This document shows positions 1 to 64,000 of a stretch of DNA of 64,000 bases, piece by piece. Below the pieces are notes generated by a model. The model searched no databases and was not told the origin of the DNA. It saw nothing but the letters and a program-made list of their open reading frames with translations. The first letter of the stretch is position 1, and every line of letters begins with the position of its first letter. The translations under genes and the position numbers were made by a program. Source of the stretch: Watersipora subatra (Eukaryota > Bryozoa > Gymnolaemata > Cheilostomatida > Watersiporidae); the NCBI RefSeq assembly GCF_963576615.1, contig NC_088714.1:30581143-30645142 (forward strand). The letters are read 5' to 3'.

Positions 1-65
1 ACCCGCGCGATGCCGGGCATTTGGCTAGTATTATTATTAAAATTGACATGAAATTGTGAACCCAC

Positions 66-245
66 TTGTGTAAATACTCTACTGGTGTCAGAGGAAAGAG
101 AAGCCACAGCCTTGTCAGCGCTGTTGGAACGTCCCGCTGCCCTCTTTCAAACATGTGAGTGGTTGTGTTGAGTTCGGCTATTTGTTCATTAAGCACTCTG
201 TGTTCCCGTCTACACTCGTTCAGCACTCTCGCAATGTGACCTGTT
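66..245 (-). CDS. ADAM17-like: Gene A exon 13: cytoplasmic tail, charged helical segment
   Basis: Acceptor CTGCCCTTCAG|A, donor CACAA|GTGGGT, 180 nt, the same length and phases as gene B exon 13. It encodes HIARVLNECRREHRVLNEQI and ALTRLWLLFPLTPVEYLH. The 59-codon alignment to gene B exon 13 has no gaps. It lies 7.7 kb from exon 12 across an intron filled by a satellite. Further exons should lie before position 1. Confidence 0.72.
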
Positions 246-3200
246 CTGAAGGGCAGCAGTTCATATATTAATTTTGTGTTATACGCAGCAGCAGGTTTTC
301 TCGTGGCATATGTGAGAAACAGACAGGGCTGGAAAGATTTGATACTATGGTTGAGTATTTAGTAGATCTGTGATTATCCCACGACCAAACGAGCTGATAC
401 GAAGTTTGGGATTTTTTATGATAAATGCATGTGCACACAACTTACGAAAATTATTCATCAACAATGAGACGAACCCTTGTAATAAAATTTCATCAACAAA
501 TTTAACCATCGTTTTGTAGATTAGTTAAAGTATAATAACGATACAAAACACATATAGGCCTATTTAAATATGTTACCAAGTATTTGTATATTCTCGAAAA
601 TCTCTTAAAACTTACCCATCTGATCGGATTATACACAAATAGACAGATTTCTTAGGACGAAAATCGTCACAAAACGCTTGAAAAGCTTGGTTTAATAAAA
701 GTTAAGACCGGAAATTGAAACGGCGGGCGACAGAGAATAGAACGATTAAGTCGTGCGCATTTCGCGAAAAAATAGCGTGCACATTTCACCAGTCTATGGC
801 ATTGTTTACCTGTAATCGAATTTATTCGAAGGTTTCTGTAATAAACGTAGACCGTTTGAGGCGTTGACTGATTTATAGGTACGAAATTGTGGTACACAGT
901 TTATCAGCCTATGTTTTTTGTCAAATCACCGAAGGTTTCATTTTTTTAAATGTTAACCAAAATTCTTTCCAACTTATGTACAAGCTAGGGCCGAACTACA
1001 ACGCCCCTTTATGACGAGAACATTTTTTATTTTGCTGCAGTTTGCATGAAACTTTCAGACGTGTGAATGCTCATACTCGCTTTCTGTTAAAGATCGCTAT
1101 CAAAACCGTTCTACATTCAACGCAACCAACTTTCAAACTGTGTATAGTACACAGTAGCTTGCCATTTTACTTCTAATTTTGCATTTCAGAGTTATAATAA
1201 ACATATTTCTTTATTGTTGTTGAATTACATACATTACAGTAGATTAGGCCTACAGCTTTATAACACTTTTATAACAGCTTTTATTTTGCTGCAGTTTGCA
1301 GAAATCTTCCAGACGCGTGAACGCTCGTAGGTTTTCTATTATTGCTGTATTACTATATTAACAATATTGGTTATTCTAATAATATCAGTGCATTTTACTT
1401 CTAATATTGGCCAATATTGCATTTCTCCTATTGCAGGGGGAAAATATAAACATCTTTTCCTTTCATTATTGCTGTTTGTTGTATATAATAAAACTCACAC
1501 CCAGTACATTACAGCTACCACTGCAGTTATCCTGTTGCGCTGCAGTGCCATTTGACTGCTAATATTGCATTTCTCAACCATCAGTACCCTTTCTTTTTTT
1601 CTAATATCACTTTGGTCGTGGGCTGTATGACAGTGGAATTTCTAGTATATATACATACATGTGTATCTATATGGTATGTATACTTATGCTACAGATGGTA
1701 CTGTTTCAGCCATTGAAGCCTCATCAGTGCAGCTCAGAGCCTGCAAGGGAGATAACTCCTTTGTCGGCTATATATACTATACTGTATGTCATATTTAAAT
1801 CAATCAGGCAAACACTGGGTAGAACATTGACAAAAGTAATAGACTGACAATGCTTGTAATTCAATCAGTAGGGAAATACATGAGTTAGTCACTAAATACT
1901 TAGTAGCCATGGTCCAGCTCTGAGAACATGTCAGAAATAATCATCAACAATGACACATTCCTAGCTACATAATATGAAATTAAGATCTATTTCATATATT
2001 AACATATTTCATTCTGGTCAACAGTAGACGAAAGGGCTGACAACTCTGTGTTAGGCTGCTTTTTTGACTCCATATTATAACAAGTGTTTCATTTGATTGT
2101 TAAAAATCAGATTGAGGATTCTCCTTAGCATAATAATAGCATTAGCTAATAACAATTAGGCCTGACTTTCCATTCAGGGATAGTGTAGCGACACACCCTC
2201 ATATGGCGCTATCAGGGATAGTGTAGCGACACACCCTCATATGGCGCTATCAGGGGTAGTGTAGCGACACACCCTCATATGGCGCTATCAGGGATAGTGT
2301 AGCGACACACCTTCATATGGCGCTATCAGGGATAGTGTAGCGACACACCCTCATATGGCGCTATCAGGGATAGTGTAGCGACACACCCTCATATGGCGCT
2401 ATCAGGGATAGTGTAGCGACACACCTTCATATGGCGCTATCAGGGATAGTGTAGCGACACACCCTCATATGGCGCTATCAGGGATAGTGTAGCGACACAC
2501 CCTCATATGGCGCTATCAGGGATAGTGTAGCGACACACCTTCATATGGCGCTATCAGGGATAGTGTAGCGACACACCCTCATATGGCGCTATCAGGGATA
2601 GTGTAGCGACACACCCTCATATGGCGCTATCAGGGATAGTGTAGCGACACACCCTCATATGGCGCTATCAGGGATAGTGTAGCGACACACCCTCATATGG
2701 CGCTATCAGGGATAGTGTAGCGACACACCCTCATATGGCGCTATCAGGGATAGTGTAGCGACACACCTTCATATGGCGCTATCAGGGATAGTGTAGCGAC
2801 ACACCCTCATATGGCGCTATCAGGGATAGTGTAGCGACACACCCTCATATGGCGCTATCAGGGATAGTGTAGCGACACACCTTCATATGGCGCTATCAGG
2901 GATAGTGTAGCGACACACCCTCATATGGCGCTATCAGGGATAGTGTAGCGACACACCCTCATATGGCGCTATCAGGGATAGTGTAGCGACACACCTTCAT
3001 ATGGCGCTATCAGGGATAGTGTAGCGACACACCCTCATATGGCGCTATCAGGGATAGTGTAGCGACACACCCTCATATGGCACTATCAGGGATAGCGTAG
3101 CGACACACCCTCATATGGCGCTATCAGGGATAGTGTAGCGACACACCCTCATATGGCACTATCAGGGATAGTGTAGCGACACACCCTCATATGGCACTAT

Positions 3201-6200
3201 CAGGGATAGTGTAGCGACACACCCTCATATGGCGCTATCAGGGATAGTGTAGCGACACACCCTCATATGGCGCTATCAGGGATAGTGTAGCGACACACCC
3301 TCATATGGCGCTATCAGGGATAGTGTAGCGACACACCCTCATATGGCTCTATCAGGGATAGTGTAGCGACACACCCTCATATGGCACTATCAGGGATAGT
3401 GTAGCGACACACCCTCATATGGCGCTATCAGGGATAGTGTAGCGACACACCTTCATATGGCGCTATCAGGGATAGTGTAGCGACACACCCTCATATGGCG
3501 CTATCAGGGATAGTGTAGCGACACACCCTCATATGGCGCTATCAGGGATAGTGTAGCGACACACCCCCATATGGCGCTATCAGGGATAGTGTAGCGACAC
3601 ACCCTCATATGGCGCTATCAGGGATAGTGTAGCGACACACCCTCATATGGCACTATCAGGGATAGTGTAGCGACACACCCTCATATGGCACTATCAGGGA
3701 TAGTGTAGCGACACACCCTCATATGGCGCTATCAGGGATAGTGTAGCGACACACCCTCATATGGCACTATCAGGGATAGTGTAGCGACACACCCTCATAT
3801 GGCGCTATCAGGGATAGTGTAGCGACACACCCTCATATGGCGCTATCAGGGATAGTGTAGCGACACACCCTCATATGGCACTATCAGGGATAGTGTAGCG
3901 ACACACCCTCATATGGCGCTATCAGGGATAGTGTAGCGACACACCCTCATATGGCGCTATCAGGGATAGTGTAGCGACACACCCTCATATGGCACTATCA
4001 GGGATAGTGTAGCGACACACCCTCATATGGCTCTATCAGGGATAGTGTAGCGACACACCCTCATATGGCGCTATCAGGGATAGTGTAGCGACACACCCTC
4101 ATATGGAGCTATCAGGGATAGTGTAGCGACACACCCTCATATGGCGCTATCAGGGATAGTGTAGCGACACACCCTCATATGGCGCTATCAGGGATAGTGT
4201 AGCGACACACCCTCATATGGCGCTATCAGGGATAGTGTAGCGACACACCTTCATATGGCACTATCAGGGATAGTGTAGCGACACACCCTCATATGGCGCT
4301 ATCAGGGATAGTGTAGCGACACACCCTCATATGGCGCTATCAGGGATAGTGTAGCGACACACCCTCATATGGCGCTATCAGGGATAGTGTAGCGACACAC
4401 CCTCATATGGCGCTATCAGGGATAGTGTAGCGACACACCCTCATATGACTCTATCAGGGATAGTGTAGCGACACACCCTCATATGGCGCTATCAGGGATA
4501 GTGTAGCGACACACCCTCATATGGCGCTATCAGGGATAGTGTAGCGACACACCTTCATATGGCGCTATCAGGGATAGTGTAGCGACACACCCTCATATGG
4601 CACTATCAGGGATAGTGTAGCGACACACCCTCATATGGCGCTATCAGGGATAGTGTAGCGACACACCCTCATATGGCGCTATCAGGGATAGTGTAGCGAC
4701 ACACCTTCATATGGCACTATCAGGGATAGTGTAGCGACACACCCTCATATGGCACTATCAGGGATAGTGTAGCGACACACCCTCATATGGCGCTATCAGG
4801 GATAGTGTAGCGACACACCCTCATATGGCGCTATCAGGGATAGTGTAGCGACACACCTTCATATGGCACTATCAGGGATAGTGTAGCGACACACCCTCAT
4901 ATGGCACTATCAGGGATAGTGTAGCGACACACCCTCATATGGCGCTATCAGGGATATTGTAGCGACACACCCTCATATGGCGCTATCAGGGATAGTGTAG
5001 CGACACACCCTCATATGGCGCTATCAGGGATAGTGTAGCGACACACCCTCATATGGCGCTATCAGGGATAGTGTAGCGACACACCCTCATATGGCGCTAT
5101 CAGGGATAGTGTAGCGACACACCCTCATATGGCGCTATCAGGGATAGTGTAGCGACACACCCTCATATGGCGCTATCAGGGATAGTGTAGCGACACACCC
5201 TCATATGGCGCTACAATCTATATATCTAAATCTCAAAATCCATCATTCAGTGTGTCCAGCAATAGCTATTGAAATCTTGGGAGTGAAAAGCTCACGGAGA
5301 TTGTTACCGCAAGTTTCTAACCGTGCATTTAACCACTGAGCTACACATTCCTTAGAGTTCTATCGAACCTTACCATATAACATATACCCTTTTCTCGATT
5401 GTACACACTAAATGACGTATTAATTGATACATTGCGCCCACAGGTTACAATACCACTGTTATAAAATATTTTCGCCTGACTATGAAACAAGATGCTTTTT
5501 TGTCCTCGCCATACGAGGGCAAATTTGTTTTCTAGCATGTAATATCAACAATAATTTCTCATTAAATTAAAATCGGGTGAATTTTGTACAGATTACGACA
5601 AAATAACAAAAATGTCGATATGCTATTTTGCCGCTATCTCAGTTCAGCTTTATTTGTTATGGTAAAAACAGATGAGGGATAAAATTTTAGATAAAAGTTT
5701 GAAATTTATTAAAATGCATGCTAAAACCTCCTTCATGTATGTTTTTAGTAAGCTGAATTCATTCAAGTTAGATTCAGCGTTTATATTACACGTCGGTCTC
5801 GAAGGTAAGAACTCTGCACATAGTACATTGTAATGTTTCGTGCAGAGTTCTTACCTGCACATGGTTATGATCTGCTAGAAAAGCGTTTTCTTGCAGATCA
5901 TAACCACAAAATGCACTAAAGTTATTGTAGATAATTATAATTACTAAGGTTAACATACTGTTTTGTTACTATTCTTAATGATGGCTTTGAGGATTTTTAC
6001 CGGGAGGTGGTTGCATTAGATAATTACTATAGGTTTCTATTTCACATTATACGTCATATGATATTTTCGCCTTATGATGCCAAGACAGAAACAAACTAAA
6101 ATCATATAATTGTATACGAAATAATTTTTTATTGTAATCATAGCAAAGCACACTATATTCAACAATTACTTGCTAATGATTTCACATTTACATTTAAATA

Positions 6201-9200
6201 CCTTTACAGTTTGATTTTTCCTCCTAATTTATTTCAACAAAACATTTCTTTCATGCTATGAAATTTAAAAGTTACAGTTGTTTGAAAAAGTTTGAAAACT
6301 TTACAGTTGTTTTATTTTTCTCTTAAATATTTAATTAAAATTAATTCTCTGTCCAAAGGCTTTTTCATTACCCCGTCAATGCCAGGCATTCCGCAAGTGC
6401 CATCATAAAAAACAACACGTGTCGCTTTCATTCTGTCGTGACTCATTGCTTGTTTGGAAGCAAAACACATGTGTGATGTGCCATATTTGTGTCATGAAAA
6501 CAGCCTGATTGACCAATAGCATCGCACTTGTGAGCACATAGGTCTTGCTTTCCTGTTGCTTTTTGTGCTAAAATTTTTGTTGTTAAAAGGTTCAAGTCTA
6601 TCGGTCTACTGGAAGCACCATATGAAAACACCAGCACTTACTTCATGCTTCAGTACTGACATACCCAGGTGTCACTCCACTGGCATACCCAGGTGTCACT
6701 TCACTGGCATACCCAGGTGTCACTCCACTGGCATACCCAGGTGTCACTTCACTAGCATACCCAGGTGTCACTCCACTGGCATACCCAGGTGTCACTCCAC
6801 TGGCATACCCAGGTGTCACTCCACTGGCATACCCAGGTGTCACTGCACTGGCATACCCAGGTGTCACTCAACTGGCACACCCAGGTGTCACTCCACTGGC
6901 ATACCCAGGTGTCGCTCCACTGGCACACCCAGGTGTCACTCCACTGGCACGCCCAGGTGTCGCTCCATTGGCATACCCAGGTGCCACTCCACTGGCATAC
7001 CCACGTGTCACTGCACTGGCACACCCAGGTGTCACTCCACTGGCACACCCAGGTGTAGCCTGTCTTGACAAGCTGTTGTTTTTGCGTAGTTGTCCCCTCG
7101 TCGAGCGGCGAGCAACAACAGCTTGTCACAAGACGTACTGCACCTGATGCATCAGCTGCACTTATAGGGAGTTGTTCTCTTCCGTCTACGCGGTTTGGCC
7201 GCGATGTTATGTCGGTCGCTCCATTGGTAATCATAACGGATTTCACGCAAAAATTTATGTAAAAAAAACAAGATTACAACGTTTAACCAAAGACCAGTTT
7301 CTGTGATAAACTTTAGTAGAACTTAAGAATAAAATAAACTCAAAATAAAATCCGTAAGAGCAAATAAAACTGACTGATACAAAAATATAAATAAAACTGA
7401 CTGAGCGCACAAATAACGACATGTTTAGTCGCTGTTGTTGCGTAAGTTCTCAAATTCTAATAAAGTTTACTGCAGAGACGGGTCGCCAGTTAAACGTTCT
7501 TATCTTAATTTTTCTACATAAATTTTTGTGTGAAATCTGTTATGATTACCAATGGAGCGACCGGAATAACATCGCAGCCGAGCCGCGTAGACGGAAGAGA
7601 ACAACTCCTTATACGTGCAGCTGATGCATCAGGTGCAGTACGTCTTGTGACAAGCTGTTGTTGCTCGCCGCTCGACGGGGGGGGGGGGAGGGGGGGACAA
7701 CTACGCAAAAACAACAGCTTGTCAAGACAGGCTAACCCAGGTGTTGCTCCACTGGCACACCCAGGTGTCGCTCTACTGGCATACCCAGGTGTCGCTCCAC
7801 TGGCACACCCAGGTGTCACTGCACTGGCACACCTAGGTGTCGCTCCACTATTGTTGTATAAAAACTTATTAATTGTAAAATATAGAAAGTAAAGTTCTCT
7901 AGTAGATAGATTGTTTTACCTGAATATGTGACTATCTCCTTCTCTCTCATATTGCGTACACTTGTAGATTACTAATAAAGCGATTAGCAAAAACACCGCT
8001 ACCATGGTCCCATACCTGCAGCAGATAAACGGACTTATTGCAAATTTCATTTTTTATTTTGTTTTTGGAGCAAAAAATAACCATGGAAAGCCATGATAAA
8101 AGAAGTATAAACTAGAGCTGTATAACTACAACGTGTTTAGACATTGTTACGCATTCTGTCACCAACACTGCCGAGGGTGTAGCTTCAATCAGAATGCATG
8201 TAGACCGTAAATTAACTATACTTGCCAGTTGTGATCAAACCAGCTCTTGGTAGCTTGCCCAAATACCGCAAGTCCAGCAACTCCCAAATAATCTAGTCCT
8301 GGCTGAATGCAAACCAGGTCTCCGTTGCAGAATCCACTCCTGTTGGCGCCACATGTAGATCCTACCAAAAATAAAAGTACTTTGGCCTCTTGCTCATCTA
8401 GTAGGGCCTATATCAAAGCTCATCAGAGTCACCCAGCTTCACTCATCCAGAACCTAAGGAACTGGTCTGTATTGGCAGCGTTTGCAGAGATTGACTTCGT
8501 GTATTGTCTCCTCTTGAGCTAGGTGTGTCACTAGTTATTTGATTGGTTTATACCAAGACAAGGGGTTTCCAGTTGTTATGAAGTTAAAGCAAGAAGAGCA
8601 TGTGTTAAGGTGGAATATTCTTGAAAGCATAGATATTTGGAATAATGCTATCTGGATAACACATGGCTTTCACTCGTTGGTATTGGTTAGCATTACTCTG
8701 AAAAGTTATCCATAATATTAAAAATTTATTATCAGTCAACCTTTTTCATTTTAATTGTTTATTGGTAGCAGTGATTCCCATCGTTGTTATGAAGTGATCT
8801 GCTGAATGACAACCAAAGCTGCAATCTACAAATCTATAGCGCTTTTCCTTGTACTTGACTTTGATTTATTTACTTCTATTGTCATATTAAACTTGCATAT
8901 GAGTGATGTATGTATTTGAAATAGATTATCCAGATAATAGCTATATGCTGATAACTATTATCAGAATAATATCCTCTTTCATACAGCTTTCAGCATACTA
9001 ATGAAAGTCTTCTTTACGTATTAAAAAGCTTGATGAAACCAATCTACACCCTCTCGTTGCTGCCAGTGTTCGTATTAACTTTACCTAACAAAGTTATTTT
9101 GTGTGAAAGGTTAAATGGCATCATTATCTTTATGTTGTTCGCCTCAAGCGAGTTTTTTGGATGTTATAGCGTGCATGTGGTTGGCTTGTAGAGCTGGGTA

Positions 9201-12200
9201 TACAAATGAAATTTGCAGAGGCATATCTATGGTAGATCTATCAGTCGCGTGTGATAATTTGGTTTATGATTTTTATCTTTTATGGTTAACAATCAACCCC
9301 CTCTTTGTTGTAAAGGTAAGGCGATTGAGTTACTTTCTCAAATGCTTAAAAAATAGTGGATTGCTAACAGAATCAAATCAAAACACAATTTTTTTAATGT
9401 TCTACATTTCTGATAATCGTAAGCCGCAAACAAGAAACTTAATGCTGCAATCCAGTGTTTGCACAAGTGATGTAAGTTATTGTTTGAAAATAAGAGAAAT
9501 AAAAGATGTCATAATGAAAGATAGTTCCATGTTACTCACCTGGCTCCAACCATTCAGCAGCATGAACAGCGTTCTCTGAGAACCATGGATAAGACATCGC
9601 AGGCTGACATACTGGGTCAAAATTTGAAGAGTTGACACAGCAAAGTCTACAAGCTTCAGTTGAAGATGAACAGTAGCAGTTGTCTAGTGCAGCCAACTCA
9701 CAGACTGATTTGGCACAGTGTCCAAATTCACACACCTGTGAGAGAAAAACATGTGCTCCACTCATTTTTGTGGCATTTTATAATCAAAACAATACATATT
9801 ATTAGGAATGCTCAGAGACAAGATAAGTTGCGATGGTAGCCTGTGTTATTATCAATTGAGCTGATGTTCGGGAATTAATTTAGTGTTTTTGGAATTGGAA
9901 TAAGTTATTTGGGATAAATAGTAATTCTTGAAGTTCAGAAGGAATTGTCAATAATGAGTTTTCTTTTTTGGCTTTTTGTACAACATGGCTTGTGGATTAA
10001 AAGCCATAAACCATATTGGCTTATGTAATTGTGAGCCATGTAGCTCAAGATTACATAACCTATCAACAGCTGTGAAACTGATCAAGTCAAAAAATGTCAT
10101 AAGCTTTTAGATATAAAGCGTCAACTGTTGCTATCTCAAGAAGAAGCTGTGGCTAAGAGATAAGATAGTTTCCATCAATTTACAGAGAAGTGAATAACTG
10201 ACAACACTGTGTATTGGAGAGACTGAACCATAATTGCTGTTTTTCCACCAACGTTGCTGACAAAGTAAGCGGGTAAAATTTCATTACTTCCTGTATAACA
10301 TAGTGTATCTAATCAGCCTCTTTAGGAACCTACGTATAGTTACTGTATAGTTACGTTCTAGCTGCTGTTTATCTTGTTTTGTTGAAAAAGGCGTACAGTC
10401 TAGTAAGAAGTATCAAAGATGGCCCGACTGTTCACATACCCTTGACCTAGACTTGCATAAGGTGTTGTTAGTCAGTGGGAACGCTTGAGGGCACCTGAAA
10501 TGCTCCCCGTCGCAGTAGGTTGGTTCCATGCACTCTTCCTCCTCGCCACACCTATGTTCGTCCTCGGCCTTAGTGATTTGACAGTCACTAGTACAACAAC
10601 TGTGAACTGCTGGTGTACAGACAGCGTTGAGATCTCTTCGTAGGAAGCACTCTACAATAAACAGGCAGCAACAACAGTTAAAACAGTTTACTGATATTTC
10701 CCTTATTTTACTTTGTGCTGCAACAGTGAATATCTAGTATCTCAAAACAAGGATTTTTGATGTCGTTATTTGAATTTTTTGAAAAGTTGTGTGAAAATGT
10801 GTTCAACTCTGTGTAAAAATGTGTTTAACTGTGTGTGAAAAAGTGTTTAACTTTGTGTGAAAATGTGTTTAACTCTGTGTGAAAATGTGTTTAACTGTGT
10901 GTGAAAATGTGTTTAACTTTGTATGAAAATGTGTTTAACTGGGTGTGAAAATGTGTTCAACTCTGTGTAAAAATGTGTTTAACTCTGTGTGAAAATGTGT
11001 TTAACTTTGTGTGAAAATGTGTTTAACTCTGTGTGAAAATGTGTTTAACTGTGTGTGAAAATGTGTTTAACTGTGTGTGAAAATGTGTTTAACTCTGTGT
11101 GAAAATGTGTTTAACTGTGTGTGAAAATGTGTTTAACTCTGTGTGAAAATGTGTTTAACTCTGTGTGAAAATGTGTTTAACTGTGTGTGAAAATGTGTTT
11201 AACTTTGTGTGAAAATGTGTTTAACTGTGTATGAAAATGTGTTTAACTCTGTGTGAAAATGTGTTTAACTCTGTGTGAAAATGTGTTTAACTGTGTGTGA
11301 AAATGTGTTTAACTTTGTGTGAAAATGTGTTTAACTGTGTGTGAAAATGTGTTCAACTCTGTGTAAAAATGTGTTTAACTTTGTGTGAAAATGTGTTTAA
11401 CTGTGTGTGAAAATGTGTTTAACTGTGTGTGAAAATGTGTTTAACTTTGTGTGAAAATGTGTTTAACTGGGTGTGAAAATGTGTTCAACTCTGTGTAAAA
11501 ATGTGTTTAACTCTGTGTGAAAATGTGTTTAACTGTGTGTGAAAATGTGTTCAACTCTGTGTAAAAATGTGTTTAACTTTGTGTGAAATTGTGTTTAACT
11601 GTGTATGAAAATGTGTTTAACTGTGTGTGAAATTGTGTTTAACTGTGTGCAGCCGTGTGAGAATCTGTATTATTTACAGGTCCCCTTCCAGCTTTCAGTA
11701 CATAAAATAAATTTCAATACTTTATAATACTAGCTTATTTACTAACATAATAATACTATTTTATAAATAATTAATGAATTTGAGCAACTTACTTGAAAAC
11801 CTAGATCTTTACTAAAATCTTTGCTAAAACAATACCTGCGTTTTAGGCCAGCTTAACAACCGTTATGCCTAACTGTCTACAGCGCTAGTTATTAACCTCA
11901 AGCCAGCACTTTAAGCGTGAGTATCTTAACCAATGTAATGACTATTTGCCCAATGAATCCATTGTATTCCATGTAGTTTAATGGTTAAGTTTGCTGCCTC
12001 TAAATTTGGAAATCCCAAGAACAAATCCAGTGCCATATGAGTTTTCCATTGCTAGATTTCTATTGCTATAACTGGACACAGCGTTGAACAAACACTAAGA
12101 TTAATATATTATATAATATAATGAGTCTAGTTAACTGGGTACCACCCTGTGGTACAGACTCTGTCAGAATTTTAAAGATTTTAACCAGTTTGGCCTCTAA

Positions 12201-15200
12201 TCATTTGAATATTTTACTTTTAATTTTTAGATATTATTTATAAATAAAATCGCATCGATACACTCACATTACGGATTAAATAAGAGTTTGCTAACATTTG
12301 ATCATCTAGCGTCCAAATCATATTCACATACTGACAGCGACAATTGAATGATTCTATGTGGCTGTTCACAACTGACATGAGCTTATCCCTGTTTTGATTA
12401 CATGAAGTCATTGACAAATTTTGACCTGGTATTATAGTTAATATAAAAAACAATTCAAGGCTCAACAAAAAGTTGTTTGAAAATATTTTGTACACAAAAC
12501 ATTTTCATTCGATTCTTCTGCTTGTAGTATGCTGAGCAATAGCTAAAGTTTTGTTTCAACTCTTTTTTTATTTTGTCTTTTTTTAAAAAACTTTTACAGA
12601 ATATCATTCAGTTGATTATTTTATATTAAACAATCTTAATCACTATTAATTTGACACCCTGTTAAAACTGCTGAAACTCCAACATTACCAAGCTTCAATT
12701 TTATTTTATAAGACTCCCACTTATAACTAAAGAAATAATCTCCACTCACCATTCTCCTGACCAGCAGGCGTGCAGCATTGATCTAAAGACGTGCAGGATA
12801 AGGCAGTTCCACAATCACATTCCTCTCCTTCTTCTACATGCCCGTTGCCACAGTAGGGAGCCTCCCAATTTCTTAAAACTTGGAGAGCTCGAATTCCAAC
12901 TATTATCTGTAATAATTTTGTTTCGGTATAATTGTTGATGGCTTTGGAAATGTGGATGATATTTACAGTATGATATATGATATATTACAATCACAATATA
13001 TTACAATTACAGATGATTATGATATATTGCAATATGTGCACTAATAAAGTTGAAAAAATGTGTGTCATCAAAGTTTGGTTTTTGAATTTGAGAGAAAGTT
13101 TGCATTGATTTTTTATTTTTTAACAATCATAGAAATTAGCTACTTTGTATTTGAATGAGGGCCAATCAGATGATTTATTAGTTGGCAGCTATTCAAGCTA
13201 TTTCACATGCTTTTATTTCAATCTGTTCAGACAAGCTGAAGGGATACAGAGGGTGAGTTTGGTTACACTCAGTCCTTCAGGAACTACATGTACAAGACGG
13301 GTGTTGATTGGAGGTTTGTGGTTTGATGGGAGGTCTTCGAACTACAGCCGCTAGGAAACCCAGACTTGTGTCAGTACTTAAGATTATCTGCTTTCATGAT
13401 ATATTGGTATTGCTATTTCATATTTGGATGGTTTAGTTTTGAGTTATGCCTGTCTCCTTTAAAAACACTGCTCTACAATGCAAAGCTAACAGACAGCGCA
13501 TATGACATGCTGTAGTTCGATTAATAAGATATGTGGTGATGAGAATGTTTGATATGGTAACAGCGTGGTTTGACATGATGAGATGATTTGATGCAATGAC
13601 AGGAAGATTTGATATGATGAGGCATTTGATCTTGCAAGATGGTTTAATGTGGTGAAAGAGTGATTTGGTGTGATGGAGGACGGTGTCATGACATCATGGG
13701 TTATGTCGATGTGACACTACATGTACAAAATGACGTTTTAGCTATAAACTGCTTTGATTATAAAAAATTCACAGGGTCTACCAGCTGACTTGAAGCTTAA
13801 CATAACCATTTTATAATATTTATTCAGCAATATTGCTGTAATCTTTATATGTATATATTAGATATGATATATATAGTTATATGTACTGTATATCTTAACT
13901 AGATGAATGCCAGCAGTGCACAGGTAATAAAATAATTAACCAATGAATTTGAGTAACTTAAGCTAGTAACTTAAGCTAGTTTAAATCTTTACTATAATAA
14001 GAGCCGTGTCCATCTGTCTGAAGCCAGCTTGTGCCTGAAAGCGTTTCGTTACGAGTCTTGATCTCTCATGCACTCATGATCTTCAAGCCTGCTAGTAGTA
14101 AACAATAGTATTTTTGCAAGCGCTTCAAGGGCTCATATTTTAACCGGCATAGTAAGTGTGTGCACAATTATTCATTGGTGTTGCCAGTTGGAAGTATAGT
14201 GGACGCCTGTCTGCAGAACTGAGGGTTCATTGTTGAAATCTTGTGCGAAGTGAATTTTTTGTTTCTAAAACTTTTTTCCTATAACTGGCATACGGATGAC
14301 AAACAACAAATGCTGAGACATATAGATGTAAGATATCCGTATATGGTATAGTGATTTGCCTTTATGAACTATATAACCACAAATTGATTAAATGGCTGAT
14401 CTCACAATTCATAGGCAGCTGAAACATTGTATGTTATTTAAACAACTACAATAAACAAAGAACACCATCTAAATTGTTGCTTATGGAATATGCATTACTA
14501 ATATTGGTAGACCACGACATGAAATACCCTTAACTCCTAAGTAATATGTATGCAACATACGGGATGCGGCAACAATATGCACCCACGATATCATACTTTG
14601 CAAAGTTTATTTGGGTTGCCGAAATTAGGTTATTGCTGTGCCCGACTATGTTGCAGGAGCTTGGGCTAAAGACATCTCTAAAATGGACCTATAGGATGCT
14701 GTAGATCTCTCAGCTTAGGAAGCCACAAGGATGTATACCAGAGCGTATGAAGGAGCTTGCTTTTTCCATTTAGCGGAGACCGTGATGAATGCATATATAA
14801 CAGTTATTTTAGATGCCGTTTACATAAAGTCCTTCAGCAGAAAGCTATGCAGTATCAATGCAATCTGAAATCATTGCATTTTGTGCTGGCCGATTAGATT
14901 GGCTATAAAGCTATGCATTTGTCATTGACCTGTGCTCCCGCATGTGGTACGAGTTAGCTGCATGAGTGCATGATTATAAATTATTTCACAAACAAATTTC
15001 TTCTAATTAAAATTAAGTTGTTCTGCAATGATTTTCATAAACTGCTGTCCACATTTAATGGTACATATGAGCATACAGGAACATGTCATAACGCATCTAA
15101 CTACCGGGCCTATTAGAGTGTACAATTAGGGTAGACATTTGTTGACTCTACTGCATGTAGAGAGACCACAAAACAATATAAATTGTTATTATAGGATGTA

Positions 15201-18200
15201 TGTTTTATTTTGTCTAAGATACTCAGATCGTATCTCCAATCTGCCTGACCATCCATTACATTTCTACTTCTCCAGAAAAGCCCCACACCTTATACCAAGG
15301 TACCAACATCTTGCCTAATTACGTTACAGAACAGGGTTACGCTAAAAGAACTTTCTATTCCAAAACTCATAGTTTTACTTCACTATTTGTTATTTCTTGT
15401 CTTATGGTCTAATTTACTCTGAATGGCATTGACTAGTGTAGATAAAGTTAATGTCTACCGTGTGTACCATCTTTGTAGTCCAACTGCATTATTAAAACAC
15501 ATGTGTAAAATCAAGCATACATGTATGTACTGACTCTATTTTTTGGATAGAGATGCTTTAATAATGTTAAAAAGATAGAAATATATGCGCTTTGACAGAT
15601 TTTGCTGCCCGGACCACTGAACACTCTAGAATAAGTACAAGTTGAATGTAGAAGCCATGCGCTGACTTTGATGTATAAAAAAGATAACTAAACTGTATAT
15701 AAATATTATACACTATATTATTATAATAATATTATGAACTAAGCTACTTACTTACTGCTATGACATTCTTTGAGCAAGGAGAAAAGATAAAGTTGTTAGG
15801 CATGGTTCCCGCAGATGATGTCGGGTACATGATGTATTTGCCTCCTTGCGCGTCCGACGGGGCACACTGATGACCTAAAAAATTCCAGTTCCTTTTTGTC
15901 ACATACGGTACGAAGTATGTGACAAATATAGATACAGTAACTTGGTTTCATTTTTAGACTCTCTAACATTTACACGTGATATTCATGTACACACCATTTG
16001 CACCATTTTACATACCACACCATTACACACCATTTTAGCTAAATCTTCATGGTAAAGGTGTAAGCAATGATGCATTTTTTGCTTGCTTAGTGTTTTGCAT
16101 AGACAAGATTTGGTTGTCAAAATAATGGAACTGATATTTTGAGAATATAATTATGGCAGTGATGTATATCTTTCTTTTCATAGGGATAAAAACTGTTTCA
16201 TAATAATTTGCAGGGTGCGGGCATATGTCATGGCTTCTTTTAATATGACTGAAAACCTTCATACATCTTAGCGACAGAGTTAATGTTGACCAACCATAAA
16301 ATTCATTCAAATGACAAACGAGTACAATCAAATAAACAGCGTTTTCAGCTGTGCTAAGAATCGTAGGTAAAATTCTCCACCAAGTTTAAAAGCTATTGCA
16401 AAACCAGAAAATGGCTATATAGTGGGAACAGTCTACCTGGTTCAGTAGGGTCGTGTACTGAGCCAAAGGAATGCCCAAGTTCATGCACCAGTGTCAGATG
16501 TATCATTCGGGCAGGTACACGCTTTCCCTGTAGCAGTGTTGTAACGAATCCATGGTTCTTGGGTGCTCCAATGCCAGTGCTAAAATACCAAAAAAGGCTT
16601 TTTGACAAAAATTGAGGTGATACTGATTTAATTAATAACAAATAACAAATGGGTGGAAGTACAAATACGTTTGTTCAATTTTTATGTTGGCGTATAAAAA
16701 CTAAGTAACCGCTGAATACTGCTTTTGATGTTTTTATTATATACATAGTACTTTATTGGCAATTTTTAATATATTCTGACAGTAAACTAAAAGTTACAGT
16801 TGTTTTTTTCTTTCGTGTTTAAAATGGGATTTCAACAAAAATACAATGATTATGCCTCGTCAGTTGAAAATGTGACAACAACAATACAATTAATAAGTGT
16901 TATGCCTCCTTAGGTAAAAATTTGACAACAAAAATACAATAATTGTCTGGTTGAGTGAAAAAGCACAAATTTCATAAATAGCTAGAAAACACCAACCGAG
17001 CGGGTCTTGAAGACTGTGCCACCCAAGCCATTCCTAATGTTGGACCAAAGTCTTGGAAAGTGAAGGCCATTGCAGTGCATACTCCTGGAAATCTGAAACA
17101 CAAATTAGCAGTTATTTTTATAGTAAACTGCTAATTTTAGTTGGAAAATGTTTTAATAGAAATGTTTCATAAAACTAGGCTTACCCTTTTTGTGTTATTA
17201 ATGTACTCTGAGTCTATCCTGCCATGGTCAAACCTGCCAACTACCTTCCCACTGTGATATTATGAGCATGCACTAAGTCTACTCCTATTCATAAAGCCAA
17301 GTATTTTAAGATTCTTATAACATTTGATGAAATCTCATTTTTAGGTAAAATCTTACTAAAACTTGATTTCATTATTAAGCTATCAAAATCAAATAAATGT
17401 TATGAGTGTCCGTCGTGTTGACCTGCCCTTGCTAAACGTAGTCTTGTAGTTCTCCTTAATCGTAAAACTAATCAATGTTATGAGTATCCATCGTGTTGAC
17501 CCTTGCTAAACGTAGTCTTGTAGTTCTCCTTAATCGTAAAACTAATCAATGTTATGAGTGTCCAGTTGACCTGCCCTTGCTAAACGTAGTCTTGTAGTTC
17601 TCCTTAATCGTAAAACTAATCAATGTTATGAGTGTCCATCGTGTTGACCTGCCCTTGCTAAACCTAGTCTTGTAGTTCTCCTTAATCGTAAAACTAATCA
17701 ATGTTATGAGTGTCCAGTTGACCTGCCCTTGCTAAACGTAGTCTTGTAGTTCTCCTTAATCGTAAAACTAATCAATGTTATGAGTGTCCGTCGTGTTGAC
17801 CTGCCCTTGCTAAACGTAGTCTTGTAGTTCTCCTTAATCGTAAAACTAATCAATGTTATGAGTGTCCGTCGTGTTGACCTGCCCTTGCTAAACGTAGTCT
17901 TGTAGTTCTCCTTAATCGTAAAACTAATCAATGTTATGAGTATCCATCGTGTTGACCTGTCCTTGCTAAACGTAGTCTTGTAGTTCTCCTTAATCGTAAA
18001 ACTAATCAATGTTATGAGTATCCATCGTGTTGACCTGCCCTTGCTAAACGTAGTCTTGTAGTTCTCCTTAATCGTAAAACTAATCAATGTTATGAGTATC
18101 CATCGTGTTGACCTGTCCTTGCTAAACGTAGTCTTGTAGTTCTCCTTAATCGTAAAACTAATCAATGTTATGAGTATCCATCGTGTTGACCTGCCCTTGC

Positions 18201-21200
18201 TAAACGTAGTCTTGTAGTTCTCCTTAATCGTAAAACTAATCAATGTTATGAGTATCCATCGTGTTGACCTGTCCTTGCTAAACGTAGTCTTGTAGTTCTC
18301 CTTAATCGTAAAACTAATCAATGTTATGAGTATCCATCGTGTTGACCTGTCCTTGCTAAACGTAGTCTTGTAGTTCTCCTTAATCGTAAAACTAATCAAT
18401 GTTATGAGTATCCATCGTGTTGACCTGTCCTTGCTAAACGTAGTCTTGTAGTTCTCCTTAATCGTAAAACTATGTATTCGATAATATACTGGCTAGATGC
18501 TGTTTAACAGATGATCAGCTGATAGCCAGCATCTGAAAAAGAGACAGCCAGAGATAACCATCTATTACACTGAAACTGTTGTGAGCTGGAGATATACCGG
18601 TAAGTTCCATTTTGCAGCAATCCCTGAAATTAGTTAGGCTCCACGCTGCTGTAACTTGAAAGTTATTTATGTTCTTTAGTGCTGTCGTGAAGGTTAGAGG
18701 TTATTTGTGTTTCATGCTGCCATAAATCATAAAGTGTGTGTTAAACTCTGTGCTGGAATACAAATCTGGTTTAGTCACTAATCCCTAATTAAAAGGTCAG
18801 TTGGGTTTCATGCTGTCGTATGTCCTAAAGGTTACCTAAGTTTCATGCTGCCGTAAGCCTTAGAAGTCAGATGCATCTGCCTCGGACACAAATCATTGAG
18901 GCCAGGCAAGTTTTGCAATGTAACTTGTCTGGCCACTTGTTGTCTAGTAAATATGAAGCTATCTCAAACAGTCACAATTTAATCAAATGTTTACAAAGGA
19001 TTTTTTGAAAAGCTTAACGCAGTATTTACACATAGCAATGAATTTTTGGTGTATCACATCATTTACCTTATCAAAGTTGGGTAATGGCTGGCGTATCTCT
19101 AACCTTAAACCTTCTCGGACATACCTGTAATTTTGAGTGAAGTGATTTAGGAATGGAACTGGGTCATTGACTGACTTCAAATAGTCAAAACCTGCAATCT
19201 TTTCTATAAATGTTAGACCTGCGAGCACCACACCGATATTGTCTGGAAGAAGATTGCCGTCAAAGTCTGATGATACAAAAATCTAAAAATAATTTTATCA
19301 CAAAGTGTAATATCCATTTCTTTTTCATCGCTGGACCAGCAGTGTTCACTATATATATGAGCAATCTTTATTGTGGTAATCAATAGTCATTTTTACAACA
19401 TGTTTTCCACAAGGTACCACAGGAATTCTCTGTAGATCATTTGTTAAAGATTGCTGCAGTATCTGAGTTTTAGAAACATACTAGCCAAAAGCCCTGTAAT
19501 GAAATGACTAGACAATGAATTTGAGTAACTTACCTCATAAGCTAGTCAAGTTACTAAAATAATTGCCAGCTTAATAGTTGTTAGTGCTAGTTAATGACCC
19601 CAAGAGCATTTTACCCAATGTAATGAATGCATAGCAATGATTTATTGCTTGGGTACCGTAGTCACATGGTCAAACGATCAGATGTGGAGGTTCCGAGATC
19701 AAAGTCTGCGCCATGCTGATTTTTGAATGTTATATTTTAATTGCTATAACTGACACAGGTTTGACTAACACAAAGACAAATACTCAGATTCACATCTATA
19801 GATATTATCAAAATATGCAACCAAACCTTTAACATAACCTGTACTGAGCAAATATCTTATCCTACAACGAAAGATATTTCCAACATGCTGTGCTAAAGGT
19901 TTCTCAAAACACGGCAGTTGTCTAACTAAATGTGTAAAGACTGACAAACATTACGTTAACAACTAAAAATATAATGAAAATAATATAGCCTAAGGTAGTT
20001 GAAACTTCACTAAGTTGAAGTTAGAGTAAGTTAAACCTCGTTTGAGTGCGAGTAAGTTAAACCTAGTCTGAGTGCGAGTAAGTTAAACCTCGTTTGAGTG
20101 CGAGTAAGTTACATCTCTTCATCACCAGTTTTATCTCTGAACTTGCACATCTCACAGAACCTACGCATTTGTTTGTACATTTCTTTAGGCTAACGTAATA
20201 ATAAAACTCTATAAATTAGCACTTTATTAAGTTAGTTTTTTTTGTTTGGTATTTAGGTCATTTTTTGTAAAGCTATTTGTAATCACCTGCAGTACTTATT
20301 AGAAAGTTTGTACTCATTTTTGATCTGTAGAACAAATTAAGCAAATGACCATTTATTCTTATAAGAATATCTGCTCCAACATATGATGGCTTTAATACAC
20401 GACATTATTAAAATAAAATTAAAGGTACATACATGTATACCGTGTAACATTAAAAGTGATAAATTATAATCACATCTGCTACACCATAGCTTATCGTGTA
20501 CATTGTCTTTACAGTGCATTTGTTCCTTTAGAGTATATGGAGCCCTCACCTCGTGTGCATTCTTTACACTCTGCGTTAACATTTTTGCTGCCTCTAGCTT
20601 ATTCCCATTGGCCATATAGTGAGTGAAGTAACCATCAACAATGATGTGTAGATTGCAGTATTTAACTTCACCGAGTGCTCTCTTTTTTCTGCATTTAGAG
20701 AAGACCAACTTGATGAATTGATAGCGTGGAATAAAATCTGTTTTTTTTGTAACATGATTTATTCTACTCATGGACAAACAGAAACTTCAATTAACTAAAA
20801 TAGTTTCGTACTTTGCTCAACAGCAGGTACTATTCTCTTCACAGCCTAATTAATTTTCCTACACTTATTATTTGCAGATTTTGCATGATTTTCATAATCG
20901 CATCCTTCATACTAGTAGGACTATTGGTACTAGTACCAGTAATAGTACTAGTACTATTACTGGTACTAGTACTGGTACTAGTGCCAATAATAGTACTAGT
21001 AATACTAATGGTACTACTACTAATAGTACTAATAGTAGTACCAGTAGTAGAACTAGTACTATAACTATTAATGGTTTTAGTACTTAAGGCAGAATAATAC
21101 TGGAAAAACTTTGTCTGAATTCACTGACAAAGTCTCTGGTGATGATGCTGCCACGGATGCAGCAGAAATGACTGACTGATATTTGCGGCTCCTACGTCAT

Positions 21201-23925
21201 TTTTGGCTCACAGATTGTCAGATGGTAAATTTTAAAATAAAATTTAAGGTCCAGCGAAAAAACTATTTGATTTGGAAAGAAATCCAAATCTTTTCAATTA
21301 TTAAAAAATATTCAAATCAAAACTGTTTGAAAGTAAGTTAGTAAAATTTATGTTAAAAAATTATAGTTTTTTTTATAGTTTTATTATATAAATCGGTATG
21401 CTAAAATGCCAGAGATGAAAGATTCTGACCACATCTATCACACCTAATGTGTCTTGCAGAGCAGTTGCTGCAAGGCTAAAACTAGCACATGTGTTTCTCA
21501 ACAATTCTTATTTGATCTTGCACTTAGTGTGCTTTAGCCTTAGCACCTAAATTTAGTGATTGCTGCCCAAATTATAACTATAACTGTTATAATTGTTATA
21601 ATTGTAGAAGTAGACTTGGACAAAGCCCAATAAACTGAGGAATCCTTAGTCAATGATCGTAGTGTGCTCAGTTATGATATGATATGAGCAAGTACATGTA
21701 AATGTGATGGTTGTATGGCCCATTGTATGCCGAATACAGTTACTCTGCTCCTGACGAAGTAATAGAATCCTTTTGCTAAAGGGCCTCGACATTCAAATGA
21801 AAACCGTTATTATTGATATACAGACAGATAGAACAAGCAGTGTATTTATTAATCATCAAAGGAAAACCGACAAATAGTTAATAAAAACCTAACAAAAGTT
21901 CTGTAGAATATTATTGAAGTAGAGCCAAGCAGTTCAAATGGTAGTCAGAGCTTTAGAAAGGTTATATGTAAGACCCTCAACTAGCTAAGCAAACGAACGA
22001 ACTCGCTCTATTATAATAAAGATATCCATCAGAATGGAATGGAATCGAGGGGTACAAGTGGTTGATTGTTGGATTAGCAAGAGGACTGTCATGAGTTGAA
22101 AGCCTGTGCGAAGCAGCCTTTTATGAAGAACCGTAACTACTGCCTAACTATCGCCTAACTACGCTATGAATAGGCTTTTTTCAGCTTGACGGTTTTAAGC
22201 AAGAATACAAGATTGTAGTTTTATAATATAGTAGATATATATTATTATTTTTATTCTATGATAGTTTAGTAACTGAATTCTAGTTCTACTGCATACTTAC
22301 CGATTAAGTTCACCCGTCATATGAGCAGATAAACTATTCCTTCTATAAAGATTGAACAAATTCAAATGTGGCAGCTTGTCTTTTGGCGAATCAAAGCTCA
22401 TATCAGGAAAGTTTGTTAAGTTTTTATTATACTCTGCGACGTTGTCTTTGGTATACAATATACTTATGTCTTTCCGGCCAGGTTTATGTCTGTCCAATGC
22501 TTCTAAATAGTATGTTACGTTGTGAAGGCTAACCACTCCTTCAAATGTCAGATCGTGATAGAGAGTTCCATGTACGTAACTTTGATTATTTATGGAGCTC
22601 ACATGTCCATGGTAGTATATGATAGTGTTAGGAATGTCGTATATACCGCTGCTGTTTTCTACCTTAAAACTAGTTAGTTCTGGACTAAATACTGGTGCCC
22701 TGTTGTTAACTTGGAACAGCAGTAGTGAGAATATAAGTGTTTCTTCCAGTGACAACAAATTAAGTTTTAATCTTGTTTTCTTTTTCTCTGTAATCTACAA
22801 AAAAAGAATAATATATTGTTTAGGTTATCTGTATACATTTAACACTAACTGGCCGTTCAAGCTTATGGTAAAAATGCTATGTGACATACAAGTTATAGAT
22901 AGAATGAAGAGCCTAGGTGAAAAGATATCTGTTTATGGTATACATTGGCCGAGCCTTAGATACCTGATTTTTGAATACAAAAAATAATTTGTTTTAATTC
23001 TTTTTGGTGACTATAGCAAACTAAGTTTTAAAACAAGAATTTGTTTTGGTTAGTTTTTAAGTTTCTCACAGACCAAAACAGAATTATATTTTTAATTGAG
23101 ATAAAAAAACTTTTTACAAACCATTAAACCTAATTTAATGAATGTCTGCTAAATGATATTTACTTTGAAATTAATTACCACACCATCCCATCTCTTTTAC
23201 TATTAAAATGGTTATTCCAGAAAATAGAACAATTGTTTATAAACCTTAAAGCCTGCCTTTGTTAGTTTAAACTCAATGCAGCTCTAAAATGTGTTAGGCC
23301 TTGCAATATGTCTGCCACAATTTTAGGACATTTAAACATATTTTCGTACTATTGATCAAACTATATTCATTAAATGTACATCTACGATTGCAGTCTTTAT
23401 TATACTTCATTCCTTCATCAGAGTATCACAATTATCTGAGCTATAGTTCCTAGCTAGTGATCTCTTATTCACACGCTATAATCTATGTTGATATTTGATT
23501 TGAGCATCACTGCTCCTAGGTTATTTATTGCTATGATGAGTTTGGTTTGTAAAATATAGAACAATTGTACTACCACAACCTTGCTAAAATTGGAAGTTAA
23601 AATTTATTTGAATTGGCAAGAAAATGCCATAAAAGAGTGAATACATAGCTAGTTGCAGGTGAGAGTAACTCTGTTGGAAATGTGGTGTCTAGTCAGGACA
23701 GCACTTAGTCTAATGAAAAGTAGCTTTTAGTTCGATAAATATTACAATAATATGTTAAAAGATCTGAGGTTACACACAAATATAAAGGTATACACATGAA
23801 CATACCCTTGTACAAACAAGTGTGTAGTCAGAGATGAAATCAATTTCTTGCTTATGAGATTTTTCCCCCATAACCGGATGGCAGGCAAACACTGTTGCGA
23901 TAAATAAGTTAATACATTTCACCAT
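66..23925 (-). CDS. ADAM17-like: Gene A: ADAM17-like membrane metalloprotease, tandem paralogue of gene B, 3' end outside window
   Basis: Coding exons on the minus strand: 23806-23925, 22301-22794, 20550-20688, 19125-19282, 16997-17092, 16437-16579, 15756-15874, 12750-12906, 10440-10651, 9540-9735, 8226-8361, 7920-8015, 66-245. These give 748 codons plus two bases, so the frame continues into exons expected left of position 1. Zinc site HELGHSFGSVHD (about 368-379) and Met-turn YIMY are intact, and furin site RKKR (205-208) spans the exon 2/3 junction. Exons 1, 4-10 and 13 have the same lengths as in gene B, and all phases match. Two oddities: the exon 11 donor is GC (TG|GCAAGT), and reading through it meets TAG after two codons. 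The family cleaves membrane proteins near the surface; its substrates here are unknown. No frameshift or stop interrupts the spliced frame, so I take it as functional. Confidence 0.85.
370..1260 (+). mobile_element. Dispersed repeat, copy 1 (about 0.9 kb)
   Basis: This stretch matches 38120-39125 in reverse complement at moderate identity. Shared blocks include the CCCACGACCAAAC segment, the CTGATCGGATTATACACAAA segment and the GCTGCAGTTTGC/ACTTTCAGACG segment. Partial degenerate copies of its right end recur at about 1270-1340 and 1380-1580. No protein is encoded, so it is probably a non-autonomous transposon or the end of a longer one. Confidence 0.75.
2175..5213. repeat. 38-bp satellite, about 80 copies
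   Basis: A head-to-tail array of a 38-bp unit starting CAGGGATAGTGTAGCGACAC and ending ATGGCGCTAT, 3039 bp long. Copies differ by a few single-base changes (CCTC/CTTC, GCGC/GCAC). In the first 23 copies the CTTC form recurs every third copy (114-bp higher-order period). The array lies in intron 12 of gene A. Confidence 0.97.
5803..5856. repeat. Perfect 17-bp stem hairpin
   Basis: The left arm 5803-5819 (AGGTAAGAACTCTGCAC) is exactly complementary to 5840-5856, with a 20-nt loop. It lies directly beside a second hairpin at 5862-5906, in intron 12 of gene A. Confidence 0.9.
5862..5906. repeat. 45-nt hairpin with 3-nt loop
   Basis: Arms 5862-5875 and 5893-5906 pair perfectly. After one T-T mismatch six more pairs follow up to a GCG loop (5883-5885). 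Function is unknown. Confidence 0.9.
6650..7055. repeat. 24-bp minisatellite, left part
   Basis: About 17 copies of a 24-bp unit (ACCCAGGTGTCACTCCACTG plus GCAT or GCAC). The unit is a multiple of three, so frames stay open on both strands, but no gene is implied. The same unit resumes in the same orientation at 7735. Confidence 0.95.
7056..7734. mobile_element. 679-bp inverted-repeat element inside a minisatellite
   Basis: The left end TAGCCTGTCTTGACAAGCTG is matched in reverse complement at the right end (to 7734). The arms are about 205-225 bp (7056-7262 and 7510-7734) around a spacer of about 250 bp. Each arm also carries the word ACAAGCTGTTGTT twice in opposite orientations. The right arm has a G-run of about 20 (7677-7696). 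No transposase is encoded. The direct orientation of the flanking minisatellite shows insertion rather than inversion. Confidence 0.85.
7735..7850. repeat. 24-bp minisatellite, right part
   Basis: About five more copies of the unit seen at 6650-7055, in the same orientation, ending about 65 bp from the stop-overlapping donor of gene A exon 12. Confidence 0.92.
7920..8015 (-). CDS. ADAM17-like: Gene A exon 12: transmembrane helix
   Basis: Acceptor ATCTGCTGCAG|G, donor TTCAG|GTAAAA (phase 2), 96 nt. It encodes YGTMVAVFLLIALLVIYKC and then charged TQYEREGD. Without splicing the frame ends at TAA (7916-7918), immediately after the Arg codon. An intact helix supports use of the GC donor before it. 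Confidence 0.82.
8226..8361 (-). CDS. ADAM17-like: Gene A exon 11: stalk, with GC splice donor
   Basis: Acceptor ATTTTTGGTAG|GA, 136 nt. It encodes GSTCGANRSGFCNGDLVC and ends SWFDHNW. By alignment to gene B (FDIG then Trp split by the intron) the donor is TG|GCAAGT, a good GC-AG donor. The 211-nt intron ends CTGCTGCAG|G at exon 12. If the donor is skipped, the frame reads Gln-Val and stops at TAG (8216-8218), giving a protein with no membrane anchor. Confidence 0.83.
9540..9735 (-). CDS. ADAM17-like: Gene A exon 10: cysteine-rich membrane-proximal part
   Basis: Acceptor TTCTCTCACAG|GTG, donor CCAG|GTGAGT, 196 nt as in gene B. It encodes FGHCAKSVCELAALDNCYC and CRLCCVN. An open frame on the other strand (9115-9579) partly overlaps it and is not believed to be real. 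Confidence 0.87.
10440..10651 (-). CDS. ADAM17-like: Gene A exon 9: disintegrin and cysteine-rich part
   Basis: Acceptor TTTATTGTAG|AG, donor AGG|GTATGT, 212 nt as in gene B. It encodes VCTPAVHSCCTSDCQI and CMEPTYCDG, with an N-glycosylation sequon NNT near the end. Phase is 1 in and 0 out. Confidence 0.88.
10787..11650. repeat. 22-bp minisatellite, about 39 copies
   Basis: Unit TGTGTGAAAATGTGTTTAAC plus CT/TT/GT variants. It lies in intron 8 of gene A and has no counterpart in gene B intron 8. Confidence 0.95.
11745..12120 (+). mobile_element. SINE-like repeat, family 1
   Basis: Begins near AATGAATTTGAG.AACTTA and ends with the tail TATTGCTATAACTGGACACA followed by AT-rich sequence. The same head and tail, in the same order, occur at 13915-14340 and 19495-19810. 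Confidence 0.65.
12268..12425 (-). other. Orphan open segment with good splice sites
   Basis: A 158-nt open stretch flanked by ATACCAG| and |GTGAGT within intron 8 of gene A. It encodes SCNQNRDKLMSVVNSHIESF and NCRCQYV. Its phases (1 in, 0 out) would break the frame of exon 9 if included. It may be a decoy exon, a relic or chance. Confidence 0.3.
12750..12906 (-). CDS. ADAM17-like: Gene A exon 8: disintegrin-like domain, first part
   Basis: Acceptor ATTATTACAG|ATA, donor AATG|GTGAGT, 157 nt as in gene B. It encodes YCGNGHVEEGEECDCG and CTSLDQCC, the start of an ADAM disintegrin domain. Confidence 0.9.
13915..14340 (+). mobile_element. SINE-like repeat, family 1
   Basis: Shares AATGAATTTGAGTAACTTA near its start and the tail CCTATAACTGGCA with 11745-12120 and 19495-19810. 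It also contains, on the opposite strand, the GACACGGCTCTTATTATAGT tail of the family at 39195. Confidence 0.6.
15756..15874 (-). CDS. ADAM17-like: Gene A exon 7: Met-turn and end of protease domain
   Basis: Acceptor TTTTTTAG|GT, donor GCA|GTAAGT, 119 nt as in gene B. It encodes CAPSDAQGGKYIMYP, very close to CAPNEDQGGKYVMYP in ADAM17, and FSPCSKN. A 12-bp hairpin lies 21 nt upstream of the acceptor (see 15895-15926). Confidence 0.9.
15895..15926. repeat. 12-bp hairpin just upstream of gene A exon 7
   Basis: TTTGTCACATAC pairs perfectly with GTATGTGACAAA around an 8-nt loop. On the transcribed strand it lies 21 nt from the exon 7 acceptor, in the branch-point area. Confidence 0.85.
16437..16579 (-). 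CDS. ADAM17-like: Gene A exon 6: zinc-binding catalytic site
   Basis: Acceptor GTATTTTAG|C, donor CCAG|GTAGAC, 143 nt as in gene B. It encodes NHGFVTTLLQGKR and HELGHSFGSVHDP with all zinc ligands and the catalytic Glu. The third-histidine environment HDP is shared with ADAM17. Confidence 0.92.
16997..17092 (-). CDS. ADAM17-like: Gene A exon 5: protease domain
   Basis: Acceptor TGTGTTTCAG|A, donor CG|GTTGGT, 96 nt as in gene B. It encodes VCTAMAFTFQDFGPTLGMAW, aligned with CIVLAFTYQDFQPTLGLAY of gene B. Confidence 0.85.
17398..18472. repeat. 78-bp minisatellite, about 14 copies
   Basis: Landmark CTTGCTAAACGTAGTCTTGT within each unit; two copies lack ten bases near the GTGTTGACC segment. Because 78 is a multiple of three, a 231-codon open frame (26-residue repeat) appears on the minus strand, and I consider it an artefact. 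It is in intron 4 of gene A. Confidence 0.95.
19125..19282 (-). CDS. ADAM17-like: Gene A exon 4: protease domain
   Basis: Acceptor TTTTTAG|ATT, donor TACAG|GTATGT, 158 nt as in gene B. It encodes IFVSSDFDGNLLPDNIGVVL and the helix after it. The frame joins exon 5 in phase 2. Confidence 0.82.
19495..19810 (+). mobile_element. SINE-like repeat, family 1
   Basis: Contains AATGAATTTGAGTAACTTAC near the start and TTTTAATTGCTATAACTGAC near the end, as in 11745-12120. A weak tRNA-like stretch (GGTTCCGAGATCAAAG) lies between. Confidence 0.6.
20027..20112. repeat. 27-bp repeat, three copies
   Basis: Three copies of GAGTAAGTTAAACCTCGTTT plus GAGTGC in intron 3 of gene A. Confidence 0.85.
20550..20688 (-). 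CDS. ADAM17-like: Gene A exon 3: furin site and start of protease domain
   Basis: Acceptor TAAATGCAG|A, donor GAG|GTGAGG, 139 nt. The split codon restores RKKR followed by AL, a furin-type site. Then comes CNLHIIVDGYFTHYMANGN, the first strand and helix of the catalytic domain. Confidence 0.84.
20915..21088. repeat. TAGTAC-type simple repeat
   Basis: Imperfect runs of ACTAGTACTGGTACTAGTAC and relatives in intron 2 of gene A. Two plus-strand frames stay open through it as a side effect. Confidence 0.85.
22301..22794 (-). CDS. ADAM17-like: Gene A exon 2: ADAM prodomain
   Basis: Acceptor TTTTTTGTAG|ATT, donor CG|GTAAGT (phase 2), 494 nt. The core FKVENSSGIYDIP and HKPGRKDISILY is nearly identical to gene B. 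The N-terminal 38 codons (Lys-rich, then ETLIFSLLLFQV) and the C-terminal third differ. The C-terminal part ends ELN followed by an Arg codon split by the intron. Confidence 0.85.
23806..23925 (-). CDS. ADAM17-like: Gene A exon 1: signal peptide
   Basis: The start is the ATG at 23925. It is followed by a hydrophobic core (CINLFIATVFACHPVMG) and by KQEIDFISDY, matching KEEFDLISNY in gene B. Upstream in-frame ATGs exist, but they add a non-conserved leader. Donor AGG|GTATGT, 120 nt, phase 0. Confidence 0.8.
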
Positions 23926-24360
23926 TTTAATAGCACCCCAACGCAGTATGCTAATGCAGTAATACACCATTTTAGTAAAACCTAGTAGATAGCCTAGCAA
24001 AGTTTTCCATTTCAAAAAATGCGCATAATTTTGCATATTTTAAAAAGCTAGAACAATGCAGTTTTACAGTTTACAACAATGTCCTATGCATTGCTTCTGA
24101 CACTTACTATGTGAGCGGCAACCAAGAGTACATTCCATGGAAAGGCTTTAAGAAGTTCTTTTATGTATGAAAGATTTAGTTGAAAAAACGCTGTAGATTT
24201 GGTTAGGATATACAATCGTAGTGGCATCTTTAATCTGTTCTAATCTGCATCAGCCACAATGGATAACTGACCTATGCCTTGCTAATATATTATACTACAT
24301 TACTTGTTTTCTATGTCAAAGGTAGTAAAAGTATAGTGATCTTCACAAAAGTGGTGTAAA

Positions 24361-25046
24361 TACTGCAGAACTGTTAGTTACCTACTGAACATGAAGTTGT
24401 ATAACTACTGCAGGGATGATAGTTACCTACTGAACATGAAGTTGTATAACTACTGCAGGGATGATAGTTACCTACTGAACATGAAGTTGTATAACTAGTG
24501 TAGTGCTGATAGTTACCTACTGAACATGAAGTAGTATAACTACTGCAGTGCTGATAGTTAACTATTGAACATGAAGTAGTATAACTACTGCAGTGCTGAT
24601 AGTTAACTACTGAACATGAAGTAGTATAACTACTGCAGTGCTGATAGTTAACTACTGAACTTGAAGTAGTATAACTACTGCAGAGCTGATAGTTACCTAC
24701 TGAACATGAAGTAGTATAACTACTGCAGTGCTGATAGTTACCTACTGAACATGAAGTAGTATAACTACTGCAGTGCTGATAGTTACCTACTGAACATGAA
24801 GTAGTATAACTACTGCAGTGCTGATAGTTAACTATTGAACATGAAGTAGTATAACTACTGCAGTGCTGATAGTTAACTACTGAACATGAAGTAGTATAAC
24901 TACTGTAGTGCTGACAGTTACCTACTGAACATGAAGTAGTATAACTACTGCAGTGCTGATAGTTACCTACTGAACATGAAGTAGTATAACTACTGTAGTG
25001 CTGATAGTTCGCTACTGAACATGAAGTAGTCTAACTACTGCAGAGC
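24361..25046. repeat. 45-bp minisatellite, about 15 copies
   Basis: Unit contains CTACTGAACATGAAGTAGTA and ACTACTGCAGTGCTGATAGT. The near end is about 435 bp upstream of the gene A start codon, so it lies in or near the promoter region. Confidence 0.95.
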
Positions 25047-27054
25047 TACTGCATATGATGTTGAACAACTTACATGTATGTGAGAAAGCAAATAAAGGTT
25101 TTTTAAATTTATTTGCTCTAAAAACAGGCTAAACCGAATAAAAGGTATTTTTTCTACACTGTATATCTTAAATTTACAGGGCGTAGATCTGAGTTAAGTA
25201 ATTTTTCCCTACTAGCCTTGAAAGCTTCCAATAGTTCTGCTATTAGAACAGGAAAGCGTGAATGGTTTAATATTACATGTAGCCTCGGCCAATTTATCGC
25301 TACTTGTTATCAATATGAGGTACAAATTGTCAAACAACCTACTGAACATGTATTATAGGTAAACCCTCTTTAGGTTATATGAATTGGGGAATCGCTGTAA
25401 TGATATTGACTCTGTCACTATTTAATTTTGAAATACAGAGAATATTTCATTTTTTTCCGTCATGAGTTTCCCTGTCGCAAACTCAAATATTACAAATGCA
25501 ACACTTTGTGTTAGTTAGCACAATATATCTTTTTTCTAAAATACATACGTTTAATTTAATCAATTTTTTTTTACTTTTGCTTTAATAAAAATTACTTATT
25601 GCAGCGCGTAATCCAAATAATATACTAAAAAGGCATTTTTTATTAAAAGCTCACACAAAAAATTATCACCCAAAGCAACAGGTTAAACTCAAATTTGACC
25701 AGGTACAATAATGTTCAACTAAACATTGAAGAAATAGATAAATAGGTATGAACTTTATATGATAAGTACCTTTTGGTTTATTTTATTTCTTTATTCATTA
25801 AGTAACTGAACCTACCGATTGTACAGACCTCCACTGCACTGGTGCCAGCCTCTTTATAGGTTTAACTCTGCTAGCACAGAAAAAGATTTTTTACTGAAAG
25901 TGATTGTGGTTCATGCGACTTTTGAAGTAATAATTGTATAGCAAGTAGGAGATTTTGTTGCTGTTTTGTAATATAAAGGGATATTAATATTATAACAGCA
26001 AAGAAATTTTTGATCGGATATCCTGGCTGAGTTAGTGCAACAAGTGTACAAAGCGTGAATTGAAAAGTGACCATGACCCGAAAGCGAGTTTACTTTAACA
26101 AGTTCTGTTTTGAAGATTTGCTAGTCTTGGATTTGACTAGCGATTTGATATCGCTAGTTGATATGACATCGCTAGTCTTAGAAAGATTAATAGAGTGAAA
26201 CTCCGAATGATTGAAACGGAAGGGTACAAATTTGTCGGCAGAGGTCAACTCCAAGTCCATTCGAAGCATGAAAACCCAGTGGTTGTGGAAATGATGACAA
26301 AAGTATCAAAAGAGTCGTTAAGTAGTTATTTGCATTTGTATCAAGTTTTCTCTTGATCGTGGAACAATTTAATACTTTAATTAGGATGTTTGAAGTTTAG
26401 TATTGATAAAACCAAAACCAACAACAATCTTCAAAGTTTTAATTCTTTGTTTAGGTACCAATGAGTTAAGGATTTGGGTCAATGAATTGGATCAATGAAT
26501 TGGATCAATGAATTGGATCAATGTATTCTTTTAAATAAAATTAAGTTTCAAATAGAACTATAGTAACTTGAATGTATTATTCAAGGCGGAGCTAAATACA
26601 TGTATAAATAAAAAATATTCCTCAAATATATATAACAGAAGACTTATGAAAGATTGTTAGTTCATGTAAAAAGGAGAATCCCGTTCATTGTTTTCAAGGG
26701 AACACTGTAGACTATATTACATACATTCGTTACTTTAGTAAAGAAATGTCGGCCTGAAGATACTGTTAAAAATTGAAAATTAAATTTGACTATGGCGAAT
26801 TTGAAGTCACAACATTCAGCTTAGCAACCCAGCATGGCTACTACCTTTAACAGTTGTCAATAGACTAGCTGATATTTAGTTAGAGCCTGTATCAACCTGC
26901 TGTATGTAGAAGATCTCTTGTCAACTTGTTGGCATACATTTGGCATTACATTTGGGTGCCAAGGATACATTGCGCAGCTTGTCGGATTTCACTGTTATTT
27001 CAACTCTTGGAACGAATAATTAATAGTTAAAGATCACTAGCTGCAAGTGCCGTA

Positions 27055-27140
27055 TAACATGCAGATAATGGGATTGGTGGTAGTGTTGGTCTACCAAAGG
27101 AATGTTAGGAGTTCAAATCCTGCTTAAAACAAGTTTTTAT
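27055..27140 (+). mobile_element. tRNA-like SINE head
   Basis: GGTGGTAGTGTTGGTCTACC resembles an A box and GGAGTTCAAATCC a B box at about the right spacing for a tRNA-derived promoter. Cloverleaf pairing is not good enough to call a tRNA gene. Confidence 0.45.
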
Positions 27141-28027
27141 CTCAAGCTGTGACCACAGCTGAAGAGCACAGCAATTGAACACGCTATTGTATTCATATAT
27201 TTATACTATTACTATAACTTATTATAGCAATTCAATCATTAGTTTCTCAACATTTAGTTTGAATGTTGAAATACAGCTCACATAAATAAGTATTAAATAC
27301 TGTAGAATTGGGCATCCTTAGGGGTGCCTTGCTTCCAATATTATCACTGACTAGTCTGTAACCACAGCTGTTATATTACAAAGTTTTGTAGTTTAGCTCT
27401 CACTTCCTAGGGTTGGGTTAATCAAGTACATACTAACAAAGGCTTATATCTATGTGTATTGGACACGCTCTGTTTTGCTGGTTAATATTTTGACCAACCC
27501 TTTTGCTTGTCTCACTTCCATGAATCCTTTTATCAGGCAACCCATATATGAATTTGTCCTCTATCAAAGCTAGCAAGGATATTTGATGTGAGATTCTCTG
27601 AGGCTTAGACTTTGAAGCCGTTAGTTAAATTGTGGTGCAGTGATATTAAGACAAATCTGTCTCCAGTTTTGACATTTTAGGAATGTCATTTTGCTTTATT
27701 TCAATAAACTATGGAAATTTTAAATTTATTGGACATTGACCCAAAACAATGCCAACATATTTTTACATGATATGTTGTTATTTGATTCTATAATAGCTAC
27801 ATAAACCGCATAGAGGCGAGATATATCACTTTAATTAATAATTTGTATGAGAGCAATGAGCCAATTTAGTTTTTAGGATAATTATTTGGTATTTTTGGTA
27901 ACAAGGTATTAAAAATATTTGTGGTTAGCTGGTCATAAATTTTTTGCTATAGTTATACACAATCCTTTTAGGAAACAGAAATAGTTAATCCTGTGTTACT
28001 ATCCTGTGATCAGCTGTGTTAGGATGG

Positions 28028-28312
28028 TATAGAGTGGTGTTAGAGTGGTGTTAGAGGGGTGTTAGAGGGGTGTTAGAGGGGTGTTGGAGTGGTGTTGGAG
28101 TGGTGTTGGAGTGGTGTTGGAGTGGTGTTGGAGTGGTGTTGGAGTGGTGTTGGAGTGGTGTTGGAGTGGTGTTGGAGTGGTGTTGGAGTGGTGTTGGAGT
28201 GGTGTTGGAGTGGTGTTGGAGTGGTGTTGGAGTGGTGTTGGAGTGGTGTTGGAGTGGTGTTGGAGTGGTGTTGGAGTGGTGTTGGAGTGGTGTTGGAGGG
28301 GTGTTAGACGGG
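28028..28312. repeat. 11-bp minisatellite, about 26 copies
   Basis: Nearly perfect repeats of GGTGTTGGAGT. All three plus-strand frames stay open, since 11 is not a multiple of three and no stop arises. It lies 180 bp beyond the stop codon of gene B and may be in its 3' untranslated region. Confidence 0.97.
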
Positions 28313-28490
28313 TTATCCTGTGGCCGAGAGGAATTTCACAAGTGTATGTTTAACTGAGAACCTCCTTGATATTTGAGCCAAACCATACTTTGTATTACAT
28401 ACAATTGCCTGATAATTTCTGACCTAACTGTAACAAGTGACCAATCAGCATGCAGTAATTTATAAACGCTGAACCAGTCAAATACAAGCG

Positions 28491-28697
28491 CTACTGTGGG
28501 TGCTTGACCGTCATTGTCTTTCTGATAAACAACTTCTGATGCTGAAGAAGCATATCCACTTGTTCTGCTTTCGTCGGTTCTGTGATTCCAAGCTTAGCTC
28601 TATCTATCACTGTCAGCTGCATGAGCTGATCCACTGTGGCCTTGAGTTCACCTTCAAACTGCTCATTAATTTTACCTGCTGTCTTAAACTCTCTCAT
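28491..28697 (-). CDS. ADAM17-like: Gene B exon 15: end of cytoplasmic tail and stop
   Basis: Acceptor TTTCTTTCAG|ATG, stop TAG at 28491-28493. It encodes a helix-rich, charged end with INEQFEGELKATVDQLMQL and VDMLLQHQKLF. An independent gene starting at this ATG is possible, but the acceptor just before it and the open phase-0 junction with exon 14 argue for one transcript. Confidence 0.7.
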   Translation of the reverse strand: MREFKTAGKINEQFEGELKATVDQLMQLTVIDRAKLGITEPTKAEQVDMLLQHQKLFIRKTMTVKHPQ

Positions 28698-31600
28698 CTG
28701 AAAGAAAATGACTAACATCAGGAATTGTTTATATAAACAAGATGTTCCACTAATACAACAAAACCGCTGTTTAACGCTGTTAACACTGTTAACACTGTTA
28801 ACATTGTTGATGACGCAAAACCTTTTTCATTTACTTCATTAAATGCATCAGGTTTTGCAGTTTCTTGATGTATTATGAAAATATATCTTGATAGCTGATT
28901 GACATGCTTGTCCACTTTTTGAGACAAGAATAGACAACTTCTTATTTTGGTTCTATACATCTTAGCTAAACTAACTAGCTATTTCATGATGCAATAAAAT
29001 ATAAAACATTTTATAGATTTTATTTCATTATCGTTGATGCTTTGCCTCTTTAAAACTGACCTGGGACTTTAAGTTGGAGTGAACTGTAACATCGGCTGCC
29101 ATTGGCTCCTTTATCATTAGCAAATATTTCACTGCTCCCGCCTCATTCGCACTGTGAACCATTACTCTAAAATAATCAGAACATAAAAGTAAGATCACCG
29201 TAATGCGCCAGAATAACCGGCTATTTTACAACTTGGTACTGAATAAAATTGAAAAGAGTTCCATAGATACTAAACTAAAGGAGTACACAGGTACATGTAC
29301 TAAACTAAAGGAGTACACAGGTACATGTACTGAACTAAAAGAGTACACTGGTACAGGCACTGAAATAAAGGAGTACACAGGTACTGAACTAAAAGAGTAC
29401 ACAGGTACAGGCACTGAACTAAAGGAGTACACAGGTACATGTACTAAACTAAAGGAGTACACAGGTACAGGTATTGAACTGAAGGAGTACACAGGTACAG
29501 GTACTGAACTAAAGGAGTACACAGGCGCTGAACTAAAGGAGTACACAGGTACATGTACTGAACTAAAGGAGTACACTGGTACAGGCACTGAAATAAAGGA
29601 GTACACAGGCACTGAACTAAAGGAGTACACAGGTACAGGTACCGAACTAAAGGAGTACACAGGTACAGGCACTGAACTAAAGGAGTACACAGGTACAGGT
29701 ACTGAACTAAAGGAGTACACAGGTACAGGTATTGAACTAAAGGAGTACACAGGTACAGGTACTAAACTAAAGGAGTATACTGGTACAGGTACTGAACTAA
29801 AGGAGTATACTGGTACAGGTACTGAACTAAAGGAGTACACAGGTACTAAACTAAAGGAGTTAAAAATTATTTTGCTATCAATAAGTATGATAAGCTCTGC
29901 CTGTAGCTTGTATATTTATACATCTGCCAAAACCTAAAAATACATCTCTAGAACTAAAAAATAATTTTGGTCACTAACTGGTGTTTGGTCAAGAGACTTA
30001 CGTGTTTATTGCCAAATAACAACATTATCTACATGTAAGTTTACGTAAAAGTCACTATGTGAACGTTAAAAGCCTGCGAAAGCAAAAAATTGTTTCTTTC
30101 AAAGCATAAAAACCTTGGCTAAGAACCTTTGGTCAAAATGTGTCATCTGCAGAGAATTATAACAGTTTAACATTGCCATGGTGTGTTGCTATAGAGGCTC
30201 ACAGGGCATGCTGCCTTTTTGTGCATTTTGTTTTATCTTAACCGTATTTGCATATTCTTGGAATTCATCTGCGGTTACAAGCAAGATCAGGCTTTACTCT
30301 TGATCTAACTAGACGCTAATTTGTACAACAAACCTTTTAATTCGCAAACATGCCAATATTTTGTTTCAGATGTTTTGTTTTCTAATCATCAAAGCAATAT
30401 TATAGTTTTATGGAATAAAAAGAAGCATGTGTTTTTGATTGATGTTACTCTCAATTAAACCTCGGCATTTTATAGGACTTTGTTAACATTTGACAGATGT
30501 GTGACAGATTTTGAGCTTAATGGCGTCAAAATTTGCTGAAAAATTAGTTTTGGGAAAAAGAGCAAAAAGAACAAGTTAACATTCAGATTTGAGTAAGTTA
30601 CGCAATAAGCTTCTATCACCTGACCTGGCTATTGCTTGACCTAGATGTACATTTCTGTTCACATCACTATAAAATAGAGTAACAATAGAATTTTTTACTA
30701 AATATCACTTTATTTCTTTAGCTTTTAAAAATATAATATGTATGTTTAATGTCATATAACTATATATGCAATATTTACCACTGTGTTCTGAGTTTTAAAA
30801 TGAATTAAACAAAATGAAATCTATTTTTTGAGAGTATTTGCTGACAAATACAAAGAACACTATGAAACAGATTTACTTCAAATGTCAAAGTTAACTGTAC
30901 CCATACTAGATGTAAGTAAATAATACTTCTGCTCATTGGTTCAACCATGCAACTTGTTAGCACGTTATTGGCCGATGTTTAAACAAGCAGTCTATGCCCG
31001 GAGACTCAGAGGTGTAAACAACCAAATTAATATTTATTCGTAGCGGACAGCATCACATAAAAATATAATTAGGATACGCTAACCTGTGTATCTGCTCAAG
31101 AGAGGTGCGGGGGAAAAGGAGGATGAGTCGTGCAAAGGCTGTAGTAGAGTCTATCCTCCCGTATTTATACATCTGAACGTTTTCTTCTAGAAGACGCATC
31201 TGCTTGTCGATTCTAACCTCTTGTCTTTTACATTCCTGCTTTAGTCGCAATGTATTACCGTGTCTAGAAAATAAACAAACCAAACCTGATGCTTCATCAA
31301 CACGACACTCAGTTTCACCAATAATTTAGATATTCTTTGGCAATGAAAATTTAATTGATATTAGTGACTCGTTTACCTAATGATTGCTTGTTGAATTCAG
31401 TTTTCAAATTTAAAAATTAAACAAATATTTTGTAGACTCTGATCAAACCACAAACATGGAACCACTTTTGTTATTAAAAATTGAAGGTGTTAGTCTTTAG
31501 TTGTGCCATTTAAGTTTGTGCGACTATGATGTAATGACATGCGTAGGCCTAACTGATGTTTAATGTTTGGAGGTTTAACATAGTTAGAACATTGAATCAT

Positions 31601-34600
31601 CATTTTTTGCGTCAATGCATTAACCTTTTACACCTTTGTTACCTAAACAATTGTAACATTTTTAATTTGTCGCTTTTGACAGACTGTTAACAAAATTACA
31701 GTTTCAAAGATAACTTACCCAAAATTCTAGTAGATCTTATCAAAAAGTATTGATATTTTTCATCATTTAAATTTTTTTTTGATGCTTGCGGTAATCTGAC
31801 AGCCTGATAGGTAATCTGACAGCCTGATAGGTAATCTGACAGCCTGATAGGTAATCTGACAGCCTGATAGGTAATCTGACAGCCTGATAGGTAATCTGAC
31901 AGCCTGATAGGTAATCTGACAGCCTGATAGGTAATCTGACAGCCTGATAGGTAATCTGACAGCCTGATAGGTAATCTGACAGCCTGATAGGTAATCTGAC
32001 AGCCTGATAGGTAATCTGACAGCCTGATAGGTAATCTGACAGCCAGGATGTTTCAAGAGTAAAATTGACAAAACTTCATGGCAATTAAAGCGCTCAGAAG
32101 AAAAAATGTACAGAATGACATCACTACTTCCTATTGTGATCACTAGTTCCTATTGTGATCACTAGTTCCTATTGTGATAATATCAACTAGTTCCTATTGT
32201 GATAATATCAACTAGTTCCTATTGTGATCACTAGTTCCTATTGTGACATCACTAGTTCCTATTGTGATCACTAGTTCCTATTGTGATCACTAGTTTCTAT
32301 TGTGATCACTAGTTCCTATTGTGATCACTAGTTCCTATTGTGACATCACTAGTTCCTATTGTGATCACTAGTTCCTATTGTGATCACTAGTTCCTATTGT
32401 GATCACTAGTTCCTATTGTGATCACTAGTTCCTATTGTGATAATATCAACTAGTTCCTATTGTGATCACTAGTTCCTATTGTGATCACTAGTTCCTATTG
32501 TGATAATATCAACTAGTTCCTAGTGTGATCACTAGTTCCTATTGTAATCACTAGTTCCTATTGTGATCACTAGTTCCTATTGTGATCACTAGTTCCTATT
32601 GTAATCACTAGTTCCTATTGTAATCACTAGTTCCTATTGTGATCACTAGTTCCTATTGTGATCATATCAACTAGTTCCTATTGTGATAATATCAACTAGT
32701 TCCTATTGTGATAATATCAACTAGTTCCTATTGTGATAATATCAACTATTGCGCTCAAATTGCAGCATCATGCGTCTCTATTCCATCAGTCTCTTAGTAA
32801 CTATAGGTGTCATAATCGCACTTTCGTTTGATCTGAGCATTTTAACGGCAATAAAATTTTAATCTTAAAACATCTTGGCAATCAGATCACTTAAACAGAA
32901 AAACAATCGCAAATATTGAAAAAAATTTAATGCTAACGTTTTTTGATAAAATTTACCAAAAATTTGTGCAAGTTCATTTTCAATATATTGTCCTGAATGA
33001 TAACAACACCATTTTTAGGCTAAAAGCTTTTGACAAGTAAGAACAAGTGGCTGGTTTGTCAACTGTTATAAACATAATCACAGTTTATTGAAAAAGGCTG
33101 TCGGTATGGTAAGCTGTAAATAACAAATCGTTTGTTCATTTATCCTACGTATACTGGTATACAGAAAAATTTCCACCATCAAGTCAGATTTCTATTGGGT
33201 ACATTTATGAGTGTTCGCACAAAATCAAGTCACTTGCTACAGAAATAAGGAGTAGCAAAGATTGTATTAATAAGTAACACAATCGAATCAGCTCTGAGTA
33301 TAAAAGAATTTTCACAACCAATCAAATCACTGCATTATGGACTAAAAGTGTAAATGCTACCGAAAAGTGTCGTAGGTAAAACTTGTCTCTTCTTCCTTAG
33401 TGCAAATGTAGAAGATGAACAGCATGACAAAGAGAAAGATGACCACCATAAGAGCATACCTGTAACATTATATTATATTTGTAACATTATATTGTACCTG
33501 TAATATTATATTCCATAACAATTAATAATATGGTACTGCCACATAATATCACAATAACATCACCGACATGACAAGCATATCTGTGATATTATCTTGTACT
33601 TGTAATATTATATTTTTTAGACTAATGTCGAGAAACTTACCAGCCGATATCAAACCATTCGCTGAACAGGTTTTTGCTCAGCAGGGTAACAAAGTCGTAG
33701 CTGGAATCTTGACATACATGGCTCGTGTCACAGAAACCCGTCTCATTATGACACAGGGAACCTGCAAAACACTTGTTAAAATTTTACGCTAACAACGAGA
33801 TAAATAAAAAAGAAACTTGAGGTTACAATTCACCCTATCAACAATGTATATCAACAATGCATATCAACAATGTATATCAACAATGCATATCAACAATGTA
33901 TATCAACAATGTATATCAACAATGTATATCAACAATGTATGTCAACAATGTATATCAACAATGTATATCAACAATGTATATCAACAATGTATGTCAACAA
34001 TGTATATCAACAATGTATGTCAACAATGTATATCAACAATGTATGTCAACAATGTATGTCAACAATGTATATCAACAATGTATATCAACAATGTATGTCA
34101 ACAATGTATGTCAACAATGTATGTCAACAATGTATATCAACAATGTATATCAACAATGTATATCAACAATGTATATCAACAATGTATATCAACAATGTAT
34201 ATCAACAATGTATATCAACAATGTATATCAACAATGTATATCAACAATGTATGTCAACAATGTATGTCAACAATGTATATCAACAATGTATATCAACAAT
34301 GTATATCAACAATGTATATCAACAATGTATATCATAATCTAAAATCGTACAAACAAAGTTGGTGAAAATATGCAGCAATAAAAGACCAATGCATGTACAA
34401 GAAATGAATATGCTAAGCAGGGAAGACAATTACCAAACTAAGTGGGCACTTAAATTACAGCTGAGAAATTATTCGCTGTGTACTTGAGGTCAATGAGAAC
34501 CTTTAAAAGTTGGTTGGTTGCTCTGACAAGCCTATGATGCACAGGAAGACCTCAATTCTAGGCGTAATGTAATACACTCGGTTTTGAAGTAATTGATAAG

Positions 34601-37600
34601 CTATTTGAGGTGATGATTCGGTGATGATTTTTAATCATCACTGAATTCTTCTCACTTATAAAAAGAATAATAAAAACAACTAACAACATTAGATTAACAA
34701 CGTCTAGACCAGGCATAACAAAATACCTCAAACCTAGACGAAGACTTTATTACGCCTAGGGCCGTCGATTCCTGAAAAAATATACTGCATTCATCCACCT
34801 TGAACACTTGTCTCTTTCATACTAATAAGCAACTTTTACCAAAGTTTCATTCTCAAAAGTCATGTTCTATTTTTAGGAGGAGCGCCTCACATCTGGTGTT
34901 TTCTAACCAGTGATTATAATAAATTTTTGTTAAAGCAAAACAAAGAAGAATAACACGAAAGTAGATCTAGATTATGCATGTAACTGCTGAAAATCTTCCC
35001 TATATGGTTCTTTCTAGATTCCACTCCTCTAGCTTGGTTTACGGTGTGTAAATATCATTCCCTTGAAGATTGCCTCTGCTTAGCTTCACTGCAAGCATAG
35101 ACTGAGTGTGTATTGCACTAACATTAGCTCTGTGATCTTTCCAAGACATCTAAGTCTAGTGGCAAGGTGACCTTAACAACTAGAGATTTGCCTAGTTGTA
35201 GAGAGCGATATAAGGTTTAGATATCATTCCTGTCCCCACCAGTGACTTTTTTTGGGAATTGAACCACCAATGTGTTGGTTGCATGGCAAGGGTTCTAGAC
35301 CAACTGGCCAGGGCTCACAGAATACCACCTATAACTTTTTCAACAAAAGAACTCATAGAGAGCTTCAATAATGAATCATACGTAACACATGACTATGAAT
35401 GAATGAATAAATAAATGATGAACCTCATAATGACCTCACAATTTTGAACCTCATAATGACCTCACAATTTTTAGACCTATCATAGAAAGGCACTGACGAC
35501 CAGTCCTACTCACCAGGTTCCTGCCACTCTGCTACAGGCACATCGTGTTCTGAAAACCAGATGTAGTTTATTGCCGGCTTACACTGAGAGGCTTCACTCG
35601 ACATGTTTACACAACAAAGTTTACACGCTTCATAATCCGAAGCGCAGGAGCAATCATCCAGCCCTGCTGACTCACAAACCGATCCTCTGCACTGTCCAGA
35701 GACACATATCTGTCAAACAGGCCAGCCACAAACGATTTAAGAATAGATTTATGATTGTAAATTAACAAAAATACATTGAACATAACCTTTAGTATTTGTT
35801 GTTCAATAGATATATGACCATGAAGCCTTTACTCATGAACTTATACAACATTTTAGTAGATGTTATCATTGAGTATTGATATTTTTGTACCGTTTGCGAT
35901 TGTTTTAGATGTTTGAGGTGATATGAATGCTGAGATGTTTCAAGATTAAAATCGATAAAACTTGATAGTGATCAAAATGTGTAAAAAGAAGTCACTGGTC
36001 GTTATCGTTGCGATAGTTGATATTGCGTCCATCTTGAATTGTTTTAACGTCTTCATTCTGTCGGTCTCTTTGCCATTATAGACATAATCACACTCTCGCT
36101 TGATCCGAGAGTTAATTGTGACCAAGATTTATTGATTTTAATCTTAAATTATCCAGACAGTCAGATAACCTCATACATCAAAAACAATCGCAAATGGTAC
36201 AAAAATACTGATACTTTATGATAAAATCTACTAAAATGTTGCGCAAGTTGATCTTTTAGGCTACTACACAACACATAATGCTAGATCAGAGTTGTCTTCT
36301 CGATGATTATTCATCGACTATGTGCATGGTAGACCGATGACACCGCCGAGGAAACTCCAACATTTTAGGAAACATTGCGGCTGTGAAACTTTCTCGATAT
36401 TTTGTTTCCACAATAGTCTGCAATGGGCACCACTTAGATAGTCTGCAATGTGCACCACTTAGATAGTCTGCAATGTGCACCACTTAGATAGTCTGCAAAG
36501 TGCACCACTTAGATAGTCTGCAATGTGCACCACTTAGATAGTCTGCAATGTGCACCACTTAGATAGTCTGCAATGTGCACCACTTAGATAGTCTGCAATG
36601 TGCACCACTTAGATAGTCTGCAATGTGCACCACTTAGATAGTCTGCAATGTGCACCACTTAGATAGTCTGCAATGTGCACCACTTAGATAGTCTGCAATG
36701 TGCACCACTTAGATAGTCTGCAATGTGCACCACTTAGATAGTCTGCAATGTGCACCACTTAGATAGTCTGCAATGTGCACCACTTAGATAGTCTGCAATG
36801 TGCACCACTTAGATAGTCTGCAATGTGCACCACTTAGATAGTCTGCAATGTGCACCACTTAGATAGTCTGCAATGTGCACCACTTAGATAGTCTGCAATG
36901 TGCACCACTTAGATAGTCTGCAATGTGCACCACTTAGATAGTCTGCAATGTGCACCACTTAGATAGTCTGCAATGTGCACCACTTAGATAGTCTGCAATG
37001 TGCACCACTTAGATAGTCTGCAATGTGCACCACTTAGATAGTCTGCAATGTGCACCACTTAGATAGTCTGCAATGTGCACCACTTAGATAGTCTGCAATG
37101 TGCACCACTTAGATAGTCTGCAATGTGCACCACTTAGATAGTCTGCAATGTGCACCACTTAGATAGTCTGCAATGTGCACCACTTAGATAGTCTGCAATG
37201 TGCACCACTTAGATAGTCTGCAATGTGCACCACTTAGATAGTCTGCAATGTGCACCACTTAAACGATGATGATTGGATGCAAATTGTTTGACCTGTATTC
37301 CCCTTACTGACGCTGGGAAACCAATATTTTATTGTTTCAGCGGCCGCATTTTATAACGAGACTGCAGACTATTCGCTGATGTAAACGCAGATGTGTTTAT
37401 GATAGCATGAACAATGTTACCACAGATGATCACAAATGTATTGTGGGATTATTGCCGATATACTCTGAACATCGGGAATCAACCTTCAAGGTTCGCATGG
37501 TGACTGTGTTTTAACCTCACAGTACCCAATGTGACAGATATGAAATAGTTTTGTAGAGTTACCCTACCATAAATAAGTAAAACAATTCTCTTTAAGCTAG

Positions 37601-40600
37601 AAAACTTATCGTGAACCAATCAATAGTACAAGCTTAGAAAAACGTTAATATCCAATTTGAACAGGAGGATCAAATCGCGAGTGGATAGACAAACCCGAGT
37701 GTTATGGTGGCATAAGGTGTTGTTAGGTTTTGTGACAGGTTGGGGGCAGTCTCTAGACACCCCATCGCAATAGGATGGTTCTTTGCATTCCTCATCCGTC
37801 CCACATCTCTGTTTCTCTTCAGCTGCAATAACTTGGCAGCCACTGGTACAGCAGCTGTGTACGGTAGGGGTGCAAACAGCCTTCAAATCTTTTCTTAAAA
37901 GACATTCTACAAGTAACTACAGTTTAAAATAGGTATTCACCAATATTCCAATTATATATACTAGAAATTCCCCTGTGATACAGCCCCATGACCTGATAAT
38001 GGAATAAGTGATAATGGAAAAAAGAAAGGGTAGTGCTGGTTGTTGAAAAAGTAGTTGTCAGCCGGAATTGACAGAGACTACTATCTCAAACCTATGTTTT
38101 ACAACAATTAAATAAATATTAATTAAAGCTGTGGGCCTAACCTACTGTAATGTATGTACTTTAACAACAGCAAAAAGGAAATATGTTTATTATATCTCTG
38201 AAATGCAATATTAGAAGTAAAATGGCAAGCTGCTGTGTAATATACACAGTTTGAAAGTTGATTGTGTTGAATGTAGAATGGTTTTGATAGCGATCTAGCA
38301 AAAAGCAAGTATGAGCGTTCACATGTCTGGAAGTTTTCAGCAAACTGGAGCAAAATAAAAAAATGTTTTCGTCATAAAGGGGCATTATAATGCGGCCCTA
38401 GCTTGTACATAAGATGTAAAGAATTTTGGTTAACGTTTTAAATAATTTAATGAAACTTTTGGTAGTTGGGAAAAAACTTAGGCTGACAGACTGTGTACCA
38501 CAATTTCGTACCTGTAAATCGGTCTACGCCTCAAACAGTCTACGTTTATTACAGAAACCTTTGGACAAATAAATTTGAATAATTATTCTTATGATAATTT
38601 TATAAAATCAAATAATTATTTTTATAATTAAATATTTTTGCAAGATATTAAAAACAGAAAAATATTAGAAACCTTCGGCAATCAGACAATGCTATAGACT
38701 GGTGAAAAGAGCACGTTTTTCTCGTGAAATGCGCCCTTCTCAATAGTTCTACTATCTGTCGCACGGCTTTATTGGCGTATCGTTGGCCGGTTTTCATTTT
38801 GATTAAAAAGGCTTGTCAAGTTTTTTATTGCGAATTTCGGCCAAATTAATCTGTCTATTTGTGTATAATCCGATCAGATGGGTAAGTTTTAGGATATTGT
38901 CGACAATTTTCAAAGACTTGGTAATATATTTAAATAGGTTTATACGTGTTTTGTATCGTTATTATACTTAAACGACTCAATTGAAAAATGGTTAAATTTG
39001 TTGATGAGATTTCGGTACAAGGGTTTGCGACGGTGTTGACGAATAATTTTCATGAGTTGTGTGCACATGTATTTATCATAAATCTCTCAAACAATCGCTC
39101 CGCTCGTGTTTGGTCGTGGGACTAGTACCCTGGCAGTCTCCAGACTGTGAGAAATAGTCAGGTATGCCAGTAATGTACAGATAATAAGCATATTAATAAT
39201 AGTTCTAACACTGTGGAAGTTGAATGATTGGGGCAGGTGGTAGTAAAGCTAGAGGTGGATTGGAACCCCGTCTGATACAATGTTTTTCTAACATTTTTAG
39301 TGTGGCTTCAGACAGATGAACAGACACGGCTCTTATTATAGTAAAGACTATGGTTCAAAGACAATGTTCTGATATCAAAGGGCTGATCACACTCGTGAAG
39401 GCCTTATAGGAGGGGTGGCTCTCCTCCCTCAATCATCATTTTGTGTGAGGAACTTAACCATTGGCCAACTAAGACAATTTTAAAACACATAATTACATAG
39501 ATAAATACAATAATACACATAACACATAAATACAATAGATAAAGTTATTTAAGAAATACAAATTGCTAAGCGGACACGATTCAACAATTGATGCATGAAT
39601 AACAATGAAAACCATGTGATTTGGCACCACAGCTAACCTTTAATGTTCAGTGATTGGCTGATGGCTGTACTAGATATTTTACACTCTTAAAATGTTACTG
39701 CTCTACCACCTACTGCTAGTTATAATCTAATGTACATGTATGTCTGACACTCTAGCCTCTAGCTTAATAAGATTCAAGTCTTGACTGATTCCCATAACTT
39801 GTTGTCAGTCTTTCTAAAGCCTAATATCGAATGCAGAGTTACAAGACAGCTGCAGAGAAAGGAATCACCCCACAATGCATTAAACCCGGTGTTGTCCAAT
39901 TTCTTTAATTTCCAATCAGATAGTTTGCTGCATGCTCACAGATTTTCAATGCAAATCGCTACAATGTTTTCACAACAACAATCTATGAATGCGTTGATTA
40001 AGAGTTGTCCACGCAAAGGTGCGTTCTTGCGTTTCTAATCAGATGGCTGTTTACGAGGCTGGTTCTCAGCAACTTGATGGAGTTTTAAAACCAAATATTT
40101 TTGGCAAGTTGGCGGAAGGCGTGGAGTATATGTGTGTGAAGTTTGGATGCAGACTACTAACACAACTGCACACTAACACACCCACACACTCATATACCTG
40201 CTCACCCACGAATAGCTGGAAAAATGAATCTCCTTCCAAATTTTTCTAATCTACACACTGATACAATAGACCAATCAAACCAAAGTGAGTACAGACAATC
40301 CTCACTTGCTCGGACCAATACAGACTGGGCCTTGTCCAGACATTGAAAATTGAGAACAATCCTGTACAATAAACAGCTTGTATTGTCTTGCACACATATT
40401 ATTAGGCTACATTATGGCACAACTAGCTAAATGCCCTGCATTGCACGGTAATAAAAAACCAGTTTATAAACATTACATTACCTTACCTACTATATTACCT
40501 TTACACTATATTACCTGCAAATGATCGTAAGCTGTTTTTATTACCTTTTTTATTACCTAGTGAGGCCAGCTGTGTAATTGTTACATGTGACGCAATATGG

Positions 40601-43600
40601 TTATCTGTATTTTAAACGATGTGATGAATATCTTCACCCTTATTGATCACTTGATTGCATTTGAACGCCGTAGTACTATAAATAAGCTTGACACCTGCAG
40701 AGCTGGCGTTCTGTGATCAAATCTTCTGCACGGCGAATCTTTCGATATTAAAACTTTATCGCCATAACTGGACAGACACACACATTTATAGATAAAAGAT
40801 AGAAGAAGATATACAGTATACATGAGTAAAATATTGTAATACCTGAAATAGGGTGCATTATAGTATTTTCAGCAGTAGTAGTAATAACAAACAAAAATTA
40901 CGTTATAACATTCCGGTGAGAAACTTAAGCAAACACACTGTTCACGTCGTATGTCGTGAGATCTACGATTGGTCAAAGTTGTTATTCCTTATACAGACAC
41001 GGTTGCACCGGACAACCATTCGCACTTCTGAGATTGTTCAGACAACTGAATGTCAGGGGAAGTGAAGTACATACAAAGAAGTTGACTGTATAACAAGGTT
41101 GATAATATTACGAAAAACAATATATAAAAGTAACTAAAGTATTATAAAAAAATTATACTGAATCATCAAACTATTTGTTGGAGCTGTAAGGTGCTTGTCT
41201 CCAAGTCAGTAAACTATGGCTGTGGACCCTTGAGAAATATGCTCACCATTTTTACGGCCAGCAGCTGTGCAGCATTGATCTAAAGACGTGCAAGATATTG
41301 GAGTTCCGCAATCACATTCCTCCCCGTCTTCCACATGCCCGTTGCCACAGTATGCACCTTCATAATATTTGAGCACTCTCTCAGCCCGCCACTTCAGAGT
41401 TGCCTGAAAGTCAGAAAGAAGCAACAAAATTACGATTAGCAATGGGACAGGAAATTATTAAATATATCAAGGAAAGACAAACCTCCATCTCTTTGAACTA
41501 GACTTACTTTCCGCTGACCCTTCTACATGTAGGATACTATGACTACTCATCCGACTCTTTTATGTTACGGTTAAGAGCGTGTCATAGTACAACAGAAAAA
41601 CACCAAATATAGTCATTTCCAGTAAAGATTTAATGAGCTTACTTCCCTATTGTAACGCCGCTTTTAAAAAGAATCGCAAAAAACCACCCGTATTCAGACA
41701 AAAGGCACTCATGTTGTAGCAAAAATTTCCAAGATGTGAATGAGACCAAGAAAAGCAGAATTTCCAAAATACAAATGAGGGTGAGACCAAGACAGGTGGA
41801 AATTCCAAGATACAAAAGAGACCACTAAAGGCGGAGTTTCCAAGGTGTAGATGAAACCAAGAAAAGAAGAAATTCCAAGATGTAAATTGGACCGTAAAAT
41901 CAGATGAGCGTTTTAGCATTAATGAAGCTTACGAATTTACTAAAAAAACAATTTCTAGGCGTTCATAAAATTTATTATTTTAAAATAAAATATGATATAT
42001 CAAATTGGTATACTTCAGATAAACCTTACATCTTGTGACGCTTCAATACGCCACAAGACTCGTTATTACATTTCCTAAAGCTTTGCTTATTAATGTTTTC
42101 AAAGAAACACAGTTTAAGCTATCTTATTTTGACCAGTTATTAACAAATCAAATTATCATTGTTTAACCATGGTAACATATTATTAAATATGTCATTTCTA
42201 AACATTACAGAGACTTTATGGATTGACAAAAGTATAATATTTTTTTGGTTATTCATTAAGTCATAACAATCCACCAATGGTAAAAAATTGAATTATCTGC
42301 AATAAATTCATGTCACTTTTGGTAGAAGAGTAAACAGCAAAAAGAGAGCATTGTTTACACTGAGCTAACATGAAAGTAATAGCTTGTAGAGAGTTAGTAT
42401 CAACTTGGTAAGTCTGTAACTCTAGCAAGGAATTATGGGATGCACTTGACAAGCAACTAGCAATACGAACCTAACAGTTGATTACGCTTTCGCTACAGTT
42501 ATAGTACATGTAATCCCTAGTACATGTAATCCTACTAGCCAGTGCTCTAGCCAGTGCCCTGGCAAGTAGTAAAACTTCTGACACTGTGTGTTTGATTTGG
42601 ACTTTGTTCATAGACCTAAACTGTTTTAAACTGTTCATATAAATATCCTAATAAATCGCTTTCAACAAATACTGTACTTATCCACAATGTAATTTGCAAC
42701 ATGACTCATGTTTTAAAAAGGTAAATGAAAGTATTTTTCATGAATCATAACTCATGAATAACATGTATGCTGAAAACCAGCTTAACAACCTATTGTACAG
42801 AAGACGCTGCTATAACATAAATCCCACTTAACGTAAAGGGGTTGTGTAAAGTTTTTGCTTCGTATTACATAAAAAATTCCATATAATGTAAACCATCAAG
42901 TCAGTGCAAGTTCTCAAATTCAATTTGAATAATGAGAGTCCAATAACTAACCTTGAAAACATTATTTTCTCTTTTGCCATACTTGGGAGAAAAAACGACA
43001 TACATGTAGAGGTATCTCTATTATACATGTTAGTACCCTGTATACCCTAGTAGTGTGCTGTGAGAGATCATCAGGTGTACTGATAAAGCGCAGAGAATAA
43101 GTATGTGCACAGTTATTTAGAAATACTCCAAAGCGGTCGACTGATACAGGTGTTAGAGTGCCGTGTACCAATGTGAACGTCATGCGTTGGAGTCTCATTG
43201 AAATCAAGCTTGTATTCTAACCTCAAGCCTGGCTTCGAACAACTGGACAGACAGACAGATGCTGCTCTTATGATAGTAAATATATATTTTGTTTTACACT
43301 ATTTTGGACATACACGTATACAATATTATTTAATTTTTTTTTCCATCATAAATCTTGCTGTCTACAGAAAAAGCAAAATAAATTGTTTTGAATTGATATT
43401 GAATATGTACTCTCCCTAACTAACATAAAATTACCGTAATCATAGATCATAAACCTAGTGAATGTGATAAGAAAAGAAAAGTTGTCCATAAAATGAATAA
43501 TACCGCAGTTACTGTATCGCCATTAAACTAAAAAGTTATGTTTAGTTGTTTTTTCAAAAGCTCAAGGGGTGAGTTTGGAAAGATCTTGGAATGGATTAGA

Positions 43601-46600
43601 AACTTTACATGTATTTCACAGTTGGTATAACATAAAACCCCTATAATGTAAAAATTCCTGGAATGGATTATTTATGTTGTAGGAGCGTCTACCGTATAAG
43701 TTAATGAATATGGTAAGAATTCTAGAGAATATGCTCAAAAGGTTAATGCTTACGCCAATTTGTTTCTTTGAACACGAAGAGAAAAAATAATTGTTAGGAT
43801 TGTATCCATGGGTTGGATGAGGGTGCATTATATACTTGCCTCCCTCAGCAGTTGCAGGAGAACAATGTCGACCTTTAAATAAGATAAACTAGATTTGTGT
43901 AATCAAGTCGTATGTAATGCAATGTGATCAGTTTTGAGACACTAGTTCAGAGCTAGTCCACAACTGTCACTCAAGTAAAATAAGCGAAATACTAATGATC
44001 ACGAAGCATGCTTTGAGTATTCAAACTGGTTAACGTTTCTATGGGAACCAAACGTAAAAATTTAGTTGTCTTCCTTACCAAATAATTATTTTACTTTATT
44101 ATCTTGTGACCTTTGAAGGTTAAGTGTCACACTTTGATTTGAACAAACTATATGCCGAATGAGATCAATATCCAATACCAATATCCAATACTGAGCCTAT
44201 CAAAATCCAATATCAATATCCAATACTGGGTCTGTCAATATCCAACACCAATATCTAACACTTAGCTTGTCAATACGCAATACCAATATCTAATACTGAG
44301 CCTGCCAATATACGTCATCAACATCCAATACTGAGCCAGTTGATATACATATCAAGACCCAATACTGAACCAGTCGATATACATATCAATACCCAATACT
44401 GAACCAGTCAATATACATATCAATACCCAACACTGAACAAGACAAGATCCAATACCAATGTCCGATACTAATACCTGATACTTAACCTGTCAATATCTAA
44501 TACCAATATCCAATACTGAGCCTGTCATTATCCAATACCAATATCTGATACTTGACTTGTCAATATTCAATACCAATATCTAATATTTAACCTGTCAATA
44601 TCCAATACCAATATCTGATACTTGACTTGTCAATATTCGATACCAATATCTAATATTTAACCTGTCAATATCCAATACCAATATTAAATATTAAGCGAGA
44701 TGATATCCAATACCAATACTCAATACAAATAACATAAAATTCCATTAGAATTTTCAATAGTAATGTATTGGATTTGGACAATAGTATTAGCCTCAAGCCT
44801 GGTGGTAGGCTTATACAAAATATATGCAGACAGGATTTTATTGATATTCTAAACTCTGAAGGTCTCAACATCACAACATAAAAATAGAACAAACCAGGAC
44901 CTCGGTGAAGTTATGCTACCAACAAAAAGCTACATTACCTGTTACATTCGGGTCATGTTTTGACCCAAATAAGTGGCCTATTTCATGTGCAACTACCAAC
45001 TGCATAGAAAGAATAGGTAACCGTTTGTCACTGAGCAAGTTGGTGATGATTCCATGGTTTCTTCGTTCTCCCATGCCACCACTGCGATACATCAAAATAT
45101 GAAGCACCCGATATTAAGTACATAACTTACTAAACAGCAAAATATATCTATTATAAACAATAACATATAATATTATAGTAATATTGCATAATTATTATAT
45201 ATTTTGCATTATTATTACGCATTATTATAACATATTATATAACAATGTGTATATGAACAACGATACTATTTCTAAAAGTCCTACAGAATCTTCATCAGCT
45301 AGGAATTTCGGCTCCGTGAGAGAATTCATTTGAATTATGAGACCATGAACACCACCTAAGAACACCTAAGCAATGATATCTATGGTTTGTTAAAGATTAA
45401 CTTGCGCAATAGTTGTTTAGTAGGTTTTATCAGAAAATATCGGTATTTTTCTATCATCCACGATTGTTTTTGATGTTTGAGATGATCTGACTGCCAGGAT
45501 GTTTCAAGATTAAAATCGATGAAAGTTGCCCACTGCATGCATATTTCAGTTTAACTGTCTCAGAAGAAAAATAGATATGAAGTGACGCCACTAGTTGTTA
45601 CCGTTGCTATAGTTGATGTCGGCTATTGTGTTCAAGTTGCAGCGTTGTGCATCTCTATTCTGTCGGTCTCTTTGTAGCTATAGACATCATAATCACACTT
45701 TCATTTGATCTGAACGCTTTAAACCGTGATCAAGTTTTGTTGATTCTAATCTTGAAACATCCTGGTAGTCAGATCACCTCAAACATCAGAAACAATCGCA
45801 AATGATTAAAAACACCATTAAGTTCTGATAAAATCTACTAACATGTTGTGCACATTCATCTTTAAATGAACATGCATATGATAAGAGAAGCTATTTAGGT
45901 TTACAGTGTCAGCTTTGCATTGCCATGTTATTCTACAAACCGTAAAAAAATTACGCCTAAAACTTGCTTGACTTCAAAACTTACTCATAAGAAGGAGTTT
46001 ACAGCAGCATTGTCACTGAGTACGTTTCTATATACAGCAACAGTATATACATAATTAGTATACACATAATTAGTATACGCACCATTAGTATACACATAAT
46101 TAGTGTATACATCATTAGTATACACATGATTAGTATACACATAATTAGTATATATATATAATTAGTATATATATAATTAGTACATACATAATTAGTATAT
46201 ATATAATTAGTATATACATAATTAGTATATATATAATTAGTATATACATAATTAGTACATACACAATTAGTATATATATAATTAGTATATACATAAATAG
46301 TATATAAAATTAGTATATATATAATTAGTATATATATAATTAATATATATATAATTAGTACATACATAATTAGTATATATATAATTAGTATATACATAAT
46401 TAGTATATAAAATTAGTATATATAATTAGTATATATAACTAATATATATATAATTAGTATATAAATAATTACCCTAGTATATGCATAATTAGTATACACA
46501 TAATTAGTATACACATAATTAGTATACACATAATTAGTATACACATAATTAGTATATATATAATTAGTATACACACAATTATTATATACATAATTAGTAT

Positions 46601-49600
46601 AGCATGGAGCATCTCACAGCTCACATGAATACTTATGAAAATTGAGGAGTTGTCAACCATTACAAAACATTTGTTGCATGATCAACGACATCATCTTTCA
46701 TCATCATCTTTGCATGATCTCTGTAAGCTATGTGAGTATTATAGGTTGTAGATTCCAAATACTAACTAAATATAAACTAAGGTTTATTATCTATAACAGT
46801 ATAACTCATTCTAGTGGTCAATTTGGGTAACAAATTATCAAGATAATGTCAATTGTAAACTAAACTTGCATGCGAGTCATTGATTGATTGAGTTTGCTGA
46901 CTTGTGCTAAAAGTTATATTTTATCAGTAAAAATCTTTCCTATATAAAACAGGATTTTTCCGATTTATTTTATTTCCATAACTGATGAGAACACTAAGAC
47001 TTGCGAATCTAAACTATAAACAGCCATTTATTGAGAGAAATAAGACTTTTGTTTGTTCTCAAATTGTTTAACATCTGAGTTCTATATATGGTTCACTTTT
47101 ATCAGCTTTAAAACAACATCTAAAAGATCCTTACATGTTCGCGAATTAAAATTTTAAAAAAATTAAAACTTTTAATTTTGAGTGTATAAGTGTCAGTTTC
47201 GCTGAACAGTGATCTAAAATTCATTTGCCGCACAGAGTTGTCCACTCTTTTTTTTTTCAAATTAGCAAAATAAAGAGTAATTCTAAATTCTACTCATAAT
47301 TGTATGCAGTAGTTTGACATAATTATACGCTTGACCATCAAAATTAACCACATTCATTTATTAAATTAAGTGATTACCTTAATGATTAACTGATCATTTG
47401 GTAAACAGCTCAAGAATTCTAATAATACATAGTTATTATTTTACTGTTTAGCTATGTTATTATGTTGCTCTGTAGGAAAATGGTTCAACAAATTCTTGCT
47501 CCAGTTCATTTGCTTTTAGTAATGAAACTTTGTTTATGATCATAATTAAGTTTTTTTTATATAATTTCATATATAATAATATATAATTTCATATTTTTAA
47601 CACACTGATAGAGTTTAGTTTCATTTTAGTGCATGTAATTGTAATATAATATATATAATATGACAATAATTACATCATATACATTATAATTTAATATATA
47701 TAATTTAATTATATTATAATATAATATATATAATATATTATAATATAATTACACTATATATATTATATATAATATATTATAACATATTATATATAATAAT
47801 ATATTATACTAGCTCCCTATCCTGGCTGGCTATACTATAATGGCTGGTTAGTCATTGTATGAATATGAGGCTACAACAGACAGACCTCAAATAGCTTTTG
47901 AAATACGTATCTATAAAGACAAATTCATGCTATTTTTACATACATGGGTATCTTAGCATTGTTAGCCAAGTATGCAAGCCCCAGAGTTGGCTGAAAGTCT
48001 TGATAGGTGAATGCAAGAACAATGCAAGAGCCTTTAATCCTACAAAGAGAAACAAGAGACACATTTACACAGCAAGAGTTATTTTATTCATATAATGTAC
48101 TAACTGAATGCCTGGCATTGCTCGATTAATACAAAAAATTTTTGAGCAGAAGAATTGTTTTTATTTAACATATACAACATTTTTCATTCTATTTTTTAAA
48201 CTTCATATCATAAGAAAAGTATTTTGTTCAGTTCAAAATAAATTAAAAAATAAACAACAGTGAAGATGGTTTAGTTATGAAACAAAGAGTAATGGTAAGA
48301 TCAAGTCAGTACTATTACAATGACTACAAGGAAAAATGATTTGATACTTATACAATTAATACAAACTGAAAAAAACAAAATAAAAATAATGAATATGTTG
48401 AATTAATAATAACAATTAGTACATGCAAATGTGTGTATAAAAAGGTTACTGTGTTGCAGCAGAAGCTATCCATCAAAATTTTGAATACAGCTGTATTGGT
48501 ACCAACGTAAAAATGAGATATCGGAAGTATCTAAAAATAATACTAAAGCAGCGTAGCGCACGAGAGAACCTTGTCTGACTGAACTGAGAGAGAATGTAGA
48601 AGCAATTTCTATTCAAGATAACACAACATACAACTGTCCATGTGAAAAGTTTTTAGTGTTTTACAGTTTTTAGATATTGACGTCAGGAATAGTTGTTAGT
48701 AGAACCAGAAATTAAAGGATTGTAAATTAAAACGCCCCATTTAAAAATGACAAACAAAAATAATAGCGGGTGACCATGGAGCTTTTAAAAACTTTCGAAA
48801 GAAAAACAAATGCAAGAAGTAATATTAATTAATATTAAAAAGTACATACTTAACTTGTAACCTGCAATCGCCGCTAGAAGTAATAGTAATACGACTCCGA
48901 TATGCCGAACCGATGCAATGAAGGAAAACACGCCGAACCAATACATTCTAGATAGTGATAGATAAGATGATCAAAATTAATTAAGACAGTTTAGCGTATA
49001 GTTACACGCACTAGTGTAGAGACTTTGAGGTTTTGAGTTGAAATCCAGTGTGATGCAGTCTTTTTGTTCTTAGGTTTTAATTGCTATAACTGGACAGACG
49101 AACAACAAACCGATGACAGACAAAAGCTGAGGTTCACAGATAAAAGATAAAAAAATAACGGTTTAGACGTTCTAATAACTCATAACAATGGAGAACAAAA
49201 GTTTTGCTACTTGCTCATGAAAAATACATTTACGACAGTTCATTTATGTTACATTTTCAAAGTACAAAAAAAATTTCAATTTTTGACATCATCGTTGAAA
49301 ATTCATACAATTGTTTTTAGTAAGGCAATTTTACCATTCAACACAACTAAAAAAGGTTTCCATAGGTATTTGTAGTACCTAGTACCTATTTTCAAATTTT
49401 TCCTAGTTTCAAGATGTGACAAAGCACTTTGTGAATATTAAAATAAAGCAAACAACATTATTTGAACATCCTTAAATACATACTTTAATCTTTTAACATA
49501 CTTATGCATAAACCAAACACAGTAATTGTAGCTGTGCACTCAAGTGTTCACTTCCAACTGTGTACCCAAGCGTTTACTTGACTAATTGAAGGAAGGTCAA

Positions 49601-52600
49601 TATAGCGGTTAAGTATCACTAATTTAACCCTACCGTATCCCATGTGACATACGTGTATATGTAACAACAGTTTGGTAGAGTTGCTTTACCATCAATATGC
49701 ATTTAAGTGAAAAACTTCCACATAGGCCAGAAAGAGTAACCATTTACCTTCACAATGATATCAAATCTGATTGGTTTACAACAAGTCATGTGACCTGAGA
49801 CAATTCTATTTAGTTCTCTCTAAATTTGAAGTAACTTGTTAAGTAAACCAGAACTATCGAGCTGGACACATCAGCATCGGTAGTGTAATAATGTAATGGT
49901 GTAGTGTAAAACTAGTGTAATAACATAAAAAGCAATGCTTGTTTTATTTTATAAAGTATACATGTAGATGAAAATTGATGTCAATGGAAGTGAAGCATTG
50001 AATATCTAACTTAATTTTCACAGTCTGGGTACTGAGGGTAGTGTAGTGTCTGGTAGGCCTACTGAGGGTATTTAAAAACAAATTACTATATAAGCACTTT
50101 TAGGCAGCGTTTTATTGCATCTTCAAATAAGAGGTAAACGAAAAGAATGCAAATCAAAAGTTGGGTTTGACACAACTCAAAATATAAAACATTTTTGACA
50201 CCATAAATTTTATAAAATTCTCTTGTTACATATCTTTGCAATCTTCATGACAATAAATCAATGCTTAGCAGCAAGTACCAAATAGACTTGGCTCTTTGCA
50301 GCAAAAAGCAAAGAGTTTGCGGCGTGAAACACAAAAACATCTGTGAAACCTTTGCCAAATTAGAATTCAGTCAATTACATATTTACAATTCAGTTTGTTT
50401 AAATTAGAACATTGCGTGAAATCTGAAATGTTGCCTCATCTCTTCACTGGTTACCCTAGTCTCACTCCTGTCACATGTTACGCACAAAGTCAGTTGAAGA
50501 AACCTACCAATAGTTTGAGCCAAAAGTATGTAAGAAGGAGCCAACACTCGGTGTCTCTGTCAAGTAATTATATCCTCGCAGCTTGTCGATGAAAGTGAGG
50601 CTAGCCATTATTATACCGACCCTGTCTATTGAGCCATCTCCATCAAAATCAGTTTGTGAATAAATCTGGTGATAGAAATGCATTATATTTGTTAGCAGTA
50701 TTATATAAGTAAAGTTAAGTGACTTATATGTATTGAAAGAAAAATCTATTTTAGCATAACGCTATTCTATAGCCTAAGGTCAATTAGCAAGATGTTCATG
50801 TCTGATATATGGTGTCATGATTTTTTGCAGAAGTAGGAATGTAATGGATGGTCAGGCAGGTTAGAGATACGATTTGAGTATTTTAAACAGCTAATATATA
50901 AAAACACATTTAGCTCCTCAGCATTAAGGCCATTTAGATGCTGGTCGTAACTGTCTATATCAAGTATCATAACTCTAAAGCATAATTTTTGAAAGCATTC
51001 TAAAAAAAGCAAAAACGGATAAAGGATGAGAAAATAAAAGTAAGGAGAGCAAGGAAATTACGCCTCTATAAATTAGATCATTCAGATATGTAACATCTAA
51101 CAAACATTGATGTCTTCCATCAAGTTAGTATCAACATGTCATTCAACTGTATAAAGTTGGCAAGCCTTTCCTGCGGCTTACTGACACTGCGTAGTTCATT
51201 TCCTTGTTGTATGGTAACTTTTAACAGCAGTTAAATAATTTTTTAGCTATATTCACTACAGAATTCTCGACAAGATACAACCTATTTAAAATTCTATACC
51301 TTCAATTTGACTGGTTTTATACTTTTTTAAATCGGTACACAAAAACGAAGGCAAAAAATTGCCGAAGCTAAGTATCTGGTTTAATTTATCTTATTGTTAT
51401 GAAACAAGTAACACAATCATCGTGAATCATCGTCAATCTTGTTATGTAAAATTTTTGGGAGTTTATGATTCTGCTTCAACCAATCAAAACTGCTTTAGCA
51501 AAGTTTGTGATCAACCGCTCCAACTGGTCAGTTATTCTTATTCAACTATCGGTTTTTACAGGCCTTTTTGGTTTCGGAATTTTTCTTGGTAAGTGTTAGG
51601 TTTAGAAATAATATTTTTTTGAATTGCTTAAAAATTGCCCAAGTCAAAAAATTTATATTGTACAGCTTTCAAAAACCTTTCCACTCTAAGCTTGAAAGAA
51701 TCCAAAAGAGCATTGATTACACAACTACTACAATCCTAGTCATAGCGCCTCCTTGTGCTTAATAGAAAAATGTCCTCTGTAGTTCAAAATATGGTGACAA
51801 GGCTTTCAAAATATGATGACAAGGCTCTCATAGTAAGCACTAAAACCTTGTCATCATAACAGCTTTTCAAGCTGTTATGATGACAAGGTTTCAGTGCTTA
51901 CTATGAGAGACATGGCTAACATGAGAAGTCACAAAACATGTGTAATATTATTTTTTGTTCTTATCGTTAATAATCTCCTGCATTTTAGGGGAAGTTTAGA
52001 AATAATTTCTACAAACTATTTCTTTTCCATTTTTATGAAATGGATGCATTTAGTAAAACTAACCATTTTATATATCATTAGCAAGGAGATTTTGTGATGA
52101 ATAGGGTGCAAATTTCAGTTTAAAGAAATAACCACTACTTCTAGAATTATGAAAAATTATATGTGGCCAGGTTAACTTTTGAAATTGTTTTGAAAATTCG
52201 TTCTCACTTTAAAGAGTTGAGACAAAATGAAAACCTAATACACCATATATATATAGTATATATACACTATATATATGTATATATAGTATATATATACACT
52301 ATATATGTATATATACTATATATACACTATATATAGTATATATATACTATATATATATGCTGTATATATATAGTATATATATGTTGTATATATATAGTAT
52401 ATATATATACTATATATATATTCACACAGATAACTGGCAGGTTCCCATAAAAAACTGGCAGGTTCACATAGAGAACTGACAGGTTCACCTAGAAAACTGG
52501 CAGGTTCACATAGAGAACTGGCAGGTTTGCATAGAGAACTGGCAGGTTTGCATAGAGAACTGGCAGGTTCACATAGAGAACTGGCGGGTTCACATAGATA

Positions 52601-55600
52601 ACTGGCAGGTTCCCATAAAAAACTGGCAGGTTCACATAAAAAACTGGCAGGTTCACATAGAGAACTGACAGGTTCCCCTGGAAAACTGGCAGGTTCACAT
52701 AGAGAGCTGGCAGGTGCACATAGAGAACTGGCAGGTGCACATAGAGAACTGGCAGGTTCACATAGAGAACTGGCAAGTTCACATAGAGAACTGGCAGGTT
52801 TACATAGAGAACTGGCATGTTTACATACCATTCATAGAGGAGGTCTATTAGTCTACTCAAGGTGGTTAAAGTCTGAATAAAGTGTATAGAAATAAGCATT
52901 CTATCTGACAACACTGAACCAAATTAATAAGGAAAAGCTAACGGAAAAGAGACCCGTTACCTCGTGAACAGTGCGGATGGTTTGAGTTATGATCTTCGCA
53001 GCCTCGAGGATGTTTCCGTGAGCCATATAGTGCACAAAGTATCCGTCTACAAAAACATGCACCTCGCAGAAACGATTTTCCATGAGGCCAGCACGTTTTC
53101 TTCTGTAATGTTCATGCAGAGAAAACCCGTTAAAGGTTGTTATATTACAATTAGCATATAATAAAGAGACTGAGCAATGAGAGGGAAGAATAGGAGAAAG
53201 ATAAAATGGAGTCACAGATTTGTCTAAAAGACACCTGATTAGCAAAACCAAACAAGATGTTTGATCTTGAGTGGATTTTATGGGCAGAATTGTAATCAAC
53301 TAGGTTCAGGGGAGATTTTATACAAATATTTTATATGATCTATCATAAAATATTTAAGCATTGAGCGAATGTAGTGGTCTGGCTATGGTGGATAACACAG
53401 AATGATTGTGAGTTATTTTTCATGAGAGCCAAATAACTGTCCGTAATTTCCAAGATTTTGATTGAACAGTTTGCCATGCAATGACACAAGGAAACAACAA
53501 AGAAAATCACACCAAAAATCCTTCAAGTGTCACCATTATGAAAAAGACAGTTGAGTAACACAGGATCACAATTAAAAATATTTTGTATCTCAACCACTGG
53601 ATGTCTTCACATTGATTTTTTTCAAAAATAACAAATATTATTCCTACCACAGATAGAGAGTTATGCAATTAGGTAACCATGTTGTTCCTTGAAACCTCTA
53701 CCAGCTGACAGCACACCAAACAATTTTTAATTTAATTATCAAAGGTTTTAATATTTTTAATGTTAACAAGTTCTCAATTTTGTACATGCTCTCGAGTCAT
53801 ATAAACACAGTATATAAAGAGATTAATAACACACAGTATAAACAAATTCAAGTTCAAAAGAGTTCTAAATTGAAATTTTTTCACATCAGATGCACAATGA
53901 GGTAGCAATGGATTACAACCAGTTGTTCTATTACAAGCAGTACAATCCACAATGTTGTGTGTTTGAGCAATCACTCGAAGAAAGAGTAAGTTGTCTGCTT
54001 AGCTTACTGCAATCTATTATTTTAAGAACAATGGAGCACAAAAAATGGCTCTGTGATTATGACTAAACATGTCTGCAACCAGTGGCAAGGGAACCTCGAT
54101 GACTAAAAACATGCCTAGTTGTGGAGAGCAATTCAAGGTTGGATACCACTCTTGTTAGCACTGGTACCCTTTTTGGTAATCGAACCCAAACCTGTTATTA
54201 GCAAGCCAGCCATTTTAGACCATGACTGCTCTATGCAAGATTAAAATGGTGCAACGCTAAACAATATATCTATGAGTTGTGGACAATTGTACCTACTTCC
54301 AAATCTACTGACAAAATACACCAATTCTAAACCTAGTTCCATGTTTTTACTACAATTTATTTGATATGGTTTACAGAGTAAGATCATCTAGCAAATAGCA
54401 GACCAATATTGAGCTAAGTTATTTAAGGTTTTGTACCAGAGGTTCATGAAACGTTCTAGTTTTCACGAAAGTTCTAAATTTTAGCTTCCTTTATCGTACC
54501 TGTTACGAGCTTCGTGTATCTCATTTATGGACTGGTGATATTCTCTGTATAAAGAGGTAAGGTAATAAGGATGTCTATGCGGCTCTGAAGTCGGTTGTGC
54601 CAAATATACATAGTCTTTTGTAACATGCTCGACATCATCTTCAAAATATAATATACTAAGATCCTTTCGACCAGGTTTATGCCTGTCCAATGCTTCTAAA
54701 TAAAACGTTACGTTATGAAGGACGACCACCCCTTCAAATGTCAGATCATGATAGAGAGTTCCATGAACGTAACTCTGGGTGTTTATGGAGCTCACGTGTC
54801 CATGGTAGTATATGATAGTGTTAGGAATGTCATATATACCGCTGCTGTTTTCTACCTTGAAACTAGTTAATTTCCTGTAGAATTTGTGTGGCTCTTGCTT
54901 TTCCTCGGTAAGGCTCAAGGAAAATGCTATTTCGCCGCTAACTGTCACCAAATCAATTTTAATCACTGCCTTCACTCGCTCTTTTATCTAAAAATTTAAC
55001 TAGGTCAGAGTAGATGAAGTAATAGCACAAGATTACAGTATGGATATCAGCAAGACAATAGCGACCATTTTGATTCATGACCAATTGGAATTAAAAACAA
55101 TTTCAATTTGATTGGATAATTTTATAGCGAGCCTTTTGATTGGTGAAACGAAGTTTTTTTTTACCAAATTGTCTATATACATCGAGTACTTTAACAGAGA
55201 GCTGATTTTCAATAATCTCTATCTTGTTAACGTATGTAGACAATGGAAACACAGAAAGGTCAGCTGATAGCATAAGGTACTAACAACGATATTATATAAG
55301 GTAGATGCAATGTCCAACCAGTCATCTACGTAATCTAAGAGTTTGAGACCTGATGATATAAACACGACTGCAGAGCACTTTTAACTATTCTTATGGGAGC
55401 TCTATAATGCAAGTTTGACGCTATTAGATACAAACTGGTTGCCTCTTGTTTGTGTTTAATGATATTTTACTAAATGAATATGACCAATCTCGGTGTATAT
55501 ATCTTTGACTAAGAATTGCGAATGGTCAAACTTGTTTTTAAGTTACCAAACAAGCAATTACAAGAAAGAACATGTCTAGCTCACACACATTGGGATAACA

Positions 55601-56335
55601 AAAATTCTCATTGAGTAGTGAATCTTGATTGTGCCAACAATATTTTGAAACTAGAAACGAAAAGGCTGTCAGCCTAATGTGATTTATTATGATCTTTCAT
55701 GATTCATCCTATGTACAAGTTGGTCAGGCTTTTAAATACTGATATTTCAATTTAAGTAACATAATATTGAATATGTACGTATGTTGTCTTTATATGCAGT
55801 TAGTACTACTAGAGCACAAACTAAAAAGAACTCTACACTGAAAATTAAATTTATGCAGAGCAAAATAATGATATGAGTAAGCACAAAAAATATGTAGCTA
55901 GAAGGCACTACAAATCTGTCTCGAGCAACTGTTCCTTTCAGGTTGCCACCGGAAGTGTGCGATAGCGCGAAACAGATTGGTAGTGACTTCTAGCTAAGTA
56001 TTTTTCCCTCTTATCCATATTATATATACCGCATGTATACACATGTATATGTTATATGCAGAACCTTGAAAACTTATATACATAAGTAAGACAATCACAT
56101 ACTTTCTAAACGAAAGGTTGCGTGGCTCAGGCACAGAAAAATTGGGCGATGTTTTCCAGAACACAAAAACCAAACAAGCCAAACTTATAAAATAATTCAG
56201 AAAGTTAATACATACCTTTGTTTGTACAATTTTATAATTAGATATCAAATCAAACTCTTCCTTATCCGATCTCTCGGCAACAGCAGTGCGAAGGCCCAGT
56301 ATGGTAACCAGCAAAAAATAGAATGACTTCAACAT
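28491..56335 (-). CDS. ADAM17-like: Gene B: ADAM17-like membrane metalloprotease, complete, 15 exons
   Basis: Coding exons on the minus strand: 56216-56335, 54500-54987, 52961-53102, 50508-50665, 47944-48039, 44939-45081, 43754-43872, 41247-41403, 37695-37906, 35514-35709, 33641-33761, 33361-33459, 31084-31263, 29061-29166, 28491-28697. They sum to 2544 nt (847 aa plus stop) and every junction is in phase with GT-AG borders. Domains in order: signal peptide (about 1-20), prodomain (41-202), furin site RRKR (203-206), reprolysin-type protease with zinc site HEIGHLFGSKHD (367-378), Met-turn YIMH, disintegrin-like and cysteine-rich parts, transmembrane helix (about 652-670) and a cytoplasmic tail of about 177 aa. 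ADAM17 family members shed ectodomains of membrane proteins at the cell surface. The HDP after the third histidine, the GGKYIM and FSxCSK motifs and the GFCD..xC membrane-proximal motif are closer to ADAM17 than to ADAM10. The join of exon 12 to 13 is inferred from phase and from the same layout in gene A. Confidence 0.85.
29061..29166 (-). CDS. ADAM17-like: Gene B exon 14: cytoplasmic tail
   Basis: Acceptor TTATTTTAG|A, donor CCCAG|GTCAGT, 106 nt, phase 2 in and 0 out. It encodes VMVHSANEAGAVKYLLMIKE and MAADVTVHSNLKSQ, probably helical. It follows exon 13 in frame by completing an Arg codon. Confidence 0.7.
29270..29860. repeat. 30-bp minisatellite, about 20 copies
   Basis: Unit contains ACTAAAGGAGTACACAGGTA. 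Deletions of 12 bp occur in some units and always keep the triplet frame, so long open frames exist on both strands. It lies in intron 13 of gene B and is not considered coding. Confidence 0.95.
31084..31263 (-). CDS. ADAM17-like: Gene B exon 13: cytoplasmic tail, charged helical segment
   Basis: Acceptor TATTTTCTAG|A, donor CACAG|GTTAGC, 180 nt, phase 2 in and out. It encodes a charged, probably coiled-coil stretch (QECKRQEVRIDKQMRLLEEN) and then FARLILLFPRTSLEQIH. It aligns without gaps to 66-245 in gene A (for example ECxR at residues 10-13 of the exon, QI/QM, TA, RLxLLFPxT). I assign it to the ADAM gene because the exon 12 donor is in the matching phase in both copies and no other upstream exon is visible. 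The domain itself I do not recognise. Confidence 0.7.
31791..32044. repeat. 20-bp minisatellite, 12.7 copies
   Basis: Perfect copies of GTAATCTGACAGCCTGATAG. It lies where the sister foldback copies have one GATCTGACTGCCAGGATG, so the array apparently grew from that segment. Confidence 0.97.
32121..32752. repeat. 19-bp minisatellite with 21- and 25-bp variants
   Basis: Main unit TTCCTATTGTGATCACTAG. Longer units insert ATAATATCAA or AC. It lies where the sister copies have a single CCACTAGTTGTTACCGTTGC. Confidence 0.95.
33084..33089 (-). terminator. Possible polyadenylation signal for short gene B isoform
   Basis: AATAAA on the minus strand, about 270 nt after the TAG that overlaps the exon 12 donor. 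It could end a transcript that reads through that donor. Single hexamers are common by chance in AT-rich DNA. Confidence 0.3.
33361..33459 (-). CDS. ADAM17-like: Gene B exon 12: transmembrane helix
   Basis: Acceptor TGTTACAG|G, donor TTTTCG|GTAGCA (phase 2), 99 nt. It encodes the hydrophobic run ALMVVIFLFVMLFIFYIC and then charged TKEEE, a type I membrane anchor. If the donor is not used, the codon after CGG is TAG (33357-33359), giving a tail of only about 14 residues. An AATAAA lies at 33084-33089 on this strand and could serve that short transcript. Confidence 0.82.
33641..33761 (-). CDS. ADAM17-like: Gene B exon 11: membrane-proximal stalk
   Basis: Acceptor GTTTTGCAG|GT, donor GGCTG|GTAAGT (GT, phase 2), 121 nt. 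It encodes GSLCHNETGFCDTSHVC and then an amphipathic stretch (FVTLLSKNLFSEWFDIG) where ADAM17 has its juxtamembrane CANDIS-type segment. The donor is the reference for the altered GC donor in gene A. Confidence 0.86.
33837..34334. repeat. 13-bp minisatellite, about 38 copies
   Basis: Unit TATCAACAATGTA with TGTCAACAATGTA variants. All three plus-strand frames are open by construction. It lies in intron 10 of gene B. Confidence 0.97.
35085..35320 (-). mobile_element. SINE-like repeat, family 2
   Basis: On the minus strand CTGGCCAGTTGGTCTAGAAC (A box-like) precedes GTGGTTCAATTCCC (B box-like). The TGCCTAGTTGTAGAGAGC segment is shared with 54060-54240. Confidence 0.65.
35514..35709 (-). CDS. 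ADAM17-like: Gene B exon 10: cysteine-rich membrane-proximal part
   Basis: Acceptor TTTGACAG|ATA, donor CCTG|GTGAGT, 196 nt as in gene A. It encodes GQCRGSVCESAGLDDCSCAS and KLCCVN, which parallel GKC..FCE..ESCACN and CKVCC in ADAM17. Confidence 0.87.
35838..36258. mobile_element. Foldback element copy 2
   Basis: Left arm TTTAGTAGATGTTATCA...TATTGATATTTTT and right arm AAAAATACTGATA...TGATAAAATCTACTAAA are inverted repeats of about 120 bp. The middle has TTCATTCTGTCGGTCTCTTT. No protein is encoded. In intron 9 of gene B. Confidence 0.85.
36414..37260. repeat. 25-bp minisatellite, about 34 copies
   Basis: Almost perfect units with GTCTGCAATGTGCACCACTT then AGATA; only the first and fourth copies show changes. 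In intron 9 of gene B. The homogeneity suggests a recent expansion. Confidence 0.97.
37695..37906 (-). CDS. ADAM17-like: Gene B exon 9: disintegrin and cysteine-rich part
   Basis: Acceptor TACTTGTAG|AA, donor CGG|GTTTGT, 212 nt as in gene A. It encodes VCTPTVHSCCTSGCQV and EECKEPSYCDGVSRDCPQP, matching the CxxxSYCxGxSxxCP pattern of ADAM17. The exon phase (1 in, 0 out) agrees with gene A. Confidence 0.88.
38120..39125 (-). mobile_element. Dispersed repeat, copy 2 (inverted relative to copy 1)
   Basis: Reverse-complement counterpart of 370-1260, inside intron 8 of gene B. It contains TCCGATCAGATGGGTAAG and GTACCACAATTTCGTACCTG as landmarks, plus an AT-rich insertion near 38565-38670 that copy 1 lacks. 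Confidence 0.75.
39195..39355 (+). mobile_element. SINE-like repeat, family 3
   Basis: A tRNA-like head (GGCAGGTGGTAGTAAAGC, GGATTGGAACCCCG) is followed by the tail CAGACACGGCTCTTATTATA. The tail recurs at 43215-43285 and near 57210, and in reverse at about 13985-14020. Confidence 0.6.
40640..40810 (+). mobile_element. SINE-like repeat, family 1 tail
   Basis: Ends TTTATCGCCATAACTGGACA, then CACATTTATAGATAAAAGAT, matching the family 1 tail at 48995-49155. In intron 8 of gene B. Confidence 0.6.
41247..41403 (-). CDS. ADAM17-like: Gene B exon 8: disintegrin-like domain, first part
   Basis: Acceptor GACTTTCAG|GCA, donor AATG|GTGAGC, 157 nt as in gene A. It encodes YCGNGHVEDGEECDCG followed by CTSLDQCC, the classical opening of an ADAM disintegrin domain. 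Several stretches are nearly identical in DNA to gene A exon 8. Confidence 0.9.
43754..43872 (-). CDS. ADAM17-like: Gene B exon 7: Met-turn and end of protease domain
   Basis: Acceptor TTTAAAG|GT, donor GGC|GTAAGC, 119 nt as in gene A. It encodes HCSPATAEGGKYIMHP with the conserved Met-turn methionine, then NNYFFSSCSKKQIG, which matches KMFSNCSKQSI of ADAM17. Confidence 0.88.
44145..44740. repeat. Degenerate repeat of about 35-40 bp
   Basis: About 15 diverged copies built on CAATATCCAATACCAATATC and ACTGAGCCTGTC. In intron 6 of gene B, starting about 275 bp from exon 7. Confidence 0.85.
44939..45081 (-). CDS. ADAM17-like: Gene B exon 6: zinc-binding catalytic site
   Basis: Acceptor TATCGCAG|T, donor ACAG|GTAATG, 143 nt as in gene A. 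It encodes NHGIITNLLSDKR and then HEIGHLFGSKHDPN. The three zinc-binding histidines, the catalytic Glu and the Asp of the reprolysin motif are all present, so the enzyme should be active. Confidence 0.92.
45408..45870. mobile_element. Foldback element copy 3
   Basis: The left arm (TAGTAGGTTTTATCAGAAAA) and right arm (GTTCTGATAAAATCTACTAA) form inverted repeats of about 120 bp. This is the most complete unexpanded copy, with single versions of the segments amplified in copy 1. In intron 5 of gene B. Confidence 0.85.
46040..46600. repeat. 15-bp AT-rich minisatellite
   Basis: Many copies of ATTAGTATATACATA with CACATA variants. In intron 5 of gene B. Confidence 0.93.
47560..47810. repeat. AT-rich low-complexity tract
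   Basis: Mostly TATAATATA and TATATAAT words with strong self-complementarity. It ends about 130 bp before exon 5 of gene B. Confidence 0.9.
47944..48039 (-). CDS. ADAM17-like: Gene B exon 5: protease domain, TYQDF segment
   Basis: Acceptor CTTTGTAG|G, donor CCCAT|GTATGT, 96 nt. It encodes CIVLAFTYQDFQPTLGLAYL, a close match to CLAHLFTYQDF..GTLGLAYV of ADAM17. It is short, but flanked by good splice sites and in phase on both sides. Confidence 0.85.
48995..49155 (+). mobile_element. SINE-like repeat, family 1 tail
   Basis: A tRNA-like segment (GAGTTGAAATCCAGTGTG as B box) is followed by TTTTAATTGCTATAACTGGA and GATAAAAGATAAAAAAATAA. In intron 4 of gene B. Confidence 0.6.
50508..50665 (-). 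CDS. ADAM17-like: Gene B exon 4: protease domain
   Basis: Acceptor TATCACCAG|ATT, donor TG|GTAGGT, 158 nt, the same as gene A exon 4. It encodes IYSQTDFDGDGSIDRVG and the following helix. The reading frame joins exon 3 in phase 0 and exon 5 in phase 2, restoring a Trp codon. Confidence 0.8.
51825..51909. repeat. 85-nt near-perfect hairpin
   Basis: Two 41-nt arms (51825-51865 and 51869-51909) pair with a single A-C mismatch around a 3-nt TTC loop. The arm contains ACCTTGTCATCATAACAGCT. Partial copies of ATGATGACAAGG lie just to the left (51791-51824). In intron 3 of gene B. Confidence 0.95.
52235..52425. repeat. ATATAGTATATAC simple repeat
   Basis: Self-complementary AT repeat next to the 21-bp array, in intron 3 of gene B. 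Confidence 0.9.
52430..52825. repeat. 21-bp minisatellite, about 18 copies
   Basis: Unit GGCAGGTTCACATAGAGAAC plus T, with A-rich variants (CATAAAAAACTGG). The 21-bp period leaves minus-strand frames open; they are not coding. It ends about 135 bp before exon 3 of gene B. Confidence 0.95.
52961..53102 (-). CDS. ADAM17-like: Gene B exon 3: furin site and start of protease domain
   Basis: Acceptor TTACAG|A, donor GAG|GTAACG. The first base completes an Arg codon split by the intron, giving RRKR followed by AGL, a proprotein convertase site. Then comes CEVHVFVDGYFVHYMAHGN, the first strand and helix of an ADAM catalytic domain (compare CKLLVVADHRFYRYMGRG in ADAM17). Confidence 0.85.
54060..54240 (-). 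mobile_element. SINE-like repeat, family 2
   Basis: On the minus strand TGGTCTAAAATGGCTGGCTT and GGGTTCGATTACC resemble tRNA A and B boxes. TGCCTAGTTGTGGAGAGCA is shared with 35085-35320. In intron 2 of gene B. Confidence 0.65.
54500..54987 (-). CDS. ADAM17-like: Gene B exon 2: ADAM prodomain
   Basis: Acceptor TTTTTAG|ATA, donor AG|GTACGA (phase 2). The middle encodes a prodomain core with FKVENSSGIYDIP and YYHGHVSS, comparable to the FTGHVVGE stretch of ADAM17, and then SILYFEDDV, comparable to YKSEDI. The prodomain keeps the protease latent and acts as its folding chaperone. The first 35 codons differ strongly from gene A while the core is nearly identical at DNA level. Confidence 0.85.
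56216..56335 (-). CDS. ADAM17-like: Gene B exon 1: signal peptide
   Basis: The start is the ATG at 56335, followed by a hydrophobic run (FYFLLVTILGL) and a small-residue cleavage region (TAVAERSD). A second in-frame ATG 16 codons upstream would put a less typical leader in front, so I prefer this one. The exon ends AAG|GTATGT in phase 0. Its length of 120 nt equals exon 1 of gene A. Confidence 0.8.
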
Positions 56336-56924
56336 TATAAAGCAAGCGTGTGACAATGAATGCAGTAAAATACTAGTAATCATATTACTACTACAACAGT
56401 ATATGTATATTCATAAATACAAAAGTATAATTGACCTCTATAAACATTCTCAAACATTTAAGAAATTTAACAAAGGACATTTCAGTAAAAATACCTGAAT
56501 CTTGAATGCCTTAGTGCATATGTGATAAAGGTTGGTTGAATTCAATAAATAGAATGTAATATTTTCCAGAAATACATTCATTATGTTATTTTTAATAGTG
56601 CTGTAAATGGTTATTCTACAAAGTTTGCAATAACCTTCCTTTACAGATATACAAGTAGAAAACATGAACGCCATTTTTCCCCACACAGGACTGATAGTTA
56701 AGGCTCATAATGAGATTAATATAAAACAACCATTTCCCTCCTGTTGAAGCATTTAGGAGCGAGACAAACCAATAGCCCTTCCAAAATTGTGCTAATCTCA
56801 ATCTGTGAAAATGATGGCATGTAGAATCATATTCGGCTGGCTTCAAATCCAAATCACTTTTACCATGTGCAACACAAAACAGATTATGAACATTCAAATT
56901 TGTTAATCCATATAATTACAAAGC

Positions 56925-57066
56925 TCAGTGTTTGTCTGTTGGTCATTTGTGTGTCCAGTTATAGCGATAAAATATTGGAGCGACAAATCCACTTCGTACT
57001 TGATTTGACCTAAAAACCTTCAGCTCCGCAGGCAAGCCTTCTATCCACTAGGCCAAGCGGCTAAAC
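56925..57066 (-). mobile_element. SINE-like repeat, family 1 with clear tRNA head
   Basis: On the minus strand GCTTGGCCTAGTGGATAGAA (A box) and AGGTCAAATCAAG (weak B box) precede TTATCGCTATAACTGGACAC, the family 1 tail. Confidence 0.65.
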
Positions 57067-57588
57067 TGCTACACAATAGAATAATTGTGTCATGTTCATT
57101 CCATCGGTTCAAATACACACGTTTGGGAAAATATAATTGGTTACTACGAGCACGCTTGAAAATCATGATGGTATAAGAGATCATTAGGCATAACAATTAT
57201 TAAATTGGTTTCAGACACGACTCTTATTATAGTAAAAATGTTAACTTATGATACTAACTCAAGCTCAATTACATGTATCTTATTATCCATGCAATGCCGG
57301 GCATTCACCCAGTGTAATATAGTAATGCTGATAACCTACGATTACCATCTGTATAAAGTTGTCATAGAATATATTCCAAAGAAGAATTCATCCTGATCAA
57401 CCATTTCGGTTGGAGAAATAATGATATAACATAACAGCAGTTTAAATATTGGATTGGTTGTTGAGAAAATTAGTTGAAAAATAAAGATGGGTTAATAATT
57501 TCAATTTATTTTAATTTATTTAAAGATAATGAATAATATGAAGGAAAGTTGGGGATATATAGAGAAACAATATCGCAAATCAAATAAT

Positions 57589-57594
57589 TTTATT
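57589..57594 (-). terminator. Likely polyadenylation signal of gene D
   Basis: AATAAA on the minus strand about 90 nt after the gene D stop codon, a usual distance. Confidence 0.5.
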
Positions 57595-57682
57595 GCGCAA
57601 TCGCATTATGAGAAAAAACATTGTTCAGCTATTCAAAATAGCCAAACTCATTCAAATCCACAAATAACTACAAGTTTTGTAA

Positions 57683-57891
57683 TTATGAACCTGTACCAGT
57701 AGGCACCTGCTCCGTATTGTCAAATGGTGAGTCATCTCCCACAACGGCTGCTGGTATCTCAGTGGGTTTGGCTAGCAATTGATCTGACAATGGTTCCAAT
57801 TCATCTTCAATTTCATTCAAACTAAAATTGACACGTGCCCGCGAGTTGTTGACAGTGTCTCCTTTGACATCATCGGCTGCAGCTTCAATTC
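57683..57891 (-). CDS. Gene D last exon: acidic C-terminus of unrecognised protein
   Basis: Acceptor ACTTATGTAG|GA, stop TAA at 57683-57685. It encodes about 68 residues rich in Asp and Glu (for example NEIEDELEPLSDQLL), ending VPTGTGS. An AATAAA on this strand at 57589-57594, about 90 nt past the stop, is a likely polyadenylation signal. Frame and phase continue from 59352-59565. Confidence 0.7.
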
Positions 57892-59351
57892 CTACATAAG
57901 TACAAAGTTACACAGAGTTCTAAACTAAATACAGAAACAGAATCAACTGAAAAGCTTCATTACATGAAAAGTGGTGAAACAGAACGCAGAAATGACAATA
58001 ACAATGCTCTATAAAAGTAGAATACAAAAGACTAGCAATTAGTGAAATTGCTTTAGATCTAATCGTTCCTGATGTCCCCAAAAGTAAAATAGTATAACTT
58101 ATAGATCTAGTTGAAGGCTGAAACGTTGAATGTCTTTTAAAACTTGTTCATCTAGGAGTTGTCTCAATCTGAATCAAAAGGATCGAAAACAAAAATATTA
58201 AAAACTAAATCTGAGTCAATGAAACAATGTGTTTAGCATAACAAGCAGGTGTTCACATTTTTGATGTGCGTTTACACAAACCAGCCTCCAGCCTCTGTCT
58301 ATACTACCAACTAATTAAACTGTTCATTTTTCTAGTACCAAAGGCAAAGAGCTGTACATTAATCAATACATTCATTTTTTCTAAACCAAAGTCTATAATT
58401 TAACACTGAAGCCTGGGCCAGAGGCAATTCAGGGAGTTGTTTTCCCGCCTGACCCTACACCTGAGTAAACTCGGCTGCAGAGTTTCGCTTTGTTTTCCGT
58501 ACTTTCGATTTACAAAAGTTTTGTCACTTTGTGCACACTTTTCATGTTTCGAGTATAATACCGCTGTTCCAAATCGATTGGAGTACTAATCCTCGAGATA
58601 TCACCGTAGTACTAAGGACACTTTTAACCGAGTGAGAAATGAAAAATGGCTCCTAACAAAATATTAGTTTCTAAAGACACATTGGCTGAAAGTTTTAATT
58701 TAAGGATAAAAAATAAACAAAGTTAGAAAACTTATCGCCAGCAACAAGAGTTTTGCACTAAAACGATTTGTTTCTATTCATAATAAATATAAACACTCGA
58801 TCAGACTCGGTGTACTGCAATCATTATGTTTCTTCAGTTACTTCTAAAATATCACTTCTTTGAAAGAGTGTGAAATTTCTTTAAAAAGCTGTGAAAAAAC
58901 TCTTTACCAGTTGATTTCTGTTATTTTTTCATCAAATTCTAAAAGCTCAGAGCTTCAATATGATACTCAATTAAAAGGAATCGGACTATTAAAAGTACCG
59001 TCACAGTTGATGTAAAGTTGTTAATACTCGCTAGGATCAAGGAGCTTGGTTCTATATACAAAGCTAGGCTTCAAAGTGTTAAAATTCAATGGAAAATATA
59101 ATTCAAAGCATACAGTAATATCCATTAATATTATTGTTGAACATAGTAGAACAATTGCCAGAAATAAGTAGAGAATTCTCTTTAACAATATTTGCAAATG
59201 TATATACAGCGGGTTGGTCAAAAGTTCATCTACCAGATTCTGTGCAGCGCTAGATTAGAACATTGCCATGTTGTTGAGATTCTGAGATTATGAGAAAAGT
59301 GGTTGGTAAAGTTGTAATATTTTAAAAGAAGAAAAGACTGATGGACTCTAC

Positions 59352-59565
59352 CGTTTAAACTCTCCTCTTCCAGTTTGCTCTGCACATTCATTTGACTATC
59401 TCCTTTTTCACCATCACCGTTACTAACTTCCTCTTCGTTGTCAGCAAGCTCAGTAGCAACGCTGCCAGAGTTGGGCTCAGTCATCGTTGGTACAGAATCA
59501 TCCGGCAAAAACTCCTTCAGAGGAGTGACCACCTCGTCACTGTCCACCATGTAAATTCTAGAACC
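59352..59565 (-). CDS. Gene D internal exon: acidic, probably disordered region
   Basis: Acceptor TGCCCTTGTAG|GGT, donor AACG|GTAGAG, 214 nt, phase 0 in and 1 out. It encodes IYMVDSDEVVTPLKEFLPDD and then a Glu/Asp/Ser-rich stretch (ADNEEEVSNGDGEKGDS). I do not recognise the family. Confidence 0.7.
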
Positions 59566-60563
59566 CTACAAGGGCAAATTCTGTTAGAGCAGATGTGAGG
59601 ACAAGCCGGAATATATAGAGGCAGGTGGAGATACACAACGAAAGTAAGGAATTTGCTTGAGCATAGATATGTGAGCAGAGCTATTTGTATGTAGAGCTTC
59701 GTGATATGACGATTTAATTGTAGGCTAATTTGATTTAATTGTAGATTTAATTGACGATTTTGAAGGTAGACGATTTGAAAATTGCCACCATTTAAAGAGA
59801 TATCGCCAATCATATAAACAATATAATTGTGTAATGGTGATTTATCTCGCACCTCCCAATTTTCAGAGTGAGCGATACTGCAACTAAGATTCATGGGCTT
59901 TCGAGCTTTATAATACGCTCACTCCATATCCTTCCACGCGCATGGGCATTCATGAAATGTTTCTAATTATCACGAACACAAAATAGTTTCATGTCAAGTT
60001 AAAATATACAAATAAATATTAACAAAAATTTACAAGTGGTTTTTACATAATAACAATACTCGATATGTCTATAAATCCATCGTTTTTTTACGCCGCCAAG
60101 CCGTTCGCACATGCGCTCGTTCACAAAAAATCCGCCATATTTATAGAAAACGATCGTTTTTTTTATTTAATAGTACTTTTTGGTGTTGTTTTGATACTAA
60201 AATAAAAAAATTGCAAACAAAAGCATTGTTTTCAAAAGTTCATTGCAAAGGCTTCGGGTTTTTAATGATAAAATTGTTTATAAAGATGGCTGACAACGAT
60301 GAAATGACGTCACGAAAAAACGAAGGATAGATGATTCGCGATATATCATGATTCGATATTGCCAATGTGCAATATCAAATTGTCTGATGATTTTAGGAAA
60401 TTGTGAAGCTCTATTTGTAAGTAGAGTAAAAACTCTTTAAACTACCTGTCCTGTCTGACAAACATTAAAACCATCTTAATATGATTTGGCAGAAACACAT
60501 GGAAGCAAGTTGGAGCATCCTCTAAAGCTACAAACACCTATTCACTAATAAACAAGTGCCTAC

Positions 60564-60732
60564 CATAGCCTGAAGTTGCTGAGGCGTCACTCCAACAGCT
60601 TTAGCAATGTGCGTGGGTGAAAAGAGCACCTGCAAGCACTTATTAATGTGCGAGATGAGGTCTGTAGCAAAAACTTCACACATTCTGCAGAAAGTTGTTT
60701 GTTCCTCATCAGTGAATGAGTCATGTTCAAGT
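60564..60732 (-). CDS. Gene D internal exon: helical segment
   Basis: Acceptor TTTGTTTTAG|A, donor ATG|GTAGGC, 169 nt, phase 2 in and 0 out. It encodes DEEQTTFCRMCEVFATDLIS and HINKCLQVLFSP, amphipathic helices. The pattern would suit a HEAT-like or armadillo-like solenoid, but this is only an impression. Confidence 0.72.
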
Positions 60733-60889
60733 CTAAAACAAAAGAAAATAATAATGATTTAGTGTATATACTGAATGTTGGCAGTATTTAAATTTATCAC
60801 ACGCCAGCAACGCCTAGCCTGTACCCCTACGTATGAAGTGATTTGAGTTCTGTTTTGTATGTAAAAATCGCCATATACTGGATCAAATA

Positions 60890-61012
60890 TGGTAAAACCT
60901 CTAATTGAACGCCACCTCCATTTGAATGCCACTATAGGAAAAAGGTTGAAAAATAGAGCGCAGCCCTTCACTTGAACGCCACCTCCATTTGACCACCATT
61001 TTGACATTTTTA
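60890..61012 (+). repeat. GAACGCCACCTCCATTTGA repeats, left cluster
   Basis: Two copies of GAACGCCACCTCCATTTGA and one CCACTATAGGAAAAAGG. The same motifs occur in direct orientation at 62122-62195. Probably one end or the subterminal part of a DNA transposon of about 1.3 kb in an intron of gene D. Confidence 0.6.
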
Positions 61013-62121
61013 GATCTTTACGAGCCCATAATACAAGTGATCAGTAGGAAAGTGCCCACAAAATTGTATTAATTAATAATGAATTATTCACATCGATAAC
61101 AATTAGTTCTCCCGTTGGCCAACTACAAGGCTTTTGGTTTTTTCTTCGTTAAAACTTTGAAAGCAACACCATAGAAATAATTAATAACTGGATGAGGCTA
61201 ATAGTAGTTCCTTGTTTAATGCAGTCATGATACTTCGAAGTATATGAAAAACGGTTTACATTTAAGATGGTATATGAACAACTAGTTTTAGGCTAAAAGT
61301 TGCGCTTAGCAAACAAAACTTTTATGCGGTGCATGTGTGGAAAATGTAATGCGTAAAAGTTTGGTTCTGCTCAAAAAATTGTTTGGACGTCAATATCGAT
61401 TAGTTCAGCAGTAAAGAAGAAGAATTGAGGTCAGAAGACATTGTGAAAGGTATTGAACAACCCAAAGATGTTCAACAATCAAAACGCAACTGGCCGAGCA
61501 AACGATGGAAACATTTTTGTTTCAAAAATGATAATTTTTGCTTTTCCATGTATTATAAGTATGGTCCGTTTATGTCAGTTGCTTTTGAATACATATTTGT
61601 AACGTTTGATAAATTATTGTTACATAATTTACAAATTAGCATATATATAGCATATTATTTGATAGCATCATTGCAGTAATCTGATCTTAAAATGCTTGAA
61701 CTCCTCTTCTCTTGTACATAAATAGCTAGTTTTGGCTGCAAACTGTAGCAAACATATCAAGGAGTGCAATGATTTTATATTCAACATTGTTAAATATAAA
61801 CATAAAATGAAAATGTCCTTAAATTTAGAAGGAAATGAAAATTGAAACCTCCAAAAAATTACAAAGCAGGATAAAGGCTATAATAACATCGCAGGTTGAT
61901 TGCAAGCAATAGATATCAACTGGTAGAGATATTTCTCGGTTTCTCGATGTATATTTATTACCAAATTATTTAACAAGTTAAAGGTAAGTTAGCAGATTTA
62001 TTGCATCCAAAAGGAGTAATGTCACTGCACGGGAATGAGAGTGCAAAATATAAGTGACATTCGCGTCGTCAAAAAAGGGCTAAATTTATTTCCCAAAATT
62101 CTGACAAGCCATTTGAAAAAT

Positions 62122-62195
62122 ACAACGCCAGCCTGTATTTGAACGCCACCTCTATTTACCCGCCACCTCTATTTGACCACCACTATAGAGGAAGA
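62122..62195 (+). repeat. GAACGCCACCTCTATTT repeats, right cluster
   Basis: Three tandem variants of CGCCACCTCTATTTGA and CCACTATAGAGGAAG, in the same orientation as 60890-61012. Confidence 0.6.
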
Positions 62196-62944
62196 GTATG
62201 GACGATGTAAAACCATATCAAGAATAAATCTTTATATATAAAATGAAGTGTTTGTATTTTTGTCGTATGTTCAGTGAATAGCGATTAGTTAAAATGCATT
62301 AATTGTAAACTATTGGTTATTAAAATGTTGGTTCATAATTTTCTATTTTTGGAGTTGTGCTCACAATTTTGCAACAATTATATATTGATCTCTATTATCG
62401 GATTTATATTACCACTTTTTGAAAGGCAAAAGTTGTTTCCTTTTTAAAAATTTATTTTAGCCGTGATTGCAGTATACGACCTAAGTATGTACTTTTTATC
62501 ATTAATTAATATTGCCTTTTGCATTTGTTTGTCTTTCATTACCTTTTTTTTTAATTTGCTGTTTTCAAATAAATAAATTTAATCTAAGTTGTTTTTAATT
62601 AGCCACAATCATTAAATATGAACAAAACTGCACCACTTTTCATTATTCACAGTTAATGCATTTGTTAATAAATTTATTTTAACTACAACTAAATTTTTTA
62701 GACCCATCTATAATCAATATCATTTAATACATTGCTGTTTGTATGAATATTGCCTGTTTTAATTTAATATGATTTAGTGCATTAACATGTGCAGTTTCAC
62801 AAAGTTTTGAAAATTATTAAAAAAGCAGAAGTTCCTATAACTAACAGATACAATAACATAACATCCAGCCATTTTCTCATCAAACCAATGGCATGACTAA
62901 AAAGGTTTGCCATTTATTGTGCTGGCAAGAGATACCACCTAAAC

Positions 62945-63864
62945 CAGGGGTCAGCAACCCGCGGCTACTGAGCCGCATCCGGCTCTTTCATCCCCTCACT
63001 GCGGCTCCCTCTGACTTTGGATTTTTCCTTTTTAAAATATAGAAATTTTATCACTAGATTTTGTAATGTAATTTGAAAATTGTAATTATGGTGATAAATC
63101 AAACATTGTCACTTGTTATGCATCATTATTTATGTGCAAATAAAACCGCCAACATTGCACCAACCGACACGACATTTCTTGATTTTTTAACCAGAGGGAG
63201 GCAAACATTGGTGAATACTAAGGAAAGAAAAACTACAGAAGAAAATAGAACATTTAATCCTACGAGGGCTGATTCATTTGCTTTCACTGCTGATGAGACT
63301 GGTTTACCAGTTTGCTTAATATGTAATGAGAAATTTGCAAACAAAAAGTCAATGCCGCAAGACACTTTCAAAATAAACACGCAGCCTTTGCTAAAAAATA
63401 TCCAGTGGGAGATGAGAGAAAAAAGGCCATTTTAGAACTTATGCGTAAGGCTAATTTGAGCAAAAATTGATGCATGAATGACATTTGCTGCAGTTAGAAT
63501 TTATGTTCGGCGTTTTGATAAAAGAAGGACTGAATTAAACATGAAGTTGCAATTTTTCTTAAAAGTAACCTTATAAACAATGTAATATTTACACGTTATG
63601 ATCAAAATATTATTAGTTATTTTATTTTTCTTTGCAAAAGTGTAATTTTTTTTCAGCAGTTACATCATTATATAAGCCATACATTTTCGTTTTATGTTGT
63701 AAACATGGTATAAAAGCATTAAAAGCTAAACAAAAATGTTAAATGTAGTATTTATGTATTTTGTAATTTAAAAAATCCAAGGGGGTTTGTGGTTCCTACT
63801 GCGTTCTTTCCTGCAGAAAACGGGTCCAAATTGCTCTTTGAGTGGAAAAGGTTGCAGACCCCTG
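62945..63864 (+). mobile_element. hAT-superfamily transposon, internally deleted
   Basis: Terminal inverted repeats CAGGGGTCAGCAACC (left) and GGTTGCAGACCCCTG (right, one mismatch). The 8-bp target duplications ACCTAAAC (62937-62944) and ACTTAGAC (63865-63872) differ by two transitions. The interior keeps only the N-terminal part of a transposase (63073-63469); the catalytic and dimerisation regions are absent. It lies in an intron of gene D. Confidence 0.88.
63073..63469 (+). pseudogene. hAT transposase N-terminal remnant, frameshifted
   Basis: The frame has FNPTRADSFAFTADETGLPV and CLICNEKFANKKS, a BED-like zinc-finger start with CxxC. The continuation (HFQNKHAAFAKKYPVGDERK, with the HxxxxH pair) is in another frame after about 63348, so a frameshift separates the Cys and His zinc ligands. 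It ends at a TGA at 63467-63469, far short of a full transposase. Confidence 0.75.
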
Positions 63865-63915
63865 ACTTAGACCTTTATTTGAGCTGCTCATACAGAGCCT
63901 GTAGCATCTCAATAC

Positions 63916-64000
63916 CTGTAAAAGTTGCTGATGGTATCACAGAGCTGGCACAAAGACATCTTCAAGCAGTGTGTGACATCAGCAGCTATGTTGATAGGAG
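63916..64000 (-). CDS. Gene D exon, cut by window end
   Basis: Donor TTTTACAG|GTATTG in phase 2; the upstream border is outside the window. The open frame encodes INIAADVTHCLKMSLCQLCD and joins the exon at 60564-60732 by completing an Arg codon. The gene continues to the right. Confidence 0.65.

Follow-up and report, generated by a model that had tools for sequence, protein, structure and literature searches.

Our results suggest that two neighbouring genes of the bryozoan Watersipora subatra encode divergent ADAM10-like sheddases with a conserved CUE/UBA-like cytoplasmic domain, and we give an even chance to this reading taken together with the ubiquitin-linked sorting that it implies. On the most likely reading, the two genes represent an undescribed ADAM10-like subfamily in which a CUE-like cytoplasmic domain, probably of the ubiquitin-binding type, is built into the protease. 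ADAM10 and ADAM17, which together form one ADAM10/17 branch of the adamalysins, liberate growth factors and initiate Notch and TNF signalling. A subfamily that naturally has a conserved, folded tail resembling ubiquitin receptors would link ubiquitin sorting directly to ectodomain shedding. The genes lie in a window (the whole stretch of DNA analysed) of 64,000 nucleotides, C7:30581143-30645142 of a 784-Mb genome.

A translated search comparing the two halves of the window revealed a pair of paralogous minus-strand genes, gene B from 56335 to 28491 and gene A from 22794 to past the left edge. Acceptors, donors and phases were read exon by exon, and the exon junctions given here are those implied by splice sites and phases. 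The predicted product of gene B is a protein of 847 residues. Its exon 1 (56216..56335), which encodes the signal peptide and the start of the prodomain, begins at the second in-frame Met, the other Met lying at 56383. Exon 2 (54500..54987, 488 nt) encodes prodomain without a cysteine, and exon 3 (52961..53102) carries the furin-type site RRKR at its start, with the metalloprotease domain beginning in the same exon. Exons 4 (50508..50665) and 5 (47944..48039) are followed by exon 6 (44939..45081), which contains the zinc site HEIGHLFGSKHD, and by exon 7 (43754..43872), which contains the Met-turn YIMHP. The disintegrin domain starts in exon 8 (41247..41403) and continues in exon 9 (37695..37906); exon 10 (35514..35709) encodes an ADAM10-like Cys-rich part, which ends in exon 11 (33641..33761), and exon 12 (33361..33459) encodes the transmembrane helix and has a phase-2 donor. 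The corresponding exons of gene A, on the same strand, are exon 2 (22301..22794, 494 nt, again prodomain without cysteine), exon 3 (20550..20688), exon 4 (19125..19282), exon 5 (16997..17092), exon 6 with the zinc site HELGHSFGSVHD (16437..16579), exon 7 (15756..15874), the disintegrin exons 8 (12750..12906) and 9 (10440..10651), the Cys-rich exon 10 (9540..9735), exon 11 (8226..8361) and the transmembrane exon 12 (7920..8015), again with a phase-2 donor. A simple scan of 22770-31083 found no first coding exon with a signal peptide for gene A. Exon 11 of gene A has an apparent GC donor at 8226/8225 on the minus strand (CTG|GCAAGT), in contrast to the GT of gene B.

The first-pass annotation had described two paralogues with matching exon lengths and phases, each with an intact zinc site. 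The zinc sites and the phases are as described, but the lengths agree only in part. They are equal in nine compared exons (4-10, 13 and 14), an equality that the comparison script itself required, and differ by multiples of three in exon 2 (488 nt in B, 494 in A), exon 3 (142 and 139), exon 11 (121 and 136) and the transmembrane exon 12 (99 and 96).

The genes had also been labelled ADAM17-like, and this label has to be given up. Both proteins combine an HExxHxxGxxHD zinc site with a match to the Pfam model Reprolysin_2 (70.8 bits for B and 69.5 for A, against a cut-off of 27), as is characteristic of M12B metalloproteases (adamalysins), and both fall slightly below the cut-off of the Disintegrin model (34.1 and 31.9 against 35.1 bits). 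In a phmmer search of solved structures, gene B scores higher with ADAM10 (8esv, 186 bits) than with ADAM17 (155 bits). A protein database search with the ectodomain returned 31 proteins at E 0.001; those of the top rows that carry a name are ADAM10 or ADAM10-like, and an ADAM17-like protein, from a weevil, stands at row 22 of 31. The Pfam model ADAM17_MPD (PF16698) gave no match to the ectodomain of B at E<=10, nor to A or B at E<=0.001, and ADAM17 identity was rejected on these scores and this absence. The ADAM10_Cys-rich model (PF21299) gave no match at the same thresholds, and the trees pair A with B (support 100/99 and 100/100) without giving them a firm place among the ADAM10s; the proteins are therefore called ADAM10-like here and not ADAM10. 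By sequence they are a divergent ADAM10-like branch, nearer to ADAM10 than to ADAM17. They resemble ADAM10 (Kuzbanian) in domain order, zinc site, furin-type site and the sequence of the disintegrin and Cys-rich parts, and differ from it in lacking the ADAM10_Cys-rich match and in prodomain exons (exons 1 and 2 of B, exon 2 of A) that lack cysteine; with ADAM17 they share the zinc site. Since no cysteine is present in residues 21-205 of gene B (prodomain, exons 1-2) or in the exon-2 prodomain part of gene A, inhibition by a cysteine switch seems to be absent, and the furin-type basic sites are kept.

Beyond the transmembrane helix, both genes have three extra exons. The phase-2 donor of exon 12 fits the 180-nt exon 13 in both copies (junctions 33361/31263 and 7920/245 in the sequence), and exon 13 has phase 2 at both ends and aligns between A and B over 59 codons without a gap, with 21/59 residues identical. 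In gene B, exon 13 (31084..31263, minus strand) encodes a predicted long helix and the first half of the CUE-like domain with its FP motif, exon 14 (29061..29166, 106 nt) the second half (AVKYLL...P), and exon 15 with the stop (28491..28697) a segment of 68 residues predicted to form a helix-loop-helix. In gene A, exon 13 (66..245, 180 nt) is followed, left of the window, by exon 14 (C7:30579276-30579381, 106 nt) and exon 15 (C7:30578961-30579170). The resulting tail, of 163 residues in B and 164 in A, is conserved and predicted to be helical, much as the first-pass annotation had supposed. Aligned with each other, the two tails score 278; 2000 shuffles averaged 33 and peaked at 66, so the likeness is not due to chance.

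A similar tail is present in an annotated gene model from a hemichordate, the acorn worm Glandiceps talaboti. This ADAM10-like protein (P0001) is the top match to the ectodomain, has the same type of ectodomain and carries a homologous tail domain past its transmembrane helix. An alignment of the three tails (A, B and P0001) has 17 invariant columns. Shuffle tests of the whole tails against P0001 gave fitted p values of 1.5e-6 (A) and 3e-5 (B), and because one shuffle in 5000 scored 80 against the observed 67 for B and P0001, the fitted p overstates the strength of the comparison with B alone. Restricted to the domain, the tests gave p values of 6e-8 for A and 2e-6 for B, the highest shuffle scores being 41 and 45 and the observed scores 70 and 60. 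A profile of tails A and B, run against the 31 proteins, found P0001 at E 6.7e-8 and the other 30 at E 2.7 or worse; the ADAM10s of bee, springtail and scallop are without a profile match, which bears out the view that this tail is unlike the other ADAM10-type tails compared. P0001 stops after the CUE-like domain and, unlike the tandem pair, lacks the exon-15 segment. Wider searches returned nothing further: tail B against 5.8 billion proteins gave 222 candidates, none at E<=10, and the P0001 tail found only itself among 374 candidates, these being searches that need shared five-residue words and whose absences are thus weak evidence. At residues 679-699, just past its transmembrane helix, an ADAM10-type protein of Nephila pilipes (P0017) ends in a sequence with a weak likeness to the tail domain's first half (E 0.13 with a profile of A, B and C); it may be an arthropod member whose gene model is truncated.

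A third tail-bearing gene of W. subatra, gene C, lies at C7:38.8 Mb and was reached through its ectodomain. A genome search with tail B gave six rows, all of them within genes A and B, and missed it. In gene C, the transmembrane segment is followed by SMAYKDGRM, where P0001 has SMAYATGRM, and the tail exons encode IAIRRIAYQFPTAPHSLYSR and YMVQCEREREVVKLLLLKGYPM, separated by a phase-2 intron at the same codon as in the window genes; the exon-15 segment is missing. The first tail-profile match was weak (E 0.009 among the open frames of that stretch), and with gene C held out of the profile the match was at E 0.037, the best of 5574 open frames from 16 loci, with the first half only reaching 9.5. 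Because the profile match is weak, the case for gene C is made by position, order, intron phase and motif together. As gene C and the hemichordate protein have a homologous tail in the same place, the tail predates the tandem duplication, and its presence in an acorn worm suggests that the domain is probably old. The trees do not resolve the tail-bearing proteins as monophyletic.

Profiles and structure prediction, the means by which the first-pass annotation had proposed that the tail be checked, give no curated family in the libraries searched and a predicted three-helix core of the CUE/UBA type. AlphaFold2, run on the tail with a shallow alignment, predicts a long helix followed by a three-helix bundle, and CUE or UBA-type domains take all of the first seven places among its Foldseek matches, at E 0.43 or worse. 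The F and P are invariant in all four domain sequences and are followed, 24-25 residues on, by a hydrophobic pair (LL, LI, MI and LL). The predicted domain is like the CUE domains of gp78, AUP1 and SMARCAD1 in its predicted three-helix bundle, where FP closes the first short helix, and the pair in the third helix lies at the FP-to-LL spacing of gp78 and AUP1. It is unlike them in having no significant sequence match, in sitting in the cytoplasmic tail of a metalloprotease and in having an invariant proline after the third helix. The Pfam CUE model matches none of the four domain sequences at E<=10, in a search whose HMMER filters drop weak matches. At the same threshold, tail A matches only NPCC (0.1) and C2H2_ASCIZ_4th (0.25), the P0001 tail only Fpg-like_C (0.12), all far below cut-off, and tail B nothing in Pfam. 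Tail B also has no match in NCBIfam and none at E<=10 in a phmmer search of the PDB; an hmmsearch of the PDB with a four-row domain profile gave three matches at E 0.69-1.2, which we read as chance. The suggestion that the tail might be something undescribed thus holds in that no library used gives it a name, but not in the sense of a tail private to the tandem pair, given gene C and the hemichordate protein; the accompanying idea of a signalling or scaffold domain can probably be narrowed, on the structural models, to a domain of the ubiquitin-binding type.

Two observations concern resemblances noted by eye. A stretch of exon 15 (LGITEPT...) looked like the end of a SAM domain, an identification that found no support: single-sequence AlphaFold2 gave a helix-loop-helix (mean pLDDT 71.6, pTM 0.35), and this model has no Foldseek match at E<=10. 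An ankyrin resemblance of EVVKLLLLKGYP was likewise dropped.

The FP and LL motifs of CUE domains contact ubiquitin. It is nevertheless conceivable that the bundle of the sheddase tail is CUE-shaped without binding ubiquitin, having lost that ability or never had it, and serves as a docking or dimerisation module, as in the pairing of SMARCAD1 CUE1 with KAP1 (a complex named in the title of PDB entry 6h3a). The nearest structural matches are indeed SMARCAD1 CUE1 chains from entries with KAP1, the residue preceding FP is L in the window genes and M in 4 of 5 CUE rows compared, and the helix periodicity of A and C suits pairing, the coiled-coil signal of the tail helix being mixed. Retention of both CUE contact motifs in all four domain sequences argues against this explanation, which we consider rather unlikely, if still a serious contender.

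In the predicted architecture, the cytoplasmic part consists of a long juxtamembrane helix and a CUE/UBA-type three-helix bundle, to which the tandem pair adds a helix-loop-helix end. The CUE-like domain would bind ubiquitin (or a partner) through its FP/LL face, the ubiquitin being carried by membrane cargo, adaptors or ligases, and the sheddase could then be sorted together with ubiquitylated membrane proteins during endocytosis and endosomal sorting, or be brought into contact with the trafficking machinery. Alternatively, the sheddase may be brought to its substrates as these become ubiquitylated. The long helix may space or pair the tails. A stronger proposal, which we put forward only tentatively and with the balance somewhat against it, is that of an ancient and undescribed subfamily of ADAM10-like sheddases, present in at least this protostome and a hemichordate, in which a ubiquitin-binding CUE-type domain in the protease tail lets ubiquitylation steer shedding directly. 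To our knowledge, shedding steered by ubiquitylation through the protease's own tail is known in no ADAM protease.

Known tails of this branch are of a different nature. The ADAM17 tail is short or disordered, and that of vertebrates is of another kind than the tail described here. In excerpts of a published account, the ADAM10 tail is described as short and as combining an SH3-binding site with a proline-rich region that is disordered (PMC8124674); the tails of the window genes, by contrast, have 163-164 residues and are predicted to be folded. The shortness or disorder of the known tails makes it difficult to find out how they steer ADAM10 and ADAM17. Kuzbanian-like (KUL) and the vertebrate ADAM10-like proteins are ADAM10 paralogues for which the authors infer independent duplications (PMC3055250); excerpts of that paper describe no such tail for them. 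Among the open-access literature matches listed, as titles and abstract starts, there was no ADAM with a CUE or UBA domain.

A fast-evolving cytoplasmic tail of the ordinary ADAM10 or ADAM17 kind, containing no special domain, would also account for the lack of a curated domain. Identity between A and B in the tail (21/59 in exon 13 and 15/35 in exon 14) resembles that of metalloprotease exons 4 and 5 (21/52, the least conserved compared, and 14/31) and is below that of the disintegrin exons (34/52 and 42/70), as such a tail might show. We think this improbable, given that the profile of A and B picks out the hemichordate protein only and that constraint by codon position is clear. In exons 13 and 14 together, A and B differ at 31/95 second codon positions and 62/96 third positions (Fisher p 1.3e-5), and in exon 15 at 15/49 and 33/49 (p 5e-4); in seven ectodomain exons the figures are 99/360 and 203/360. 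As second positions differ far less than third, the tail is constrained at the protein level.

It is very improbable that exons 13-15 are a separate gene, downstream in the duplicated unit and outside the sheddase transcript. In favour of such a gene, the intron between exons 12 and 13 measures 2097 nt in gene B and 7674 nt in gene A (where it contains a 3-kb minisatellite), and in-frame Met codons in exon 13, at residue 31 in both copies and also at residue 22 in B, make an internal start compatible with sequence alone. Against it, the phases of exons 12 and 13 are compatible in both copies, the stretch of exon 13 upstream of the first Met is likewise conserved between A and B, the annotated P0001 has ectodomain, transmembrane helix and tail in a single protein, and in gene C a single open exon takes in both the transmembrane segment and the beginning of the tail.

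The minisatellite, of 80 copies of a 38-bp unit with 98% matches at 2174-5213, makes up much of this intron of gene A and is followed by two 24-bp arrays (6655-7056 and 7735-7849). Introns of the two genes also harbour an inverted pair of stretches of about 0.9-1.0 kb (377-1260 and 38124-39121) that resembles a repeat element, its two longest pieces being 79% and 86% identical. The window contained no RNA families and no tRNAs.

ADAM10-type loci are expanded in the genome beyond the window pair. Further ADAM10/17-type loci lie at C7:65.2, C7:38.9, C7:38.8, C5:61.0 and C5:56.8 Mb, with a partial one at C4:9.1 Mb; that at C7:65.2 Mb clusters with scallop ADAM10s (support 95/99), a placement that by itself suggests a mollusc or an animal close to the molluscs. 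In the five such loci other than gene C, whose downstream flanks were partly covered, tail matches were at E 1.6 at best. Gene C itself contains a 51-bp unit repeated 7.0 times (L048:2829-3185), an array whose end lies in the last tail exon and which copies the splice acceptor and exon start in frame, and a second short array before the transmembrane exon (about L048:700-860) seems to act alike; such arrays of duplicated acceptors could give variable exon starts. Elsewhere, Reprolysin_2 matches occur in five stop-free frames of 423-585 residues (C8:50567149, C3:71266247, C2:2125908, C3:65818817 and C2:66580182), which are possibly intronless M12B metalloprotease genes.
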